Below are positions 1 to 64,000 of a stretch of DNA of 64,000 nt, one piece after another. Source of the stretch: Pedococcus bigeumensis (GTDB lineage: Bacteria > Actinomycetota > Actinomycetes > Actinomycetales > Dermatophilaceae); assembly GCF_006438965.1 (NCBI RefSeq), contig NZ_RCZM01000001.1:125097-189096 (forward strand), given 5' to 3'. The notes beneath the pieces were generated by a model. The model made no database searches, was not told where the DNA came from, and saw nothing but the letters and a program-made list of their open reading frames with translations. A program made the translations under genes and the position numbers. Position 1 is the stretch's first letter. Each line of letters begins with the position of its first letter.

Positions 1-2
1 GC

Positions 3-203
3 GAGATCCCCGAGGACCGGCTCGGCGTCCGGCAGTCCATCCTCGGAAGGATGGAGCGGCACGGTGGCACCGCGAAGGTGCGCCGGCTCGAGCAGGGCAC
101 CGAGGTCAGCCTCGGCCTGCCGCCAGTGCTCCGTCCCCCACAGCCCGATCCCCACCCAGAGAATCCGCAGCCCGTCTCGAAGGAGACCCGTGAACACGCC
201 TGA
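3..203 (+). CDS. C-terminal end of a sensor histidine kinase (partial)
   Basis: The window opens inside a gene whose frame begins at base 3 and stops at TGA 201-203, leaving 66 residues. The readable part (DRLGVRQSILGRMERHGG, then GTEVSLGLP) matches the end of a HATPase_c domain in NarL/DesK-type kinases, where a G-rich stretch is followed by GTEV and a final beta strand. The last 26 residues are Pro-rich and look like a tail. The gene overlaps the following response regulator by 14 nt, so the two are probably translationally coupled as a two-component pair. Most of the protein, including any sensor and His box, lies outside the window. The kinase call rests on this short fragment plus the neighbour. 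Confidence 0.75.
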   Translation, partial: EIPEDRLGVRQSILGRMERHGGTAKVRRLEQGTEVSLGLPPVLRPPQPDPHPENPQPVSKETREHA

Positions 204-870
204 GAAGAAGCCGGTCGAGGTCGTCCTCGTCGACGACCACCGCATGTTCCGCTCGGGGGTCCGGGCCGAGCTCGGCACCACGGTGTCGATCGTGGGTGAG
301 GCGCCAGACGTGGACACAGCCATCGCGGTGATCCGCCAGACCAAGCCCCCGGTCGTGCTGCTCGACGTGCACCTCCCGGGCGGCAACGGCAACGGCGGCA
401 TCGACGTGTTGCACGGCTGCAAGGGTCTCGAGACAGCGGACGGCCAGCCGGTGCGTTTCCTCGCGCTGTCGGTGTCCGACGCGGCCGAGGACGTGATCGC
501 GGTGATCCGCGCCGGAGCACGCGGCTACGTGACCAAGACGATCAGTGCCAACGACCTGACCCGCGCGATCCAGCGGGTGGCCGACGGCGACGCGGTGTTC
601 TCACCGCGGCTGGCCGGCTTCGTCCTGGACGCGTTCGGCGCCGCGGCAGGTGAGGTCGCCCAGGTCGACGAGGAGCTCGACCGGCTGTCGGCCCGCGAGC
701 GCGAGGTGATGCGGCTGATCGCCCGCGGCTACCAGTACAAAGAGGTCGCCAAGGAGCTGTTCATCTCGGTGAAGACCGTTGAGACGCATGTGTCCTCGGT
801 GCTCCGCAAGCTCCAGCTGTCGTCCCGCCACGAGCTCACCGCTTGGGCGATGGGTCGCCGCCTCCTCTGA
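190..870 (+). CDS. NarL/LuxR-family response regulator
   Basis: Two-component response regulator of 226 residues. The receiver domain (about 9-130) has the acidic pair D15-D16, phosphoacceptor D59 in VVLLDVHLPGG, and the conserved Lys in YVTKTIS. The C-terminal LuxR helix-turn-helix (about 160-226) has LSAREREVMRLIARGY and SVKTVETHVSSVLRKL. I chose the GTG at 190 because AGGAG lies 5 nt upstream and the protein then begins just before the first receiver strand; a reading from base 64 would add an unrelated Arg-rich segment. It overlaps the kinase end upstream, so it probably responds to that kinase and binds DNA as a dimer. Targets are not evident from the sequence. Confidence 0.9.
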   Translation: MNTPEKKPVEVVLVDDHRMFRSGVRAELGTTVSIVGEAPDVDTAIAVIRQTKPPVVLLDVHLPGGNGNGGIDVLHGCKGLETADGQPVRFLALSVSDAAEDVIAVIRAGARGYVTKTISANDLTRAIQRVADGDAVFSPRLAGFVLDAFGAAAGEVAQVDEELDRLSAREREVMRLIARGYQYKEVAKELFISVKTVETHVSSVLRKLQLSSRHELTAWAMGRRLL

Positions 871-887
871 TCCCCTGCTCGGTGGCC

Positions 888-935
888 GAGTTTGAAGGAT
901 CGTCCGGGTCAGGATCCGCACGATCCTTCAAACTC
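888..935. repeat. Palindromic element, GAGTTTGAAGGATC family, copy 1
   Basis: A perfect 16-bp inverted repeat, left arm gagtttgaaggatcgt (888-903) and right arm 920-935, around a 16-nt loop. It starts 17 nt after the response regulator stop and probably works as its terminator, although no T-run follows. The arm sequence recurs at 26194-26247 and, decayed, at 51624-51669, so it is a dispersed element and not only a local hairpin. Confidence 0.85.
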
Positions 936-954
936 GCGCACATCTGCTCGGCAC

Positions 955-960
955 TAGGGT
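955..960 (+). promoter_or_regulatory. Putative -10 hexamer of a leaderless promoter
   Basis: TAGGGT ends 6 nt before the ATG at 967, and no Shine-Dalgarno is present. A transcript started from it would begin at or next to the start codon. The same arrangement precedes 13576, 14847, 22873 and 29808. Confidence 0.45.
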
Positions 961-966
961 GGCCTC

Positions 967-1329
967 ATGGCGTTCGTCTACGACCTCGTGGTCGTCCTTC
1001 ACCTGCTCGGCATGGCCGCCCTCGTGGGCGGGTGGGCGGCGTTTGCCCGCAAGGGCCTGGACACCACCGAGCTGATGTCTCTCGGCGCTCGCGCCCAGGT
1101 GGTCACCGGGCTGGTCCTCGTGGCTCTGGCCGAAGGTGTCTCGTCCTTGGACAAGGACCTCAACCACCCGAAGATCGGGGTCAAGCTGGTCGTCGCCATT
1201 GCGGCTGCTGCATGCATCGAGATCGCTCGAGCGCGCGCCAAGCGTGGCGCGCCGCTCAACCGGGGCCTCGTGATGGCGTCTGGTGGCCTGGGCGTGCTCA
1301 ACGTCGCGGTCGCGGCCCTCTGGAACTGA
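967..1329 (+). CDS. Small integral membrane protein, function unknown
   Basis: A 120-residue protein with about four hydrophobic segments (roughly 4-25, 42-60, 72-88, 98-118) joined by short charged loops, one of them LDKDLNHPKIGVKL. No signal peptide cleavage site or catalytic motif is visible. It resembles small four-helix membrane proteins common in actinobacteria, but I cannot name a family. It stands alone: a palindromic element lies upstream and the DinB-type gene is convergent 10 bp downstream. The TAGGGT hexamer just upstream suggests leaderless expression. An overlapping longer antisense frame is an artefact of high GC. Confidence 0.7.
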   Translation: MAFVYDLVVVLHLLGMAALVGGWAAFARKGLDTTELMSLGARAQVVTGLVLVALAEGVSSLDKDLNHPKIGVKLVVAIAAAACIEIARARAKRGAPLNRGLVMASGGLGVLNVAVAALWN

Positions 1330-1339
1330 CTGCCACGCG

Positions 1340-2485
1340 TCACCCGTCCGGGGTTGCCTGCTCGCTCGCGCCGCCGGTGCCGGCCGCCCGGGCGCTCGGA
1401 CCACCGCGTCCGGTGGTCCGCGGGTCGATGTACCCGCCCTCGGGCGGCACCATCTCCGCGCGTACGCCGAGCAGCCGGATGGGCCGGTCGTCGTCCAGCG
1501 CGGCGAGCAGGTCGAGCGCGGTCTGCGCGATGACCTCGGGGTCGAGCGTCGGCTCGCCCAGCTTGCGCACCCGGGTGGTCGTGAAGAACGGCGCGAACCG
1601 GACCTTGAGGAAGACCCGCTGGCAGGCGCGGTCCTCACGCCGGATGTCCTCGACGACCTGCTCGGCCAGGGTGTGGATGGCTGTGGCGATCTCGGACGGC
1701 TCCACGAGGTTGGTCTGGTAGGTCACCTCGCGGCCGTGGGCTCGGGCGACCCACGGGGTGTCGTCGACCGTCGCCGAGCTCACGCCCCTGCCGAGGCGGC
1801 CGTAGTGCGGTCCCATGGTCGGGCCGAACTCGGCCACCAGGGTCGCCTCGTCGGCATCGGCCAGGTCGCGCACCGTCTGGTAGCCGTGGGAGGCCAGCCG
1901 CTGCGAGATCTTCGAGCCCACCCCCCACAACGCGATGGTCGGCCGGTCGCCCATCACCTCGAACCAGTTGTCGCGGGTCAGCTCGAATACACCTCGGGGC
2001 TTGCCGAAATCGGTGGCGATCTTGGCCCGCACCTTGGTGTCGCCCACCCCGACCGAGCAGTGCAGGTCGGTGGCCTCGAGGACGGCGGCGCGGATCGACT
2101 GCGCGTAGCCCAGCGGGTCTTCGGTCGTCACACCCACGAAGGCCTCGTCCCAGCCCAGCACCTCGACGACCGCACCCGGCATACCTCGAAGCACCTCCAT
2201 GACCCGCGCCGAGGCCTCCTCGTAGACGGGGAAGTCGACCGGCAGCAGCACCGCCTCCGGGCACTTGCGCACGGCCACCTTGAGCGGCATCCCGGAACGG
2301 ACGCCGAACTCCCGCGCCTCGTAGGAGGCCGTCGAAACCACAGCCCGCTCGGTGGGGTCGCCGCGGCCTCCGACGATCAGTGGCACGCCCGCGAGCTCGG
2401 GGTGCCGCAGGATCTCGACTGCAGCGAGGAACTGGTCGAGGTCGACGTGCAGCACCCATGGCACGGCTGCGGCGGCTGGAGCCAT
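1340..2485 (-). CDS. dinB2: Y-family DNA polymerase, DinB2-like, with Leu steric gate
   Basis: Translesion polymerase of the DinB (Pol IV) family, 381 residues. The palm carboxylates are visible in HVDLDQFLAAVE and GWDEAFVGV, the fingers in VVSTASYEAREFGVRSGMP, and helix-hairpin-helix and little-finger regions follow. The residue aligned with the aromatic steric gate of E. coli DinB (second F of DCFFAAVE) is Leu, as in mycobacterial DinB2, which is known to accept ribonucleotides. No C-terminal clamp-binding QxSLF-type motif is seen; the tail is a Gly/Ala/Thr-rich extension. The second in-frame ATG (2485) is chosen because GCAGGA lies at a good distance from it, whereas the first (2494) abuts the same AGG. 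It lies 31 bp downstream of qor on the same strand. Confidence 0.88.
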   Translation of the reverse strand: MAPAAAAVPWVLHVDLDQFLAAVEILRHPELAGVPLIVGGRGDPTERAVVSTASYEAREFGVRSGMPLKVAVRKCPEAVLLPVDFPVYEEASARVMEVLRGMPGAVVEVLGWDEAFVGVTTEDPLGYAQSIRAAVLEATDLHCSVGVGDTKVRAKIATDFGKPRGVFELTRDNWFEVMGDRPTIALWGVGSKISQRLASHGYQTVRDLADADEATLVAEFGPTMGPHYGRLGRGVSSATVDDTPWVARAHGREVTYQTNLVEPSEIATAIHTLAEQVVEDIRREDRACQRVFLKVRFAPFFTTTRVRKLGEPTLDPEVIAQTALDLLAALDDDRPIRLLGVRAEMVPPEGGYIDPRTTGRGGPSARAAGTGGASEQATPDG

Positions 2486-2516
2486 GGGGTTCATCCTGCC
2501 GGGTGCCGGTGTCAGC

Positions 2517-3509
2517 TCAGGGGATCAGCAGCAGCTTGCCGGTCGTCCGGCGCGCCTCGAGGTCGTCGTAGGCCGTCGCCGCCTCGGTGAGCGGGTAGCG
2601 CCCGCCGATCTCGACCGCCAGCCGTCCGGCCGCGATGTCGCCCAGCACCGAGCCACCCCGCTCCAGCAGCTCCTCGCGGGTCGCGGTGTAGCTGCCGAGC
2701 GTCGGGCGCGTGAGGAAGAGCGAGCCGCTCGCGTTGAGCCGCTGGATGTCGAACGGTGGCACCTGGCCGCTCGCGCCACCGAAGAGCACCATCAGACCGC
2801 GAGGCCGCAGGGACGCCAGTGAGGCGTCGAAGGTTGCCTTGCCGACACCGTCGTAGGCGACGTCAACTCCGTTGCCACCATTGGCCGCCCGTACCTCTGC
2901 TGCGAGGTCGGCGGAGTCCCGGTAGTTGATCACGGCATCCGCCCTGAGACCGCGCGCGATCTCCAGCTTGTCCGCCGAACCGGCAGTCGCGACGACCGTG
3001 CCGCCCTTGGCCTTCACCATCTGCACGAGCAGCTGGCCCACCCCGCCGGCAGCCGCGTGCACGAGGGCGACCGTCCCAGGCCGCACGGCATACGTGGAGT
3101 TGACGAGGTAGTGCGCTGTCATGCCCTGGAGCATCGCGGCCGCCGCCACGTCGAGCTCGACCCCGTCGGGGACGGGCACGAGGGTGTCGGCTGCCCGGTT
3201 GACGACGGTGCCGCCCGCGCCGAGTCCGGCACCCCAGGCGACCCGGTCGCCGACCGCGACGTCCTCGACCCCTGCACCGACGGCGGTGACGGTTCCGGAA
3301 CCCTCGGAGCAGGAGACGAACGGCGTCGAGAGGGAATACACGCCCTGCCGCTGGTAGACGTCGATGAAGTTGACGCCGACGGCCGCGACCTCGACCTGGA
3401 CCTCGCCGTCACCCGGTGGCGCCAGATCGACGTCCTGGACCTCGAGGACCGAGGAGTCACCGTTGCGGGGGACGACGAGGGCGCGGGCGGTGGTCATGTC
3501 AGAGGCCAT
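2517..3509 (-). CDS. qor: Zinc-independent quinone oxidoreductase (MDR superfamily)
   Basis: NADPH-dependent quinone reductase-like enzyme of 330 residues. The N-terminal GroES-like fold carries AVGVNFIDVYQRQGVY, typical of QOR and lacking the catalytic and structural zinc ligands. The Rossmann domain has HAAAGGVGQLLVQMVKAKG, the AxxGGVG variant of the nucleotide-binding loop. It probably reduces quinones or enones in the cytosol. The start may be the first ATG (3509, GGAGG abutting) or the fifth codon (3497), and the sequence does not decide. It is the first gene of a likely two-gene unit with the DinB-type polymerase, which would be an oxidative or DNA damage pairing by inference only. Confidence 0.85.
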   Translation of the reverse strand: MASDMTTARALVVPRNGDSSVLEVQDVDLAPPGDGEVQVEVAAVGVNFIDVYQRQGVYSLSTPFVSCSEGSGTVTAVGAGVEDVAVGDRVAWGAGLGAGGTVVNRAADTLVPVPDGVELDVAAAAMLQGMTAHYLVNSTYAVRPGTVALVHAAAGGVGQLLVQMVKAKGGTVVATAGSADKLEIARGLRADAVINYRDSADLAAEVRAANGGNGVDVAYDGVGKATFDASLASLRPRGLMVLFGGASGQVPPFDIQRLNASGSLFLTRPTLGSYTATREELLERGGSVLGDIAAGRLAVEIGGRYPLTEAATAYDDLEARRTTGKLLLIP

Positions 3510-3531
3510 CCTCCGACCCTAGGCGAGGACC

Positions 3532-4713
3532 CTAGGAGAGGGCCTTCTGGTAGGCGGCCAAGGCCTTGAGCGGCGGCTTCACCGCGTAGGCCTGGGCCAG
3601 CTGAGCCGAGTCCACGAACCACAGGTGGGTCATCGCCCCGGACGTGCGCAGGGTCGTGCCCGCGGCGCACTTGCCGTCGACCGGCTTGAGCTTCTTCACG
3701 CCGCCGCCGGTGCAGGCCTCGTGGGTGTGCCAGCGGATGTAGGGCTGGTAGCTCGTCGGCGGGGCCTTCTTCTCGGCGGTGAACATCACCCCGACGAGGG
3801 TGAACTTCCCGTCTGCCGAGCGGCGGTAGATCAGCGTCTCCGGCGCGTTCGGGTCGAGGATCTTGCCGTCCGTGCGGTTGGCCTTGTTGGGCACGTGCAC
3901 GGCACCCTTGTCACCGGTCTTCTTGCCCGCCGCTGCGAGCAGCTTCTGCCTGCGGTCCCAGGCGGCCTGCACGTCGAACCCCGCCTTGGTCGCGGCGGCC
4001 GGGTCCCGATAGGCCGTGGTCGCCGCGATGGTCCTCGCGAGGAGGTCCTTCGCGGCGGCCGTCTGTTCCGGCGTGGCCGAGGCCGTGTCGGGGAGGTTCG
4101 GCACGTCGGAGTGGTCGTGCGCCGCGGCGTCGTGCGCCGTGCCCTCGTCGCCGTCGCCGTCGCCGGCGGCGTCCGCGTCATCGGAGTGGGCGTGCGCCGA
4201 CGTCCCCGCCACGTCGGTTGCGCCGTGGTCGTGACCGGGTGCCGCGATCGCTGCGCCACTGGCGATCAACGTCAGGGCGGCGACGGCACCGGTGAGCGCA
4301 GCCGCGCGACGCGGCGTCGACGACACCTTGAGGCGGGCCGGAGCCCAGGCGGTGGCGGCGACGGCTGCGAGCCCCGCGCTGAGCACTTCCAGCGCCATGC
4401 AGACGGTGTCGGCGACGCCCACCGGCTCGGCGACGCCGGCTTCCGGTCCGAACGGCAGGCCGCTGGTGCGCGACACCGCCCAGACCAGCGCCAGCGCCAC
4501 CGAGCCCCCGGCCCCCGCCAGGAGGGCGCGTCGCGACGACGGTCGCGACCAGCACCAGAGGGCCCACCCGAGCTGGGCGGCCGCGGAGACGAGGAAGAAC
4601 AGGCCCGCGGCCCACCACTCCCGGAAGTGGTCGGCGCTGACCCCGACGTGGATGAGAGCGGCACCGACGGTGAGCAGCGCCGCACAACGGATGAGGAGGG
4701 TTCGTGTGTCCAT
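3532..4713 (-). CDS. Membrane protein with His-rich linker and conserved extracytoplasmic domain
   Basis: A 393-residue protein I do not recognise by name. Residues 1-155 hold four to five hydrophobic segments. Residues 160-201 form a His/Asp-rich linker (HDH, HAH, HDHSD) that looks metal-binding. Residues about 212-393 form a soluble domain with LIYRRSADGKFTLVGVMF and RWHTHEACTGGG, probably outside the membrane. The ATG at 4713 gives an N-terminus entering a membrane segment directly; upstream codons in frame are Arg-rich and not credible. It is divergent from an OmpR-type two-component pair with 144 bp between them holding a tandem direct repeat, so it may be a target of that regulator. Metal handling (copper, zinc or nickel) is a guess from the His content. 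Confidence 0.75.
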   Translation of the reverse strand: MDTRTLLIRCAALLTVGAALIHVGVSADHFREWWAAGLFFLVSAAAQLGWALWCWSRPSSRRALLAGAGGSVALALVWAVSRTSGLPFGPEAGVAEPVGVADTVCMALEVLSAGLAAVAATAWAPARLKVSSTPRRAAALTGAVAALTLIASGAAIAAPGHDHGATDVAGTSAHAHSDDADAAGDGDGDEGTAHDAAAHDHSDVPNLPDTASATPEQTAAAKDLLARTIAATTAYRDPAAATKAGFDVQAAWDRRQKLLAAAGKKTGDKGAVHVPNKANRTDGKILDPNAPETLIYRRSADGKFTLVGVMFTAEKKAPPTSYQPYIRWHTHEACTGGGVKKLKPVDGKCAAGTTLRTSGAMTHLWFVDSAQLAQAYAVKPPLKALAAYQKALS

Positions 4714-4756
4714 CTGCCGACCATGGCCCAGCGATGTGTGGGCGACGTGATCGCAG

Positions 4757-4775
4757 TGTTCGGGGAATGTTCGGG
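4757..4775. promoter_or_regulatory. Tandem direct repeat TGTTCGGG, 11-bp period
   Basis: TGTTCGGG occurs at 4757-4764 and again at 4768-4775, start to start 11 bp, about one helical turn. OmpR/PhoB-type regulators bind such tandem repeats. It lies in the 144-bp divergent spacer between the His-rich membrane gene and the response regulator gene, so it is a good candidate for autoregulation and co-regulation. Confidence 0.5.
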
Positions 4776-4857
4776 TTCGGCCACGTCCGAGCACCGATTC
4801 CCCCGTATGCCGCGGGGCCGCTTGCCGTCGCACCCTCGGTTCCGCGACGGTTGCGCC

Positions 4858-5610
4858 ATGACCACCACCTCGGGGCCGGACCCGAGCCAGCCGTCCGGCG
4901 CTGCGGGCGCGTCCCCGAACCCGATGTCGCGCGTGCTGCTCGTCGAGGACGAGCCCGCGCTGGCCGAGCTGGCCCGGCTCTACCTGGAGCGCGACGGCCA
5001 CCGGGTCGATGTGGTCGGTGACTCCGATGCGGCGCTCGCCGCGCTCGCCCCCCGCAACCACGACCTGGTGCTGCTCGACATCGGTCTGCCCGGCAGCGTC
5101 GACGGGATCGAGGTCTGCCGCCGGATGCGGGCGGGTGACGACTGGACGCCGGTTATCTTCGTGACCGCCCGCGACGACGAGGTCGACCGCATCATCGGGC
5201 TCGAGCTCGGCGCGGACGACTACGTGACCAAGCCCTACTCGCCCCGCGAGCTCGCCTCCAGGGTGCGGGCCCTGCTCCGCCGTCAGCTCCGCGCAGCCCA
5301 GTCTGCGGGGGAGCAGCCGCGGTCCCTGTCGGTCGGCGCACTGGTCCTCGAGATGGACACCCGGCGCGGCCGTCTCCACGATCGGCCGTTGCCTTTGACG
5401 ACAACGGAGTTCGACCTGCTTGCCCACCTCATGGCCCGGCCCGGTCGCGTCTACACACGCGGTGAGTTGTTGACGGCGGTGTGGGACTACCCGGCCGACG
5501 ACCCGACGCGCACCGTCGACGTGCACATCGCCCAGCTGCGGGCCAAGCTCGGTGACGACAGCCCGATCCGCACCGTCCGTGGGGTCGGCTACAGCGTCGA
5601 GCGATCATGA
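4858..5610 (+). CDS. OmpR/PhoB-family response regulator
   Basis: A 250-residue response regulator. After a Pro/Ser-rich start of about 22 residues, the receiver begins MSRVLLVEDEPALAELARLY. The phosphoacceptor Asp is in LVLLDIGLPG and the switch Lys in YVTKPYSPREL. The C-terminal winged helix has LTTTEFDLLAHLMARPGRV and the terminal RTVRGVGYSVER. The annotated ATG may be replaced by the in-frame ATG at 4924, which starts directly at the receiver and would give 228 residues; neither has a strong ribosome site. The stop overlaps the histidine kinase start by 4 nt (ATGA), so the two are coupled. Likely target: the divergent His-rich membrane gene. Confidence 0.92.
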   Translation: MTTTSGPDPSQPSGAAGASPNPMSRVLLVEDEPALAELARLYLERDGHRVDVVGDSDAALAALAPRNHDLVLLDIGLPGSVDGIEVCRRMRAGDDWTPVIFVTARDDEVDRIIGLELGADDYVTKPYSPRELASRVRALLRRQLRAAQSAGEQPRSLSVGALVLEMDTRRGRLHDRPLPLTTTEFDLLAHLMARPGRVYTRGELLTAVWDYPADDPTRTVDVHIAQLRAKLGDDSPIRTVRGVGYSVERS

Positions 5611-6977
5611 GCGTCGGAGGCCCAGTCGGCCGCGGTTCGCTGGAGCGACGGACTGCGGCCCTGATGGCAGCGGTCGTGACCATCGCGGTGGTCGTCGCCG
5701 GCCTGGTCTCCGTCGGACTGGTGCGCGGCGCGGCCCAGGACGAGGCGCGAAAAGCGTTGCGCAGCAAGGCGGATCTCGTGAGCGCGGTGCTCGAAGCCAG
5801 CCGACCCGTCGACATCACACCCGCGCTGCGGGTGGTCCGCCAGCAGGACACCCCGGTTGCCTGGGAGGGACCCGGCGGCCGGTTGGCCGGGGACGCGCTG
5901 GCCCGCACGGCATACACGCAGCTGCCCCAGGTGCAGCGGACCGTGAGCGGCTCCCACACCCTGCGCATCGACGGCCGGTCGGTGCTCGTCGAGGTGCGCC
6001 CGCTCTCCAACGGCGCGACCGTCGTGTTCGCGGAGCGGACGAGCCTGGCCGCCGGGCAGAGCCTGAGGTTCCTCAACCGGGTGCTGCTCGCCCTGGTGAT
6101 CGGGCTGGTCCTCGCGGTGCTGGCGTCGGTGCTCTTCGCGCGTCGGTTGGCCGCACCGCTGCGCAGCACCGCGGCTGCCGCACACCGCATGGCATCGGGT
6201 GAGCGATCGGTCCGGGTGGTGCCTGCGGGCCCGGCCGAGGTGGCCGAGACGGGGGAGTCGCTCAACGCGCTCGCCGAGGCCCTCGAACACAGTGAACGAC
6301 GGCAGCGCGAGTTCCTGCTGTCGGTGTCGCACGAGCTGCGGACGCCGCTCGGAGCCGTCAAGGGGTTCGCCGAGGGGCTGCAGGACGGCGTCATCACCGG
6401 CGACGCGGTGCCGGGCGCGGGACGCACCATCGTGGCCGAGTCGGCTCGGCTGGAGCGCCTGGTCGCCGACCTGCTCGACCTCGCCAGGCTGGGCGCTGAC
6501 GACTTCCGGTTCGACACCGTGGCGCTCGACCTGCGTGACGTCGTCGACCAGGCCGCCGAGGTGTGGGGTGAGCGATGTCGCCGTGAGGGCGTGCGGTTCG
6601 CGGTCGAACGCCCCCCGGCGGCCGTTCTCGTCCGCACCGACCCGGTGCGGGTGCGCCAGGTGATCGACGGCCTCGCCGAGAACGCGCTTCGAGTGACCGA
6701 GGCCGGTGCGCCGCTGGTCCTGGCCCTTCGAGCGGACAGCAGCCACGCCGTGCTTGAGGTGCGCGACGGAGGTCCGGGCCTGACCACCGACGACATGGCC
6801 GTGGCGTTCGAGCGGTCCGAGCTCTACCAGCGCTACCGCGGGATACGGCGGGTCGGCACCGGCCTCGGGCTGGCCCTCGTCAAGGCGCTCGTCGACGGGC
6901 TCGGTGGCAGCGTCTCTGTGCAGCCGGCGCCGGCCGAGGGCGGCACCTGCTTCCGGGTCGAGCTGCCGCTCACGTGA
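5607..6977 (+). CDS. Sensor histidine kinase with HAMP domain
   Basis: Membrane-bound kinase of 456 residues, partner of the preceding regulator. A first transmembrane helix lies at about 18-42, an extracytoplasmic sensor region of about 110 residues follows, and a second helix lies at about 155-178. Then come a HAMP linker (RRLAAPLRSTAAAAHRMASG), the HisKA box SVSHELRTPLGAVKGF with phosphoacceptor His at about residue 242, the N box (AENALR), G1 (DGGPGL), and G2 (GTGLGLALVKAL). The sensor region has no recognisable ligand domain. The ATG is within the stop of the regulator gene. It ends 20 bp before a convergent acetyltransferase gene. Confidence 0.92.
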   Translation: MSVGGPVGRGSLERRTAALMAAVVTIAVVVAGLVSVGLVRGAAQDEARKALRSKADLVSAVLEASRPVDITPALRVVRQQDTPVAWEGPGGRLAGDALARTAYTQLPQVQRTVSGSHTLRIDGRSVLVEVRPLSNGATVVFAERTSLAAGQSLRFLNRVLLALVIGLVLAVLASVLFARRLAAPLRSTAAAAHRMASGERSVRVVPAGPAEVAETGESLNALAEALEHSERRQREFLLSVSHELRTPLGAVKGFAEGLQDGVITGDAVPGAGRTIVAESARLERLVADLLDLARLGADDFRFDTVALDLRDVVDQAAEVWGERCRREGVRFAVERPPAAVLVRTDPVRVRQVIDGLAENALRVTEAGAPLVLALRADSSHAVLEVRDGGPGLTTDDMAVAFERSELYQRYRGIRRVGTGLGLALVKALVDGLGGSVSVQPAPAEGGTCFRVELPLT

Positions 6978-6996
6978 GTCGGCGCCCGCTGGCTGT

Positions 6997-7566
6997 TCAG
7001 GCTCCGGTGGTGATCCAGTAGCGCCGCTTGCCGCCCAGCTCGCCCTCGAGCTCACCGCCGTTCGCCTCGATGGTCCGCGCGGACGCGACGTTGTCGAGGT
7101 CGCAGGTCACCAGCAGCCTGGGTATGCCGCGTGCAGCCGCCAGGGGCACCACCTGCCGCAGCGCGTCGCTGGCGAACCCGCGGCGCCGGGCGCGGGGCCG
7201 CACCGAGTAGCCCACGTGCCCACCGACCGTGGCGAGCATCGGGTGGTCGATGTGGTGCCGAAGCGAGATCGAGCCGACGAACTCGTCAACCCGGTCGGGG
7301 TCCTCCAGCCACCAGTAGGTGGCCGTGGTCCACCCTGGAGGCCTGGGGTTTCCCACCTCCGCGTCGCCGACGCGGTTGGCGACGAACCGGTCGAACTCGG
7401 CGCTGTCCTCCAGGCCTTCGCGGGTGAAGACCAGGCCGGGGAAGTCACCCTCAGCCGGCCAGTTGAGCACCCCGTCGTGGGCCGGCTCCCCGTTGGCCCG
7501 GAACTCGTCCACTGCGGCGAGGAAGGTCCAGTGGAACCGGGCGTGTGGCGTGGCGAGCAGCACCAT
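6997..7566 (-). CDS. GNAT-family N-acetyltransferase (paralogue A)
   Basis: A 189-residue acetyltransferase. The GNAT fold is shown by VGSISLRHHI, then the acetyl-CoA-binding segment GYSVRPRARRRGFASDALR (R/Q-x-x-G-x-G/A type), then LVTCDLDNVASARTIEANGGEL, which in the family precedes the last strands. The substrate is unknown. It is clearly homologous along its whole length to the gene two positions upstream (8399-8959): both share DEF near residue 20, an FTRxGL segment, EFxRFVAxRV, and the C-terminal RRYWI. Its ATG shares one base with the stop of the uracil-DNA glycosylase gene (TGATG), so it is translated as part of a coupled three-gene operon. Confidence 0.85.
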   Translation of the reverse strand: MVLLATPHARFHWTFLAAVDEFRANGEPAHDGVLNWPAEGDFPGLVFTREGLEDSAEFDRFVANRVGDAEVGNPRPPGWTTATYWWLEDPDRVDEFVGSISLRHHIDHPMLATVGGHVGYSVRPRARRRGFASDALRQVVPLAAARGIPRLLVTCDLDNVASARTIEANGGELEGELGGKRRYWITTGA

Positions 7567-8402
7567 CACGGCGCCAGTCGTAGTCGGGCGATCGCGGCGT
7601 CGAGCATCGCCTCGGTGAGCTTGCCGGTGAAGGTGTTCTGCTGGCTCACGTGGTAGCTCCCGACCAGCCGGACGGCGCGTCCGCCCGCCGTGGTTAGGAT
7701 CGCCTCCGCCGCGTGCCCGAACCGGGGTTTGGGCCGGGGCACCTCCCAGCCCAGCCGCCGCGCGCTGCCGAGCGTCGCGTCCCAGGCGATCGACCCCAGG
7801 GCGAGCATCGACCGCAACCCTGGCGCGGCGAGCTCGAGGTCGCGGTCCAACCAGTGCGCGCACGCCACCTTCTCCACAGTGGTCGGCTTGTTGGCCGGCG
7901 GCGCGCACCGCACCGCCGCGATGATCCGTATGCCGTGCAGCAGCAGCCCGTCGCCGCTCGCCCAGGACTGTGGCTGGCTGGCGTACCCGGCGCGGTGCAA
8001 CGCGGCATACAGCCAGTCGCCGGACCGGTCGCCGGTGAACATGCGCCCCGTGCGGTTGGTGCCGTTTGCGGCGGGCGCGAGACCCACGACGAGCACCTCT
8101 GCCTGGGGTTCGCCAAAGCCGGGTCCGGGTCTGCCCCAGTAGGGCTGGTCGGCGAAGGACGCCCGACGGCCCTGTGTCGCAACGGTTTCGCGCCACTCGA
8201 CCAGTCGCGGACAGGCGCGGCAGACCGAGATCCGGGCGTCGAGCTCGGCGACGTCGGGGGAGGTGCAGGCGAGGGCGTCGGTCTGCGAGGCGTTGCGGGC
8301 CACGGGCGTCGCGGCCGTCGCCGGGTCGCCCGGCCAACCGCTGCCCGGCGGCACCGGGGACTCGAACAGCTCGCCCGTGACAGGGTGCGGGTCGACGTTC
8401 AC
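7566..8402 (-). CDS. udgB: Uracil-DNA glycosylase, family 5 (UdgB-like)
   Basis: Base excision repair glycosylase of 278 residues. The first active-site motif, [19 protein letters not shown], has the Ala/Asn arrangement of family 5 UDGs rather than the GQDPYH of UNG. The C-terminal motif [14 protein letters not shown] supplies the His. An N-terminal Cys cluster (C-x2-C in SVCRACPRL, with upstream Cys) fits the iron-sulfur site of families 4/5. It would remove uracil, and in this family also hypoxanthine or other deaminated bases, from DNA. The GTG start at 8402 overlaps the stop of the upstream acetyltransferase by 4 nt (GTGA). Being sandwiched between two paralogous acetyltransferases is unusual. 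Confidence 0.88.
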
Positions 8403-8959
8403 GTCGCGATCCAGTAGCGGCGGGTGCCGTTGCGCGAGTCCTCGTAGACCCCGCCGTTCGCCTCGATGGCGCGCCGGGACGCCTCGTTGGACTCCAGGCA
8501 GGTGACCAACACCTGGTCCAGGCCGACCTCGTCGCGGGCGACCGGCAGGGCCAGGCGCAGCGCCTCCCGCGCATGACCTCGCCGACGGGCCGACGGCCGG
8601 ACGCTGTAGCCGATGTGGCCACCCTCGCGCAGCAGGAAGTCGGTCAGCTCGTGACGCAGGGCCAGCGACCCGACGTACTCGTCCTCGTCGTCGACGATCC
8701 AGAAGAAGTGGCAGGCGGTCCAGGCCGCTCGCCGGGGCGCGTCCTCGTCGCGAGCCTGGACCCGCTGGGCCACGAACCGGGCGAACTCCGCGGGGTCCTG
8801 CAGACCCGCACGGGTGAACGTGTACCCGACGTATCCGGGCTCGGGCGGCTGGCTCAGGTCCCCGTCGCCGTCCCGCTGCTCCCCGGAGGCCGCGAACTCG
8901 TCGCTCGCGGCCAGGTAGGAGGCCTGGTAGCGGACGTTCGGGATGACGAGGCGGGTCAC
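8399..8959 (-). CDS. GNAT-family N-acetyltransferase (paralogue B)
   Basis: A 186-residue acetyltransferase, first gene of the acetyltransferase / glycosylase / acetyltransferase operon. The acetyl-CoA loop is in [19 protein letters not shown], followed by [21 protein letters not shown] chose the GTG at 8959, where homology to paralogue A begins ([19 protein letters not shown]); the in-frame extension further upstream runs into the promoter of the divergent pcrA gene. The two copies have diverged well beyond a recent duplication. The role is unknown. Linked substrates for a glycosylase and two acetyltransferases are not obvious; a nucleobase or nucleoside amine is one speculative option. Confidence 0.85.
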
Positions 8960-9063
8960 GCGACGACCGTAGCCGGACCGTCCGGCACGGGTCACGCGAT
9001 ATCCCCATGACCCGCCACGGGATGACAGGTCTGTCGCTCTCGGCACGTAGGCTGGGACCCAAC

Positions 9064-11508
9064 ATGAGCACGCTCTTCGACGACCTGTTTCCAGCTGATC
9101 CGCCCCCTCCCGGCACCCGCCCGAGCGCTGCGGCTGCTCGGGCGACGGCCGTGGACGACCGAGGCGTTCCGACCTGGGCCCAGGCAGCCGCCGAGGGGCG
9201 CGGCCCCGACGAGGCGAGCAGCCGGCATACCGACCCGGAGACGCTGCTCGAGGGGCTGAACCCCCAGCAGCGTCAGGCGGTGCTGCACGAGGGCGGTCCG
9301 CTGCTGATCGTCGCGGGCGCGGGGTCGGGCAAGACCCGGGTGCTCACCAACCGGATCGCCTACCTGCTGGCCGCCCGTGGGGTGCAGCCCGGCCAGGTGC
9401 TGGCCATCACGTTCACCAACAAGGCCGCCGCCGAGATGCGCGAGCGGGTCGCCGCGCTGGTCGGCCCGCGGGCCAAGGCGATGTGGGTGATGACCTTCCA
9501 CTCGGCGTGCGTGCGGATCCTGCGCCGCGAGGCCGCTAAGGTCGGGCTCAAGACGACCTTCTCGATCTATGACGCCGCCGACAGCCAGCGCCTCATGGCG
9601 ATGGTGATGCGCGACCTCGACCTCGACCCCAAGCGCTACCCGCCCCGGTCGTTCAGCCATCAGGTCTCCAACCTCAAGAACGAGCTCGTCGACGAGGAGA
9701 CCTTCGCCTCCCAGGTCGGTGAGGGGACCCACCAGGAGCGGATGCTGGCCGAGGCCTACACCGGCTACCAGCGCCGGCTGCGGCAGGCCAACGCCCTCGA
9801 CTTCGACGACCTGATCATGACGACAGTCAACATCCTGCAGGCCTTCCCCGACGTCGCCGAGCACTACCGGCGGCGGTTCCGCCACGTGCTCGTCGACGAG
9901 TACCAGGACACCAACCACGCCCAGTACCAGCTCGTCCGCGAGCTCGTGGGCGGGGCCGCCGGCAGCGCGGGTATGCCGGTCGGTGACGGTCCGTCCGTCG
10001 AGGCGGCCGAGCTCGTGGTGGTCGGCGACGCCGACCAGTCGATCTATGCCTTCCGTGGCGCGACGATCCGCAACATCGTGGAGTTCGAGGAGGACTACCC
10101 GAACGCGCGGACCATCCTGCTCGAGCAGAACTACCGGTCGACGCAGACCATCCTGCAGGCGGCCAACTCGGTCATCGCCAAGAACCCCGAGCGACGCAAG
10201 AAGAACCTCTGGACCGACAGCGGCAGCGGTGCCGCGATCATCGGCTACGTCGGCGACAACGAGCACGACGAGGCGGCCTTCGTCGCCAAGACGATCGACG
10301 AGCTCGGCGACTCGGTGGGGGTCAAGCCCAAGGACGTCGCGGTGTTCTACCGCACCAACGCCCAGTCGCGTGCGCTCGAAGAGGTCTTCGTGCGAGTTGG
10401 CCTGCCCTACAAGGTGGTTGGCGGCACGCGGTTCTACGAGCGGCGCGAGGTCAAGGATGCGCTGGCCTACCTCCGGGTCATCTCCAACCCCACCGACACG
10501 GTCAACCTGCGCCGCATCCTCAACACGCCCAAGCGGGGGATCGGCGACCGGGCGGAGGCCTGCGTCGCTGCCCTCGCCGAGCGCGAGCGGATCCCGTTCA
10601 TCGCCGCCCTCGGCCGTCCCGAGGACGCCCCAGGCATCGCGACGCGCTCCGTCGCCGCGATCAAGGGCTTCACCGGGCTGCTCGAGCAGCTCGGCGCCAT
10701 CCACGCCGACGACGAGCAGGGCGTGGGGGCGCTGCTCGAGGCCGTGATCGAGAAGTCCGGCTACCTCGCCGAGCTGCGGGCCAGCCGTGACCCGCAGGAC
10801 GAGACCCGGGTCGAGAACCTCGCCGAGCTCGTCGCCGTGGCCCAGGAGTTCGACGAGACGCGGGCCCAGACCGGTGAGGTGGCCAGCCTGGAGGACTTCC
10901 TCGAGCAGGTCTCGCTGGTGGCCGACGCCGACGAGATCCCGGACGGCGAGGAGGCCGAGGACCTCGGTGTGGTCACCCTGATGACACTGCACACCGCCAA
11001 GGGGCTGGAGTTCCCGGTCGTGTTCCTCACCGGCATGGAGGACGGCACCTTCCCGCACCTGCGCGCCCTCGGCGACCCCAAGGAGCTCGAGGAGGAGCGC
11101 CGGCTCGCCTACGTCGGCATCACCCGGGCCCGCGAGCGGCTGCACCTGTCCCGCGCCGCCGTGCGGTCTGCCTGGGGTGCCCCGCAGTACAACCCGGCCA
11201 GCCGGTTCCTCGACGAGATCCCACCCGCGCTCGTCGAGTGGCAGCGGGCCGAGGCGGCGACGACCACGCGGCGCCCGGGCATGCCTGCCGTCGCGACGCT
11301 GGCCCAGCGGCCGGGCGTCCGCTCGCCCGGCAACCGACCCCTCATCTCGCTGCACGCCGGAGACAAGGTGACCCACGACAGCTATGGCATGGGCACCGTC
11401 GTCAAGACCGAGGGAGACGGGGAGAAGACGCAGGCGCACGTCGACTTCGGCGGCGAGACCGGGGTCAAGCGCTTCCTGCTGCGCTACGCGCCCCTCGAGA
11501 AGCTCTAG
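9064..11508 (+). CDS. pcrA: ATP-dependent DNA helicase PcrA/UvrD
   Basis: Superfamily 1 helicase of 814 residues for nucleotide excision repair and removal of RecA or stalled complexes. After a 60-residue low-complexity N-terminus, [23 protein letters not shown] opens the helicase with Walker A GAGSGKT. Motif II ([12 protein letters not shown]), motif III ([15 protein letters not shown]), motif IV (LEQNYRS) and motif VI ([12 protein letters not shown]) are all present. The last 55 residues ([20 protein letters not shown]) form the Tudor-like domain that contacts RNA polymerase. An actinobacterial insert of about 20 residues follows motif II. The ATG at 9064 is chosen over the one at 9007 because it directly precedes the conserved MSTLFDDLF start and has a TAGGCT hexamer 10 nt upstream. 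Confidence 0.95.
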
Positions 11509-11537
11509 GCACTTCCGCGCCACGCGGCATACCCGAA

Positions 11538-11557
11538 AGGCGCCCCGCAGGGCGCCT
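11538..11557. terminator. Hairpin between convergent pcrA and M23 peptidase genes
   Basis: An 8-bp stem aggcgccc / gggcgcct with a CGCA loop lies 30 nt after the pcrA stop. No T-run follows. It could serve both convergent genes. Confidence 0.65.
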
Positions 11558-11577
11558 CGTGTGGGGGAGCCAACCTG

Positions 11578-12387
11578 CTACTGCAGGCCGTGGTCGTGCA
11601 GCCAGGGAGCGGGGTCGACAGCTGAGCCGCCGTCCGGGTGGATCTCCAGGTGCAGGTGCGGACCGGTCGAGTGACCCGTGTTGCCCGACAGCCCCACGAG
11701 GTCACCGGGGGCAACCTTGTCGCCCACCGTGGTCTCGATCTGGCTGAGGTGGCCGAACACCGAGACGGTGCCGTCCCAGTACTCGATCTCGATCTTGTTG
11801 CCGTAGCCGCCCTGCCAGCCGGCGAAGGTGACGGTGCCGGTCGACATGGCCTCGAGCGGCGTCCCCACCGGAGTGCCGAAGTCGTCACCGGCGTGCAGGC
11901 GGCCCCAGCGCCAGCCGTAGCCGGACGTGAAGACCGCGCCGTTGATCGGCATGACCCACTTCTCGCGGGCCTTGCGGTCGGCCTCTGCCTTCTTGAGGGC
12001 GGCTGCGGCCGCACGCTTCTTGACCACTGCCGAGCGCTCGGCGCTGCGGGCGATGCGGGCTGCCTCGAGCACGCGGGCGCGGGCTGCGGTGACCTGCACC
12101 TCGCGCTGCTGGTCGGTCTCGACCCGGTTGAACTTGGCGGAGGCCGCGTCGTGGGCCCTGGCCTTGGCGGCCGTGCCGGTCAGGTCGAAGTAGGCCGGGG
12201 CGGACTCGGCCACGGTGGCGCCGGTCGCGGTGACGACCAGGGCTGCGGCGGCTGCGCCCGGGAGCAGGTAACCGCTCTTGGCGATCCGGGGTCCCCTGCG
12301 AGGCGCGCGATGGCGCCCTGGGGCGCGATGACGGCCCGAGTAGGAATCTGAGCTCACGAAGTGATGACCTTGCGTGCGGGGGGACAC
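11578..12387 (-). CDS. M23-family peptidoglycan endopeptidase
   Basis: Secreted or membrane-anchored LytM-type peptidase, 269 residues. A basic N-terminus (GRHRAPGRHRAPRRG) leads into one hydrophobic segment (about 43-62, LLPGAAAAALVVTATGATVA), then an Ala/Lys/Glu-rich coiled-coil-like linker (about 75-140), then the M23 domain. The zinc ligands are visible: HAGDDFG (first H and D) and HLHLEI (last H), with GHLSQ between. It would cut peptidoglycan cross-links during growth or division. A GTG at 12387 starts the frame; a second GTG at 12354 (VSSDSYSG) is possible. The 79-nt spacer to the lipase gene is relatively AT-rich and probably carries its promoter. Confidence 0.88.
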   Translation of the reverse strand: MSPRTQGHHFVSSDSYSGRHRAPGRHRAPRRGPRIAKSGYLLPGAAAAALVVTATGATVAESAPAYFDLTGTAAKARAHDAASAKFNRVETDQQREVQVTAARARVLEAARIARSAERSAVVKKRAAAAALKKAEADRKAREKWVMPINGAVFTSGYGWRWGRLHAGDDFGTPVGTPLEAMSTGTVTFAGWQGGYGNKIEIEYWDGTVSVFGHLSQIETTVGDKVAPGDLVGLSGNTGHSTGPHLHLEIHPDGGSAVDPAPWLHDHGLQ

Positions 12388-12466
12388 GGAGCCACCGAGG
12401 GTAGCGTGATCAGTTCGTTATCCAAAATCGCCTTCGCCAATCTGTGTCCAATGTCCGAAACATCCC

Positions 12467-13450
12467 TCAGGACGGGCGCCGTCGCAGCTCGGTGACGCCG
12501 GGGGTGAGGGTGTGACCCTCGCTGTCGAGGTGGGCCAGCGTGCTGGAGATGCCGTGCACCACGCTGCCGATGATGGGCAGCGACATGTGGCCCACACCGT
12601 GCAGGTCGATGTTGCGGGCGCTCAGGTCGGGGTGGGTGAGCGCGGCGTTGCGCTGCGGGAAGACCATCTGGTCCAGGTCCGACCAGTAGACGACGAACCT
12701 GGTCCGGCAGTCCGGGACCGGCTGGTCCAGCTCGCGCATCAGCCCGCTGCCCGGGCGCAGCTGCCGGGTCAGCTGGTTGTGCCACCCGTATGCCGTGTAG
12801 GTGCCCTGGTGCGGCGTGCCCAGCGTCACGAGGGTGTGGACGCGCTCGTCACCGCCGAGGCGGGTGACGTAGTAGCGGGCGATCAAGCCCCCCATGGAGT
12901 GGCCGACGACGTGGATCCGCTCATAGCCGGTCTCGGCCACCAGCGCCTCCACCTCTTCGGCCAGCTGGGCCGCGGCGACGCGGATGTCGGCCGTGAAGGG
13001 GGAGTAGTTCATGCTCGTGACGCGACCGAAGCCGCGTCGGCGCAGACCGAGGCGCAGCAGGGTGAAGATCGACCGGTTGTCCACCATGCCGTGCACGAGC
13101 AGGATCGGTGTGCCGGCAGCCTCGACGTCGGAGATGAGCAGGCCACGCTGGATAGGCGGCAGGTGCTCGACCCTGAACCCGAGCTGGCTCTCCCGTCCGT
13201 GCCGACCGAACAGCCCCCAGGGGTAGAGCGCCAGGTGGGTGGTCACCCAGGCGGCCTCGACCGCTGCGCCCAGGGCTCCCGTGGGCGTGGCGAGGGCCTT
13301 GGCGGCCCCTCCGACGATGTCTCCGGCCGTCGTCGAGGCGCCTTTGACGCCGCGGGCGGCCCGGGTGAGGAGGCCGGGGCGCGCGTCGTCACCCGACGGG
13401 TGCCGCTGCAGTGCGGCAGGTCGGCGAGGGCGCGGGACGCTCTGCGACAT
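12467..13450 (-). CDS. Alpha/beta-hydrolase, lipase/esterase
   Basis: A 327-residue hydrolase of the bacterial lipase (LipA/EstA-like) type. TPILLVHGMVDNRSIF is the oxyanion-hole strand, VVGHSMGGLIARYYV holds the nucleophile Ser, an Asp lies in YWSDLDQMV, and the catalytic His is probably in LHGVGHMSL. The 80-residue N-terminal extension is Ala/Gly-rich with a weak hydrophobic stretch (AAVEAAWVTTHLALYPWGLFG) and may associate with the membrane; no clear signal peptide is visible. It is divergent from the B12-binding gene; a TACGTT hexamer 9 nt before the ATG suggests a near-leaderless promoter. Confidence 0.85.
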   Translation of the reverse strand: MSQSVPRPRRPAALQRHPSGDDARPGLLTRAARGVKGASTTAGDIVGGAAKALATPTGALGAAVEAAWVTTHLALYPWGLFGRHGRESQLGFRVEHLPPIQRGLLISDVEAAGTPILLVHGMVDNRSIFTLLRLGLRRRGFGRVTSMNYSPFTADIRVAAAQLAEEVEALVAETGYERIHVVGHSMGGLIARYYVTRLGGDERVHTLVTLGTPHQGTYTAYGWHNQLTRQLRPGSGLMRELDQPVPDCRTRFVVYWSDLDQMVFPQRNAALTHPDLSARNIDLHGVGHMSLPIIGSVVHGISSTLAHLDSEGHTLTPGVTELRRRPS

Positions 13451-13575
13451 GACTTAGCGAACGTAGTCGTTGAAAGGGTGACAATCGAGCGTTCACGCGA
13501 AGTTTCCCGCGTGTCTGCCCGTGGTGTGCGCCACCCGAGGCCCGCCCCAGCGCAGGAAGTGGCTAGTCTGCGGCC

Positions 13576-13977
13576 ATGACTGACTCCCCACTGCGCGTCG
13601 TCGTGGCCAAGCCCGGACTCGACGGACATGACCGCGGCGCCAAGGTCGTGGCGCGCGCCCTGCGTGATGCAGGCATGGAGGTCGTCTACACCGGCCTGCA
13701 CCAGACTCCCGAACAGATCGTCGAGGCAGCCATCCAGGAGGACGCCGACCTCGTCGGGCTGTCCGTGCTCTCCGGCGCGCACATGACCCTCTTCGCGAAG
13801 GTGATGGAGCTGCTCAAGGCGCGCGACGCCTCCGACATCGTCGTCTTCGGCGGTGGCATCATCCCCGAGGCCGACATCCCCGAGCTCGAGAAGATCGGGG
13901 TGGCCAAGGTGTTCACCCCGGGCGCCACCACCACCGAGATCGTGGCCTGGGTGCGTGGAGCGGTCACACCGCACTAG
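13576..13977 (+). CDS. Stand-alone cobalamin-binding protein (acyl-CoA mutase small-subunit type)
   Basis: A 133-residue protein consisting only of the B12-binding Rossmann-like domain of methylmalonyl-CoA-type mutases. The lower axial ligand is H18 in DGHDRG (DxHxxG), followed by the SxL segment GLSVLSGAH and the GG segment VFGGGIIP. It needs a separate large subunit to form an active mutase (methylmalonyl-, isobutyryl-, 2-hydroxyisobutyryl- or ethylmalonyl-CoA type). None is present in this window, so the partner must lie elsewhere. A TAGTCT hexamer sits 6 nt before the ATG and there is no Shine-Dalgarno, a leaderless pattern. Confidence 0.88.
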
Positions 13978-14025
13978 ACGACCAGCGGCTGGGGTCGACC
14001 CGCCGGAGGCGGGCAGGCGGCAAAG

Positions 14026-14052
14026 AGGGCCAGGCGGCTCCCGCCTGGCCCT
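14026..14052. terminator. Strong bidirectional hairpin
   Basis: A perfect 12-bp stem, agggccaggcgg (14026-14037) and its complement (14041-14052), with a CTC loop. It separates the convergent B12-binding and DoxX-like genes and ends 12 nt from the stop of the latter. Confidence 0.8.
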
Positions 14053-14064
14053 CACCTGTCCGGA

Positions 14065-14646
14065 CTACCGCAGAGTCCTGTGGCGCCGGACGATCCCGGT
14101 CCGTGCCCACTTCTGGCCGAAGCCCCACGTGTCGCCGGCGAGGAGGGTCGCGAGGACGACGACGCTGATGGCGCCGATCATGTGGTCATCGATGACCGGG
14201 TTGTTCTCCAGCGGCAGCGAGGCTGTCCACATCAGCGCGTAGAGCAGGGCGCCGGCGGCTGCGGCCATCCGCATGCCGATGCCGAGCGTGAGCGCGAGAC
14301 CGATGCCGAGCAGTCCGGCCATGAACAGCCAGTCGGCCCAGGCCTGTCCGGCCATGCCGTTGAAGAATCCTTGGAAGGGATTGTTCTTCGGGACCCCGAA
14401 CTTCAGGAATCCCGTGGTGGGGCTGCCACCGTTGATCCACGCGGCCGGCCCGAAGCGGTCGGTCACGCCGTCGGCGTTGACGCCGGTGTGGAATCCGAGG
14501 GCGAACAGCTTGTCGAAGAAGGCCCACAGGAACGTGAGGCCGAAGGCGACCCGTAGCACCGCAAGCGCCTTGCGGGCAGTGGAGTGGGTCACCACGTCGT
14601 GTTCGACGAGAACGTCGAGCTGGGGGTGGCGCTGGATCGTTGTCAT
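14065..14646 (-). CDS. DoxX/DoxD-like integral membrane protein
   Basis: A 193-residue membrane protein of the DoxX / thiosulfate:quinone oxidoreductase small-subunit-like group. ALAVLRVAFGLTFLWAFFDK is the first helix with the typical family start. A loop with the WINGG and NPFQGFF segments follows, then three more helices (about 108-126, 130-148, 158-176) and a short basic cytoplasmic tail. In related bacteria such proteins are linked to redox or thiol stress systems. No DoxA partner is nearby, so thiosulfate oxidation should not be assumed. The ATG has a strong AAGGAGG 8 nt upstream. Confidence 0.8.
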   Translation of the reverse strand: MTTIQRHPQLDVLVEHDVVTHSTARKALAVLRVAFGLTFLWAFFDKLFALGFHTGVNADGVTDRFGPAAWINGGSPTTGFLKFGVPKNNPFQGFFNGMAGQAWADWLFMAGLLGIGLALTLGIGMRMAAAAGALLYALMWTASLPLENNPVIDDHMIGAISVVVLATLLAGDTWGFGQKWARTGIVRRHRTLR

Positions 14647-14834
14647 GACTACTTCCTCCTTGGTGGGCCGAGTGGTCCGCTTGTCTGTACCTCCATCCTT
14701 GAACCGGGCCGGCCGGCCCGCTCGGGTCTTTGGTCCCGCCGCAGCGTGGTGGCGGTGTCTGTCACGTCACACCTCGTCCGGGCCCTCGTTTATGCCGTGC
14801 GCGAACCTGACTTCCTGCGGGTCTGGCGGGCGCC

Positions 14835-14840
14835 TAGCGT
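14835..14840 (+). promoter_or_regulatory. Putative -10 hexamer of a leaderless promoter
   Basis: TAGCGT ends 6 nt before the ATG at 14847, with no Shine-Dalgarno. The 200-bp divergent spacer also holds the GC-rich palindrome GGGCCGGCCGGCCC (about 14707-14720). Confidence 0.4.
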
Positions 14841-14846
14841 GGCGCC

Positions 14847-15203
14847 ATGAGCACCGCGCCGAGCCTGAGTCTGGTCAGTCCCAGCCGACCCGAGCAGCCC
14901 CGACCCGAGCAGCCCCGGCCCGAGCCCCTCTGGCGTGAGGTCGTCGGGGCGCGGCTGCGTCACCTGCGTCGTCGGGGTGGGCTGACCCTGGCCGAGACCG
15001 CACGGCGTGCGGGGATCTCGCCCCAGTACCTCTCGGAGGTCGAACGCGGGCGCAAGGACCCCTCCTCGGAGGTGCTGGCGGCGATCTCGGGAGCTCTGGG
15101 CGCCGACCTCGTCGACGTCACCCACCTCGCCTCCCTCGACCTGCGCCGCCAGCACAGCTCCTTGGCGGTCGCCCCGCCCGGAGAGATCCGGCTGTCCGCC
15201 TGA
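14847..15203 (+). CDS. XRE-family regulator, ClgR/PopR-like
   Basis: A 118-residue DNA-binding protein. A Pro-rich N-terminus contains a direct repeat (RPEQP twice). The helix-turn-helix (about 29-90) reads LRRRGGLTLAETARRAGIS, then QYLSEVERGRKDPSSEVL, the XRE signature also seen in ClgR and PopR, which control clpP genes in actinobacteria. It is convergent with and adjacent to two clpP genes (20 bp apart), which supports a role in Clp protease control. It lacks the short C-terminal degron-like Ala pair that would mark PopR/ClgR as self-degraded; the end is RLSA. Function is inferred from family plus location. Confidence 0.8.
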   Translation: MSTAPSLSLVSPSRPEQPRPEQPRPEPLWREVVGARLRHLRRRGGLTLAETARRAGISPQYLSEVERGRKDPSSEVLAAISGALGADLVDVTHLASLDLRRQHSSLAVAPPGEIRLSA

Positions 15204-15222
15204 CGCGGCGCCGACGGTCCGC

Positions 15223-15822
15223 TCAGTCCGGCGGGGTCCGGGACGCAACCAGCCGGTCGACGATGCCGTACTCCACCGCAGCCTCCGGGGTGAAGATCCG
15301 GTCGCGGTCGGTGTCCCGTCGCAGCGTGTCCAGGGGCTGGCCGGTGTGCTGCGACAGCACCCGCTCCGCCTCTGCCCGGAGGCGGATGACCTCGTCCGCC
15401 TCGAGGATGAGGTCCGGGATGGCGCCCTGGCTGCGTGCTGACGGCTGGTGCAGCAGCACCCGGGCGTGCGGCAGGATGCTCCGGTGCCCGTGGGCTCCCG
15501 CGGCCAGCAGGATCGCCGCGGTCGAGCAGGCCTGGCCGATGCAGGTGGTCGCGATCGGGGCGCGAACGAACTCCATCGCGTCGTAGACCGCGAAGGTGGC
15601 GGTCAGCGACCCACCCGGTGAGTTGATGTAGAGGTCGATCGGCCGGTCGGCGTCCTCGGACTCCAGGTGCAGGATCTGCGCGATCAGGGCGTTGGAGACC
15701 CCGTCGTCGATCTCGGTCCCGAGGTAGACGATCCGCTCGCTCAGCAGGTGGCTGTAGACATCCATCACGCGGTCACCGCGCGGGTGGGTGCGGACCACGT
15801 TCGGGATGGTATAGGCACTCAC
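15223..15822 (-). CDS. clpP: ATP-dependent Clp protease proteolytic subunit
   Basis: A 199-residue serine protease subunit forming the ClpP barrel. The catalytic triad is present: S100 in GQACSTAA, H125 in VLLHQPS, and Asp in the RDTDRD segment (170-174). The IGF-binding surface and handle (LRAEAERVL) look normal. Its ATG overlaps the stop of the upstream clpP by 4 nt, so the two subunits are made together and probably form a hetero-tetradecamer, as known for actinobacterial ClpP1P2 and ClpP3P4. The gene sits beside an XRE regulator and without a clpX next to it, which fits a secondary clpP pair better than the essential clpP1P2-clpX locus. Confidence 0.9.
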   Translation of the reverse strand: MSAYTIPNVVRTHPRGDRVMDVYSHLLSERIVYLGTEIDDGVSNALIAQILHLESEDADRPIDLYINSPGGSLTATFAVYDAMEFVRAPIATTCIGQACSTAAILLAAGAHGHRSILPHARVLLHQPSARSQGAIPDLILEADEVIRLRAEAERVLSQHTGQPLDTLRRDTDRDRIFTPEAAVEYGIVDRLVASRTPPD

Positions 15823-16439
15823 TGCACACCCGCCAGCCCCGTGCGGGAGACCCGGCGCGGCCGGACGCTCTCGAGCGAGTCGAGGACGCTGTCGATGAAC
15901 CCGTACTCGAGGGCCTGCTCGGCCGAGTACCAGCGGTCGCGGGCCGAGTCCTCACGGATCCGCTCGAGCGGCTGGCCGGTGTGCTCGGCGATCAGCCCGA
16001 GCACGGTCTCCACGGTGAAGCGCAGGTCCTCGGCCTGGAGCTGGATGTCGACGGCCGTGCCACCGATGCCCGCCGAGCCCTGGTGCATGAGGATCCGCGA
16101 GTGGCGAAGGGCGTACCGCTTGCCGTGCGTACCGGCCGTCAGGAGGAACTGGCCGGCGCTGCACGCCAGCCCGAGGGCCAGGGTGGAGACGTCGTTCGGG
16201 ACCAGCCGCATGGCGTCGTGGATCGCGAGCATCGCCGGGACCGAACCACCCGGGGAGTTGATCCACAGGCTGATGTCGGCCCGTTGGTCCTCGGCGGACA
16301 GCAGGAACAGCTGGGAGCAGAGGCGGGTGCCGCCGCGGTCGTCGAGCTCACCGTCGAGGACGATGATCCGCTGCTCGAGGAGCCGGCTGGCGAGGTGGTC
16401 GCCCAGGGCGGACTGGGGAGGGCTGGTGGCGTCGCGCAT
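15819..16439 (-). CDS. clpP: ATP-dependent Clp protease proteolytic subunit
   Basis: A 206-residue second ClpP, first in the operon. Triad: S94 in LACSAGQF, H119 in ILMHQGS, and Asp in EDSARDRW. It is shorter at the N-terminus than most and has an extended C-terminus (ESVRPRRVSRTGLAGVQ). AEDLRFTVETVLGLIAEHTGQ corresponds to the handle region. The ATG follows GTGGGG. A small palindrome CCCAC-A-GTGGG (16443-16453) lies immediately upstream and could be an operator. Identity to its partner is moderate, so they are distinct subunit types and not a recent duplication. Confidence 0.9.
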   Translation of the reverse strand: MRDATSPPQSALGDHLASRLLEQRIIVLDGELDDRGGTRLCSQLFLLSAEDQRADISLWINSPGGSVPAMLAIHDAMRLVPNDVSTLALGLACSAGQFLLTAGTHGKRYALRHSRILMHQGSAGIGGTAVDIQLQAEDLRFTVETVLGLIAEHTGQPLERIREDSARDRWYSAEQALEYGFIDSVLDSLESVRPRRVSRTGLAGVQ

Positions 16440-16465
16440 GACCCCACAGTGGGACTGCCGGGAAT

Positions 16466-16506
16466 GGCCCGCCCAGCGCTCGCTGCTGTGAGCAGCAAGG
16501 CGGGCC
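16466..16506. terminator. Nested hairpin after the S15 peptidase gene
   Basis: Outer arms ggcccgcc (16466-16473) and ggcgggcc (16499-16506) enclose an inner stem gctgct-gtg-agcagc. On the minus strand it follows the secreted peptidase gene (stop at 16519) and precedes the clpP pair, so it probably insulates the two units. Confidence 0.6.
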
Positions 16507-16518
16507 CTCCGCGACTGC

Positions 16519-18423
16519 CTAGGGGACGACGGGCAGGCTCAAGGTGGCCGGCGACAGCGGTGACGCTCGCACCGTCACCGGCTGCACGGCATACGCGTTC
16601 TTGTAGGCCGCATCGGTGCTGGCGAGCACCAGCTGGAGCCGGTGACCCGCATCGACCCGGTGCACGATCGCGGGCAGCTCGATGTGCACCGACTGGGTGA
16701 CGTCGGCGACACGAACCGGGCTGATCAGCTTGTGCACCAACGTCTTCGAGCCGTCAGGCGCGATGTCGTAGAGCTTGGCGAAGACCTGCAGCTGCCCGCT
16801 CGGGCCGGCCGACTGGGTGGCTGCCGAGACCGGGGACTCGAACCTCACGTCCAGGGTGGGGGCGCCGACGATGGTCAGCGGCTTCGACTGAGCGGGGGTC
16901 GTCCAGGCGCCGAACGTGCCGGGGGTGTCGAACGGCGTGGTCACTCCGTCAGGGAGGTCGACCTGCCCCTCGAGCCCGGAGATCTCGGAGTACGACGCAG
17001 CCGCGCCCAGCCCCGGGTTCGACCAGGTGGTCGAGCCCGGCAGGATCGCCGACTTCGCGGACACGAGCTCGTCCGCGGACGAGAGGTAGAGGGCCTTGCG
17101 CGACCCGACCGGGAAGCTGCCGGCGCTGGCGTAGGCCGGTGCGGCGCTACCCGTGTAGCCCACCCAGTCACGGAAGTAGGAGAACTCGGGGCCGGTCGAG
17201 ATCGCTGACCGCTTGAGGTAGTGGTCGAACCAGTTCTTGATGCGCAGGCCGAGGTAGGTGTCCTCGATGTGCTGCCCGGTCAGGTCCAGCTCGCCGGGAG
17301 CCGCGCCGGTGTTCGTGCCGGTGCCGCCGGAGTGACCCCACGACTGCCACGCCATCGTCACCGGCACGCCGCGGGCCTTCATCGAGCGGTAGGTGGCGGT
17401 GGCTTCCTGGAGGTTGAACAGGGTGTCGTTCTCGCCCTGGATCAGGAAGGTCGGGATCTTGACCTTGTCGATGTAGTGGGCGACCGACACCCGGTCGGTG
17501 AGCTGGTAGGTCGAGCTGGTCGGGTAGCCCAGGGTGTCGAGGGTGGCCTTGGCCTGGCAGGCCTCGAGGACGAAGTTGGGGCAGCCGACGTTGCGCGTCG
17601 GGTCGATCGCGGCGCCTTGCAGCCCGTCGGCGATGCCGACACCGAAGAACAGCCCGCTCCAGCCGATCTTCTCGGTGCCCGGGGTGGAGTTGGCGTAGGT
17701 GACGCCGCTGGTGAAGCTGGTGTTGTTGGGCGCGAGCGAGTAGCGCAGGTCGTTCCACGTGATGAGCGGGACGAGCGTGTCGACTCTGGAATCCACTGCG
17801 GCAGTGGCGAACTGGATCTGGCCGCCGTATGATCCGCCGATCATGCCCAGTCGCGGGTCATGGGTGGCCGGGTTGTCGAGCACCGTGAAGTTCACACCGA
17901 GCGTGCCCGGTCCGCCGGCGGCGCCACCCACCTGCGATGAGGTGTATGCCGTGGAGCCGCCGCCTCCGAGGAAGGTCACCAGCGACGTGGCCGCCTTGCC
18001 GTCCACGCCGGGGTCGTCGAGCGAGATCTTGCAGCCGCTGTCGGGAAAGCCGAGGCCGGTGTAGGACAGCACCGCGTAGCCACGCTTGGCGAACGCCTCA
18101 CCGAGCCCTGCCTGGTCTGCCTTGCTGCCACCGAAGCCGTTGGTGGTCAGGATGGCCGGCACCCGCGCAGCCGAGCTGGCGCTGTGTGGCTTGTAGAGGT
18201 CGGCGTCGATCGTGCAGGTCTGGGGCTGGCCGAGGTCGTTCTTGCCTGCTGGGACGGTGAACTTCAGGCCCGTGTAGGTGTCGACCGAGTCAAGTGGCGC
18301 GGCCGATGGAGCGGCGGCGGTGACGGGCGCCGCGGAGGCGTGGGAACCGAGCGCGATGCCCGTGAGGGCGGCAGTCGCCAGGACGGCGACGGACCGGGTG
18401 CGGAACGAGGTGCGGCGCGACAT
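16519..18423 (-). CDS. Secreted S15-type peptidase/acylhydrolase (X-Pro dipeptidyl-peptidase-like)
   Basis: A 634-residue exported hydrolase. It has a Sec signal peptide (MSRRTSFRTRSVAVLATAAL, cleavage near SHASAAP). The alpha/beta-hydrolase fold has a nucleophile Ser in IGGSYGGQIQ, an Asp in QGENDTLFN, and a His in WGHSGGT. The last 150 residues have the jelly-roll C-terminal domain of the S15/CocE family (IVGAPTLDVRFESP and the terminal VHIELPAI region). It could be a dipeptidyl-peptidase or an acyl esterase; the sequence alone does not decide. The start at 18423 has GGAGG 7 nt upstream; codons before it are not credible. Confidence 0.85.
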   Translation of the reverse strand: MSRRTSFRTRSVAVLATAALTGIALGSHASAAPVTAAAPSAAPLDSVDTYTGLKFTVPAGKNDLGQPQTCTIDADLYKPHSASSAARVPAILTTNGFGGSKADQAGLGEAFAKRGYAVLSYTGLGFPDSGCKISLDDPGVDGKAATSLVTFLGGGGSTAYTSSQVGGAAGGPGTLGVNFTVLDNPATHDPRLGMIGGSYGGQIQFATAAVDSRVDTLVPLITWNDLRYSLAPNNTSFTSGVTYANSTPGTEKIGWSGLFFGVGIADGLQGAAIDPTRNVGCPNFVLEACQAKATLDTLGYPTSSTYQLTDRVSVAHYIDKVKIPTFLIQGENDTLFNLQEATATYRSMKARGVPVTMAWQSWGHSGGTGTNTGAAPGELDLTGQHIEDTYLGLRIKNWFDHYLKRSAISTGPEFSYFRDWVGYTGSAAPAYASAGSFPVGSRKALYLSSADELVSAKSAILPGSTTWSNPGLGAAASYSEISGLEGQVDLPDGVTTPFDTPGTFGAWTTPAQSKPLTIVGAPTLDVRFESPVSAATQSAGPSGQLQVFAKLYDIAPDGSKTLVHKLISPVRVADVTQSVHIELPAIVHRVDAGHRLQLVLASTDAAYKNAYAVQPVTVRASPLSPATLSLPVVP

Positions 18424-18864
18424 CGAGCCTCCACGGTGGGTGGGCGGGCCGGGCTGGCACCGCTGTAGTGGTCTGACAACGAGGCCGTGACCGGACTGGT
18501 TACGTTCGGTCCCCTCTTTGCCCGCACCGGGCACCCCTGACGAGGGCGTGTGTCAGAATCGCCGCAGCTGTCCGCATGGTGAGCGAGGCGATCCACGACG
18601 TGGACCCGCAAGGGGGCTCGACGGCATACGGCTGACGTCATCTTGGGCAACTGCAGAAGAAAAGGCCTCGTTATCCGTACCAATCCGCAGGTTCCCACGC
18701 ATTTGGCAAAGTCTTCGCAAGATTCATTGACCGGCTGATCCGGCGACGGGTTAGGTCAGGGCGGCGCGAAGCCCACGGCAACCCTGAGCCGTCCCTGGAG
18801 GGGGAATCGACGCCACACCAAGCGCGGGCAACAACACCTGCGCATGTCCGAGAAGAGGATTTTC
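18424..18864. other. 441-bp divergent spacer between two secreted hydrolase genes
   Basis: No gene is seen here. Bases about 18640-18735 are markedly AT-richer than the surroundings (aagaaaaggcctcgttatcc, catttggcaaagtcttcg) and probably hold the promoter and control sites for the M4 protease. Bases 18754-18787 contain an inverted repeat (TCAGGG ... CCCTGA) enclosing GAAGCCCACGGCAACC, so the 5' leader may fold. I could not match it to a known riboswitch. One CGGCATAC copy lies at 18622. Confidence 0.5.
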
Positions 18865-20928
18865 GTGATCCGACTGTCTACCGGCGCCGCACTTGGCGTC
18901 GCAGTCATCGCGGCCGTGGCCACCCCACTGTCCGCAGCGTCAGCCGCTCCCCAGTCCGCATCGACCCACGCCCCGGCCAGCGTCTCCGCAGCACAGTCGG
19001 GCGCCGACAAGGACCACGCGGCGCTCGGCCTGTCCAACGACGAGAAGCTCATCGTGCGCAACGTCCTCACCGACGCGAACGGCACCCAGCACGTCCGCTA
19101 CGACCGCACCTTCAAGGGCCTGCGCGTCGTCGGTGGCGACCTCATCGTCGAGAAGACCGCAGCCGGCCAGGAGAAGAGCGTGCACTACAACGCCTCCGGC
19201 AAGGTGGCTGTCGCCTCGACGACACCGACGGTGACGCGCACCAAGGCCATCTCCGAGGGCCGGTCCGCGGGCAAGCAGACCGAGTCCCCGTCCGGCGAGC
19301 TGGTCGTGTGGGCTGGCGGAGCCAAGCCCGTCCTGGCCTATGACGTGCTGGTCAAGAGCGTTCGCGCCGACCAGGTGCCCTCGCGACTGCACACCCTCGT
19401 GGACGCCAAGTCCGGCGCCACCCTCATCAGCTACGACGAGGTCCAGACCGGCACCGGCGACGGCATCTTCTACAACGCCACCCTCGAGACCAAGGCGCAC
19501 ACCGGGGGTGGCTACGAGCTGACCGACACCCACGGCAACAACACGCGCGACGCCCTCAACCAGGGAGACCCGAACACCGGCGTCGGCCCCGCGGGCAACC
19601 TGTTCCTCGACTCCGACGACGCCTGGGGCAACGGGGCGGTCTCGGACCGCGCCTCGGCCGCCGTGGACGCCCACTACGGCGCCACGACGACGTTCAACTA
19701 CTACAAGAACATCCTGGGTCGCAACGGCATCTGGAACGACGGCCGCGGCGCTCCGTCCCGTGTGCACTTCGCCAACGCGATGGAGAACGCCTTCTGGGAC
19801 GGCAGCCAGATGTCCTACGGCGACGGTGCGGGCAACGCGGCCCCGTTGACCGAGATCGACGTGGCCGGACACGAGATGTCCCACGGTGTCACCGAGAACA
19901 CCGCGGCCCTGGTCTACAGCGGTGACGCGGGCGGCCTGAACGAGGCGACGTCCGACATCTTCGGCACCGCTGTCGAGTTCTATGCCAACAACCCGAGCGA
20001 CCCCGGCGACTACCTCATCGGTGAGGAGATCGACCTCAACGGCAACGGGACGCCGCTGCGCTACATGGACAAGCCGAGCAAGGACGGCGCGTCCAAGGAC
20101 TGCTGGTCCTCGACCCTCGGCCAGCTCAACCCGCACTACTCCTCGGGCCCGCTCAACCACTGGTTCTACCTGGCCTCCGAGGGCAGTGGCGCCAAGACGA
20201 TCAACGGCGTCGCCTACAACAGCCCGGTCTGTGGCACCGCCCCCGCCGTGACGGGTGCTGGCCGCGCCAACATCGAGAAGGTCTGGTACCGCACGCTCTC
20301 GACCAAGCTGACCAGCAACAGCAACTACGCCGCGGCCCGCAACGGCGCCATCGCCTCGGCCAAGGAGCTCTACGGTGCGACCAGCGCCACCTGCACGGCT
20401 GTCGCTGCAGCCTTCACCGCGATCGCGGTTCCGGCTGGGTCCGAGACGTGTGGGACCACCCCGCCGCCGGCCGGCAACCTGCTGCTCAACCCGGGCTTCG
20501 AGTCCGGCGCCGTGAACTGGACCGGTACCGCCGGCCCGATCACCAACAACACCGGCCGTCCGGCTCGTACCGGTAGCTGGAAGGCATGGCTGGGCGGCAA
20601 CGGCACGACGACGACCGAGACGGTCCAGCAGAGCGTCGCGATCCCGTCGACCGTGACCGCTGCGACCCTGTCGTTCTGGCTTCGGACCGACACCGCTGAG
20701 TCCGGCAGCACGGCCTACGACACGATGAAGGTGCAGGTGGTCGACGGAGCGACGACGACCACCCTGGCCACGTACTCCAACGTGGGCCCGAACGCGACCT
20801 ACACGCAGAAGTCGTTCAACGTCCTGGCCTACAAGGGCAAGACGATCACGGTGAAGTTCCTGATGAACGAGGACTCGTCGCTGCAGACGTCCTTCGTGGT
20901 CGACGACACCGCGCTGGCCACCAGCTAG
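18865..20928 (+). CDS. Secreted M4 (thermolysin-family) neutral metalloprotease
   Basis: A 687-residue secreted zinc protease. From the GTG at 18865 the signal peptide is textbook (IRLSTGAALGVAVIAAVA, cleavage after SAA); AGAGGA lies 5 nt upstream. The earlier ATG at 18844 has no ribosome site and adds charged residues. An FTP/PepSY-type propeptide (about 35-200) precedes the catalytic domain, with zinc ligands HEMSH, then GGLNEATSD (third ligand Glu), and the proton-donor His in LNHWFYL. The C-terminal 150 residues (NLLLNPGFESGAVNWTG ... FVVDDTAL) are a carbohydrate-binding-like jelly roll. It is probably an extracellular nutrient-scavenging protease. Confidence 0.93.
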   Translation: MIRLSTGAALGVAVIAAVATPLSAASAAPQSASTHAPASVSAAQSGADKDHAALGLSNDEKLIVRNVLTDANGTQHVRYDRTFKGLRVVGGDLIVEKTAAGQEKSVHYNASGKVAVASTTPTVTRTKAISEGRSAGKQTESPSGELVVWAGGAKPVLAYDVLVKSVRADQVPSRLHTLVDAKSGATLISYDEVQTGTGDGIFYNATLETKAHTGGGYELTDTHGNNTRDALNQGDPNTGVGPAGNLFLDSDDAWGNGAVSDRASAAVDAHYGATTTFNYYKNILGRNGIWNDGRGAPSRVHFANAMENAFWDGSQMSYGDGAGNAAPLTEIDVAGHEMSHGVTENTAALVYSGDAGGLNEATSDIFGTAVEFYANNPSDPGDYLIGEEIDLNGNGTPLRYMDKPSKDGASKDCWSSTLGQLNPHYSSGPLNHWFYLASEGSGAKTINGVAYNSPVCGTAPAVTGAGRANIEKVWYRTLSTKLTSNSNYAAARNGAIASAKELYGATSATCTAVAAAFTAIAVPAGSETCGTTPPPAGNLLLNPGFESGAVNWTGTAGPITNNTGRPARTGSWKAWLGGNGTTTTETVQQSVAIPSTVTAATLSFWLRTDTAESGSTAYDTMKVQVVDGATTTTLATYSNVGPNATYTQKSFNVLAYKGKTITVKFLMNEDSSLQTSFVVDDTALATS

Positions 20929-20936
20929 CAGACCGG

Positions 20937-20973
20937 AGCCGGGCCGGCGCTCCCCCTGAGCGCTGGCCCGGCT
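20937..20973 (+). terminator. Terminator of the M4 protease gene
   Basis: A 15-bp stem with one mismatch (agccgggccggcgct / agcgctggcccggct) and a 7-nt loop begins 9 nt after the stop. TTCGCCC follows. Confidence 0.75.
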
Positions 20974-21022
20974 TCGCCCTGTGACGGAGGACATCGCCGA
21001 AGGCGAGCAGGACCCGCTGACC

Positions 21023-21064
21023 AGCGGCAGGCCGCGGACCACCTCCAGTCCGCGACCTGCCGCT
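21023..21064 (-). terminator. Hairpin downstream of the lipoprotein gene
   Basis: A 16-bp stem with one mismatch (21023-21038 and 21049-21064) and a 10-nt loop lies 10 nt beyond the stop of the minus-strand lipoprotein gene. Confidence 0.7.
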
Positions 21065-21073
21065 ACCTGTTGG

Positions 21074-21577
21074 CTAGGTACAGATCTTGCGACCGGCAGC
21101 AGGGCCGGTGATGTCGGCCAGCAGCTGGTTGACGACTGGTTCGGCCTTGACGACCCGCGGGTCGTGGACCGAGAGCAGGCCGGTGCCGGCGCCGAACATC
21201 ACGATCATGTAGTCGGCTGGACGCGAGGCCGGTGCGGTCGGCTGGTCGGTGTCGTGGACCTGGAGTGCGGCGTCGTTGAGGACGGCCAGGCTGGCCTTGT
21301 CGATCGTGCAGGTCACCTGGCCCTTCTTGGTGGTGGCCAGCACCCCGCCGTCGTCCTGGATCGACAGGTTGTCGGTGAACCCGGCAACCCCACCCAGCCT
21401 GCTCACGGTGAGGGGGAAGCTCGCCTGCTTGGTCGTGGTCGTCGACGGCGCGGTCGGGAGCTGTGGGTCGTTCGACCCGCAGGCCGTCAACACCCCCACG
21501 GCGAGGGCGACCCAGGGAAGGACGGCGCGGGGTGCCGTGAGCAGGGGCGGCAAGGAGGTTCGCGACATACTGCCCAT
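21074..21577 (-). CDS. Lipoprotein, function unknown
   Basis: A 167-residue predicted lipoprotein. The N-terminus has an Arg, a hydrophobic run (WVALAVGVLTAC) and a lipobox LTAC, then a Thr/Pro-rich linker (PTAPSTTTTK). The domain (about 45-167) has GGVAGFTDNLSIQDDGGVL and TCTIDKASL and ends with two Cys that may pair. I do not recognise it. The same reading frame is open upstream into a truncated relative (21578-21835), so the true product may instead be a 253-residue fusion. The ATG at 21577 (or 21568) is chosen because it restores a proper lipoprotein signal; neither has an ideal ribosome site. Confidence 0.6.
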   Translation of the reverse strand: MGSMSRTSLPPLLTAPRAVLPWVALAVGVLTACGSNDPQLPTAPSTTTTKQASFPLTVSRLGGVAGFTDNLSIQDDGGVLATTKKGQVTCTIDKASLAVLNDAALQVHDTDQPTAPASRPADYMIVMFGAGTGLLSVHDPRVVKAEPVVNQLLADITGPAAGRKICT

Positions 21578-21835
21578 CCTGCCGTGCCCCGTGGTCAGGT
21601 GACCGCCCTTCGTCTTGCCGAGCACCGCGCCTCCTTGCTCCACGAAGGCCAGGCCGACGAAGCCGTCGTCGGCCAGGTACTGGATCGTGAGCCGACTCGC
21701 CGCAGGCGAGATGGTGCTCGACAATGCGGTCGGGATGGGCGTGGGGTCGTCTGCAGTGCATCCGGCGAGGAGCACCGTGAGTCCCCCCGCCGCGACGGCC
21801 ACCGACTGTGGTGCGATTCGCGGCATACCGGTCAT
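21578..21835 (-). pseudogene. Truncated lipoprotein paralogue, in frame with the next lipoprotein
   Basis: The 86 codons directly upstream encode another lipoprotein start: PQSVAVAAGGLTVLLAGC with lipobox LAGC, a Pro/Ser/Thr linker, then about 35 residues (FVGLAFVEQGGAVLGKTKGG) resembling the start of the neighbouring domain (DNLSIQDDGGVLATTKKG). It then runs without a stop into the second lipoprotein signal peptide. The simplest reading is a tandem duplicate that lost its C-terminal part in a deletion which happened to preserve the frame. A functional fusion or a small separate protein cannot be excluded. Confidence 0.45.
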
Positions 21836-21884
21836 GCTGCCCTCCAGGGTCACCCACGTCACGCACCTCGGGCAGACTGCGGGC

Positions 21885-22856
21885 ATGTCGTTCACCCGCG
21901 CAGAGCTCGACGCGGCGACCACCGTGGTGCGTCGCCATTTCCCCGCGACTGCCCAGCTCGAGTGGCCGTTGCTCAGCCAACACGTCGGCGCGGAGGTGTG
22001 GGTCAAGCACGAGAACCACACTCCCACAGGCGCTTTCAAGGTTCGTGGGGGTCTGGTCTATGCGGACCGGGCGGCTCGTGAGCGGCCCGAGGTGAAGGGC
22101 TTCGTCTCCGCGACCAGGGGCAATCACGGCCAGTCGCTGGCCTATGCCGGTCGCGCCGCCGGCCTGCGTGTCGTCATCGTCGTGCCCGAGGGCAACAGCC
22201 CCGACAAGAACGCGGCGATGCGGGGCTTCGGGGCGGAGCTGATCGTGCACGGCCGGGACTACCAGGAGGCGCGTGAGCACGCCATGAGCCTGGAGACGGA
22301 CCTGGGTCTGGAGGCCGTGCCCCCGTTTCACCCGGACCTCGTGGTGGGCGTGGGGACCTATGCGCTCGAGCTGTTTGAGGCGGCCGGCCCGCTCGACGTG
22401 GTGTACGTGCCCGTCGGCATGGGTTCGGGCATCTGCGGGCTGGTCGGTGTTCGTGACCTGATGGGGTTGCCGACCGAGATCGTCGGCGTGGTGTCCGACC
22501 AGGCGCCGGCGACCGCGCTGTCCTTCGAGGCTGGTGGGGTCGTCACCACGCCCGACGCGGCGACGTTCGTCGACGGTGTCGCCTGCCGCGCGCCGGTGCC
22601 CGACGCCGTAGCGGAGATGGTCCGCGGCGTCTCCCGCATCCTGCGGGTGGGCGAGGACGGCACCGCGGAGGCGATGCGGGTCCTGCTGCGCACCACCCAC
22701 CAGCTCCCCGAGCCGTCCGGCGCCATCGCCCTCGCGGGGCTGCTCTCCGAGCACGAGCAGCAGGCGGGTCGTCGCGTCGGCGTCATCCTCAGCGGCGGCA
22801 ACTGCGACGCCGACATCCTGCGGACCGTGTTGTCCGGGGAGACGCCGACCCCGTAG
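21885..22856 (+). CDS. PLP-dependent threonine/serine dehydratase
   Basis: A 323-residue fold-type II PLP enzyme. The PLP Lys is in GAFKVRGG, the phosphate-binding loop is seen as GMGSGICGLVG, and SATRGNHGQSLAYAGR and the C-terminal SGGNCD are typical of threonine dehydratases. It has no C-terminal ACT regulatory domain, so it is of the short catabolic type and not the isoleucine-feedback IlvA. It would deaminate Thr or Ser to the 2-oxoacid plus ammonia. Other family members act on hydroxyaspartate. It is divergent from the lipoprotein unit across 49 bp, and 16 bp upstream of the DUF3048 gene. Confidence 0.82.
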   Translation: MSFTRAELDAATTVVRRHFPATAQLEWPLLSQHVGAEVWVKHENHTPTGAFKVRGGLVYADRAARERPEVKGFVSATRGNHGQSLAYAGRAAGLRVVIVVPEGNSPDKNAAMRGFGAELIVHGRDYQEAREHAMSLETDLGLEAVPPFHPDLVVGVGTYALELFEAAGPLDVVYVPVGMGSGICGLVGVRDLMGLPTEIVGVVSDQAPATALSFEAGGVVTTPDAATFVDGVACRAPVPDAVAEMVRGVSRILRVGEDGTAEAMRVLLRTTHQLPEPSGAIALAGLLSEHEQQAGRRVGVILSGGNCDADILRTVLSGETPTP

Positions 22857-22859
22857 CCG

Positions 22860-22865
22860 TATCCT
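22860..22865 (+). promoter_or_regulatory. Putative -10 hexamer of a leaderless promoter
   Basis: TATCCT ends 7 nt before the ATG at 22873. It partly overlaps the spacer after the dehydratase stop, so the DUF3048 gene may have its own transcript. Confidence 0.4.
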
Positions 22866-22872
22866 CGCCTGC

Positions 22873-23886
22873 ATGCCTTCCCGTGCCCCGCGCCGGTGGG
22901 CGGCGCCCGTTGCCGGTGCCACCCTCCTGCTGGTCGGTCTCACCACGGCCTGCTCGGCGGACCAGCCCAGCGCGTCCCCGACGACCACCACGACGACGTC
23001 GAACACGGCCACACCCACCCCCACGCCGACCGGTCCGCTTCCCCTGGTTGGTGGGCCGGTCCTGGCCGTCAAGATCGACAACACGTCGGCGGCCCGGCCG
23101 CGCATCGGCCTGGACGCCGCCGACGTCGTCTACGTCGAACCCGTCGAGGGTGGGCTGACCAGGCTGCTGGCTGTCTTCAGCCGCAAGCAGCCCGCTGAGG
23201 TGGGACCGGTCCGCAGTGGCCGCGAGTCCGACGTCGACCTGGTGGCCAACTACGGCAGGGTGGCGCTGGCGTTCTCGGGCTCCTCGGCCTACTCCAAGCG
23301 GATCCTGGACAGGGGCAAGCAGGTGAACCTCAGCTTCGACCAGAGTTCCCGTGGCTACCACCGGGACCGCTCCAGGCCCGCGCCCTACAACGTCATCGGC
23401 ACGCCCAAGGCCCTCCTGGCGCGCGCCCGTGGGAGCGTCAAGCCGGCCGACATCGGCTTCCGCTACGGAGCGGCGACCAGCGGTGGCACGGCGGCCACGG
23501 CGGTGTCGGCGAAGTGGCCGTCCTCGCGGGTCGCACTGACGTGGAACGCCAAGCGCAAGCAGTACCTCGTCGCCACCGACGGACGCCCCGACGTCAGTCC
23601 GAGCGGTCGCCAGTACTCCGCCGGCACCGTGGTCGTGCAGTACGTCGCGACGCACAAGTCAGGCAACCGGGACGTGAACGGCCAGCCCACCCCCGTCGTG
23701 GACCTGGTCGGCAGGGGCAAGGTGACCGTGTTGCGTGACGGTGAGGTGTGGCAGGGCGACTGGTCGCGCAAGGGCGTCACGGCTCCGACGGTGTTCACCG
23801 CAGGCGGGGAGCCACTGACGTTCTCGCCGACGGGCACGGTGTGGGTCCTCCTCGTGGCACCGGGTCAGCGCGTCACGGTCAGCTGA
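22873..23886 (+). CDS. DUF3048-domain lipoprotein
   Basis: A 337-residue surface lipoprotein. The signal peptide ends with lipobox LTTAC (Cys at about 27), followed by a Thr/Pro linker. The N-terminal DUF3048 domain is recognised by VLAVKIDNTSAARPRIGLD and ADVVYVEPVEGGLTRLLAVF plus VGPVRSGRESD. The C-terminal half (YNVIGTPKALL to VDLVGRGKVTVLRDGEVWQGDW) is the second domain of the family. This group includes the Bacillus YerB lipoprotein and its exact role is unknown; cell-wall association is likely. Confidence 0.85.
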   Translation: MPSRAPRRWAAPVAGATLLLVGLTTACSADQPSASPTTTTTTSNTATPTPTPTGPLPLVGGPVLAVKIDNTSAARPRIGLDAADVVYVEPVEGGLTRLLAVFSRKQPAEVGPVRSGRESDVDLVANYGRVALAFSGSSAYSKRILDRGKQVNLSFDQSSRGYHRDRSRPAPYNVIGTPKALLARARGSVKPADIGFRYGAATSGGTAATAVSAKWPSSRVALTWNAKRKQYLVATDGRPDVSPSGRQYSAGTVVVQYVATHKSGNRDVNGQPTPVVDLVGRGKVTVLRDGEVWQGDWSRKGVTAPTVFTAGGEPLTFSPTGTVWVLLVAPGQRVTVS

Positions 23887-23966
23887 CGGGGATGCACTCC
23901 TGGTGACATTGGTCCCATTGGGCCCATCGGCCCGCACCCCAGGGGGCCAGCCAGGCGTGACAGGAC

Positions 23967-23972
23967 TAGTCT
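23967..23972 (+). promoter_or_regulatory. Putative -10 hexamer of the sucCD operon
   Basis: TAGTCT ends 41 nt before the sucC GTG, giving a short leader. The 127-bp spacer after the DUF3048 gene otherwise contains only imperfect G/C-rich repeats. Confidence 0.35.
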
Positions 23973-24013
23973 CGGCGTCGAACCAAACCCATCCGTAGAC
24001 GAGGACGTCAGAC

Positions 24014-25201
24014 GTGGATCTGTTCGAATACCAGGCTCGAGACATGTTCGAGGCGCACGGCGTTCCGGTGCTCGCCGGTGCCGTCGCCACCACCTCGGAG
24101 CAGGCCCGTGCGGCCGCCGAGGAGATCGGCCCCAAGAGCGGTGGCGTGACCGTCGTCAAGGCGCAGGTCAAGACCGGGGGCCGCGGCAAGGCCGGCGGCG
24201 TCAAGGTCGCCAAGTCCGCCGAGGAGGCCGAGCAGTTCGCCGGCCAGATCCTCGGGATGGACATCAAGGGCCACACCGTGGGCACCGTGATGATCGCCCA
24301 GGGCGCCCAGATCGCCGAGGAGTACTACTTCTCGATCCTGCTCGACCGCGCCAACCGCACCTACCTGGCGATGTGCAGCAAGGAAGGCGGCATGGAGATC
24401 GAGCAGCTCGCCGTCGAGCGCCCCGAGGCCCTCGCCCGCATCGAGGTCGACCCCAACACCGGCATCGACGAGGCCAAGGCGCAGGAGATCGTGTCCGCAG
24501 CCGGCTTCGACGACGAGACCGGCGCCAAGATCGTGCCCGTCCTGCAGTCCCTGTGGACCGTCTACCGCGACGAGGACGCGACGCTCGTCGAGGTCAACCC
24601 GCTGGTCAAGACCCAGGCCGGCGACATCGTGGCCCTGGACGGCAAGGTGACGCTGGACGAGAACGCCGGCTTCCGCCACCCCGACCACGAGGCCCTCGAG
24701 GACAAGGCCGCGGCCGACCCGCTCGAGGCTGCCGCCAAGGAGAAGAACCTCAACTACGTCAAGCTCGACGGCTCGGTCGGCATCATCGGCAACGGCGCGG
24801 GGCTGGTCATGTCCACCCTCGACGTCGTGGCCTACGCCGGCGAGGAGTTCCCGGGCCAGCCCAAGCCGGCCAACTTCCTCGACATCGGTGGCGGCGCCTC
24901 GGCAGAGGTGATGGCCAACGGGCTGCACATCATCCTCGGCGACGAGCAGGTGAAGTCGGTGTTCGTCAACGTGTTCGGCGGCATCACCTCCTGCGACGCG
25001 GTGGCCAACGGCATCGTGGGCGCGCTGAACAACCTCGGCGACGAGGCGACCAAGCCGCTCGTCGTAAGGCTGGACGGCAACAACGTGGAGGAGGGCCGGC
25101 GCATCCTCGCCGAGGCCAACCACCCGCTGGTGACCATCGAAGAGACCATGGACGGCGCGGCCCGCAAGGCCGCCGAGCTGGCTTCGGCCGCGACGAACTG
25201 A
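24014..25201 (+). CDS. sucC: Succinyl-CoA ligase, beta subunit
   Basis: TCA-cycle enzyme subunit, 395 residues, converting succinyl-CoA plus ADP or GDP to succinate plus NTP with SucD. It opens with the canonical [20 protein letters not shown] of the ATP-grasp fold. The nucleotide-binding region [17 protein letters not shown] follows, with EVNPLV and the C-terminal [14 protein letters not shown] / [16 protein letters not shown] ligase segment. The GTG start at 24014 has GAGGAC upstream and matches the family start. sucD follows after 19 nt with its own GAAGGA site. Length is normal. Confidence 0.96.
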
Positions 25202-25220
25202 CCGAAGGAACGGCATACCA

Positions 25221-26111
25221 ATGGCTATTTTTCTTGACGAGAACTCCAAGGTCATCGTCCAGGGCATGACCGGCTCCGAGGGCATGAAGCACACCCAGCG
25301 CATGCTCGCGTCGGGCACCCAGATCGTCGGCGGCGTGAACCCGCGCAAGGCCGGCACGTCCGTCGACTTCGACGGCGGTGTCTCGGTCCCGGTGTACGGC
25401 ACGGTGGCCGAGGCCATCGAGGCGACCGGTGCCAACGCGTCGGTCATCTTCGTGCCCCCGGCCTTCGCGAAGTCCGCCGTGGTCGAGGCGATCGACGCGC
25501 AGATCCCGCTGGCCGTCGTCATCACCGAGGGCATCGCGGTCAAGGACTCGGCGGAGTTCTACAACTACTCGCTGGGCAAGACGACCCGCATCGTCGGGCC
25601 GAACTGCCCCGGCCTGATCAGCCCCGGGAAGTCCAACGCCGGCATCATCCCCGCCAACATCGCTGGGGCCGGACGGATCGGCCTGGTCTCCAAGTCGGGC
25701 ACGCTGACCTACCAGATGATGTTCGAGCTGCGGGAGTTCGGCTTCTCGACGGCGGTCGGCATCGGCGGTGACCCGATCATCGGCACCACCCACATCGACT
25801 GCCTCGAGGCCTTCGAGAAGGACCCCGACACCGACGCGATCGTCATGATCGGCGAGATCGGTGGGGACGCCGAGGAGCGGGCCGCGGCCTACATCAAGGA
25901 CCACGTGACCAAGCCGGTTGTCGGCTACGTCGCCGGCTTCACCGCTCCCGAGGGCAAGACCATGGGCCACGCCGGCGCCATCGTGTCGGGCTCGGCCGGC
26001 ACGGCCGCGGCAAAGCAGGAGGCCCTCGAGGCCGCCGGTGTCAAGGTCGGCAAGACGCCGTCCGCGACCGCCGACCTGATGCGCGAGATCATGAAGGAAC
26101 TGCAGAAGTAG
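25221..26111 (+). CDS. sucD: Succinyl-CoA ligase, alpha subunit
   Basis: The 296-residue partner of SucC. The N-terminal CoA-binding Rossmann domain has [20 protein letters not shown], the Ser/Thr strand region [14 protein letters not shown], and the active-site phospho-His in [15 protein letters not shown]. The C-terminus ([15 protein letters not shown]) is typical. The ribosome site GAAGGAAC overlaps a CGGCATAC copy in the sucC-sucD spacer. Two hairpins follow the stop, so the operon ends here. Confidence 0.96.
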
Positions 26112-26135
26112 CTTCTGCCGCAACGAGTTCCGCGA

Positions 26136-26161
26136 CGGCCGTCACCCTTCCGGGTGGCGGC
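26136..26161 (+). terminator. Terminator of sucCD
   Basis: An 11-bp stem (ggccgtcaccc / gggtggcggcc, one G-T pair) with a TTCC loop followed by TTC lies 24 nt after the sucD stop. Confidence 0.75.
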
Positions 26162-26193
26162 CTTCGCGCATCCCGCGGTATGCCGTGGGGCTG

Positions 26194-26247
26194 CGAGTGT
26201 TTGAAGGATCCGCCACGCCCTGACGTGGCAGATCCTTCAAACACTCG
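26194..26247. repeat. Palindromic element, GAGTTTGAAGGATC family, copy 2
   Basis: Perfect 17-bp arms cgagtgtttgaaggatc (26194-26210) and complement (26231-26247) surround an inner hairpin gccacg-ccctga-cgtggc. The right arm touches the stop codon of the minus-strand anti-sigma-like gene, so it can terminate both convergent units. Compared with copy 1, the outer arm has GAGTGTTTGAAGGATC in place of GAGTTTGAAGGATC. Confidence 0.85.
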
Positions 26248-27738
26248 TTACTTCTGGCGGGCGAGGGCGAGCAGCCGGTCCAGCTCGGCGAACGCTTGCT
26301 TCGGCGTTCCCTGGAAGCCCTGGCCGTCACTCGTCTGGTGGAACACGATCGTCGTCCAGGCGCCCGGTGTTGCCAAGGGGGTCACGCCGACCCAGCGGTA
26401 GTCGGTGCCGGACGCGTCACCGGTGACCTTCTTGGTCAGCAGGAAGGTGCCGTCGGTCGGGCCGGTGGTCGTGGTGACCTTCCCATCGGGCTCGGTGCAT
26501 CCCCTAACCAGGGTCGACTCCTCCTGGGCCAGCTGGCTGGTGACGGACTGCTTGGCCAGGGCGGCGCCCTCGGGCGTGCTGGTGTCGGCGTCGTCGATGC
26601 GGACCCGCTGGTGGCCGATGACGTTGCCGTCGCCGGGCCCGCTCTGGATCTCGACCTCACCGAGGCGGCCGCCGAAGCCCGACAGGAAGTCCTTGGTCTC
26701 GCAGAAGACCCCGATGTCCCCGAGGGTGTCGCCGGGGTTGCCCTGACCCGCGTAGGTCTTTCCCCCCGGTCCGAGCAGCGGGTCGCTCCACTGGGAGGCG
26801 GCGATGAAGTACTTCGACGCGGGGACGGGCGCGGGTCCGGTGATCTGCATGACCTGGTCGATCGCCTTCGGCCCGGAGCTCGTGCTGGTCGTAGTGGCTG
26901 GAGTCGTGGGTGCGGCTCCCGAGCCGTACCACTTGAGGCGGTCCTTCGCGATCTGCGCGAGGTCGACGACCTGCTCCACGGTGAAGACCGACTTCGGGTG
27001 CGCGGCGTCAATGATCTGGATCAAGGTGACGTCCGAGGGGCCGGGGACGACGACGAACCAGCCGGACCCTGCGTCGCCCGCCGTGTAGGAGAAGATCTGG
27101 GTCGTCCGGTAGGGGCCGTGCAGGTCTCCGCTTAGAGACGCACCGGTCACCGCGAAGTCCGGCCCCTGCTGGCACTGGCGGATGTCGGAGGCGATTCCCT
27201 CGGCCACGGTGTCCGGATGGAGCTTGGACGAAACCGCGAACTGCGTCTGACCGCCCTGGAAGCCGCCGGCGTCGAGGGTGACCTCCTGTCGCAGCTTCTG
27301 CCCCTGGGGGATGCTCGTGAGGCACTCGAAGGATGCCCAGTCGGCGGACTTGGGGTCCTGGGTCGTCATCCGCGCCGTCCCCTTGAGATCCAGCGCGCGC
27401 GTCCACTCCTGGAGCAGGGGGAGCGCGCCCGGCTGGCCGATCGAGTCGGTGGTCGTGGGGGAGGGGGCTGCGCTGGTCGTGCTGCTCCGCGTCGCGGGTG
27501 GGGTCTCCAGGGAGGCGTCGCGACCGAACTGGGAGTAGCCCACGGTCCCGACCACGACCGCTGCGGCGGCAGCAGCCGCCGTCCAGCTGAACAGCCGCTG
27601 GCGACGACGCGCCATACCCCTGGCCTTGACGAAGCGGACGTCGGGCAGCGGTGCACCCTCGACGTCGGCACGCAGGGAGCCCAGGGCAGCGCGCAGCTGG
27701 GCGTCGTCATCCGCCGTCCAGTCGTCGTGGTCAGCCAT
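26248..27738 (-). CDS. Anti-sigma-factor-like membrane protein
   Basis: A 496-residue protein with a cytoplasmic N-terminus of about 48 residues (DDWTADDDAQLRAALGSL ... FVKARGMARRRQRLFSW), one transmembrane helix (about 51-68), a Ser/Thr/Pro linker, and a large extracytoplasmic region with two Cys-containing halves of similar layout (ECLTSIP ... RQCQQG and VFCETKD ... VRGCTEP), suggesting a duplicated domain. It overlaps the ECF sigma gene upstream by 8 nt, the usual place for a cognate anti-sigma factor. No ZAS zinc motif (HxxxCxxC) is seen, so the anti-sigma role is inferred from topology and coupling only. Confidence 0.65.
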   Translation of the reverse strand: MADHDDWTADDDAQLRAALGSLRADVEGAPLPDVRFVKARGMARRRQRLFSWTAAAAAAAVVVGTVGYSQFGRDASLETPPATRSSTTSAAPSPTTTDSIGQPGALPLLQEWTRALDLKGTARMTTQDPKSADWASFECLTSIPQGQKLRQEVTLDAGGFQGGQTQFAVSSKLHPDTVAEGIASDIRQCQQGPDFAVTGASLSGDLHGPYRTTQIFSYTAGDAGSGWFVVVPGPSDVTLIQIIDAAHPKSVFTVEQVVDLAQIAKDRLKWYGSGAAPTTPATTTSTSSGPKAIDQVMQITGPAPVPASKYFIAASQWSDPLLGPGGKTYAGQGNPGDTLGDIGVFCETKDFLSGFGGRLGEVEIQSGPGDGNVIGHQRVRIDDADTSTPEGAALAKQSVTSQLAQEESTLVRGCTEPDGKVTTTTGPTDGTFLLTKKVTGDASGTDYRWVGVTPLATPGAWTTIVFHQTSDGQGFQGTPKQAFAELDRLLALARQK

Positions 27739-28231
27739 CGGGATGCTCCTCGTGCCGCAGGGCCAGCGCGAGCTGCGCGCGGCCCCGGTGCAGGCGCGCC
27801 TTGACGGTGCCGGCGGGGGTGTTGGTCTCGTGGGCGATCTGGTCGATGCTCAGGTCGCCGATGTAGTGCATGGTCACGGCTTCGCGGACCGGCTCGGGGA
27901 GGGTCCGCAGGGCGGCGACCACGGCGACCCGGTCCTCGGTGGGTGGCCCGGTCGTGTCGTGGGCGCCGTGCCGTTCGTAGGCGCGGTCCTGGCTGGTCTT
28001 CTTGCGCCAGCCCGAGATGGCGATCCGCCGGGCGACGGTGCGGACCCAGGCGAGGGGGTCGTCGTGGGTGCGGACCGTCGACCACTGCTGCCAGGCGCGG
28101 GAGTAGGCCTCCTGGGTGGAGTCCTGGGCCACGGTGAGGTCACCGGTGAAGGCATAGACGAGGTGCACCACCCGACGGGCGGTGTCGCGGTAGAACGCGT
28201 CGAACTCCGCCTCGGCGGACTGCGCGCCCAT
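27731..28231 (-). CDS. SigE-family ECF RNA polymerase sigma factor
   Basis: A 166-residue extracytoplasmic function sigma factor. Region 2 is seen in FDAFYRDTARRVVHLVYAF and DSTQEAYSRAWQQWSTVR, and region 4 in LRTLPEPVREAVTMHYIG, then SIDQIAHETNTPAGTVKARL. This matches the SigE-family group common in actinobacteria. The ATG at 28231 follows GGGGGTGG; an upstream in-frame ATG would add a Val-rich segment that is not part of the family. It is coupled to the membrane protein downstream, so release of sigma by an outside signal is the probable mode. The 189-bp spacer to the divergent DUF6350 gene carries its promoter; no clear autoregulatory -35/-10 pair was identified. Confidence 0.88.
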   Translation of the reverse strand: MGAQSAEAEFDAFYRDTARRVVHLVYAFTGDLTVAQDSTQEAYSRAWQQWSTVRTHDDPLAWVRTVARRIAISGWRKKTSQDRAYERHGAHDTTGPPTEDRVAVVAALRTLPEPVREAVTMHYIGDLSIDQIAHETNTPAGTVKARLHRGRAQLALALRHEEHPDG

Positions 28232-28420
28232 CGCCACCCCCTGTCTGGTCGGCACCGCGGTGTCCATCCGGACCACGGCGCCCATCGGAACCACCACTGC
28301 CATCACACCGCAGCAGACGCGGTCGCGCGAGGTTGGGTTGCGGCGCGTTCGGACATTTCTCGCGGGCGCCCGGCGTTGCACGCGGGCTGCGTCCGGCTCG
28401 TCGGCGACGATGGAACGGCG

Positions 28421-29656
28421 ATGACTGTGATGGAAATGCTGCGTGGGGGAACCGTGTCGACCGACGGGGGCCCCGGCTCTGCTGTGCCCCGGCGGGCTTT
28501 CGTGGCCGGCGTGTTGGCGGCCGCCGGCTCGGCGACCGTGTTCGTCCTGCCCGCGCTGCTCGTCTGGGTGGCTGCGTCGGAGAGCACCGTGTCGTGGACC
28601 AGCTCGCTGGGCGTCGGGGCCAGCCTGTGGCTGCTCGCCGGTGGCGCCCACCTGACCCTGGGTGCCGCCCACGTCACGGTCGTGCCGCTGCTCGCCCTGG
28701 CGCTCAGTGTCGCGATCGGTTCCTGGGCGGCGACCCGGGCGGCCCGCGAGGCTGCCGACGCCCGCACCATCGTGCTCGTTCGCGACGCGTTGCACCGACC
28801 TCTCGCGCTCGCGCTGGGTGCCTGGGCTGCCGGGTATGCCGTGTGCGCGCTCCTCTGGGTGCTCGTCGCCTTCCTGGCGGGTCCGAGCCCGGTCGTCTGG
28901 ACGCTCGTGCTTCCCGTGGTGGTGGTCCCGGTGGTGGCCGTGGCGATTGCCTTGGGCCGGCTCGTCAAGGGGCGGCCGCAGCTGGCCGGACCCGGCCTGC
29001 GTCGCCCAGCGTGGTTCCCCGATGCTGTCCGCCGGGCGCTGCGGCCGGGGCTGGAAGGCGCTGCTGCCCTGCTCGGGATCGGCATGCTGATCTGCGGTCT
29101 TTTCGTGGTGCTCCACTTCGACCGGGTCAGCCACCTCCAGGGTGAGCTCCGCCCGGGCCTGGTCGGTGGCGTGGTGCTGGCCCTCGCCCAGCTGTCCGTG
29201 CTGCCCAACCTGGCTCTGTGGGCCGTGTCCTTCCTGGCCGGCACCGGGTTCTCCGCCGTGGAGGGCGCCTCCGCCACCTGGACCGGCAGCCGCACCTCGT
29301 TGCTGCCGATGGTCCCGGCGTTCGGCGCGCTGCCGCAGCCGGGGGCCTTTCCCGGCATCCTGCCCGTGGTCGTCCTGCTTCCCGTCGCCGCGGGCGCCTA
29401 CGTCGGCTGGCGGTCACTGCGAGCGGTGGCCCGACTGTCGACCGGACGCACCAAGCTGACCGTGGCAGGCACGGCAGTCGTGGTGGCTGCGGGGGCGCTC
29501 GGCCTGCTCGACGTCCTGGGCGGCGGCTCGCTCGGGATGGCGAGGTTGTCCGACATCGGGGCCCCGGCGGGGAAGCTGACCGTGGCGTTGCTCGTCGAGC
29601 TCGGCATCGGCGCGGCGCTGGTCCTGGCGTGGGACCGCTGGAAGCTGCGCCGCTGA
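28421..29656 (+). CDS. DUF6350-type polytopic membrane protein
   Basis: A 411-residue membrane protein with about 9-10 hydrophobic segments, high in Ala, Val and Leu, and a central LPNLALWAVSFLAGTGFSAVEG segment that is characteristic of the actinobacterial proteins (DUF6350, sometimes labelled PerM-like cell division protein) encoded just before purN. Function is unknown. Starts at 28421, 28430 and 28436 are all possible; the longest is given. A strong palindrome follows, so purN probably has a separate promoter despite the conserved neighbourhood. Confidence 0.75.
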   Translation: MTVMEMLRGGTVSTDGGPGSAVPRRAFVAGVLAAAGSATVFVLPALLVWVAASESTVSWTSSLGVGASLWLLAGGAHLTLGAAHVTVVPLLALALSVAIGSWAATRAAREAADARTIVLVRDALHRPLALALGAWAAGYAVCALLWVLVAFLAGPSPVVWTLVLPVVVVPVVAVAIALGRLVKGRPQLAGPGLRRPAWFPDAVRRALRPGLEGAAALLGIGMLICGLFVVLHFDRVSHLQGELRPGLVGGVVLALAQLSVLPNLALWAVSFLAGTGFSAVEGASATWTGSRTSLLPMVPAFGALPQPGAFPGILPVVVLLPVAAGAYVGWRSLRAVARLSTGRTKLTVAGTAVVVAAGALGLLDVLGGGSLGMARLSDIGAPAGKLTVALLVELGIGAALVLAWDRWKLRR

Positions 29657-29667
29657 GCCTGTCCCTC

Positions 29668-29728
29668 GCCGAGATCCCAGCTCTCGGGCTTCCGGGGCAC
29701 TCTGGAGCCTGAGAGATGGGATCTCGGC
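29668..29728. repeat. Long imperfect palindrome between DUF6350 and purN genes
   Basis: Arms of about 25 bp with a few mismatches: left begins gccgagatcccagctctcgg at 29668, right ends gagatgggatctcggc at 29728. It starts 11 nt after the stop and can terminate that transcript. The sequence differs from the GAGTTTGAAGGATC elements, though the length and the placement next to a stop codon are alike. Confidence 0.7.
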
Positions 29729-29794
29729 GCCGCACGATGCCTGCTCGACGGACGTCGTCGTGGACGCCGCTGCGGTTGGTCGACCGCGGCTCGG

Positions 29795-29800
29795 TATCGT
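29795..29800 (+). promoter_or_regulatory. Putative -10 hexamer of a leaderless promoter
   Basis: TATCGT ends 7 nt before the purN GTG at 29808, with no Shine-Dalgarno between. Confidence 0.45.
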
Positions 29801-29807
29801 CTCCCGC

Positions 29808-30431
29808 GTGACTGCGCCTGCCGGACCCCACGAGCCGACCGGGATCGTCGTCCTCGTCTCCGGGTCGGGCACCAACCTCCAGGCCCTCATCGACGCCGCC
29901 GCCGACCCGGCCTACGGGGTCCGGATCCTGGCCGTCGGCGGCGACCGTGCCGGCATCACCGGGCTGCACCGCGCCGGTGCCGCCGGGATCCCTGCGTTCG
30001 TCTGCCGGGTCGAGGACCACGACTCCCGGGCCGAGTGGGATGCCGCGCTCACCGGACGGATCGGTGACCACGCCCCCGCGTTTGTCGTGTCGGCGGGCTT
30101 CATGAAGCTGCTGGGACCCGAGGTGCTCGGCCGCTGGACCGTCCTCAACACCCACCCGGCCCTGCTGCCGAACTTCCCCGGTGCCCACGCGGTGCGCGAC
30201 GCCCTCGCGGCGGGAGCCACCGAGACCGGCTGCACCGTCCACGTCGTCGATGCCGGCGTCGACACCGGGCCGGTGCTCGCCCAGGCGCGCGTCGCCGTCG
30301 CCCCGGACGACACCGAAGCGTCGCTGCACGAGCGCATCAAAGCTGTCGAGCACCCGCTGCTCGTCGAGATCGTGGGCCGTGCGGCCCGCGAAGGAATCAC
30401 CGTTTCCGATGGGAAGGCCACCATTCCGTGA
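29808..30431 (+). CDS. purN: Phosphoribosylglycinamide formyltransferase
   Basis: Third step of purine synthesis, transferring formyl from 10-formyl-THF to GAR. The protein has 207 residues. [17 protein letters not shown] is the phosphate-binding start, [16 protein letters not shown] contains the catalytic Asn and His, and [12 protein letters not shown] contains the catalytic Asp. The GTG at 29808 is preferred: it gives a normal N-terminus and has a TATCGT hexamer 7 nt before it. The stop overlaps purH by 4 nt (GTGA), so the two are coupled. Confidence 0.95.
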
Positions 30432-32086
30432 CCGAGCAGTCCGCCTCCGCCACCACCGCAGACCCAGCAGCGTCGGACGCCTCGACCGATCCCGGTCGGC
30501 GGCCGATCCGCAGGGCCCTGGTCTCCGTCTACGACAAGACCGGTCTGGAGGAGCTGGCGCGTGGGTTGCACGAGGCCGGTGTGGCGCTCGTGTCGACCGG
30601 CGGCTCAGCCGCCCTCATCGAAGGGCTGGGCCTGCCGGTGACCAAGGTCGAGGAGCTGACCGGCTTCCCCGAGTGCCTCGAGGGACGGGTCAAGACCCTG
30701 CACCCGCGCGTGCACGCCGGCATCCTGGCCGACACCCGCAAGGCGGACCACCTCGCCCAGCTCGCCGAGCTGGAGGTGGAGCCGTTCGAGCTGGTCGTGG
30801 TCAACCTCTACCCGTTCCGCGAGACCGTCGCCTCCGGCGCAGGTCCTGACGAGGTCATCGAGCAGATCGACATCGGTGGTCCCTCGATGGTGCGGGCCGC
30901 TGCCAAGAACCACCCGAGCGTCGCAGTCATCACCGACCCCGCGGCATACCCCTCTGTGCTGGAGGCCGCCGCCGGCGGTGGCTTCACCCTCGCTGAGCGC
31001 AAGCGGCTGGCTGCCCAGGCCTTCGTGCACACCGCTGACTACGACAACGCCGTCGCGAACTGGATGGGCAACGCCTACGTCGACACCAGTGACGGCACCG
31101 GCTTCCCGGCCTGGACCGGGGCGACCTTCCAGCGCGCGAATGTGCTGCGCTACGGCGAGAACCCGCACCAGCCGGCCGCGCTCTACACGCACTGGCGGCC
31201 CGGCGTCGCGTCGGCGGAGCAGCTGCACGGCAAGGAGATGTCCTACAACAACTACATCGACACCGATGCGGCGGTGCGCGCCGCGCACGACCACGGCGAC
31301 CAGCCGACCGTGGCGATCATCAAGCACGCCAATCCCTGCGGCATCGCCGTCGGCGCCACCGTGGAGCAGGCGTATGCCGCGGCCCACGCCTGCGACCCCG
31401 TGTCCGCCTACGGCGGCATCATCGCGACCAACCGTCCGGTGACCAAGGCCATGGCGCTCGCCGCCAACGACACCTTCAGCGAGGTCATCGCGGCCCCGTC
31501 GTTCGACGAGGACGCGCTGGAGGTGTTGCGGGAGAAGAAGAACCGGCGCCTGCTCCTGCTCCCCGCCGACATGGCGGCGCACCGCGACCCCATCGAGACA
31601 CGGCCGATCAGTGGCGGCCTGCTGGTGCAGGTGCCCGACCGGATCGACGCCGTCGTCGAGGGGGAGACTCCGGGTGGCGACGACGCGTCACGCTGGCGAC
31701 TGGTCGCTGGTGCGGCTGCAGACGAGACCACCCTGGCCGACCTCCAGTTCGCGTGGCGGGCCGTGCGTGCCGTGAAGTCCAACGCCATCCTGCTCGCCAA
31801 GGACGGTGGCTCGGTCGGCATCGGCATGGGTCAGGTCAACCGGGTCGACTCCTGCCACCTCGCGGTGTCACGGGCCAACGCCGACGGCGCCGACCGGGCC
31901 CGGGGTGCGGTGGCCGCGTCTGACGCGTTCTTCCCGTTCGCCGACGGCTTGCAGGTGCTGCTCGACGCCGGGGCCCGCGCCGTCGTCGCGCCCGGTGGGT
32001 CGGTGCGCGACGAGGAGGTCGTCGCCGCGGCAGCGGCTGCTGGGGTCACGATGTACTTCACCGGGACCCGCCACTTCGCCCACTGA
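30428..32086 (+). CDS. purH: Bifunctional AICAR transformylase / IMP cyclohydrolase
   Basis: Last two steps of IMP synthesis in one 552-residue protein. The N-terminal MGS-like cyclohydrolase domain begins [20 protein letters not shown] after a 30-residue polar start and has [14 protein letters not shown]. The C-terminal transformylase has [16 protein letters not shown], then [13 protein letters not shown], and ends with [16 protein letters not shown] and [10 protein letters not shown]. Its product matches the length of the family. It is the last gene of the unit; the convergent lipoprotein gene ends 9 bp away without a clear hairpin between them. Confidence 0.96.
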
Positions 32087-32095
32087 CCGACCCTC

Positions 32096-32560
32096 TCAGG
32101 GTTGCTTGACCAACCGCCACGTGGTGCCCTCCACGACGACCGACGGGCCGGCTGACCGAGCAGCGACGTGGCCACTGGGATCCTCGAGCCGCACCGCGAG
32201 GGCACCACCTGGTCCGGATCTCGCCGTGACGGTCAGCATCAGCACGTCCTTGCCCGTGCCACCGGTCGTGAGCGTGGCCGGGGAAATCTCGACGCCCGGC
32301 GGTGCGGTGACGGCGACCGACTTGTTCGGGAAGCCTTGGAGGCACAGCCGAACGCCGGCCCCCTCGCCGGTCGCCACCGCCTTCGCGTCGTAGCCGAACG
32401 CGATCGAGGTGGCCACCGCTCCCGGCGCCAGGCGCACGTCCGGACATCCGTCGGGCGGTGCCACGCTCGCTCCGCCGCCATCCGTGGCCGACGGACTGCA
32501 GGCGGTCAGGACCAGGGCGCACACCCCCGTCCTCACTCCTGTCCAGCCGCCCTGACGCAT
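32096..32560 (-). CDS. Small lipoprotein, function unknown
   Basis: A 154-residue predicted lipoprotein: short basic start, weak hydrophobic stretch (VRTGVCALVLTAC) and lipobox LTAC at about 18-21, then a Gly/Ser linker. The domain of about 110 residues has two Cys (CPDV and LCLQ) likely to pair. Its beta-rich pattern (VAVTAPPGVEISPATLTTGG ... VLMLTVTARS) resembles an Ig-like or DUF4232-type fold. I cannot name it. It is divergent from the giant secreted protein across 93 bp. Confidence 0.6.
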   Translation of the reverse strand: MRQGGWTGVRTGVCALVLTACSPSATDGGGASVAPPDGCPDVRLAPGAVATSIAFGYDAKAVATGEGAGVRLCLQGFPNKSVAVTAPPGVEISPATLTTGGTGKDVLMLTVTARSGPGGALAVRLEDPSGHVAARSAGPSVVVEGTTWRLVKQP

Positions 32561-32653
32561 GCATCGATGCTATTTGCTCCATTCACACCACGTGGCCCAA
32601 ACGACGTGGCTACGCTTCCGGCCATTCGTCGTGAACTGACTGGGGGGTCGCGC

Positions 32654-35600
32654 ATGTTCGTGTCAGGTGTTCGCCGAGGGGCACGTGCCTCGTCCGCAAT
32701 CTGCGCGGTCGCCGTCGTCGTGGCCGGACTTGGGATGCAGGCTTCGATGGCGTCCGCCGCCACGCCGTCGCCACAACAGCGGCCCGCCGCGGCTGCCGGG
32801 AAGGCCGCCGCTGAGGCGAAGGGCGGCAAGGGCACTGGCAGCAAGCCGGCGCCGCGCCCGCGAGGTCGGCAGGCCGACCCAGCAACGACTCTCAAGGGGT
32901 CATGGTCGCGGGGTACCGCCACTTTCACGATCAAGGCAGTGCCCCACCGCACGTATGCCGTCACCGTCACCGCGACCGGTGATGTCACCGTTGGGACGAC
33001 CCAACGCACCGTCACGATGCGCGGCAACGGCACGGCGTCGGTCGTCGTCCCGGCCAAGCTCGGCGAGTTGCGAACCGGCAGCGTCACGGTCGAGGTGACC
33101 AGCAACGACGACGAACCGCTCGTGTCGTCCTCGTCGGTGTGGCTGGCCCCGACGCGTGCTGGTGGCGTGGCGCAGGCGTCCACACAGCAGGGTTCACTGG
33201 TCGAGGCCATCAAGGTCGACGAGCCGACCCAGGAAGGTCGCCGCGCCGCATACCTCGAGCTGTCCCGGATGGGCGCGGATCAGACCAAGCTGAAGCTGAC
33301 GCGGGCCAGCACGGCCGCCGCGGCGGCTGACTCGCCGCTCACGATTTCGGCACACGTCTCCTACCGGGACTGGAACGGGGACTCCCACCCCGCCAGGCAC
33401 GTGCAGGTCGAGGTGGACGAGAAGGGCTTCCTGGGCTCGCACCTCGGCACCACCAGCACCGACGACTTCGGCCAGTTCAGCCTCAGCGCCGACATCGGCG
33501 ACAACACCGACGTCCGGGTGACCATCAAGGCAGAGAGCTCGGCCGGCCGGGTCGGCACGTCCAGCTTCCTGTCCTTCGACACGTACGGCCAGTTCGTCGA
33601 CATCGATGGCGCCGACCCGGGTGACAACGCGGCCTTCATCGTCGACGTGGGGCGTCAGGACGCCAGTGGCAACGCGTTCGCCATCCACGATGCGCTGTGG
33701 AGTGCCCACCTCTTCGCGGTTCGCAGCGGCCACGGCGACGAGGCCAAGGTCGACGTGCACTACCCCGCCGGGGACAAGAACGAGAACGCCTACACCAACA
33801 GCGGCGGGATCACGCTGGGCGCCTACGAGTGGAGCGCCTGGGACGTCGTGAACCACGAGTACGGCCACTGGTACGACATGCACCACGACCTGACGCCGCT
33901 GATCGGCGGCACGCACTGCGTGTCGGCCAACCTCGCCAGCGACAACTGTGACCTCAAGGACGACGTCGGAAACCTCATCGCCCCCCGAGGCAAGTCGGAC
34001 GGCGGCAAGCTGGCCTGGTCCGAGGGATACGCCGACTACTACGCCCTGGCCGCCGGCCAGCTCGAGGCGCACCCGACGATCGCTGGAGTCGGTGACGGCT
34101 ACTACGACGACGTCCGGAACGGCGAGGACGGCACCGACCACGATGGCTTCAACGCCCGGGCCGATGGCGGCGAGTCGGTCACGTTCCACGGCGAGGACAA
34201 CGAGATGTCCATCTCCGGCGTGTTGTGGGGCATGGCGGCCGAGGGTACGTACCCGCTCGGGGCGGCATACCTCGACAGCCTCATCGCGGCGTCGCCCGGC
34301 AACCGGCTCTCCGACCTGCTGAACTACGCCTGGGAGTCCGACACGTCCAGCCGACTCACCGGGAGTCAGGAGAGCGCGCTCGGCTGCGAGCTGAGCAGTG
34401 CACGCATCGCGCCGTACGGCCTCACGCCGACCACCGGCGAGCTCTCGAAGCCACCGACGTTCTCGTGGCAGGAGGGCAACACCCCGAATGCCGGGACGTC
34501 CTATGCCAACGACAGGTTCGTCGTGCAGGCCGTCGACTCGGCCACGTCGTCGAACCCCTACTTCACGTCCAGCACGCTCACCTCGACGTCGTGGACGCCG
34601 ACCGGCCGCGAGTGGAGCAGCATCAGCGACGGCCGTTCCACCGTCTACCTGCGCGTGGTGGGCACGTCGACCTCGGACCCGCAGACCGGACCGTTCCGGG
34701 GCTGTGCACAGGCGACCTCGGTCAGCGCGGGTGCCGTCATCAACGACCAGGCCTGCACCGCAACCTCGTTGTCGCCCAACGACGACGGCTCGACGGGCGC
34801 GGTCGACCTCCCGTTCGCGATCAACTACTTCGGGACGACCTACACGTACCTGTTCGTCAACAACAACGGGAACGTCACCTTCAACCAGCCGATGTCCACC
34901 TTCACGCCATTCACCCTCACCGCGAACGTGCCACCGATCATCGCGCCGTTCTTCGCCGACATCGACACGCGCGGCACCGGCTCCGCCCCCGTCCGCTACG
35001 GGTACGGGACGACGACGTACAACGGTCGCGCTGCGTTCTGCGTCGACTGGGTCAACGTCGGCTACTACTCGGGCCACGACGACAAGCTGGTCTCCGCCCA
35101 GCTCCTGCTCGTGGACCGCTCCGACCTCGCCCCGGGCGACTTCGACATGGTCTTCAACTACGGGCACATCCAGTGGGAGACCGGGGATGCCTCGGGCGGC
35201 TTCGGCGGCTTCGGCGGCACGCCCGCGGGAGTCGGGTACTCGGCCGGGAACGGTCAGGCTGACGGCTTCTTCCAGCTCGAGGGCTCGATGCAGAGCGGCC
35301 AGCTGGTCGACGGCGGACCACACGCCCTGGTGTCCCACAGCAACCTCGGGCTCAACAGCGACGGCCACTACCTGTTCAAGGTCCGCGGCGGCAACGCGGG
35401 CAACTCCTCCACCGGTGTCCAGGGGACGGTGACCAGCGGAGGTGTGCCCGTGGAGGGGGCCCCGTTGCAGGTGTGCCCACACGGGGGCGGGCAGTGCGTC
35501 TACCAGACGCGGACCGGCGCGAACGGCACGTTCTCCGCGGTGGGCCTCGCCCCCGGGGTGTATGACGTGTCGGCCTACCCGCCGAGCGGCACCAACGCGC

Positions 35601-37834
35601 GGCCCCGGACCGCAGCCTCGGTCGTGGTCGAGGAGGGCGAGCTGACCCGTGTCGACATCGATCTCGCGTCGATCGCGGGAGTTCCACCGGGCACCACCCT
35701 GGGGCCGCTCGTCGGCTCGGGTGACATCCCCATGGTCAACTGGCAGGACACGCTCACGCTGCGGACCACCGGTTGCGTGGGTGGAACTGCGACCTATGAG
35801 GTGATCAGCACCGAGGGCTCGACGATCGGCAGCTCATTCGCGTCGGGACCGCTGTCCGCGGGCGGCGAGGGCCACTACTCGGCCAGCATCCCGCCGCTCT
35901 ACCCGCACCATGGAGCCGCCGAGGTCCTCGTTGTCATCGTCTGCCCGGACGGCAGCACCCAGACGGTGGTCTTCGACATCTACATCGACCCGTCCGGTCT
36001 CGTCGTCGACCAGCGGGGAACCCCCGTGTCGGGCGCCACCGTGACCCTGTCGCGAAGCGACGCCCCGGAAGGTCCGTTCGCGACCGTGCCCACGGGCAGC
36101 GACATCATGTCCCCGGCGAACCGGGCCAACCCGATGACCACCCTGGCCTCCGGCCACTTCGGCTGGGATGTCGTCGCCGGCTTCTACCGTGTCGTCGCGA
36201 GCAAGGCGGGGTGCACCGACGCCAGCACCGATGTCCTGGCCATCCCGCCGCCGGTCACCGACCTGCGACTGGTGATGACGTGCGGGCCGACTGACACCGA
36301 ACCGCCGGTCCTGACCGTGGTCGACCGAACGTTCGAGGGCAATGCCACTGGCGGCTGGCGGGGCACCTTGACGGGTGTCACCGTTGACGACCCGGACAGT
36401 GCCGCCGACGAGGTGCACCTGACCAACGACGCGCCGGCCCTCCTTCCGCTGGGTACGACGACGGTGACCTGGACTGCGACCGACCCCGCCGGGCACTCGG
36501 CGACGGCGACCCAGCAGGTGAGGGTGGTCGACACGACGCGACCCACGATCCAGTGCCCCGTCGACGTCGCGGCGTTCTACACGGGTGCTCCGAGCCTCGG
36601 AACGCCTGCCACGTCGGACGTGGTGGATCCGAACCCGTCGGTGACCCACACCGCCCCTGCTCAGTGGCCGCTCGGCACGACCGAGGTGACCTGGACCGCG
36701 ACGGACGGCTCGCACAACGCGGCCTCGTGCGTCCAGCGAGTCACACTCCGCCTTCCCCTGACGGCGACGACGGCGGCCGGCGACGAGCACACGCTGGCCG
36801 TCCTCGCGGACGGGACCGTCAAGGCCTGGGGAGCAGGTGGAAACGGTCAGCTGGGCCGCGGCAGCACAGTGGGGTCGACGACTCCGGTGACCGTCCCGGG
36901 CCTGACCGGCGTGCGCGCCGTCGCTGCCGGCGGACTGTTCTCGGTCGCTCTGGACTCCACCGGAGCCGTCTACACCTGGGGCGACAACTCGACGGGGCAG
37001 CTCGGGGACGGGACCACGACGTCCCGAACCACTCCACGCGCGGTCACCGGCTTGCCACCCATTGCCGCGATCGCGGCCGGCCGCAACCACGTGCTGGCCG
37101 TCGCCCTCGATGGCGCCGTCTATGCCTGGGGCGCCAACACGTTCGGGCAGACCGGGAAGCCCCCGTCGTCCACGGTGCTTCGCCCGGCTCGAGTTGCCGG
37201 CCTCCCCGCGGTGAAGGGCGTCGCGGCTGGTCAGTTCCACTCGGTGGCGGCGACGACGGACGGCCGGGTCTACACCTTCGGCGCCGGCTACTCGGGGCAG
37301 CTGGGTGACGGCACCGCCACCTCGCGCGCCACCCCGGCTGCCGTTGCCGGCCTGTCGGGGGTGGCTGCGGTGGGTGCTGGCTACCAGCACACGTTGGCGG
37401 TCACGGCAGACGGCAAGGTCTACGCGTGGGGAGCCAACGCCAAGGGCCAGCTGGGCACCGGTTCCACCACCCCGTCCCGGTCACCCGTGCAGGTGACGGC
37501 TGGGGGAGCGGTCCGATGGGCGTCTGGTGGCAGCGCCCACACCGTCCTGCTGATGGCCGACGGGTCGGTCCGCGCCTTCGGGGACAACGGCGAAGGCCAG
37601 CTGGGCGACGGCAGCCGCGTGGACCGGCTGAGTCCGGTCCGGGTGACGGGGCTGACCGGCGCCACCTCACTGGCCGTCGGGGCGGACTTCTCCGTGAGCG
37701 GACGCTCCACGGGCTCGGCGTCGGCCTGGGGCGGGAACCGCGCAGGCCAGCTCGGTGATGGCACGACGACGCGGCGCACCTCGCCGGTCACGGTGGCCGG
37801 TGTCACGACCGTCGCACAGCCGAGCGGCAGCTAG
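32654..37834 (+). CDS. Giant secreted zincin / NIDO / HYR / RCC1 multidomain protein
   Basis: A 1,726-residue exported protein. Signal peptide 1-35 (cleavage near SMASAA). A linker and beta-sandwich domains (about 220-290 CnaB/transthyretin-like) precede a putative metalloprotease domain: HEYGH at 401-405 and a possible third ligand in EGYAD at 457-461, gluzincin spacing. Then come an Ig-like region (about 600-685), a NIDO-like domain (about 710-900, NYFGTTYTYLFVNNNGNVTF and PFFADIDTRG), two carboxypeptidase-regulatory-like domains (about 920-1005 and 1110-1205), HYR-type repeats (about 1212-1365, TVTWTATDPAGHSATATQQV), and seven RCC1-like units (about 1369-1720, each with A-W/F-G-x-N-x-x-GQLG). 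Codons before 32654 in the same frame overlap the divergent lipoprotein gene and are not credible. Confidence 0.82.
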   Translation: MFVSGVRRGARASSAICAVAVVVAGLGMQASMASAATPSPQQRPAAAAGKAAAEAKGGKGTGSKPAPRPRGRQADPATTLKGSWSRGTATFTIKAVPHRTYAVTVTATGDVTVGTTQRTVTMRGNGTASVVVPAKLGELRTGSVTVEVTSNDDEPLVSSSSVWLAPTRAGGVAQASTQQGSLVEAIKVDEPTQEGRRAAYLELSRMGADQTKLKLTRASTAAAAADSPLTISAHVSYRDWNGDSHPARHVQVEVDEKGFLGSHLGTTSTDDFGQFSLSADIGDNTDVRVTIKAESSAGRVGTSSFLSFDTYGQFVDIDGADPGDNAAFIVDVGRQDASGNAFAIHDALWSAHLFAVRSGHGDEAKVDVHYPAGDKNENAYTNSGGITLGAYEWSAWDVVNHEYGHWYDMHHDLTPLIGGTHCVSANLASDNCDLKDDVGNLIAPRGKSDGGKLAWSEGYADYYALAAGQLEAHPTIAGVGDGYYDDVRNGEDGTDHDGFNARADGGESVTFHGEDNEMSISGVLWGMAAEGTYPLGAAYLDSLIAASPGNRLSDLLNYAWESDTSSRLTGSQESALGCELSSARIAPYGLTPTTGELSKPPTFSWQEGNTPNAGTSYANDRFVVQAVDSATSSNPYFTSSTLTSTSWTPTGREWSSISDGRSTVYLRVVGTSTSDPQTGPFRGCAQATSVSAGAVINDQACTATSLSPNDDGSTGAVDLPFAINYFGTTYTYLFVNNNGNVTFNQPMSTFTPFTLTANVPPIIAPFFADIDTRGTGSAPVRYGYGTTTYNGRAAFCVDWVNVGYYSGHDDKLVSAQLLLVDRSDLAPGDFDMVFNYGHIQWETGDASGGFGGFGGTPAGVGYSAGNGQADGFFQLEGSMQSGQLVDGGPHALVSHSNLGLNSDGHYLFKVRGGNAGNSSTGVQGTVTSGGVPVEGAPLQVCPHGGGQCVYQTRTGANGTFSAVGLAPGVYDVSAYPPSGTNARPRTAASVVVEEGELTRVDIDLASIAGVPPGTTLGPLVGSGDIPMVNWQDTLTLRTTGCVGGTATYEVISTEGSTIGSSFASGPLSAGGEGHYSASIPPLYPHHGAAEVLVVIVCPDGSTQTVVFDIYIDPSGLVVDQRGTPVSGATVTLSRSDAPEGPFATVPTGSDIMSPANRANPMTTLASGHFGWDVVAGFYRVVASKAGCTDASTDVLAIPPPVTDLRLVMTCGPTDTEPPVLTVVDRTFEGNATGGWRGTLTGVTVDDPDSAADEVHLTNDAPALLPLGTTTVTWTATDPAGHSATATQQVRVVDTTRPTIQCPVDVAAFYTGAPSLGTPATSDVVDPNPSVTHTAPAQWPLGTTEVTWTATDGSHNAASCVQRVTLRLPLTATTAAGDEHTLAVLADGTVKAWGAGGNGQLGRGSTVGSTTPVTVPGLTGVRAVAAGGLFSVALDSTGAVYTWGDNSTGQLGDGTTTSRTTPRAVTGLPPIAAIAAGRNHVLAVALDGAVYAWGANTFGQTGKPPSSTVLRPARVAGLPAVKGVAAGQFHSVAATTDGRVYTFGAGYSGQLGDGTATSRATPAAVAGLSGVAAVGAGYQHTLAVTADGKVYAWGANAKGQLGTGSTTPSRSPVQVTAGGAVRWASGGSAHTVLLMADGSVRAFGDNGEGQLGDGSRVDRLSPVRVTGLTGATSLAVGADFSVSGRSTGSASAWGGNRAGQLGDGTTTRRTSPVTVAGVTTVAQPSGS

Positions 37835-37843
37835 CCCGGGTGA

Positions 37844-37875
37844 GGTGCCCTCGACCTGGAGGGGTCGGGGGCACC
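37844..37875. terminator. Bidirectional hairpin after the giant secreted protein
   Basis: A 13-bp stem with one wobble pair (ggtgccctcgacc at 37844-37856, ggtcgggggcacc at 37863-37875) and a 6-nt loop, between convergent genes and abutting the stop of the acyltransferase-like gene. Confidence 0.75.
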
Positions 37876-37876
37876 G

Positions 37877-38914
37877 TCAGTCGTTCGTACTCCTCACGCG
37901 CTCGGTGCCGGCCACAGGGTGGGTGGTCGGGCGGGTCCTGCGCACGAACCACTCGAGGGGCCCGACGCCGAGCCGGCGCTCGAACAGCCAGCAGCCACCG
38001 ACGACGACGACCGTGGTCGAGCCGAGCACGAACCACGAGTCGTCGCGCACGGGTCCGCGGACCACGGCCACCGCCGCGAGGAAGAGGATCTGCAGGGTGT
38101 AGGCGGTGAGAGAAAGGCGACCCGTCGACAGGACCGGGTCGAGTACCCGACCGACGCCGAGCCGTCTGGCCAGCGCGAGGACCAGGAAGGATCCGATCAC
38201 GGCGCCAGCCGCGAGCAGGGTGGCACCGACGACCTCGGCGGTCGTCCCCGAGTAGGGCGCCGAACCGTCGGGGGTCGTCCGTCCGACGAGGTAGGCCGCG
38301 ACGCTCGCCACGAGGAGGGCTGCGACGACGGCATACCCCGTCCGTGGTCGGGTCGCCCGCCGCAGCACGGTCGCCAGCGCGAGCCCGCCGAGCGCCATCG
38401 GCAGTAACGAGACGAGCCGGTAGGAGTCGCCGGCGGCGACCCACCGGACGATGTCCTCCCCCCACTGTGGCCAGGTGGCGTAGTGCTGGTCCAGGGCGAG
38501 GCGCGCCCGCACCAGGGCGACGTGACCGGCGACGGCAGCTGCGGCCGCCACCCCGAGGGTGAGGGCGGGCCGCCGGTGCAGCGGTAGGGCAAGCGGTGCC
38601 ATCACGACGACGAGCAGCCCGAGGTAGGGCAGCACGACGTCGATCTGGCTGTAGACCTGCTGGAGCAGGACCCCGAGGACGACGAGGACCAGGCCTCGTT
38701 GGAGGTTGTCGTGCAGGAAGGTGGCTGTCGTCGGGTGCCGCTCGGTGAGGACGAGCCCCATCGAGACGCCGATGATGACGGCGAACAGTGGCGCCGTGAG
38801 GTACTCGCTGACGACGAACGGCCCGCCGACGGGACACAGGTGCGCCACGAGCATCGAGACACAGGCCAGCCCACGGGCGGCATCGAGCCCGTCGAGGCGG
38901 CGGGTCGTGGGCAT
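37877..38914 (-). CDS. Heparan-alpha-glucosaminide acetyltransferase-like membrane protein
   Basis: A 345-residue polytopic protein with about 10 hydrophobic segments. The start RRLDGLDAARGLACVSMLVAH and the later SLTAYTLQILFLAAVAVVRG match the DUF1624/DUF418 group of membrane acyltransferases, which move an acetyl group across the membrane using a His early in the first helices (VAHLCP here). The acceptor is unknown; cell-wall sugar or teichoic acid modification is plausible. The ATG at 38914 is chosen by homology to that N-terminus. It is separated from the upstream barbiturase gene (same strand) by only 17 bp and may be co-transcribed. Confidence 0.75.
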   Translation of the reverse strand: MPTTRRLDGLDAARGLACVSMLVAHLCPVGGPFVVSEYLTAPLFAVIIGVSMGLVLTERHPTTATFLHDNLQRGLVLVVLGVLLQQVYSQIDVVLPYLGLLVVVMAPLALPLHRRPALTLGVAAAAAVAGHVALVRARLALDQHYATWPQWGEDIVRWVAAGDSYRLVSLLPMALGGLALATVLRRATRPRTGYAVVAALLVASVAAYLVGRTTPDGSAPYSGTTAEVVGATLLAAGAVIGSFLVLALARRLGVGRVLDPVLSTGRLSLTAYTLQILFLAAVAVVRGPVRDDSWFVLGSTTVVVVGGCWLFERRLGVGPLEWFVRRTRPTTHPVAGTERVRSTND

Positions 38915-38931
38915 GGGCCCAGTCTGTCGCC

Positions 38932-40071
38932 TCAGGGTGCTGGTGGGCGGTATCGCGTCGGTTCTCCCGATCCGAGGTCGACGATCGCAGCCACCGGGCC
39001 GCCGCCGTCCGGGCCCTGGTGGGCCGCCGACACCGAGACGAAGACCGCGGGATCGCCGGTCACGGCGGCGGTGACGCCGCCGACGGCCGACTTGATCTGG
39101 CGGTGCCAGTGCACGTCCGAGTCGTCGAGCATCGCGTTGCGGCGCCCGCGGACAGCGCCGTCCTGGCTGACCTCGCACTTGAGGAACACGTTGACCAGGC
39201 GGCCCTGGATGTCACTGGTGTGCGGCCGGTCGGGCAGCTCGAGTCCCGCGTCCTTGATCGCCGACCAGATGCCGTCGGCGTCGAGGGCGTCGCGCATGAC
39301 CGAGTGGCCGATGCGGTAGCGGCCACCGATGCCCTTGGTGTTGCCGACGACCACGACCTGGGCCTGGTCGAGCTCGACGCCGGACGAGCACGACGCCACG
39401 GCGGAGAACAGCGAGCGGTTGTTCATCACGTCCTCGTTGGTGGGCATCTCGATCTCGCCGAGCGCCACGGCGACGCCGAGCCCGGTGGTGCCGTTGGAGA
39501 GGTCCATCGACTCGTGGGTGTGGTGCGTCCAGACGGACTGGCCACGCGACTCCGCGTCGCGGATGGTGTGGATCGTGAGCAGGGGAGTCTTGGTCTGCAC
39601 GTAGTGGACGTCGGCAGGGTCGGTGATGCCGGCCTTCTCCATCGCGACCTTCACGGCGTCGGCGACCTTCGTGATCATGCCGGTGTAGCCGATCTCCTCG
39701 GGCAGGATCGCCTCGCTCATCGCGAACCCCACGGTCAGCCTCGGCTCGTCGGACTGCTCCGCCCGGTCGGCCGGCACGGTCGCGAAGATCGTCGCGTGCG
39801 GGCTGATGATCCCGTCGGTGCCGCCGGACCAGACGATCGGGACCTGCTTGACCTGGTCGGCCGGGGCACCCTTGGCGACCAGCACCTCACGGAACGCCCG
39901 GTCGGCGATGATGCGCGTGTAGTCGTTGACGCCGCCGTTGCCCTCGGTCTTGCCGATGATGGCGATGACGCGGCTGGCGTCCATCACGCCGTCGTCGATG
40001 AGCTTGGCGAGCTCGCTGGCGTCCGCGACGCTGTGGATCGGGACCTTGCGGACCTCAATGGGCTCGGGCAT
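38932..40071 (-). CDS. Ring-opening amidohydrolase (barbiturase / cyanuric acid hydrolase family)
   Basis: A 379-residue member of the AtzD/barbiturase family, which opens barbiturate to ureidomalonate or cyanurate to carboxybiuret. Family signatures are visible in order: [86 protein letters not shown] and [17 protein letters not shown]. These contain the three Ser-Lys dyads of the threefold barrel. Gene context (carbamate kinase upstream by 5 bp, pyrimidine-type permease and molybdenum hydroxylase further on) favours barbiturase in oxidative pyrimidine breakdown over s-triazine degradation. The substrate is not proven by sequence. Confidence 0.85.
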
Positions 40072-40076
40072 GGGTG

Positions 40077-41027
40077 TCACCTTCCGTTGTCTGTCGTTGG
40101 TTCGATGATGGTTCCGACCTCGCCGGAGAGGGCGTCGGCGATACGGTCGAGCGCCGTGATGACGCTGCGCCCACCGCCTTGCCGGACGAACCGCATGGCG
40201 GCCTCGACCTTGGGCCCCATCGAGCCGGACGCGAACTGGCCGTCCGCGGCATACCCCTCCATCTCGGCGAGCGGCACCCGGCCGACCGGATGCGCCCGCG
40301 GTGTCCCGAAGTCGAGGACGGCGTTCGCCACGTCGGTCGCGATGACCAGCGCGTCGGCGCCGATGGCGCGGGCGAGCACCGCGGCGGTCAGGTCCTTGTC
40401 GATCACGGCTTCGACGCCGTGGACGGTGCCGTCGGCGTGACGGACGACCGGGATGCCGCCACCGCCGGCCGCGACCACGACGTAACCCGCGCCGAGCAGG
40501 GTGAGGAGGGTGTGCGTCTCGAGGACCTCGACCGGTTCGGGCGAGGCGACGACGCGACGCCAGCCCTTCTCGCCACGGTCCTCCCACGTCTCGCCGTGCT
40601 CGATCAGCGGCCGGGCCTGGTCGTGTGGCAGGAACCGGCCGATCGGCTTGGTCGGTGTGGCGAAGCCGGGGTCGTCCGGGTCCACCAGGGTGCGCGTGAC
40701 GAGGGCAGCGACCGGGTGGGTCAGACCGCGGGCAGCGAGGGCCGGCTCGAGGGTGTCGAGGATGGTGAACCCGATGGTGCCCTGCGTCTGGGCGCCGCAC
40801 CAGTCGAGGGGGACGGGCGGGACGACGTTGGCTGCGAGCTCGTTCTTCACGAGCAGGTTGCCGACCTGGGGGCCGTTGCCGTGCGTGAGCACCACCTCGT
40901 GCCCGGCCGCGACGACGGTGGCGACGTGGTCCATCGCGACCGCGATGGCCTCCCGCTGGGCCTGCGGGGTGGCGCTGCCGTCGGGACCGGTCATGGCGTT
41001 GCCGCCGAGCGCGATCAGGACCCGCAT
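40077..41027 (-). CDS. arcC: Carbamate kinase
   Basis: A 316-residue amino-acid-kinase-fold enzyme interconverting carbamoyl phosphate plus ADP with carbamate plus ATP. It shows [62 protein letters not shown] and the C-terminal [13 protein letters not shown], all standard for ArcC. The ATG at 41027 has GGAGGT just upstream. It is the first gene of an arcC-barbiturase unit; there are no arginine deiminase genes beside it, so it probably recovers ATP from carbamoyl phosphate made in ureide or pyrimidine breakdown. An operator-like palindrome lies 58 nt upstream (41085-41102). Confidence 0.92.
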
Positions 41028-41084
41028 GCCACCTCCGTTCGTCGTCCGTGCGGCGAGCCTAGGGATGCGCGACGGCACGTGACG

Positions 41085-41102
41085 TTGGCAGGACCTGCCC
41101 AA
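41085..41102. promoter_or_regulatory. Operator-like palindrome upstream of arcC
   Basis: TTGGCA-N5-TGCCCAA, containing the perfect core GGCAGG-A-CCTGCC (41087-41099). A second small palindrome TGCC-TT-GGCA follows at 41113-41122. The same TTGGCA-N5-TGCCAA layout occurs before hyuA (53563-53579). A shared catabolic regulator is likely, perhaps one of the two PucR proteins in the window. Confidence 0.5.
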
Positions 41103-41180
41103 CGGGCGAGCCTGCCTTGGCAGATGTATGCCGTGGGCCGGGTGACGTCTGCGCCGCCCCCTTCGCGGCTGGCGGATCGT

Positions 41181-42410
41181 CTAGGGCGCCGGGATCTCGC
41201 CCGTGGGCACTCCCAGCGCAAGGACGAGGTCGAGCACCTTGAGGGGGTCGTCGAGGTCGTCGCCGAAGAGCTCGCGCAGCTGCCCCATGCGGTAGCGGAC
41301 GGTCTGCGGGTGCACGAACAGGCCGGCCGCCACCGCCTCGCGCCGGCCACCGAACAGCAGCCACAGGCGCAGGGTCTCGACGAGCTTCTCGCGTGCCGCG
41401 GGAGTCAGGTCGTCCAGTGGCTTGAGGGCGCGCGTCCGCAGGTCGGCCAGGGCCTCGGCGTCTGCGCTCAGCACCAGCTCCGCCAGGTGTGCGTCCGTGT
41501 CGTATGCCGCCCCGCTGGTGGAGTTCTCGGCCGCGAGCAGGCGCGCGGCCCGCAGCGCACGTCGGTAGGAGGAAGCCGTCTGCAGCCACGGTCTGCTCGG
41601 TCCGAGCACCCCGCCGTAGTCGCGCAGGGACCGCAGCAGCCGGCGCCGGGCGGGCATGCGCAGGTCGGGCACGAGGAGGGCCACGAAGTCCTCGCGAGAC
41701 GCCAGATCCGGCAGGTCCTCGCCGAGGACGAGGGTGCGGGGGTCCACCAGGGCGCGGGCCTGGTGCAGCCGGTCGTCCGGGACCAGCAGCACCGTGATCG
41801 TTTTGGGCAGCGCCCAGTTGGCGCGCTCTGCCCGCCGGGCGCTCACCTCCTCGGACGCGCCACGCACCAGGTCCAGGGCGAGCCGCTCGAGCAGTCGCTC
41901 CTGGCTGCGCTCTGCTGTGGCGAGCTCGTCGGCGTGCCCGGCGACGCTGGCCGCGGACAGCTCGTCGATGTAGGCGAAGACCAGCTCGGCGAACTGCGCC
42001 AGGAGCGGCGCGGACATCCCGGCCCGCACGGCGACCGCCGAGAGCTCGCGCCAGGAGACCCGGGCGCCGATGCGGTAGGCCGAGAGGAGGGCGTCCATGC
42101 TGCGGCCGCTGCGAGCCTCGCCCTTGCCCAGGGCGTAGGAGGCCTGGCGGGCCGGGCCGAGGGGTGAGCTGGGGTCGTCGGACCGGGCCGCCATGGTGAG
42201 GAAGCTGCCGAGGGCGACCTGCACCGCGGACTCGATGTTGCCCACGAGGTAGTCCCTGGCCTCCGCGTAGCTGGGGACCTCGACGATGATCGCCTGGACC
42301 GCGTCGGCCGCCACCCGGGGGAGGGCGTGCTTGAGCTCGCTCTGGACCTCCGGTGGGATGCTGAGCTCCGCCGCGTGCTCAGCAGCCGTTCCACTGACCG
42401 AGGTCACCAT
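41181..42410 (-). CDS. PucR-family transcriptional regulator
   Basis: A 409-residue regulator. The N-terminal and middle parts (YAEARDYLVGNIESAV, ARSGRSMDALLSAYRIGARV) match the RsbRD-like/GGDEF-like regions of PucR proteins. The C-terminal helix-turn-helix is seen in TLRLWLLFGGRREAVAAGLF, then HPQTVRYRMGQLRELFG. The ATG at 42410 is preferred (AAAGGA 9 nt upstream) over a longer frame starting at 42452. It is divergent from the ferredoxin reductase / desaturase pair across 89 bp, an arrangement that suggests control of those lipid genes. It also lies 154 bp upstream of arcC, so control of the barbiturase unit is an alternative. Confidence 0.85.
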   Translation of the reverse strand: MVTSVSGTAAEHAAELSIPPEVQSELKHALPRVAADAVQAIIVEVPSYAEARDYLVGNIESAVQVALGSFLTMAARSDDPSSPLGPARQASYALGKGEARSGRSMDALLSAYRIGARVSWRELSAVAVRAGMSAPLLAQFAELVFAYIDELSAASVAGHADELATAERSQERLLERLALDLVRGASEEVSARRAERANWALPKTITVLLVPDDRLHQARALVDPRTLVLGEDLPDLASREDFVALLVPDLRMPARRRLLRSLRDYGGVLGPSRPWLQTASSYRRALRAARLLAAENSTSGAAYDTDAHLAELVLSADAEALADLRTRALKPLDDLTPAAREKLVETLRLWLLFGGRREAVAAGLFVHPQTVRYRMGQLRELFGDDLDDPLKVLDLVLALGVPTGEIPAP

Positions 42411-42499
42411 GGATGTTTGTCCTTTGCGAACAATTTGGAGCGAGATTCTCACGCGCTCTGGTCAGGAAATTAGCCTACCTGATCGCCCATAGTGGAACC

Positions 42500-43609
42500 A
42501 TGACCGCAGTTCTCCCGCTCCGCACGACGCCTGGGTCCACGAGATCCCGGCCGTCCCTGCGTACGGTCCTTCGGCGCGTCGCCGAGGCAGTAGTCACCCC
42601 CGTGCTGCCCGACGACTACCTCGACCTCATCGCTCCCATGCGCGCCGGCGCCGACCTCCGTGGTCGCGTCGTGTCGGTGACCCCCGAGACCCGGGATGCC
42701 GTGACGGTGCGCATCAAGCCCGGTCGATCGTGGGCCGGCCACGTGCCCGGTCAGTACATCCGCATCGGCGTCGACGTCGACGGGGTGCGCAACTGGCGCG
42801 CCTACTCGCTCACCTCGCCGGTGGACGCCTCGGACGGGATCATCTCGATCTGCGTCAAGGCGATCCCGGACGGCAAGGTCAGCAACCACGTGGTGCGCGC
42901 CCTCCAGCCGGGCACCCTGATCCACCTCGACCAGGCGACCGGCGACTTCACCCTCCCGTCGCCGCGCCCGGCCCGCGCGCTGTTCGTCACGGCGGGCTCC
43001 GGGGTGACGCCCGTGATGGGGATGCTGCGCAACCACCTCGACGAGCTGCACGACGTCGTCGTCATCCACTCGGCCCCGACCGAGCCGGACGTCATCTTCG
43101 CCGCCGAGCTGCGCGAGTGGGCCGAGGCAGGCCGCATCCGCCTCGTCGAGCGGCACACCGACACGCAGGGCATGGTCGGCACCGACGCGCTCGACGAGCT
43201 CGTGCCCGACTGGCGCTTCCGCGAGACCTGGGCCTGTGGCCCGACCGGCATGCTCGACGCCTTCGAGGCGGCCTGGGCCGACGCCGAGATCACCGACCGA
43301 CTCCACACCGAGCGCTTCCGCCCGGTCATCATCGCCGAGGGCGAGGGTGGCACCGTCACCTTCGGTACCCAGCGCATCACCGTCGATGCCGACGGCGCGA
43401 CCCCGATCCTCGACGCCGGCGAAGCCGCTGGCGTCCTGATGCCGTCCGGTTGCCGGATGGGCATCTGCTTCGGCTGTGTCGTGCCCCTGAAGGAGGGTGC
43501 CGTGCGCGACCTGCGCAACGGCGACCTCACGATTGCCGCCAAGGGCGACGGCATCCGCATCCAGACCTGTGTGTCGGCGGCTGCCGGCCACTGCGAGATC
43601 GACCTCTAA
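42500..43609 (+). CDS. Ferredoxin reductase with C-terminal 2Fe-2S domain
   Basis: A 369-residue electron transfer protein feeding the desaturase that follows. The FAD-binding barrel shows HVPGQYIRIGVDVDGVRNWRAYSL (RxYS motif), the NAD(P)H domain has LFVTAGSGVTPVMGML and TWACGPTGM, and the C-terminal plant-type ferredoxin has CRMGICFGC with the fourth Cys in IQTCVSAA. This domain order (reductase then ferredoxin) is that of mycobacterial Rv3230c-type partners of acyl-CoA desaturases. The ATG at 42500 has GTGGA upstream. The desaturase gene starts 9 bp after the stop. Confidence 0.9.
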   Translation: MTAVLPLRTTPGSTRSRPSLRTVLRRVAEAVVTPVLPDDYLDLIAPMRAGADLRGRVVSVTPETRDAVTVRIKPGRSWAGHVPGQYIRIGVDVDGVRNWRAYSLTSPVDASDGIISICVKAIPDGKVSNHVVRALQPGTLIHLDQATGDFTLPSPRPARALFVTAGSGVTPVMGMLRNHLDELHDVVVIHSAPTEPDVIFAAELREWAEAGRIRLVERHTDTQGMVGTDALDELVPDWRFRETWACGPTGMLDAFEAAWADAEITDRLHTERFRPVIIAEGEGGTVTFGTQRITVDADGATPILDAGEAAGVLMPSGCRMGICFGCVVPLKEGAVRDLRNGDLTIAAKGDGIRIQTCVSAAAGHCEIDL

Positions 43610-43618
43610 GGAGACGTC

Positions 43619-44935
43619 ATGACTGCCACCGCAGAGAAGTTTGACCTCACGATCGACGGTACCGCTGCCTCCACCCCGAAGGCACCCGGCGTGCCCTCCG
43701 CGCGGAGCGCGACCCGACCCACGAACACCCGGCTGTCGACCGCCATCGCCGAGCGACGCCACGTGCCGAAGCGCTCCGGCAAGGCCGACCCGACCGCGCA
43801 CCTGACCGCCGAGGACGTCGAAGCCCTCGCCATGGAGCTCGACGAGCTGCGCCAGGGAGTTCTGGAGTCCCGCGGTGTCGAGGACGCGGCATACATCCGC
43901 AAGGTCATCGACGTGCAGCGCAAGATCGAGCTCGCCTCGCGCGCCGTGCTGCTGTTCGCCATCTTCCCGCCGGCCTGGATCGTCGGCACCGCCGGCCTGT
44001 CCGTCGCCAAGATCCTGGACAACATGGAGGTCGGCCACAACATCCTCCACGGCCAGTGGGACTGGATGCGCGACCCCAAGATCCACTCGACGACGTGGGA
44101 GTGGGACAGCGCCACCCCGGCCGCCCTGTGGAAGCACAGCCACAACGAGCTGCACCACACGTGGACGAACGTGATCGGCAAGGACAACGACCTCGGCTAC
44201 GGCATCATGCGGGTCGACGAGGACCAGCGCTGGACCCCCGCCTACCTCGGCCAGCCGATCTACAACTTCCTCAACATGTGCTTCTTCCAGTACGGCATCG
44301 CCGCCTACGACCTCGAGATCGGCAAGCAGCTCGCTGGTCGAGGCGACAAGGAGGATTTCAAGCGCAACGGCAAGATGGTGCTGCGCAAGGTCGGCCGCCA
44401 GGCACGCAAGGACTACCTGCTCCACCCGCTGCTGTCCGGCCCGTCGTTCCTGCACACCATGGCGGCCAACGCCACGGCCAACTTCGTCCGCAACGTCTGG
44501 ACCCACTCGATCATCATGTGCGGTCACTTTCCGGCCGGCGTCGAGACCTTCGCCCGTGCCTCGATCGATGGCGAGAGCCGCGGCGAGTGGTACCTGCGCC
44601 AGATGCTCGGCTCGGCCAACATCTCGGGCAGCAAGGCCCTGCACATCATGTCCGGCAACCTGAGCCACCAGATCGAGCACCACCTGTTCCCCGACCTGCC
44701 GAGCAACCGCTACGGCGAGATCGCCCCGCGGGTGCAGGAGATCTGTGAGCGATACGGCCTGACGTACACCACCGGGCCGCTCTACAAGCAGGTCGCGTCC
44801 GCGTGGGGACAGGTCATCTCGCTGTCGCTCCCGAACCCGGAGCCCGGCCGCAGACGCGTCGGCATCGCCGCCCAGCAGATCGGCAAGCAGGTGCGTCGCA
44901 AGCTGCGCAACCGTCGTCCGGTGCGCACCGCCTGA
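43619..44935 (+). CDS. Membrane fatty acid (acyl-CoA) desaturase
   Basis: A 438-residue di-iron desaturase. Three His boxes are present: GHNILHGQW, HSHNELHHTW and the last HQIEHHLFPDLPSNRY. Hydrophobic segments lie before the first box (VLLFAIFPPAWIVGTAGL) and around 280-300. The N-terminal 80 residues are polar, as in actinobacterial DesA3-like enzymes. It would introduce a double bond (delta-9 is usual for this group) using electrons from the reductase upstream. A strong AAGGAGA site precedes the ATG. The operon ends at a perfect 15-bp hairpin. Confidence 0.92.
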   Translation: MTATAEKFDLTIDGTAASTPKAPGVPSARSATRPTNTRLSTAIAERRHVPKRSGKADPTAHLTAEDVEALAMELDELRQGVLESRGVEDAAYIRKVIDVQRKIELASRAVLLFAIFPPAWIVGTAGLSVAKILDNMEVGHNILHGQWDWMRDPKIHSTTWEWDSATPAALWKHSHNELHHTWTNVIGKDNDLGYGIMRVDEDQRWTPAYLGQPIYNFLNMCFFQYGIAAYDLEIGKQLAGRGDKEDFKRNGKMVLRKVGRQARKDYLLHPLLSGPSFLHTMAANATANFVRNVWTHSIIMCGHFPAGVETFARASIDGESRGEWYLRQMLGSANISGSKALHIMSGNLSHQIEHHLFPDLPSNRYGEIAPRVQEICERYGLTYTTGPLYKQVASAWGQVISLSLPNPEPGRRRVGIAAQQIGKQVRRKLRNRRPVRTA

Positions 44936-44975
44936 CCAGCTGAACGCGGGTCGCGCGACGACCCATCACGTACGA

Positions 44976-45009
44976 CGTCAGGCCGCCCGGACTCCCGGGC
45001 GGCCTGACG
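44976..45009. terminator. Strong terminator of the desaturase operon
   Basis: A perfect 15-bp stem (cgtcaggccgcccgg at 44976-44990 and complement at 44995-45009) with an ACTC loop, 40 nt after the desaturase stop and before the convergent methyltransferase gene. Confidence 0.85.
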
Positions 45010-45049
45010 CATGTGTGCTGTGACCTCGTCAGGTGCCGAGGCCGAGGTC

Positions 45050-45901
45050 TCAGACCCGCCGAGCGGTCACCAGCAGGTACTCCCAGTCGAGCACCGTGTG
45101 ACCGTCCCCACGGTCGAACCGCTCGGCCAGTGCGACGAGGTCGCGATCAAGCGCGGCGACCTTGTCGGGGTCGTCGGCGATCGCCTTGTAGACGGCGATG
45201 GTCGGGCCGTAGTTGGTCTTGAAGAAGTCGCGGAAGTCCTCCGGGGTGGCGAACTCGTCCACGACGAGGTCCTGCTGACGGGCGGTGAGGTCCTCGACCC
45301 GGTCGCCCAACAGCTCGCGCACGTGGTCGACGTGGCCCCACAGCGGCGGAGGCTGCGCGCCGGGAGGCGGCGGCGGGGCATAGGGCTTCATCGTCGCGAA
45401 CATCTGCCCGATGAAGCCTTCCGGCGTCCAGCTGAGCAGGGCGATGGTCCCGCCGGGGCGGACCGTCCGCAACAGCTCGTCAGCAACCACCTGGTGGTGC
45501 GGCGCGAACATGACGCCGACGCACGAGAGAGCCGCGTCGAACTCGGCGTCGTCGAAGGGCAGCGCTTCTGCGTCGGCGACCTGCCAGGTGAGCGTGAGTC
45601 CCTCCGCCTCGGCGTCGCGCCGCCCCTTCTCGAGCAGCTCGGGCGTGAGGTCGGTGGCCACCACGTCGGCGCCGGTGCGGGCGGCCGGAATGGCGACGTT
45701 GCCAGAGCCGGCAGCCACGTCGTGAACCCGCTGGCCGGCCGTGATCCCGGCCGCCTCGACGAGGATCGGGCCCAGCGAGTCGATGATGTCGCTCGCCACG
45801 ACCGGGTAGTTGCCCAGCGCCCACATCGTGGCGTGCTTGGACTTGAGGGCGCGGTCCTCGTCGGTGTCGGTGATCGCGGTCCCGGATGTCTGGGTGGTCA
45901 T
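45050..45901 (-). CDS. SAM-dependent methyltransferase
   Basis: A 283-residue class I methyltransferase of the UbiE/type 11 kind. The SAM-binding motif I is VHDVAAGSGNVAIPAARTG, motif II VVATDLTPELL, and ADAEALPFDDAEFD and LLRTVRPGGTIALLSW complete the fold. A Pro-rich loop (APPPPPGAQPPPLWG) is notable. The C-terminal region (EFATPEDFRDFFKTNYGPT) resembles the methyltransferases often found in actinobacterial accessory loci. The substrate is unknown. The ATG at 45901 has GGGGAA 8 nt upstream. It stands alone between a terminator and a 133-bp spacer. Confidence 0.85.
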   Translation of the reverse strand: MTTQTSGTAITDTDEDRALKSKHATMWALGNYPVVASDIIDSLGPILVEAAGITAGQRVHDVAAGSGNVAIPAARTGADVVATDLTPELLEKGRRDAEAEGLTLTWQVADAEALPFDDAEFDAALSCVGVMFAPHHQVVADELLRTVRPGGTIALLSWTPEGFIGQMFATMKPYAPPPPPGAQPPPLWGHVDHVRELLGDRVEDLTARQQDLVVDEFATPEDFRDFFKTNYGPTIAVYKAIADDPDKVAALDRDLVALAERFDRGDGHTVLDWEYLLVTARRV

Positions 45902-46034
45902 GCTGTGCTTCCCCTTTGGTGGTGTGGTTTCACCCCTGCGACCACGAAGGTAGGTCTGGGCAGGATGGCGCGGCATCCGTGGGTGCACCCAACCTCGGGG
46001 TCGTGGCGACGCACGCGCTGCGGCGTGTATGCCG

Positions 46035-47126
46035 TCAGGCGCGGGTGAGCAGGCGTGCGACGGCTGCTGTGCGGGCAGACTTCCCGTGCAGGTCGAGCTT
46101 GGCGTAGACGTTGCTCAGGTGGCGCTCGACGGTGCGGACGCTGAGGGTGAGGGTCTGGGCGATGTCGTCGTTGTCCATCCCCACTGCCGCGAGGCGCAGG
46201 ATCTCCACCTCGCGGGGCGACAGCTGTTCGAGGGTCTGCGGGCGCTCCGGGGCCGGCTCTCGGGGAGCGGGGACGTCCGCCTCGAGGAAGTCGCGCAGCT
46301 CCGCGCGGTAGACCTGCCAGGCCGGCTCGTCCTCCAGCACGATGTGGTTGTCGCTCTCGAGCGCCACCAGCCGCGCCCCGGCGATCCCTGCAGTGAGGCG
46401 GCGAGCCTCTTCGAAGGGGTTCATCCGATCGCCGCGTGAGTGCAGCACGAGGGTGGGGACTTCGAGGCCGGCCAACAGCGCGGAGCTGTCGGCCAGACGT
46501 CGCTGCCGCCTCGAGGCCCGTGCGGTCTCGGCGGAGGTGGACACCCGTTGGAGCTCGTCGAGCCAGACGTGCTGCTCCTCCGTGGCCCGCGGGATCATCA
46601 TCGAGGTGAAGACCCGGCGGAACGCGGAGTCCGGGCGGGCCCAGCCGACCTTGATGAGCTGGTCGAAGGTGTCGTTGAGCTGCTCATCCTCAGGGTCGTC
46701 GGAGACACCGCAGGCGTAGCTGCCGTAGAAGACCAGCCGGGAGACGCGCTCGGGATGCCTGGTCGCGTAGGCGATGGCCACGGGGCCGCCCTGGGCCATC
46801 GCCTGCAACGCGAAACGCTCGTACCCGGCATCGGCGACCACGGCCTCCAGGTCGCCGAGTCGTGCCTCGAGACTGTGGTCGGTGACGTCGCGGTCGGACA
46901 GCCCGTGGCCGCGCTCGTCGAACCTGATCACCGTGTTGCTGCGGCCCCACTCCGCGAGGTAGTGCCGCCAGACCGGTGACTGCCAGTCGTACTGCAGGTG
47001 GCTGAGCCAGCAGGAGTCCACGACCATGGGCGGCCCGCTGCCGTGCACGGCATACGCGATCCGGACGCCGTCCGGCGCACGGCAGAAGCGGATCTCCTGC
47101 CTCGGCTGCTGCGCATCCACGCCCAC
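46035..47126 (-). CDS. Alpha/beta-hydrolase-like sensor fused to LuxR DNA-binding domain
   Basis: A 363-residue fusion. Residues about 10-275 have an alpha/beta-hydrolase fold (GPPMVVDSCWLSHLQYDWQS, then RFDERGHGLSDR). Where active enzymes have G-x-S-x-G, this has QAMAQGG, with Ala111 in place of the nucleophile Ser. The acid (LHSRGDRMNP) and the His (ESDNHIVLEDEP) are kept. Residues about 298-363 form a LuxR helix-turn-helix (LSPREVEILRLAAVGM, then SVRTVERHLSNVYAKL). The hydrolase fold is therefore probably a ligand sensor and not an enzyme. It is encoded 29 bp downstream of the CaiB gene on the same strand. Confidence 0.85.
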   Translation of the reverse strand: MGVDAQQPRQEIRFCRAPDGVRIAYAVHGSGPPMVVDSCWLSHLQYDWQSPVWRHYLAEWGRSNTVIRFDERGHGLSDRDVTDHSLEARLGDLEAVVADAGYERFALQAMAQGGPVAIAYATRHPERVSRLVFYGSYACGVSDDPEDEQLNDTFDQLIKVGWARPDSAFRRVFTSMMIPRATEEQHVWLDELQRVSTSAETARASRRQRRLADSSALLAGLEVPTLVLHSRGDRMNPFEEARRLTAGIAGARLVALESDNHIVLEDEPAWQVYRAELRDFLEADVPAPREPAPERPQTLEQLSPREVEILRLAAVGMDNDDIAQTLTLSVRTVERHLSNVYAKLDLHGKSARTAAVARLLTRA

Positions 47127-47155
47127 CTCACCGATGGTACGACGCGCCCTCGGGC

Positions 47156-48346
47156 TCAGCCGGGGTGTTCGTCGAGCTCGTCGAGCCAGGCGCGGACACT
47201 CTCGTTGTGCTGCCCCAGCGAAGGCGGCGCGAGGTGCTCACTGCGCCCACCGGCATACGTGTTGTCGTCGAAGCGGATCGGCGGGCCGGGGATCTCGATC
47301 GGGCCGAGCACGGGGTGGTCGATGTCGAGGACCAGGCCCTGCGAACGCGTCTGGTCCCAGTCGTAGACGCGGTCGATGGTGCGGACCTCACCGGCCGGGA
47401 TGCCCAGCTCGGCAAGGCGCGGGAGGAGGACGGCGAGGGGGTATGCCGCGAACGCGGCGTTGAGCGCGGCCGTCACCTGGTCGCGGGCCACCGTGCGCTC
47501 GCGGTTGGTCGCCATGCCGGGGGTCGCGGGGTCGAGGTCGAACGCCTCGGCGAGCTTGACCCACAAGGACTCGCTGCCGCAGGCGACCTGGATGTCGCCG
47601 TCCTGGCAGTGGAACAGGCCGTAGGGCGACAGCGACGGGTGGTGGTTCCCTTGGGCGCGGCCGACGTGACCGGCCACGGTGTAGGCGGTGCCCTGGAACG
47701 CGTGCGCGCCGACCAGAGCGGCGAGCAGGCTGGTGCGGACCACGCGGCCGACGCCGGTGGTGTTGCGTTCGTGCAGGGCGGTGACGATGCCGTAGGCGCC
47801 GTACATGCCGGCCAGCAGGTCGCCGATGGGGACGCCGACGCGCTGCGGGGTGTCGGCGTCGGGTCCGGTGACCGACATCAGCCCGGCCTCGCCCTGGGCG
47901 ATCTGGTCGTAGCCGGGGCGACCGCCCTGAGGTCCGTCGTGGCCGAACCCGCTGATGCTCAACAGGACCAGTCTCGGGTTCAGGTCGTGCAGGCGCTCGG
48001 CCGAGAAGCCCAGCCGGTCGAGGACGCCGGGGCGGAAGTTCTCGATCAGCACGTCGCAGTGGGTGACCAGCCGGGTGAGGACGTCGCGGCCGTCGTCCGA
48101 CTTCAGGTCGAGGGTGATCGACTCCTTGTTGCGGTTGGCGGCGAGGAAGTACGTCGAGATCGGGTCGTCCTCGGGTCCGACGAAGGGTGGCCCCCATCCC
48201 CGGGTGTCGTCACCGGTGCCCGGCGTCTCGACCTTGATGACGCGGGCGCCCATGTCTCCCAACATCATTCCTGCGTGCGGGCCTGCGAGGGCGCGCGACA
48301 GGTCGATGACGGTGATGTCGTGCAGGGGCCCTGTCTGGTCGGTCAT
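47156..48346 (-). CDS. CaiB/BaiF-family CoA transferase
   Basis: A 396-residue family III CoA transferase moving CoA between a carboxylic acid pair. It starts GPLHDITVIDLSRALAGP, has MMLGDMGARVIKVETPGTGDD, and the catalytic Asp lies in the GYDQIAQGEAGLMSVTG segment. The substrate is not predictable. Its ATG overlaps the stop of the HAAS-domain gene by 4 nt, so it is translated together with a PadR regulator and HAAS protein, an unusual mix of sensor and enzyme genes. The LuxR-hydrolase fusion gene follows. Confidence 0.88.
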   Translation of the reverse strand: MTDQTGPLHDITVIDLSRALAGPHAGMMLGDMGARVIKVETPGTGDDTRGWGPPFVGPEDDPISTYFLAANRNKESITLDLKSDDGRDVLTRLVTHCDVLIENFRPGVLDRLGFSAERLHDLNPRLVLLSISGFGHDGPQGGRPGYDQIAQGEAGLMSVTGPDADTPQRVGVPIGDLLAGMYGAYGIVTALHERNTTGVGRVVRTSLLAALVGAHAFQGTAYTVAGHVGRAQGNHHPSLSPYGLFHCQDGDIQVACGSESLWVKLAEAFDLDPATPGMATNRERTVARDQVTAALNAAFAAYPLAVLLPRLAELGIPAGEVRTIDRVYDWDQTRSQGLVLDIDHPVLGPIEIPGPPIRFDDNTYAGGRSEHLAPPSLGQHNESVRAWLDELDEHPG

Positions 48347-48945
48347 CGCAGGGCTGCCTTGGTCAGCCGGACCAGGACGACAGCAGCGAGAACGAACAGG
48401 GCCACCGTGGGGATCAGGTTGAAGAATGCCGGCCCGACCAGGGCCAGCATCACAGCCATCAATGCGCCCATGCCCAGCAGGGTTGCGGGGTAGAGCAGCG
48501 CCGAGGCCAGGCGCTGTCGGGGCGTCCAGGTCCGGGCCAGCATCGACAGCGCGAAGGCCGCACACCAAGGAAGGGCGAAGAGCAGCCCCGATGCGATCAC
48601 CTCCCAAGGGCCCATCGCCCACACGGTCGAGAAGGCGACCAGGAGGAGGCCCAGGGCGTTGATGGCACACGCCGTGACGGGCTGCCAGCGGGAGGGGGTG
48701 TCGTGTGTCGGGCTGGGAGCCGGGCGACCGGCATACGCCTCGTCGGCGATGGCCTGCGGAGGGCCGAGCTCGGCGAGCACGGCGCGCACCGACGCATCAT
48801 CGGCGCCGGGAGCGAGGCTGCCGTCGAGGTGCTCGCGGACGCCGGCCAGCACCTCGGCGCGCTCACCTGGCTCGATCCCGTGGAGCAGCAGCTCCAGGTC
48901 GCGCAGGTAGGCGTCCACCAGCGGGTGGGTGGTGCGTGGGCTCAT
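48343..48945 (-). CDS. HAAS-domain membrane protein
   Basis: A 200-residue protein. The N-terminal domain (VDAYLRDLELLLHGIEPGER, VREHLDGSL, LGPPQAIADEA) matches the HAAS signalling domain. Four to five transmembrane segments follow (about 95-190). HAAS proteins are commonly encoded next to PadR regulators, as here (4-nt overlap), and are thought to pass a membrane signal to them. The gene also overlaps the CaiB gene by 4 nt. Confidence 0.8.
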   Translation of the reverse strand: MSPRTTHPLVDAYLRDLELLLHGIEPGERAEVLAGVREHLDGSLAPGADDASVRAVLAELGPPQAIADEAYAGRPAPSPTHDTPSRWQPVTACAINALGLLLVAFSTVWAMGPWEVIASGLLFALPWCAAFALSMLARTWTPRQRLASALLYPATLLGMGALMAVMLALVGPAFFNLIPTVALFVLAAVVLVRLTKAALR

Positions 48946-49286
48946 GGCTGTCCCCCTAGGAGCGCGGTGTCCACCGCGTCGCGAAACGGTTTCCAGGTGC
49001 GTTTGAAGGCGGCCAGCGAGGCGCGCCCGTCGCTGGTGAGGGAGTAGTAGCGGCGGGGTGGTCCCTCGGCCGACTCCTGCCACGTGGTGTCGACCAGACC
49101 GGCCTTGCGCAACCTGGCGAGCAGCGGATAGAGCGTCCCCTCGCTCGACATCAGGACCCCGTCGGGTGTGAGGCGACGCGCGATGTCCAGCCCGTAGAGC
49201 TCCTCGTGCTCGAGCATGGCCAGGACGCAGTGCTCCAGCGCCCCACGACGAAGGTGCGTCAGGATGACGTCGTCGCCGGGTACCAT
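48942..49286 (-). CDS. PadR-family transcriptional regulator
   Basis: A 114-residue winged-helix regulator. RRGALEHCVLAMLEHEELYG, IARRLTPDGVLMSSEGTLYP and LARLRKAGLVDTTWQES with RRYYSLTSDGR are the PadR signature. The ATG at 49286 is chosen; an upstream TTG in frame (49295) is possible but has no ribosome site. It leads a coupled PadR-HAAS-CaiB string and probably represses it. The 135-bp upstream region to hyuB holds no obvious long palindrome. Confidence 0.88.
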   Translation of the reverse strand: MVPGDDVILTHLRRGALEHCVLAMLEHEELYGLDIARRLTPDGVLMSSEGTLYPLLARLRKAGLVDTTWQESAEGPPRRYYSLTSDGRASLAAFKRTWKPFRDAVDTALLGGQP

Positions 49287-49421
49287 GCGACACAAGATAG
49301 AGCCTGTTCCGGAGAGATCGCAAGGGCGGCGCGGCGCACTGACGTGCAGTGCCCACGGGTGATCCAGGTGCTGTGCACCGACGCGTTGCTGGATGCCGCC
49401 TTCTGCACGTCGCAGCGCCGC

Positions 49422-51350
49422 TCACATCCAGTCGACGTCGGCCGAGGTCTTGCCGTCGGCGAGGCGGGCGTAGCCGGGGCCGCGGTCGAAGAACGGCTCC
49501 TCGGCGGGACGAGCGGCGCGCAGCTCGGCGCGCAGGGCGTCGGAGGCTGCTTCGTCGATCACCGGCTCGTCCTTGGTCCCCGACGCGACGACCCCGTATG
49601 CCGTGCGGGCGCCGTCGAAGGACACCTTGCCCCAGCGCAGGTCGCGCTCGACGTCCTCGTAGGGACGCTCGAGGGGGTCGCCCCACCCACCGCCACCGGT
49701 GGTGCGGATCCGGATCACCTGGCCGGCCTTGACCGGTTCGGAGTCGGCCAGGGCGTCGACCTCTCGCTCGTCCGGGCCGTCCAGGTCGACAGTCACGCTG
49801 AACGAGCGGCCGGCCTTGCCACCCTTGACCCCCCAGCAGGCGAGGATCGACCGGTCGGCGATCGACATGAAGTTGGCGTCCTTGAGCATCCGGATCTGCT
49901 TCTCGTAGCCAAGGCCACCGCGGTAGCGACCGGCACCTCCGGAGTCGACGGCGAGCCCGAGTCGCTCGACGATGAAAGGGAAGCGGCTCTCGGTGAACTC
50001 AGTCGGCAGGTTCCGCGAGTCGGGCACCACGTGGATGGTGTCCTCGCCGTCGGCGTAGTAGCGCCCACCCGAACCGCCACCGAGCACCTCACGCATGAGG
50101 TAGTCGTTGCCGTCCCGGTCCTTGCCGTAGACGCCGGTGTAGCGGATGGTCTCCTGGTCGGCCGGCATCTTGCCGTCGACCGCCTTGGCCACCACGCCGG
50201 CGAGCACGCCGAGCAGCCGCAGGATCACGAACGTCCTGGCGTTGGTGGGCGCCGGGAAGATCGGGGTCAGCAGGGTGCCCTTGTCGGGGAAGCGCATCTC
50301 GATGAGCGGCACGATGCCCTCGTTGACGTCGAGCTCGGCCATCCGCTCGGGGGTGTCGGCGAGGTTGCGCAGGATCGGCGCGAGCCACTTCTTGAGGAAG
50401 TTGCCACCGACGTAGTCGCCGCAGTGGTTGATCGGACCCTTGGCCTGCGGCGCGGTGCCGGTGAAGTCGATGACCAGCCGTGGTCCGCCGTCACCGGGAC
50501 CGGGGCCACCAGTGGGCTCCTTGGTGAGCGTGATCCGCTGGGTGTGCAGCCTGGGCTCGTCGACGCCGTCGTGTTCCGCGTAGTCCTCCCAGACGTAGGT
50601 GCCGTCGGGGATCTTGGACAGGATCTCGCGTCGGTAGGTCTCGGTCGTCTGGTCGAGGATCGTGTCGAACGCCGCCTCGATGGTCTCGCGGCCGTAGCGC
50701 TCGAACAGCTCGGAGAGTCGTCGCGCCCCCATCAGGCAGGCCGAGCACTCGGCGTCCAGGTCGGCGGCCAGCGAGTCGGGCATCCGCGAGTTGCGGGTCA
50801 TGATCCGCAGCGCGGCCTTGTTGGGAACTCCCTTGTCCCACAGCTTGATCGGCGGAACGGCCAGACCCTCCTCGTAGACGCTGGACGCGTTGCTCGGCAT
50901 CGAACCCGGGACCGCACCACCGATGTCGTCGTGGTGGCCGAACGCTTGGACGAACGCCACCACCTCGCCACCGTTGAAGACCGGGACCGTGACGCACAAG
51001 TCGGGGAGATGGCCGATGCCACCCTCCGACTCGTAGACGTCGTTGTGGAAGAAGACGTCGCCCTCGGCCATCTCGTCGAGCGGGAAGTCGCGGGCGATGG
51101 GGTGGACGAGTGCGGAGTAGGACCGCCCGGTCAGCTTGCGCAGCTGGCGGTCGTGGATGCCGGCGCGGAAGTCGTGGGCGTCGCGGATCATGGGGGACCG
51201 GCTGGTGCGCGCGATGGCGGTCTCGACCTCCATCTCGACGCTGGCGAGGGTGCCCTGGACGATCTCGACGAGGATCGGGTCGACCGTGCTCCCCGGTGCG
51301 GTGAGCCGGTTGCCGTGCTCGTATGCCGTGGGCAGGCCGGCGTTGTTCAT
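49422..51350 (-). CDS. hyuB: Hydantoinase B / oxoprolinase-type subunit
   Basis: A 642-residue HyuB. DPILVEIVQGTLASVEMEVE opens the family, and DVFFHNDVYESEGGIGHLPD, FVQAFGHHDDIGGAVPGSM and GGAGRYRGGLGYEKQIRML are typical conserved blocks. With HyuA it forms an ATP-dependent amide or imide hydrolase (N-methylhydantoinase, 5-oxoprolinase or a related carboxylase). It overlaps hyuA by 4 nt. The substrate is not set by sequence; the neighbourhood favours a hydantoin or ureide. A CGGCATAC copy is near its start. Confidence 0.9.
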   Translation of the reverse strand: MNNAGLPTAYEHGNRLTAPGSTVDPILVEIVQGTLASVEMEVETAIARTSRSPMIRDAHDFRAGIHDRQLRKLTGRSYSALVHPIARDFPLDEMAEGDVFFHNDVYESEGGIGHLPDLCVTVPVFNGGEVVAFVQAFGHHDDIGGAVPGSMPSNASSVYEEGLAVPPIKLWDKGVPNKAALRIMTRNSRMPDSLAADLDAECSACLMGARRLSELFERYGRETIEAAFDTILDQTTETYRREILSKIPDGTYVWEDYAEHDGVDEPRLHTQRITLTKEPTGGPGPGDGGPRLVIDFTGTAPQAKGPINHCGDYVGGNFLKKWLAPILRNLADTPERMAELDVNEGIVPLIEMRFPDKGTLLTPIFPAPTNARTFVILRLLGVLAGVVAKAVDGKMPADQETIRYTGVYGKDRDGNDYLMREVLGGGSGGRYYADGEDTIHVVPDSRNLPTEFTESRFPFIVERLGLAVDSGGAGRYRGGLGYEKQIRMLKDANFMSIADRSILACWGVKGGKAGRSFSVTVDLDGPDEREVDALADSEPVKAGQVIRIRTTGGGGWGDPLERPYEDVERDLRWGKVSFDGARTAYGVVASGTKDEPVIDEAASDALRAELRAARPAEEPFFDRGPGYARLADGKTSADVDWM

Positions 51351-53527
51351 CGCGCACCTGCTGTCGTGGCTGCAGCCGTCGTGGTCGGGGCTGTTGAGGG
51401 GTTCCGCGTAATGACGAGGTTGCCGATCGTGTCGACGCGCACGGTGAACCCCGGGTGGACCGGCACGGTGGAGCCGAACTCCTCGATGACCGCAGGACCT
51501 TCGAGGGTGTCGCCGGCCCGCAGGTCGGGGCGCCAGTAGATCGGGGTGTCGGCCGGCCCGGTGTCGGCGTCGAAACACACGGCGCGCGTGCTCGTCGGCG
51601 CGGGCAAGGATGAAGAGCCGACCGAGTTTGAAGGATCCTGTGGACCATCACCCGGACTGGCCTTCAAAGTCGCGTCGCGGGTCTCGACCTCACGCAGCTC
51701 AGGACGGGTGATCGGGCCGACTCCGGTCACCCGGAGGTTGACCCACTCGACCTGCTGGCTGGGGTCGGCGCGGAAGTCGTAGCCGTACAACGCGCGGTGC
51801 TCGGCGTGGAAGGCATCGGCGACGCGGGCGGCATACGCCTCGTCGACGGTGCCCTCCGGGGCTGGGACCCGCACCTCGAAGGCCTGGCCGAAATAGCGCA
51901 AGTCGACGGTGCGCGAGTAGCGGTGCTCGTCGCGTGGGAAGCCTTCACCGTCAAGGGCTTTCGCGGCCTTGGCGGTGAGCTCGTCGAGGGTCTTCTGCAC
52001 GGCGACATGGTCGAGGGTGGTGTGCTTGGAGACCATCGTCTGCACGTAGTCGTTCTTCACGTCGACGGTGAGCAGCCCGAAGGCGGAGACGTTGCCGGGG
52101 TTCTGCGGGACGACGACGCCGGCGAGGTCGAGGATGTCGACCAGGCGGCAGCCGAGCAGTGAGCCGGAACCGCCGAAGGTCGTCAGCATGAAGTCGCGCA
52201 CGTCCAGGCCGCGCTTCACGGAGACCTGGCGCAGCGCGTTCGCCTGGTTCCAGGCCGAGATCTCGAGGATGCCGGTGGCGCACCGCACCGGGTCGATGCC
52301 GAGCTCCGCGGCGAGCGTGTCGATGCCGGCGCGCGCCGCCTCGACGTCGAGCGGGATCTCTCCGCCGAGCAGGTGCGGGGGGATCCGTCCGAGGACGACA
52401 TGGGCGTCGGTGATGGTCGGCTGGGTGCCGCCCTTGGCGTAGCAGAGCGGGCCGGGGTCGGCGCCCGCGGAGTGTGGCCCGACCTTGAGGGTGCCTTCGG
52501 GGGAGATCCAGGCAATCGACCCACCGCCGGCGCCGACGGTGACGACGTCGATCATGGGGATCTTGCTGGGGTAGGCGCCAACGGTGCCTTCGGTGGTCAG
52601 GGTCGGCTCGCCGTCGAGGACGACGCTGACGTCGGTCGACGTGCCGCCGCCGTCACAGGTCAACACCTCGGCGAAGCCGGCCCGCTTGGCGATCAGACCG
52701 GCGCCGAGCGCACCCGCGGCGGGACCGGACAGGACGGTCGTGATCGGCTGGTGCACGACCTCGTCGGCAGACAGCACGCCGCCGTTGGACTTCATGATGT
52801 AGAACGGGATCCCGCGGGCGAAGCCGTCGAGCCGGGTGTGGATGTTGGTGACGTAGCGGCTGACGTTCGGCTTCACCGCCGCGTCGACGAGCGTGGTCAT
52901 CGAGCGCTCGTACTCGCGGTACTCGCGCAGCACCTCGCTCGAGATCGACACGATCGCCTCGGGGTGCTCCCGGGTCAGGATCTCGCGCATCGCCAGCTCG
53001 TGGGTGTCGTTGGCGTACGAGTGCAGGAAGCAGACACCGAGGGTGGTGATCCCGCGGTCGCGGAACCACCGGGCCGCGGCCACGGCGGTGTCCTCATCGA
53101 ACGGGCGGATCTCGTTGCCTTGGAAGTCCATCCGGCCACCGACGGTGCGGACGGCATCGGCCGGCACGATCCGCGGCGGCTTCACCCAGAAGTAGGAGTT
53201 GCCGTAGCCGTCCGGTACCGCCTGCCGGGCGATCTCGAGCATGAACTCGTAGCCCTCGCTGGTGATGAACCCGAGGCGCTCGACCTTGCCCTCGAGGAGC
53301 TTGTTGGTGGCGACGGTGGTGCCGTGGCAGACCGCGGTGATGTCGGCTCCCGAGGCGCTCATGAGGTCGAGCACTTTGGCGACGCCGTTGATGAAGCCGT
53401 CAGCCGGGTTGCTCGGCGTGGACGGCGTCTTGGTCGTCACCATCTCGCCGGAGTCCTCGTCGAACGCCACCACGTCGGTGAACGTGCCGCCGGTGTCGAT
53501 GCCGATCCTGATCCGCCGCTCCGCCAT
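51347..53527 (-). CDS. hyuA: Hydantoinase A / oxoprolinase-type subunit with a repeat-derived insert
   Basis: A 726-residue HyuA, the ATP-binding partner of HyuB. RIGIDTGGTFTDVVAFDEDS, CHGTTVATNKLLEGK, IMKSNGGVLSADEV, VLSGPAAGALGAGLI and CDGGGTSTDVSVV are the actin-fold motifs. Near residues 618-645 the sequence becomes Ser/Pro/Asp-rich (SPGDGPQDPSNSVGSSS), low in conservation, and the DNA there is a decayed copy of the dispersed GAGTTTGAAGGATC palindrome (51624-51669), so this looks like an in-frame insertion. The ATG at 53527 is preceded by an operator-like palindrome at 53563-53579. Confidence 0.9.
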   Translation of the reverse strand: MAERRIRIGIDTGGTFTDVVAFDEDSGEMVTTKTPSTPSNPADGFINGVAKVLDLMSASGADITAVCHGTTVATNKLLEGKVERLGFITSEGYEFMLEIARQAVPDGYGNSYFWVKPPRIVPADAVRTVGGRMDFQGNEIRPFDEDTAVAAARWFRDRGITTLGVCFLHSYANDTHELAMREILTREHPEAIVSISSEVLREYREYERSMTTLVDAAVKPNVSRYVTNIHTRLDGFARGIPFYIMKSNGGVLSADEVVHQPITTVLSGPAAGALGAGLIAKRAGFAEVLTCDGGGTSTDVSVVLDGEPTLTTEGTVGAYPSKIPMIDVVTVGAGGGSIAWISPEGTLKVGPHSAGADPGPLCYAKGGTQPTITDAHVVLGRIPPHLLGGEIPLDVEAARAGIDTLAAELGIDPVRCATGILEISAWNQANALRQVSVKRGLDVRDFMLTTFGGSGSLLGCRLVDILDLAGVVVPQNPGNVSAFGLLTVDVKNDYVQTMVSKHTTLDHVAVQKTLDELTAKAAKALDGEGFPRDEHRYSRTVDLRYFGQAFEVRVPAPEGTVDEAYAARVADAFHAEHRALYGYDFRADPSQQVEWVNLRVTGVGPITRPELREVETRDATLKASPGDGPQDPSNSVGSSSLPAPTSTRAVCFDADTGPADTPIYWRPDLRAGDTLEGPAVIEEFGSTVPVHPGFTVRVDTIGNLVITRNPSTAPTTTAAATTAGAR
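51624..51669. repeat. Decayed palindromic element inside hyuA, copy 3
   Basis: Left arm gagtttgaagg (51624-51634) and right arm ccttcaaagtc (51661-51671 region) pair with one mismatch around a longer loop. The left arm and ATCC match copies 1 and 2. It is translated in frame as the low-complexity segment of HyuA, so the element appears to have entered a coding region and been tolerated. Confidence 0.65.
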
Positions 53528-53562
53528 GGGTGAGATTCAACCGGTCGCGCGGCTGCCTCGCC

Positions 53563-53579
53563 TTGGCACAAGTTGCCAA
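53563..53579. promoter_or_regulatory. Operator-like palindrome upstream of hyuA
   Basis: Perfect TTGGCA-N5-TGCCAA, 36 nt before the hyuA start, overlapping the expected promoter. It has the same layout as the site before arcC (41085-41102). Confidence 0.55.
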
Positions 53580-53602
53580 CCACGCCGGAGAAGGCTGTGT
53601 CG

Positions 53603-55081
53603 TCAGTCCTGCGTGGGGAGCGCCGGCCCCCGCACGGCACTCCTCAGCGGGTCGGCTCCGAGCATCGGCACCTCGCGCCAGCCGAGATGCACCGTCCCGT
53701 CGGTCCGGGTGCGGACCTGCATCGTGTGGGGGGTCTCGATGAGGCGGACGTCCGCGCTGAAGCAGCCGTCACCGTCCCAGCCGCCGGAGGCGACGACGGG
53801 CAGCTCGACGCCACCCACCGCAAGCGTCGACGGCTCCCACGTGCCGTCACCGACGTCGAGGGCCACCCGGGTGCCGTGGCAGTCCAGGACCATCTCGTAG
53901 TCCGCGCCGCCGGGCGCGAGGCTCATCGCGGCATACTCCGGTGGGAGCCGGCTGTCGTCGGCACGCACCCACCACCCGGTCTCCGGTCCGGGGGCCGAGG
54001 ACGACGGGGTGGGGACCGCGAGGGTGGCGATCCGCTCCTCAAGCGCGGCGTCGGCCAGCTCGTCCTCCCACTCGTCCTCATGACCGACGGCCGGCAGCAG
54101 GTGGTCCCAGACGAGGTCGAGGACGGCCTGCATGTCGAGGGTCTCGCTGGTGATGGTGATCGCCACGTCCTGGTCGGGGAGGACGATGGCGTACTGGCCG
54201 TAGGCGCCGTCCCCGCGGTAGCCGTGCCGGGCGCTCCAGAACGAGCAGCCATAGCCCTCGTGCCAGTCGGGGTTCGGGTCGGTCTCGCGGTTGGGCAGCC
54301 CGGTCGGCGTGGTGGCCGTGGTGACCCACTCGGGCGACAGGAGCTTCTCGCCGTCCCAGACGCCTCGGTCGAGGTGGAGCTGCGCCAGGGCGAGGATGGC
54401 GTCGCTGCCGACGTGGATGCCCGAGAACCCCAGCTCGCGGCCGGTCACCGTTCGGTGCCACGCCACGTCGCCCCCTCCCCGGGGGTCGAGCAGCGGCAGG
54501 ACCCGGTCACGCAGCAGGGACAGCACCGACGAGCCGGTGACTCCGCGCACGGCACCCGCGGCGAGGTAGGTGGCGACCTGGTTGTAGGCCCAGGCCGTCC
54601 CCGGCTCGTGCTCGGGCGGGGACGCGAGGATCGCGGCCAGCACGGGGTCGGTGTGGTCGCCCTCGCCGGGGCGCTCGTGGGCCGCCCGCGTGACGTCCTC
54701 GCCCCAGCCCTCCCCGTCGTGACCGGTCGCCATCGTGAGGCAGTGGCCGAGGGTCAGCCGCAGGTAGCGGTCCGGCACCTCGACTCCGGCAGGCAGGTCG
54801 CCGGGCGGCAGCAGGTCGAGCACCGGTTGGTCGAGCGAGAGCCGTCCCTCGTCGACGAGCAGCCCGACCGCGGTGGCGGTGAACGACTTGCTCAGCGAGT
54901 AGACCAGCTGGACGCGCTCGGGGGCGTAGGGCGCCCACCACCCGCGCGCGACGACGTGGCCGTGCCTCGCGATCAGGAGGCTGTGCGGGTCGTGACCGTC
55001 CGACTCGAGGGCGTCGATGAGGGCGAGGATGCCGAGGGCGTCGACGCCCTGGGCTGAGGGCGGGCTGGTGGGTAGCGGCAC
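53603..55081 (-). CDS. Serine beta-lactamase-like hydrolase
   Basis: A 492-residue class C beta-lactamase-fold hydrolase without a signal peptide. The SxxK motif is in YSLSKSFTATAVGLL, the YxN motif in WAYNQVATYLAAG, and a GDGAYGQYAIVLPDQDVAI segment follows near the KTG position. The last 130 residues (PPEYAAMSLAPGGADYEMVL) form a lipocalin-like or DUF3471-type C-terminal domain. It could be an esterase, a D-aminopeptidase or an amidase. The GTG at 55081 is a tentative start; no good ribosome site is seen. It follows the VOC gene by 8 bp on the same strand. Confidence 0.78.
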   Translation of the reverse strand: MPLPTSPPSAQGVDALGILALIDALESDGHDPHSLLIARHGHVVARGWWAPYAPERVQLVYSLSKSFTATAVGLLVDEGRLSLDQPVLDLLPPGDLPAGVEVPDRYLRLTLGHCLTMATGHDGEGWGEDVTRAAHERPGEGDHTDPVLAAILASPPEHEPGTAWAYNQVATYLAAGAVRGVTGSSVLSLLRDRVLPLLDPRGGGDVAWHRTVTGRELGFSGIHVGSDAILALAQLHLDRGVWDGEKLLSPEWVTTATTPTGLPNRETDPNPDWHEGYGCSFWSARHGYRGDGAYGQYAIVLPDQDVAITITSETLDMQAVLDLVWDHLLPAVGHEDEWEDELADAALEERIATLAVPTPSSSAPGPETGWWVRADDSRLPPEYAAMSLAPGGADYEMVLDCHGTRVALDVGDGTWEPSTLAVGGVELPVVASGGWDGDGCFSADVRLIETPHTMQVRTRTDGTVHLGWREVPMLGADPLRSAVRGPALPTQD

Positions 55082-55089
55082 CGTGGCGA

Positions 55090-55524
55090 CTAGGCGTCGT
55101 CGCCGAAGCGACCGCGGTGGTCGAGCGGGATGAGTGGTTTCTCGCCGCGGACCTTGAGCTGCTGGACACCCCAGGTGTTTCCGTCGGGGTCGGCGAACCC
55201 GAAGAAGGTGCCACCGTCGCGCTCGTCGAACACGGTGACCTCGCTGCACTCGACGCCCCGGCCGACCAGCTCGTCGCGGGCTGCGTTGGCATCGGCCACG
55301 ACCAGCTGCAGACCGCGCATCGAGCCCGGGGCCATCTCCTGCTGGGAGGGGAGGTTGCCGATGACGACCGAGCAGCCGGAGCCCTCGGGGGTCAGCTGGG
55401 CGACGTCCATGTGCTCGTTCGTGGTGCGGTGGTCGAGGTTGAAGCCGACCTTGTCGCGGTAGAACTCGATCGCGGACGTCAGGTCGGAAACGGGCAGGAT
55501 GACAACTTCGAGGGTCCAGTCCAT
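55090..55524 (-). CDS. VOC-family (glyoxalase-fold) protein
   Basis: A 144-residue vicinal oxygen chelate protein with two beta-alpha-beta-beta-beta units: LEVVILPVSDLTSAIEFYRD and QLVVADANAARDELVGRGV. GTFFGFADPDGNTWGVQQL carries the conserved C-terminal ligand region. It may be a dioxygenase, lyase or resistance protein; nothing fixes the substrate. Length is typical for single-domain members. It is the first gene of a unit with the serine hydrolase. Confidence 0.8.
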   Translation of the reverse strand: MDWTLEVVILPVSDLTSAIEFYRDKVGFNLDHRTTNEHMDVAQLTPEGSGCSVVIGNLPSQQEMAPGSMRGLQLVVADANAARDELVGRGVECSEVTVFDERDGGTFFGFADPDGNTWGVQQLKVRGEKPLIPLDHRGRFGDDA

Positions 55525-55550
55525 GCCGGCCAGTCTCGCGGCCCACGTGG

Positions 55551-55664
55551 ATTCGTGCCACTACAGCCACAAATGGACCCTGACACGTCGCTCTCACGTG
55601 CATTCGTGCCAGATGTGGCACGAATGTCGCCGCCGACCCGCCGACCCGCCGACCCGCCGACCCC
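55551..55664. repeat. Cluster of inverted, direct and tandem repeats
   Basis: The 158-bp spacer between the VOC and nitrilase genes has no coding signal. It contains a perfect 11-bp hairpin cattcgtgcca-gatg-tggcacgaatg (55601-55626), a direct copy of ATTCGTGCCA 50 bp earlier (55551-55560), and four 8-bp tandem units CCGACCCG (55633-55664, last one changed). The hairpin can terminate the nitrilase operon. Confidence 0.75.
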
Positions 55665-55682
55665 CCGGATCCACCGGGCGCG

Positions 55683-56579
55683 TCAGTGCGGGAAGGAGGT
55701 CTCCGCCGGGCGCTCGAGCTCGTCGCGGTGGTTGCGGATCAGGTCGAGGTTGCGGTCGCGCAGGTGGTCGAAGCCCTGACCGATGTTGGAGCCGGGCGTC
55801 AGGGACGACAGTGCCGTGGCCGGGTCGAGCAGGGCGGATACCCAGCCCTCGTGGGAGGCGGCCTTGGCGGCGATGTGGGCGTTCGGCGTCACGATGTGGG
55901 AGTTGCCGAAGTAGAGCACCCCGGCCGGGTCGATGCCCGTGGCGTTGGCGCCGATGACGAACACGTGGTTGTCGTAGGCCCGCGCCCGCGAGGTCAGCTC
56001 CCAGATGTCGGCGGACCGCAGCAGCGCACTCGGCCGGCAGATGACCTCCGCGCCCTGCACCGCCTGGATGCGGGACAGCTCGGGGTAGTCCCCGTCGAAG
56101 CAGATGATCATGCCGATCTTGCCGAGGTCGGTGTCGCAGACTGTCACCGTGTCACCGGGCGTGACCCAGCCGCCGCCGTCGACGTGCTCGCTGCAGAACG
56201 GGTGCGTCTTGCGATAGACACCCAGGACCTCGCCGTCGCGGCCGATGAGCACCGACGAGTTGTAGATGACGCCCCGCTCCGGGCCACGCTCGTAGGTGCC
56301 CAGCACGGCATACACACCAAGGTCCCTGGCGACCTGCTGGACCGGTTCGGTGACGGGACCGGGGATGTCCGAGACGAGGTCCCACAGCTCCTCGACGGAG
56401 CAGTCGGGGGTGAACCCGGTCGTGGCGGACTCCGGTACCACCACGAGCTCGGCACCGGTGTCGTCGACGCACCGACGGATGAAGTCGACGCACTTGTCGA
56501 GGTTCTTGCGCACGGCCTCCGGTGACAGCGGTCCCGGCACCGGCGCCAGCTGGATGGCAGCTGCAGTGAATGCGCGCAT
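55683..56579 (-). CDS. Nitrilase-superfamily carbon-nitrogen hydrolase
   Basis: A 298-residue enzyme with the Glu-Lys-Cys triad: ELVVVPESATTGF (E), YRKTHPF (K) and IGMIICFDGDYPE (C). The superfamily cuts amides, nitriles and N-carbamoyl groups. As the last gene of the molybdenum hydroxylase operon (start overlaps the coxG stop by one base), and given hydantoinase and barbiturase genes nearby, a decarbamoylating role such as N-carbamoyl-amino-acid or ureido-acid hydrolysis is the best guess. It is not a true nitrilase by length or motif context. Confidence 0.85.
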   Translation of the reverse strand: MRAFTAAAIQLAPVPGPLSPEAVRKNLDKCVDFIRRCVDDTGAELVVVPESATTGFTPDCSVEELWDLVSDIPGPVTEPVQQVARDLGVYAVLGTYERGPERGVIYNSSVLIGRDGEVLGVYRKTHPFCSEHVDGGGWVTPGDTVTVCDTDLGKIGMIICFDGDYPELSRIQAVQGAEVICRPSALLRSADIWELTSRARAYDNHVFVIGANATGIDPAGVLYFGNSHIVTPNAHIAAKAASHEGWVSALLDPATALSSLTPGSNIGQGFDHLRDRNLDLIRNHRDELERPAETSFPH

Positions 56580-57193
56580 CAACGTCCTCCGATCGCCCAT
56601 CCCACGATAACCCCGAGCAGCGCGATGGCTCCGCCGGAGACGACACCCCAGGCGTACGGATGCCCAGCAGAGGCGGCTGTGGACGTGCCCACCGCCTCGA
56701 TCGGCCGCGCCCCGGCCGGGACCTCCGTGGGCTTGGCCTTCTTCTCCTTGCGGACGCCGGCAATGTCGTCGTCGACGGCTTCGAAGAACTGCCCGGCCAT
56801 CTTCTTGGTGACCCCGGCCAGCATCCGCTGGCCCACGCCGCCGATCATCCCGCCGACCGCCGCGTCGGCGTCGTAGCTCAGGTCGGTGCCACCGGCTGTC
56901 GAGGGCGCCAGGTGGACCACGACGTCGGCGTCGACCGTGCCAGGCCCACCCGCACCCTGCGCCTTCATCGTGAACTGCTCGGGGTGCTGCGGGTTGAGCA
57001 GCGCGACCTTGCCCTCGTAGGTGCCCTTGATCGCGGCAACCCCGGCGGTGACGGTCATGGCGTACTCGTCGGGGCCCACCTCGGTGAGCGACTCGCACCC
57101 GGGCAGGCAACGCGCGAGGACCTCGGGGTCGTGGAACGCGTCCCACACCTGCTGCGGGCTCGCCTTGAGGGCGGCGGTGCCGGAGATCTTCAT
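56579..57193 (-). CDS. coxG: CoxG-like SRPBCC protein with C-terminal membrane anchor
   Basis: A 204-residue protein. The START-like domain (MKISGTAALKASPQQVWDAF, PEVLARCLPGCESL, ending FFEAVDDDIAG) matches CoxG, which helps assemble or anchor CO-dehydrogenase-type molybdenum enzymes. After a Lys/Pro linker, a C-terminal transmembrane helix (about 183-202, GVVSGGAIALLGVIVGWAIG) is present. It overlaps the large-subunit gene by 4 nt. It supports recruitment of the hydroxylase to the membrane, where electrons can enter the quinone pool. Confidence 0.87.
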   Translation of the reverse strand: MKISGTAALKASPQQVWDAFHDPEVLARCLPGCESLTEVGPDEYAMTVTAGVAAIKGTYEGKVALLNPQHPEQFTMKAQGAGGPGTVDADVVVHLAPSTAGGTDLSYDADAAVGGMIGGVGQRMLAGVTKKMAGQFFEAVDDDIAGVRKEKKAKPTEVPAGARPIEAVGTSTAASAGHPYAWGVVSGGAIALLGVIVGWAIGGR

Positions 57194-59649
57194 CGTGCCT
57201 CCTGGACAGGCGGAACAGGTGCGGAGCCGGGCGAGGTGGACGTATGCCGCGGGCGGGCGAGCGAGGGGATCTCACCGCGGGCGTGCCGCTGGCGCAGCTC
57301 CCACAGCTCGACCGGGGAGATCGGCATCGAGGTGATCGCGAACCCTTCGGCGTCGGAGATCGCGGAGGCGATGACGGCCGTGACCGGGATGCACCCGGCC
57401 TCGCCAGCACCCTTGATACCCAACGGGTTCAGCGGTGACGGAGTCTCGAGGTGGTCGGTCTCGATGTGCGGCACCTCGGACGCGTAGGGCATCAGGAAGT
57501 CCATGAAGCTGGCGTTGAGCAGCTGCCCCGACTCGTCGTAGACCATCCGTTCGTAGAGCGCGCCACCCACACCCTGGGCAACCCCGCCGTGCACCTGGCC
57601 CTCGACGATCATCGGGTTGATCATGTTGCCGCAGTCGTGGATGACGCAGTAGCGCAGGACGCGGATCTCCGCGGTCACCGGGTCGGTCTCGACGATCGCC
57701 GCGTGCATGCCGTTGGCGAAGGTCGCCTGGGTGGGGGAGTAGAAGTCCTTGCCCTCGAGACCGGGTTCGTCGTCGTCGGCGACAGGTGGCTTGTTCGGGT
57801 CATTGCTCCCGGCGAACTGGGTGGCCGCCTTGGCCGCGTCGTCGAAGGCGTAACGCAGCGGGTTGGACATCACCGAGACGGTGCCCAGCGACATCCGGGT
57901 GCCGGGTGCGCCCTTGACCTGCACGATGCCGTCGACGATCTCGAGGTCCTCGGCCGAGACCTCCAGCGCGTCCGCCGCGATGCGCAGCGCCTTGGCCCGG
58001 ACGTTGCGGGCAGCGAGGGCGATCGCGTTGCCGCTCATCACGGCGGCGCGCGAGGCGAACGTGCCCACGGCATAGGGCATCCGGCGGGTGTCGCCGGTGG
58101 TGACGAAGACGTCTCCGATCGGGACGCCCAGCTCCTGGGCCACGATCTGCGCGAACGACGTCTCGTGGCCCTGACCTTGGGAGGTGAGGCCGGTCGACAC
58201 GTTGACCCGCCCGCTCGTCTCGATCTGGATGTGGCCCCCTTCGTAGGGGCCGACACCGGTGCCCTCGACGTAGCAGCCGATGCCCAACCCGACCCGGCGG
58301 CCTTCGGCCTCGGCCTGCTCCCGGTAGGCCGCGAAGTCGTCCCAGCCCACGAGCGCCTTGAGCTTGGCCATCGAGGCCGGGAAGTCGCCCGAGTCGTACT
58401 TGAGCGGCCGGCCGTCCTGGAAGAGCAACCCGTGGTCGTAGGGCATCTCCTCGGGGAGGATGAAGTTGCGCGACCGCACCTCGGTCCGGTCGATGCCGAG
58501 GTACTCGGCGATGGCGTCCATGGTGCGTTCCATGGCGAAGCAGCCCTGCGGCCGTCCGGCGCCACGGTAGGGGGTCACGAGGACGGTGTTGGTGTAGAGC
58601 GACCAGAACTCACAGCGGTAGGCGCCGGGCTTGTAGGGCCCGAGCAGCTGGGTCGAGGTGATGATCGGGACGATGATGCCGTAGGGCGTGTAGGCGCCGT
58701 TGTCGTGCCAGAACTTCACGTCGAGCGCGAGGATGCGGCCCTGCTCGTCGAAGCCCACCTTGATCTCCTGGAGCTGTCCGCGCTCGTGGGCGCTGGAGAT
58801 GAAGTGCTCCCGGCGATCCTCGGTCCACTTCACCTCCTGCTCGAGAAGCCTTGCAGCCCAAGGGATGAGGACCTCTTCGGGCCACGGGTGGTTGATCTTG
58901 ACGCCGAAGCCGCCCCCCACGTCGGGCGCGATGCACTCGACCTTGGCTAGGGGCAGGTCGAGCTTGGCAGCCACCGCGGCGCGCACGCCCGTCGAGGTCT
59001 GGGTGGAGGAGAAGATGCGCAGCTCGCCCTTGTCCGTGTCCCAGCGGGCGAGGACGCCCTTGCCCTCCATCGGCATGCAGGCGCTGCGTTCGATATCGAG
59101 CTCGAGCTCGAGCGTGTGGGGTGCCGCGGCTATCGCGGCGTCGACGTCGCCGACCTCCTGGAGCATGCGGCAGGCGACGTTGCCGGGCACGTCCTCGTGG
59201 ACCAGGGCCGAGCCGTCGCGGGCGTTCGCGATCCCGACGACGGGGGTGAGCAGCTCGTAGTCGACCCTGATCCGCTGACAGACGTCCTCGGCGATGTAGC
59301 GGTCGCGGGCGACGACCATGACGATCGCCTCGCCGACGTAGTTCACCTCGTCGCGGGCGAGGGCGAACTGGGTGCGGCCGTGGGTGAGGGTGGGGTGCGG
59401 GATGAGCAGGGGGAGGGGTTCGCCGACCTTGCCCGGCAGGTCCTCGTGGGTCCAGATGCCGACCAGCCCGTCGACCTCGAAGGCGTCGGTGACGTCGATG
59501 TCGACGATCCGGGCATGCGCATGGGGGCTGCGGACGAAGGCTGCGGCCAGGGCGCGGTGGCCCATGTCGTCGAGGTAGCGTCCCCCACCCGTCACCAGGC
59601 GCGGGTCCTCCTTGCGCTGGATCGGCGCGCCGAACATCGAGGTCGTCAC
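57190..59649 (-). CDS. Molybdenum hydroxylase large subunit (form II CoxL-like)
   Basis: An 819-residue molybdopterin-binding subunit of the xanthine oxidase family. It begins RKEDPRLVTGGGRYLDDMG, binds cofactor through VGGGFGVK, and the catalytic Glu is in IKGAGEAGC. The active-site loop reads PYRGAGRP, the form II type, not AYXCSFR of true CO dehydrogenase, so CO oxidation is unlikely and hydroxylation of an N-heterocycle (purine, pyrimidine, nicotinate-like) is expected. The GTG at 59649 overlaps the FeS subunit stop by 4 nt (GTGA). Confidence 0.9.
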   Translation of the reverse strand: MTTSMFGAPIQRKEDPRLVTGGGRYLDDMGHRALAAAFVRSPHAHARIVDIDVTDAFEVDGLVGIWTHEDLPGKVGEPLPLLIPHPTLTHGRTQFALARDEVNYVGEAIVMVVARDRYIAEDVCQRIRVDYELLTPVVGIANARDGSALVHEDVPGNVACRMLQEVGDVDAAIAAAPHTLELELDIERSACMPMEGKGVLARWDTDKGELRIFSSTQTSTGVRAAVAAKLDLPLAKVECIAPDVGGGFGVKINHPWPEEVLIPWAARLLEQEVKWTEDRREHFISSAHERGQLQEIKVGFDEQGRILALDVKFWHDNGAYTPYGIIVPIITSTQLLGPYKPGAYRCEFWSLYTNTVLVTPYRGAGRPQGCFAMERTMDAIAEYLGIDRTEVRSRNFILPEEMPYDHGLLFQDGRPLKYDSGDFPASMAKLKALVGWDDFAAYREQAEAEGRRVGLGIGCYVEGTGVGPYEGGHIQIETSGRVNVSTGLTSQGQGHETSFAQIVAQELGVPIGDVFVTTGDTRRMPYAVGTFASRAAVMSGNAIALAARNVRAKALRIAADALEVSAEDLEIVDGIVQVKGAPGTRMSLGTVSVMSNPLRYAFDDAAKAATQFAGSNDPNKPPVADDDEPGLEGKDFYSPTQATFANGMHAAIVETDPVTAEIRVLRYCVIHDCGNMINPMIVEGQVHGGVAQGVGGALYERMVYDESGQLLNASFMDFLMPYASEVPHIETDHLETPSPLNPLGIKGAGEAGCIPVTAVIASAISDAEGFAITSMPISPVELWELRQRHARGEIPSLARPRHTSTSPGSAPVPPVQEAR

Positions 59650-60197
59650 GCGCCGTCCACCTCGGCAGTGGTCCCAGCCGCGAGCTCGGCCCTGATCTCG
59701 GCCCTGATCTCTGCCTTGATCTCGGCAGCGCGCAGCACCGACTTCACGATGTTCTGGTAGCCGGTGCAGCGACACAGGTTGCCCGAGATGGCCTCACGAG
59801 CCTCGTCCGACGTGGGGTGTGGGTGGTCCTCGAGGTAGGCGGTGATGGTGGTCAGGAACCCCGGGGTGCAGAAACCACACTGGAGCCCGTGGCACTCGGT
59901 GAACGCCTGCTGCACCGGACCCATCGAGTCGATCGTGCCGAGCCCCTCGACGGTGGTGATCTCGTGTGCTTGGGCCGTGATCGCGAACATCAGGCAGGAC
60001 CGCATCGGCTGCCCGTCGACGAGGACGGTGCACGCGCCGCACACGCCGTGCTCGCAGCCCACGTGCGTGCCGGTGAGCTGCAGGTCGTGGCGCAGGAAGT
60101 CCGACAGCAGGCGGCGAGCAGGGGCCTTGGCGTGCCGTGGCACGCCGTTGACCGTGAGGGTGAGGTCGAGGAGCTCCTCGGTCACTGGTTCGGTCAT
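59646..60197 (-). CDS. Molybdenum hydroxylase 2Fe-2S subunit (CoxS-like)
   Basis: A 183-residue iron-sulfur subunit. The first cluster has GCEHGVCGACTVL with a later Cys (RSCLMF); the second has CGFCTPGF and GNLCRCTGYQNI. The C-terminal tail is unusual: AEIKAEIRAEIRAEL, encoded by a 12-nt tandem repeat (59695-59730), predicted as a short helix extension. The gene overlaps both neighbours by 4 nt. It passes electrons from the molybdenum site to the FAD subunit. Confidence 0.92.
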   Translation of the reverse strand: MTEPVTEELLDLTLTVNGVPRHAKAPARRLLSDFLRHDLQLTGTHVGCEHGVCGACTVLVDGQPMRSCLMFAITAQAHEITTVEGLGTIDSMGPVQQAFTECHGLQCGFCTPGFLTTITAYLEDHPHPTSDEAREAISGNLCRCTGYQNIVKSVLRAAEIKAEIRAEIRAELAAGTTAEVDGA

Positions 60198-61096
60198 GCG
60201 GCTGGCCCTTCCGTGTCGCGCGCGACCTGATGCGCGGCGACGGATCTCCTGGCGGCCTGGGCGAGGGTCAGTCGGGCGAGCTCGACGGCAAGCATGGCGC
60301 GGTACTCGGCGGTTGCGTGGATGTCGCCCTCCGGTTCGATCGCGGCGTGGACCAGGTCGGCAGCCGCGGACCAGTCGACCGATTCGGGCTCCTGACCCGC
60401 GAAGACCTCGGTCACATCCAGGCTGCGGGGCACGTCGGTGACCGAGACGAAGGACAGCCGCGCGTCAGCGATGAGGCCGTCGGAGGTGCGGACCGCCGCT
60501 GCGACTCCCGCCATGGCGTAGTCGCCGTGCCGGCGGGCGCGCTCCATGAACGAGGTACCGGTGCCGGCAGCGAACCGGCGGAACCGCACCGCGACGGCCA
60601 GCTCCTCGGGGGTCAGGGACGTCTCCAGGGCGCCCTCGAAGAAGTCTGCGACGGCGATCTCGCGAGATGCCGAGGCGGACACGGCCTCCACGACGCCGTC
60701 GGTCAGGGCGAGCATCGCCGGCATCTCACCGGCGGCGTCCGCGTGGGCGATCGACCCCACCGTGGTGCCGCGGTTCCGGATGACGGGATGGGCCACGTTG
60801 ACGAGCGCCTGGCGCAGCAGCGGCAACGCGGCATACGCCTCGTCGTGGTGCTCCAGCTGCGCGTGGCGTACCAACGCACCCACCCGCACCTCGGTGTCGC
60901 TCACGGTCACGTCCGCAAGGCCTGCGACCTGGTTGATGTCCACGAGGTGGGCCGGGGAGGCGAGGCGCATGTTGAGGATGGGGATCAGGCTCTGCCCGCC
61001 CGCGAGGACCTTGCCGTCGTGCCCGACCTCGGCCAGCACCGCGACGGCGTCCGCGACGCTGCGGGGCGCATGGTGCACGAACGGCGCGGGCTTCAC
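60194..61096 (-). CDS. Molybdenum hydroxylase FAD subunit (CoxM-like)
   Basis: A 300-residue FAD-binding subunit, first gene of the five-gene operon. FAD contacts are in KVLAGGQSLIPILNMRLA and RNRGTTVGSIAHADAAGEMP. The C-terminal CO_deh_flav_C domain includes FMERARRHGDYAMAGVAAAV. It would hand electrons to NAD, quinone or oxygen. The ATG at 61096 starts the canonical MKPAPFVHHAP. The upstream 97 bp hold a terminator of the permease gene and little room for a complex promoter. Confidence 0.92.
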   Translation of the reverse strand: MKPAPFVHHAPRSVADAVAVLAEVGHDGKVLAGGQSLIPILNMRLASPAHLVDINQVAGLADVTVSDTEVRVGALVRHAQLEHHDEAYAALPLLRQALVNVAHPVIRNRGTTVGSIAHADAAGEMPAMLALTDGVVEAVSASASREIAVADFFEGALETSLTPEELAVAVRFRRFAAGTGTSFMERARRHGDYAMAGVAAAVRTSDGLIADARLSFVSVTDVPRSLDVTEVFAGQEPESVDWSAAADLVHAAIEPEGDIHATAEYRAMLAVELARLTLAQAARRSVAAHQVARDTEGPAA

Positions 61097-61152
61097 GGAC
61101 TGATCCTGCCTTCTCGGGTCGGTGGGCGGCTAGGGCGGGATGAAAGACGGGT

Positions 61153-61183
61153 GCGGGCCCCCGATACCGGATCGGGGGCCCGC
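61153..61183. terminator. Terminator of the permease gene
   Basis: A perfect 13-bp stem gcgggcccccgat (61153-61165) and complement (61171-61183) with an ACCGG loop lies 11 nt beyond the permease stop on the minus strand. Confidence 0.8.
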
Positions 61184-61193
61184 CAGAGTCTGG

Positions 61194-62657
61194 TCAGCGT
61201 CGGGTGTCGCCCTGGTCCAGGTCGTCGACCCCGTCACTGTGGCCGTAGGAGTCGTGCCCACCGACGGTGAGCAGCGCGCCGTCGGCTCGGGCTCGGAGCT
61301 CGGCCGGCGCGAGTGCCTTGGCGAGGTGGTAGGCGGCGACGGCCACGATGGTGCCGAGCGCGATGCCGCTGAGCGAGAAGCTGTCGGAGAACTTCAGCGT
61401 CACGTTGCCGATGCCGATGACGATGCCGGCCGCGACGGGCACCAGGTTGATCGGGTTGGCGAAGTCGACACCGTTCTCCTTCCAGATCTTGGCTCCGAGG
61501 AGGCCGATCATGCCGTAGAGCACCACCGTGATCCCGCCCAGGACACCACCAGGGGTCGACGCCACGAGGGCCCCGAACTTGGGCGAGAAGCCGAACAGGA
61601 TCGCCACGATGGCGGCGACGTAGTAGGCGGCCGTGGAGTAGACCCTCGTGGCGGCCATCACCCCGATGTTCTCGGCATAGGTCGTGGTCGGTGAGCCGCC
61701 CACGGCGGAGGCGAGCATGGTTCCGAAGCCGTCGGCCGCGATCGCCCGGCCCATGTAGGGGTCGAGGTCGGTCTTGGTCATCTCGGCGACGGCCTTGACG
61801 TGGCCGGTGTTCTCCGCGATGAGCGCGATGACGGCGGGGACGACGAGCAGGATGGCGGCCATCGAGAACGAGGGGGCGTGCCAGCCGACGACCTCCTTGC
61901 CCGCGACCATCTCGGTGTGCGGCGGGAAGCCGATCCAGGAGGCGTCCTTGATTCCCTGGAAGTTGGTGCGGAAGTGCGTGGTGATCTTGCCGGCACCGGC
62001 GTCGTAGGAGGTGATCTGCCCGAAGCCCTTGTCGAAGATCCAGGACACGACGTAGCCGAAGATCAGCGCCAGGAAGATCGCGATGCGGCCGACGAAGCCC
62101 TTGAAGGCGACCGCGCACACGATCGTGAAGGTCATCACCAGCAGGGCGACCCACTGGTCCTGCGGCCAGTAGATGTTGGCGACCACGGGCGCGAGGTTGA
62201 AGCCGATGAGCATGACGACGGCGCCGGTCACGACGGGCGGCAGCACCTTGTGCAGGACGCCCGAGCCGAGGAAGTGGATGAGCACACCTACGAGGGCGAG
62301 CACGAGGCCGGCGATGAGGATCGCACCGGTGACGGTGGCCGAGGTGGCGCCGGTCTGGTGGCGGATGGCGATCACGGCTCCGACGAACGAGGCGGACGTC
62401 CCGAGATAGCTGGGCACCTTGCCCTTGACGATGAGCAGGAAGCAGATCGTCGCGATACCGCTCATCATGATCGCGAGCTGGGCGTTGAGGCCCATGATCA
62501 GGGGGAAGACGAACGTGGCCCCGAACATCGCCACGACGTGCTGGGCGCCGAGCCCGATGGTCTTGCCCCACGACAGCCGCTCGTCGGGAGCGACGACGTC
62601 GTCCGGGCCCATGGTGCGGCCGTCTCCGTGCAGTTTCCAACCCAGGCCCAGTGACAT
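61194..62657 (-). CDS. NCS2-family uracil/xanthine permease
   Basis: A 487-residue membrane transporter with about 14 segments. GLGAQHVVAMFGATFVFPLI is the substrate-site TM1 motif, and the TM8-TM10 signature GGSPTTTYAENIGVMAATRV has the Glu of the UraA type. The C-terminus is hydrophilic (DSYGHSDGVDDLDQGD). UraA/RutG-like members import uracil, thymine or barbiturate; xanthine is also possible. The ATG at 62657 has AGAAGGAG 8 nt upstream and is preferred to a longer frame. A PucR gene lies upstream on the same strand. Confidence 0.92.
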   Translation of the reverse strand: MSLGLGWKLHGDGRTMGPDDVVAPDERLSWGKTIGLGAQHVVAMFGATFVFPLIMGLNAQLAIMMSGIATICFLLIVKGKVPSYLGTSASFVGAVIAIRHQTGATSATVTGAILIAGLVLALVGVLIHFLGSGVLHKVLPPVVTGAVVMLIGFNLAPVVANIYWPQDQWVALLVMTFTIVCAVAFKGFVGRIAIFLALIFGYVVSWIFDKGFGQITSYDAGAGKITTHFRTNFQGIKDASWIGFPPHTEMVAGKEVVGWHAPSFSMAAILLVVPAVIALIAENTGHVKAVAEMTKTDLDPYMGRAIAADGFGTMLASAVGGSPTTTYAENIGVMAATRVYSTAAYYVAAIVAILFGFSPKFGALVASTPGGVLGGITVVLYGMIGLLGAKIWKENGVDFANPINLVPVAAGIVIGIGNVTLKFSDSFSLSGIALGTIVAVAAYHLAKALAPAELRARADGALLTVGGHDSYGHSDGVDDLDQGDTRR

Positions 62658-62946
62658 GCGGACTCCTTCTCCACCGGCGCGGCCCACCGAGATGGCGTGG
62701 CTCACAGCCCCTTGCGGGATAGGCGAAAACTAGCGGCCGGACCGGCCGGTGCATTGGGCAATTGTTGCTATCGAGCCCGGAGCGGCTTTCGGCAGAGTAT
62801 GCGGAGTGGCGCGCTGGCATTCTGCGCCCGGCAGGAGTCGAATGGGCACTGCCGCGTCCCTCCCGCCAGAGGGCGCGGCACCTTCGTGCCCCACGGCACC
62901 TTCCTGCCCTGCGGCACCTTCCGTGCCCCGCGGCATACCCTCGGAA
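62658..62946. other. 289-bp spacer between PucR and permease genes
   Basis: No gene is seen. It contains an inverted repeat GCAA-TTG-TTGC (62758-62768), the GC palindrome GGCCGGACCGGCC (about 62736-62748), a relatively AT-rich piece gcgaaaactag, and a tandem repeat at 62876-62930. The palindromes could be PucR operator candidates for the permease. Confidence 0.45.
62876..62930. repeat. Three tandem 18-19 bp units
   Basis: Units starting CGGCACCTTC at 62876, 62894 and 62912 (each continuing -TGCC-), followed by a fourth start, CGGCATACC, at 62931. The array therefore ends in a CGGCATAC copy. No protein reading is convincing. Confidence 0.7.
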
Positions 62947-64000
62947 TCAGATGCCGCGCATCTGGTGCACCTTGAGGGCCAGGGCGAGCTTGAGGCGCAG
63001 CTGGGGGTCGGTCGTGAACGGGCCGAGCATCTTCTCCAGCTTCACGATGCGGTAGCGCAGCGTGTTGTAGTGGAAGAACAGCTGGCGGGCGGTCTCGGCG
63101 ACGTTCATGTTGGTGTCGATGAGGATCGACAGGGTGCGGCGCAGGTCGACGTTCTCGGGGGAGTCGTCCGCGGCCAGGCCACCGAGCGACTCGTCGACGA
63201 ACCGGCGCAGGTCCGCGCTGTCGGGGATCAGGGCGAGCAGTCGGAAGACGCCGAGGCCGTCGAAGTGGGTGACCGCTGAGTCGCCGTGCAGCTGGCGACC
63301 GACGCTCACCGCGCTGAGCGCCTCGTCGTAGGCCTGGGGGAGGTCGGCGACCGAGTCGATCGGGCGCGAGACGCCGGTGGAGAAGGTGCGCCGCCCGCCG
63401 CCACCGATGCCGCTGATGACCCGGACGACCTCGGAGACGGTCCGCATGATCGCGTCCGTGTCGGCGTTGGATGGGACCCCGCACAGCGCGACGACCTCCT
63501 GGCTGAACCCCATGACGGGCGCACGCGGATCGCGCACGGCCATCGCCTGGTTCCATGCCCGCGCGAAGCGTTCCTGCAGGACCCCGACCTCCTCCGGCGA
63601 GCGCGTCGAGTGGGCATCGTCCTCGTCGGTCTCGGCCACGACCACGACCAGCCTGCGGTCGATGTCCCAGCCCAGGGCGGAGGCGTGGGCGACGGCTTCG
63701 GTGGGGGAGCCGGCGCGGCCGGAGAGGGCGTCGCGCAGGAACTCGGCGCGGTACTTGCTCTCGACCGCCGAGACGGCCTGCTCCTTGGTGATGGCCAGGG
63801 CGGCAACCGTGGCCGCTCGCTCGAGCAGATGGACGTCGTCGGCGGTGAGGGGACGATCGCCCACGAAGGCGGCGAGCAGCCCGTGGTTGAGGCTGCCGGC
63901 AGCGATGCGGACCATGGCGCGTCGGGCGTTCGCGCCGTGCGAAGGACGGATGCCGACCGGCTCGTGCTCGGTGATCAGGCGGCCCGTGCGGTCGAAGCAG
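62947..64000 (-). CDS. PucR-family transcriptional regulator (partial, cut by window end)
   Basis: The frame is open to the window edge (first full codon at 63999), so the start lies beyond it; the ATG at 63915 is internal. The visible 350 residues contain a GAF-like segment (CFDRTGRLITEHEPVGI, LLERAATVAALAITKEQAV), a central GGDEF-like PucR region (DRRLVVVVAETDEDD ... GIGGGGRRTFSTG) and the C-terminal helix-turn-helix (LSILIDTNMNVAETARQLFF, then HYNTLRYRIVKLEKMLG). PucR proteins control purine or allantoin genes, and this one is 289 bp upstream of the NCS2 permease on the same strand. It is a strong candidate regulator of the surrounding N-heterocycle genes. Confidence 0.9.
   Translation of the reverse strand, partial: CFDRTGRLITEHEPVGIRPSHGANARRAMVRIAAGSLNHGLLAAFVGDRPLTADDVHLLERAATVAALAITKEQAVSAVESKYRAEFLRDALSGRAGSPTEAVAHASALGWDIDRRLVVVVAETDEDDAHSTRSPEEVGVLQERFARAWNQAMAVRDPRAPVMGFSQEVVALCGVPSNADTDAIMRTVSEVVRVISGIGGGGRRTFSTGVSRPIDSVADLPQAYDEALSAVSVGRQLHGDSAVTHFDGLGVFRLLALIPDSADLRRFVDESLGGLAADDSPENVDLRRTLSILIDTNMNVAETARQLFFHYNTLRYRIVKLEKMLGPFTTDPQLRLKLALALKVHQMRGI

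Follow-up and report, generated by a model that had tools for sequence, protein, structure and literature searches.

The window, which is the whole 64-kb stretch of DNA analysed, contains 40 copies of the octamer CGGCATAC, 23 on the forward strand and 17 on the reverse strand, spanning positions 2177 to 62938. The sequence-only reading had arrived at the same number, and the excess is even larger than it claimed; 100 dinucleotide shuffles of the window gave a mean of 1.00 copies and a maximum of 5. The additional 5' C that it described is present on all 40 GGCATAC heptamers. Seven of the 40 copies are intergenic, in a window with about 7% non-coding DNA (according to our own gene caller), and the remainder occupy several reading frames, in agreement with the earlier description of copies in both coding and non-coding DNA. 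The contexts of the four sites it quoted (Arg-His-Thr, Gly-Met-Pro, Tyr-Ala and the sucC-sucD spacer) were all correct, although two of their four coordinates were one base off (9223 and 25211 are correct). The copies of CGGCATAC are listed below with position, strand and placement.

2177..2184, +, in gene, Met-Pro frame
3086..3093, +, in gene, Tyr-Ala frame
4805..4812, -, in gene, Met-Pro frame
5908..5915, +, in gene, Ala-Tyr frame
7122..7129, -, in gene, Gly-Ile frame
7928..7935, -, in gene, Gly-Ile frame
8003..8010, +, in gene, Tyr-Ala frame
9223..9230, +, in gene, Arg-His-Thr frame
9971..9978, -, in gene, Gly-Met-Pro frame
11525..11532, +, intergenic, 16 bases beyond gene end
12788..12795, -, in gene, Ala-Tyr frame
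16587..16594, +, in gene, Tyr-Ala frame
17944..17951, -, in gene, Ala-Tyr frame; identical octamer in relative L087
18622..18629, +, intergenic
21821..21828, +, in gene, Gly-Met-Pro frame
25211..25218, +, in sucC-sucD spacer, sucD ATG 2 bases downstream; identical octamer in L087 and L097
26178..26185, -, intergenic, after sucD; identical octamer in L103
28834..28841, -, in gene, Tyr-Ala frame; identical octamer in L087 and L088
30942..30949, +, in gene, Ala-Tyr frame; aligned site identical in 11 of 22 relatives, CGGCGTAC in 1
31372..31379, -, in gene, Tyr-Ala frame; identical octamer in L087 and L097
32953..32960, -, in gene, Tyr-Ala frame
34263..34270, +, in gene, Ala-Tyr frame
38329..38336, +, in gene, Tyr-Ala frame
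40247..40254, +, in gene, Tyr-Ala frame
41126..41133, -, intergenic
41502..41509, -, in gene, Ala-Tyr frame
43887..43894, +, in gene, Ala-Tyr frame
46027..46034, -, intergenic, abutting gene end
47048..47055, +, in gene, Tyr-Ala frame
47251..47258, +, in gene, Tyr-Ala frame
47441..47448, -, in gene, Ala-Tyr frame
48729..48736, +, in gene, Tyr-Ala frame
49596..49603, -, in gene, Ala-Tyr frame
51321..51328, -, in gene, Ala-Tyr frame
51829..51836, +, in gene, Tyr-Ala frame
53929..53936, +, in gene, Tyr-Ala frame
56306..56313, +, in gene, Tyr-Ala frame
57242..57249, -, in gene, Arg-His-Thr frame
60829..60836, +, in gene, Tyr-Ala frame
62931..62938, +, intergenic

Abundance, spacing and hairpins

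Across the whole 4.22 Mb genome (G000) there are 2,551 copies of CGGCATAC (1287 forward, 1264 reverse), or one per 1.66 kb, compared with 74 (39 forward, 35 reverse) for the reversed-pattern control in the same genome. In 361 kb of G000 it is the top octamer by order-3 Markov z-score, with 181 copies observed and 10.0 expected, an expectation that is itself raised by the motif. The excess proposed from the window is upheld by both of these counts. T is under-represented on either side of the word: among 165 copies in 264 kb of G000 it stands at -1 in 6 and at +1 in 8, and among 306 copies in genome G008 in 26 and 14, respectively, compared with a base frequency of 14.7%. Copies are denser in intergenic than in coding DNA in G000 (1.36 vs 0.56 per kb) and in G089 (1.57 vs 0.58 per kb), and about equally dense in G164, a carrier from another genus that shows no enrichment. 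Intergenic copies exceed the composition expectation in all 12 carriers tested, in G096 by one copy only.

The absence of a clear strand bias, as described earlier, holds for the strand totals but conceals a hidden order, in that each strand is evenly filled separately. Totals are equal across 110 carrier genomes (standard deviation of z 0.77), and 20 stretches around the single contig of G008 hold 152 forward and 154 reverse copies with a running difference of -2 to 8; no chromosome-scale skew was detected in these stretches, the position of the origin not being fixed. Even spacing per strand is seen in G000, G008 and G089, which represent two genera. In genus g1, same-strand pairs closer than 1 kb number 54 where 157 are expected, whereas opposite-strand pairs are at expectation, and this strand-specific spacing is repeated in G089, where both strands combined look random (CV 1.00). 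Even spacing was not found in G164, nor was it found per strand for the G-form (CGGCGTAC) in G099, G025 and G094, and when stretches from eight carriers, of which seven lie outside the source genus, were pooled, there were 56 same-strand pairs below 1 kb vs 67 expected, which is little exclusion.

Inverted pairs of CGGCATAC occur as predicted hairpins after genes, and one arrangement is preferred. The pattern GTATGCCG-N3..30-CGGCATAC is found 96 times in G000, where the densities alone would give about 11. All but two of the 110 carriers have it, whereas it occurs in a single one of 65 non-carriers. Close pairs in 699 kb from the source genus show the hairpin arrangement 12 times and the opposite one 4 times; ten of the 12 are intergenic, 6 to 103 bases beyond a gene end, and four example pairs have predicted stems of -34.9 to -43.5 kcal/mol.

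Distribution, conservation and candidate genes

By the thresholds applied, 110 of 186 genomes of the family (Intrasporangiaceae) are carriers of CGGCATAC, with a median excess of 11-fold, and 65 (about one third) are non-carriers by the cut-off; a sample of 184 genomes covering 19 further families of the same order contained no carriers. Terrabacter tumescens, a cultured carrier, has 14 copies in 20.9 kb. The sharpest contrasts in presence of the word within a genus are given by G018 in g4, G094 in g33 and G124 in g42. In two lineages a different word seems to be in use, CGGCGTAC in g35 (4.9 times the shuffle; intergenic copies 10 and 9) and CGAAGGGGG in g27. Genomes G012 and G025 probably also use CGGCGTAC (3.2 and 3.4 times the shuffle), which in G160 is at expectation (1.0). 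The reversed-pattern control generally exaggerates this second word, and in a phylum-wide set of 256 genomes its ratio to the reversed pattern rarely reaches 5, with a few genomes at up to about 6 and G569 at 10. A dialect switch within genus g33, represented by G094, was considered and dropped, since CGGCGTAC reaches only 1.7 times the synonymous shuffle there and has no intergenic copy; the excess is therefore probably codon usage, and G094 is a plain non-carrier. In genus g18, CGGCATAC is extended on its 5' side by about 12 bases.

A comparison of orthologous positions, as advised by the sequence-only reading, found CGGCATAC kept in 58% of the ordered comparisons (628 of 1,074), while permuted octamers were kept in 27% (33,969 of 124,830); copies are conserved but also turn over between relatives. 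Where relatives are without the word, the aligned octamers are CGGCGTAC (53), CTGCATAC (29), CGGCCTAC (29), CGCCATAC (19) and others. Among the few stretches examined with recently acquired DNA in mind, the three small contigs C2-C4 (36 kb in total) are poor in the word, with two copies, and the four genes checked on them include a transposase and two members of a restriction-modification island; L178 holds one copy, and its two checked genes are not of a mobile type.

None of ComEC, T2SSE, PilM or ComEA tracks CGGCATAC in the family genomes and loci tested. ComEC occurs in 180 of 186 family genomes, T2SSE-family ATPases in 185, and PDDEXK_1 (the kind of nuclease present in AdnAB and RecB) in all 186, carriers or not; being near universal, they show no association with carrier status. 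PilM, which marks type IVa pili, is rare, with matches in 7 of the 186. ComEA adjoins ComEC in G000, and a ComEA homologue adjoins ComEC at all 12 loci tested (4 of 4 in carriers, 8 of 8 in non-carriers). RecC (PF04257) gave no match in G000, which is 99.9% complete, nor in 9 of 10 other genomes of that genus; matches in 89 of the 186 family genomes indicate that the search works. Transformation of Micrococcus luteus is described as involving Flp/Tad pili together with ComEA and ComEC (PMC6370729, PMC8467076), which, like the ComEA-ComEC pair of G000 and the T2SSE-family ATPases, speaks for the uptake reading set out below.

Interpretation and comparison with known systems

Of the three roles put forward by the sequence-only reading, a DNA uptake signal fits best, considering density, spread in the family, conservation, hairpins, lineage-specific words and lack of skew. 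We place at about one half the probability that CGGCATAC, with T disfavoured on either side, is an uptake-type self-DNA tag of family members, maintained through biased uptake together with homologous recombination. In its anatomy the word resembles the uptake sequences known from Neisseriaceae and Pasteurellaceae more than it does Chi or methylation sites. If so, these bacteria would be naturally transformable, and word-bearing DNA would be preferred by some protein of the cell surface or the translocation machinery, with a Tad pilin and ComEA as candidates; word-bearing alleles would therefore enter and replace alleles without the word, a form of molecular drive. About one copy per strand per 3 kb might suffice, which would lead to even spacing, and reading of the signal would depend on the strand or on a fixed polarity. 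On the other side of the balance, the open-licence literature yielded no report of natural transformation in this family and no receptor was found, the ComEC/ComEA machinery does not split carriers from non-carriers and PilM is rare, and neither G164 nor the eight-carrier pool behaves as the uptake reading would have it.

Because copies are spaced per strand, the recombination role retains some share of the probability, and the main rival, although an unlikely one, is a polar Chi-like signal: a helicase-nuclease (AdnAB, as RecBCD is missing in G000) would meet the word on one strand at a DNA end and switch to recombination, so that each strand needs its own copies, each serving one direction. 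The deficit of close same-strand pairs in g1, repeated in G089, is what such polarity would give, and Chi words differ among lineages. With no RecC in G000, and none in nine of ten congeners, CGGCATAC is rejected as a RecBCD Chi there, and PDDEXK_1 is present regardless of carrier status. Published Chi sites show a chromosome-scale strand bias, toward the leading strand, which CGGCATAC lacks; E. coli Chi, measured likewise over 250 kb, is unevenly spaced (CV 0.89 and 1.30), and we know of no Chi system in which hairpins after genes are a feature.

Even spacing and orthologous conservation could also reflect binding by a chromosome-organising or housekeeping protein (a nucleoid protein, condensin loader, or factor for repair or replication) that depends on regularly distributed sites, and according to PMC1939737, whose author disagrees, Karlin explained the even spacing of uptake sequences likewise. 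This is less probable still, as CGGCATAC is no palindrome, a protein binding double-stranded DNA would hardly account for strand-specific exclusion, and a word that is missing from 65 family genomes and replaced by others in sister lineages would be odd for a housekeeping need. A restriction-methylation target, the remaining role originally proposed, is unlikely on general grounds, such sites not being expected at an 11-fold median excess over 110 genomes. The product of a methyltransferase or mutational hotspot, for example by deamination of methylated cytosine (GTACGCCG to GTATGCCG), is very improbable. In its favour, CGGCGTAC is CGGCATAC changed by one transition at CpG, and it stands at 0.0 to 0.5 of the shuffle in 10 of 12 carriers (0.7 and 0.8 in the other two); against it, the octamers aligned where relatives do not have the word are too varied, and a hotspot would not conserve all eight bases, nor give even spacing or two-armed intergenic hairpins. 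Finally, the preference for Ala-Tyr and Tyr-Ala codon pairs, which was named from the start as a possible source of the excess and to which 206 Tyr-Ala and 117 Ala-Tyr frames among 388 coding copies (659 kb) would seem to point, is excluded, since coding copies are at 10.7 to 28.8 times the synonymous-codon shuffles in all 12 carriers tested (the shuffles yielding 3-9% of the count), the word occupies all six frames, TAT is 11% of Tyr codons overall but 45% before Ala (G000), and intergenic DNA is as rich as coding DNA (G164) or richer (G000, G089).

To return to the uptake reading, a more far-reaching form of it is put forward only tentatively: a self-recognition signal read on single-stranded DNA and polar on each strand, so that either strand maintains an evenly spaced set of its own with about one copy per 3 kb, operating without type IVa pili, and with the word swapped wholesale between sister lineages (CGGCATAC, CGGCGTAC, CGAAGGGGG). 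To our knowledge, uptake sequences are known only from two proteobacterial families, and this would be the first uptake-type signal that we know of outside the Proteobacteria. Our searches, which covered open-licence papers only, turned up no such signal in Actinobacteria, and an uptake-type tag in Intrasporangiaceae would be new for the group. It would mean that uptake signals arose independently in a large Gram-positive family whose pilus is of another kind, and it would make natural transformation likely in these bacteria. The origin of such tags, by biased uptake alone or through a role in recombination, would become testable here, because the strands should behave differently under the two hypotheses and CGGCATAC is spaced in a strand-specific way.

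Among known systems, HIP1 of cyanobacteria is likewise a highly abundant octamer across a whole group but is palindromic, whereas CGGCATAC is non-palindromic and behaves strand by strand. Chi (RecBCD or AddAB) is also a short non-palindromic word, and the strand-specific spacing of CGGCATAC suggests a similar polarity, but CGGCATAC is denser, evenly spaced and free of chromosome-scale skew. The USS of Pasteurellaceae, with 1,471 copies in H. influenzae (PMC1939737), is closer in its density, and even spacing and an extended flanking motif are reported for it (PMC1939737, PMC2346458, PMC1852404), the latter recalling the extension in g18. Its sequence is unrelated, and uptake by H. influenzae is reportedly independent of USS orientation (PMC1939737), which sits uneasily with an uptake role for a word spaced by strand. 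The DUS of Neisseriaceae differs in that CGGCATAC is an 8 bp core, evenly spaced per strand and known here from sequence alone, in Gram-positive Actinobacteria mostly without PilM and with no ComP identified. The likenesses to DUS are these: copies are numbered in the thousands (about 1,900 in Neisseria; PMC3630211), hairpins of inverted pairs after genes with one preferred arrangement are published for the Neisseria signal, as for that of Pasteurellaceae (PMC1852404), and related species are described as having variant words (dialects), sometimes two words in one genome, with some relatives having none (PMC3630211).

The octamer as a DNA-level signal

The sequence-only reading had claimed 40 copies of the octamer CGGCATAC in the window, and 40 were found, where dinucleotide shuffles averaged 1.0 and never exceeded 5; its statement that every GGCATAC heptamer carries an extra 5' C also held (40/40). 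The whole genome (G000; 4,223,823 bases in 13 contigs) contains 1,287 forward and 1,264 reverse copies, versus 39 and 35 for the same pattern read backwards (the reversed control). The comparison with a Markov model proposed by that reading was made on 361 kb of this genome, window included; 181 copies were found against 10.0 expected, and CGGCATAC had the largest order-3 Markov z of all octamers.

CGGCATAC acts at the level of DNA. Codon choice had been discounted as an explanation, and rightly so, as shuffling synonymous codons within genes yields far fewer coding copies: relative to the shuffle mean, G000 had 17.7 times as many, its congener G008 21.0 times, the carriers (genomes rich in the word) G089 and G164 12.4 and 11.5 times, and eight further carriers 10.7 to 28.8 times (40 kb each; G002, G019, G049, G051, G096, G113, G118 and G125). 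All gene calls are simple codon-model predictions made here, and are approximate rather than annotation. In G000, TAT makes up 11% of Tyr codons overall and 45% of those ahead of Ala, and GCA 7% of Ala codons overall and 17% of those ahead of TAC. Copies are denser between genes than within them in G000 (1.36 versus 0.56 per kb) and G089 (1.57 versus 0.58), an enrichment absent in G164 (0.67 versus 0.76). T is rare on both flanks of the word (6/165 and 8/165 in G000, 26/306 and 14/306 in G008; base frequency 14.7%), and the flanking Ts that do occur are mostly in the Tyr-Ala frame (22/32 at -1 and 18/23 at +1, in 659 kb).

Distribution, conservation and sister words

The window's genome is of the Intrasporangiaceae type, the closest sucD genes found being those of Phycicoccus sp. 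Soil802 (95% identity) and Soil748 (93%). The eleven genomes of its genus have 625 to 3,986 copies and exceed the reversed control 5.7- to 44-fold. With carriers defined by a minimum of 300 copies and a ratio to the reversed control of 2.4 or more, a cut-off chosen after the table was seen, and with genomes that are partly draft, 110 of 186 family genomes are carriers, spread over 31 genera (median ratio 11.3, range 2.5 to 70), 65 are non-carriers with at most 120 copies, and 11 are intermediate. The reversed control is also high in some carriers (genera g4 and g18), which is put down to a putative effect of the word flanks. A sample of 198 genomes from the order included 184 from 19 other families, and none of these reached 300 copies; the highest count, 167, went with a control of 184, and in one genome the word was absent. 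Non-carriers also occur within carrier genera (G018 in g4, G094 in g33, G124 in g42). Taken together, the family table and the order sample indicate a trait of one family that is missing from part of it, at times within a genus.

Conservation at orthologous positions, raised by the sequence-only reading, was also found. Ten congeneric genomes were compared in the comEC region, at 77 to 83% identity to G000, and CGGCATAC was kept in 628 of 1,074 ordered, non-independent comparisons (58%), versus 33,969 of 124,830 (27%) for permuted octamers of the same letters. Where it was missing, the aligned octamers were CGGCGTAC (53 cases), CTGCATAC (29), CGGCCTAC (29), CGCCATAC (19) and many rarer ones, a variety that argues against a single mutational precursor of the copies. 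Of 22 relatives aligned at the window copy at 30942, 11 have the identical octamer and one has CGGCGTAC. Between sucC and sucD, the copy at 25211-25218 stops 2 bases ahead of the sucD start codon and overlies the usual position of a ribosome-binding site.

The few stretches examined suggest that acquired DNA may be poor in CGGCATAC. The small contigs C2, C3 and C4 of G000 have 2 copies in 36 kb, where about 22 would be expected at the genome rate; four genes were examined on C2 and C3, one for a transposase, one for a sigma factor and a pair making up a Type ISP restriction-modification island. Low numbers (4, 4 and 6 copies) were likewise counted in the opening 20 kb of contigs C6, C7 and C8. 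A 20-kb stretch of G008 (L178) has 1 copy, the other 19 stretches having 11 to 21, and the two genes examined there specify an HD-domain regulator and a HipA-type kinase. The island lies on contig C3 (L012, 14 kb), is word-free, and encodes a Type ISP methylase together with a helicase that has a PLD-like nuclease domain.

Other words occur in sister lineages. CGGCGTAC, one transition from CGGCATAC, is enriched in genus g35: in G099 and G100 it is found at 4.9 times synonymous shuffles, with 10 and 9 intergenic copies versus 1.5 and 0.5 expected. It is weaker in G012 and G025 (3.2 and 3.4 times), and in 12 CGGCATAC carriers it is at 0.0 to 0.5 of expectation in ten, and at 0.7 and 0.8 in two. 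G094 was rejected as a CGGCGTAC lineage (1.7 times shuffles, zero intergenic copies); two of its stretches (L061 and L062) show an excess of the palindrome-like CTGGGCCA / CTGGCCCA, 14 each versus 1.6 in 40 kb. Genus g27 is without CGGCATAC and CGGCGTAC, and an unrelated nonamer, CGAAGGGGG, is dispersed on both strands: 40 kb of G062 (L059, L060) has 15 copies, and 41 kb of 11 g27 loci (among L191-L206) gathered via one nuclease family has 18, the reversed control being 0; nine loci of other genera had 0 copies in 33 kb. Within G062 genes it occurs 11 times, versus a codon-shuffle mean of 1.75 and a maximum of 5. Outside the family, a 20.9-kb stretch of Nocardioides limicola (L155) carries CGGCGTAC 15 times, on both strands, with a reversed control of 0. 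Raw counts of CGGCGTAC in genome G569 are 2,247 versus 220.

Per-strand spacing and hairpins

In the genus of G000 and in G089, each strand taken by itself carries CGGCATAC at even intervals. In contiguous stretches of 100 and 164 kb of G000, the coefficient of variation (CV) of spacing was 0.51 and 0.58 for plus-strand copies and 0.53 and 0.63 for minus-strand copies, versus about 0.97 for random placement (P <= 0.001 in 4/4 tests), and 74% and 69% of adjacent copies in the two stretches switched strand. Across the genus (264 kb of G000 and 360 kb of G008, excluding L178 and L179 of the latter), 157 same-strand pairs closer than 1 kb would be expected and 54 were seen; opposite-strand pairs equalled expectation. 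G089, of another genus, repeats the pattern (0.63 and 0.73 per strand, 1.00 with strands combined). Even per-strand spacing was not found in G164 (1.17 and 1.06), in pooled 20-kb stretches of eight carriers, seven of them outside the genus (56 same-strand pairs within 1 kb versus 67 expected), for CGGCGTAC in G099, G025 and G094, or for the 59 Chi sites in 250 kb of E. coli MG1655 (0.89 and 1.30). Across 110 carriers, forward and reverse totals are closer than fair coin flips would predict (sd of z 0.77). No chromosome-scale strand bias was seen in G008, sampled as 20 stretches around its single contig, with 152 plus and 154 minus copies and a running difference between -2 and 8.

Copies also pair as potential hairpins. 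GTATGCCG followed by CGGCATAC after 3 to 30 bases occurs 96 times in G000 (about 11 expected from densities) and 207 times in G059, and such pairs are present in 108/110 carriers, 6/11 intermediates and 1/65 non-carriers, the reversed pattern giving at most 2. In 699 kb from the genus, adjacent copies separated by under 70 bases took this arrangement 12 times and the opposite one 4 times; ten of the 12 are intergenic by the gene calls, 6 to 103 bases beyond a gene end, and two fall within called genes. Four example pairs have predicted stems of -34.9 to -43.5 kcal/mol. In genus g18 (G051, 17 copies; L073 and L074), the word lies within a longer conserved sequence that extends it 5' by about 12 bases, GRGCSRGCYCAG, and it forms longer palindromic pairs whose spacers are short.

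Candidate role

At roughly even odds (a probability of about 0.5), CGGCATAC may be an uptake-type signal, since its copies number in the thousands, are in excess between genes, form post-gene hairpins in one arrangement and show no chromosome-scale strand bias, and since the words are lineage-specific. G000 encodes ComEA adjoining ComEC, as well as four T2SSE-family matches taken as Tad-type ATPases, and a gene set of the ComEA/ComEC/Tad kind is described as serving transformation in Micrococcus luteus (PMC6370729, PMC8467076). Some 8 kb from comEC, units of the GGGTCAGTCCG type are repeated in a short tandem array (contig C12, about 89789-89925; L208). Counting against uptake, ComEC, ComEA and T2SSE genes are also present in non-carriers, and no receptor was identified by gene association across five Pfam families and ComEA at 12 loci. 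Uptake in H. influenzae is reported to be indifferent to orientation (PMC1939737), so strand-specific spacing would be unexpected of such a signal. That spacing is what a polar, Chi-like recombination signal would account for; such a role nevertheless leaves both the hairpins and the missing strand bias unexplained, RecC is absent from G000, and we regard it as unlikely. Joining the two, CGGCATAC could be sensed on single-stranded transforming DNA.

The uptake-type reading has parallels in known systems. Terminators of Neisseria and Pasteurellaceae are described as often consisting of paired uptake signals, with one arrangement favoured (PMC1852404), and published accounts of uptake sequences include dialects, genomes of mixed type and relatives that have no word at all (PMC3630211).
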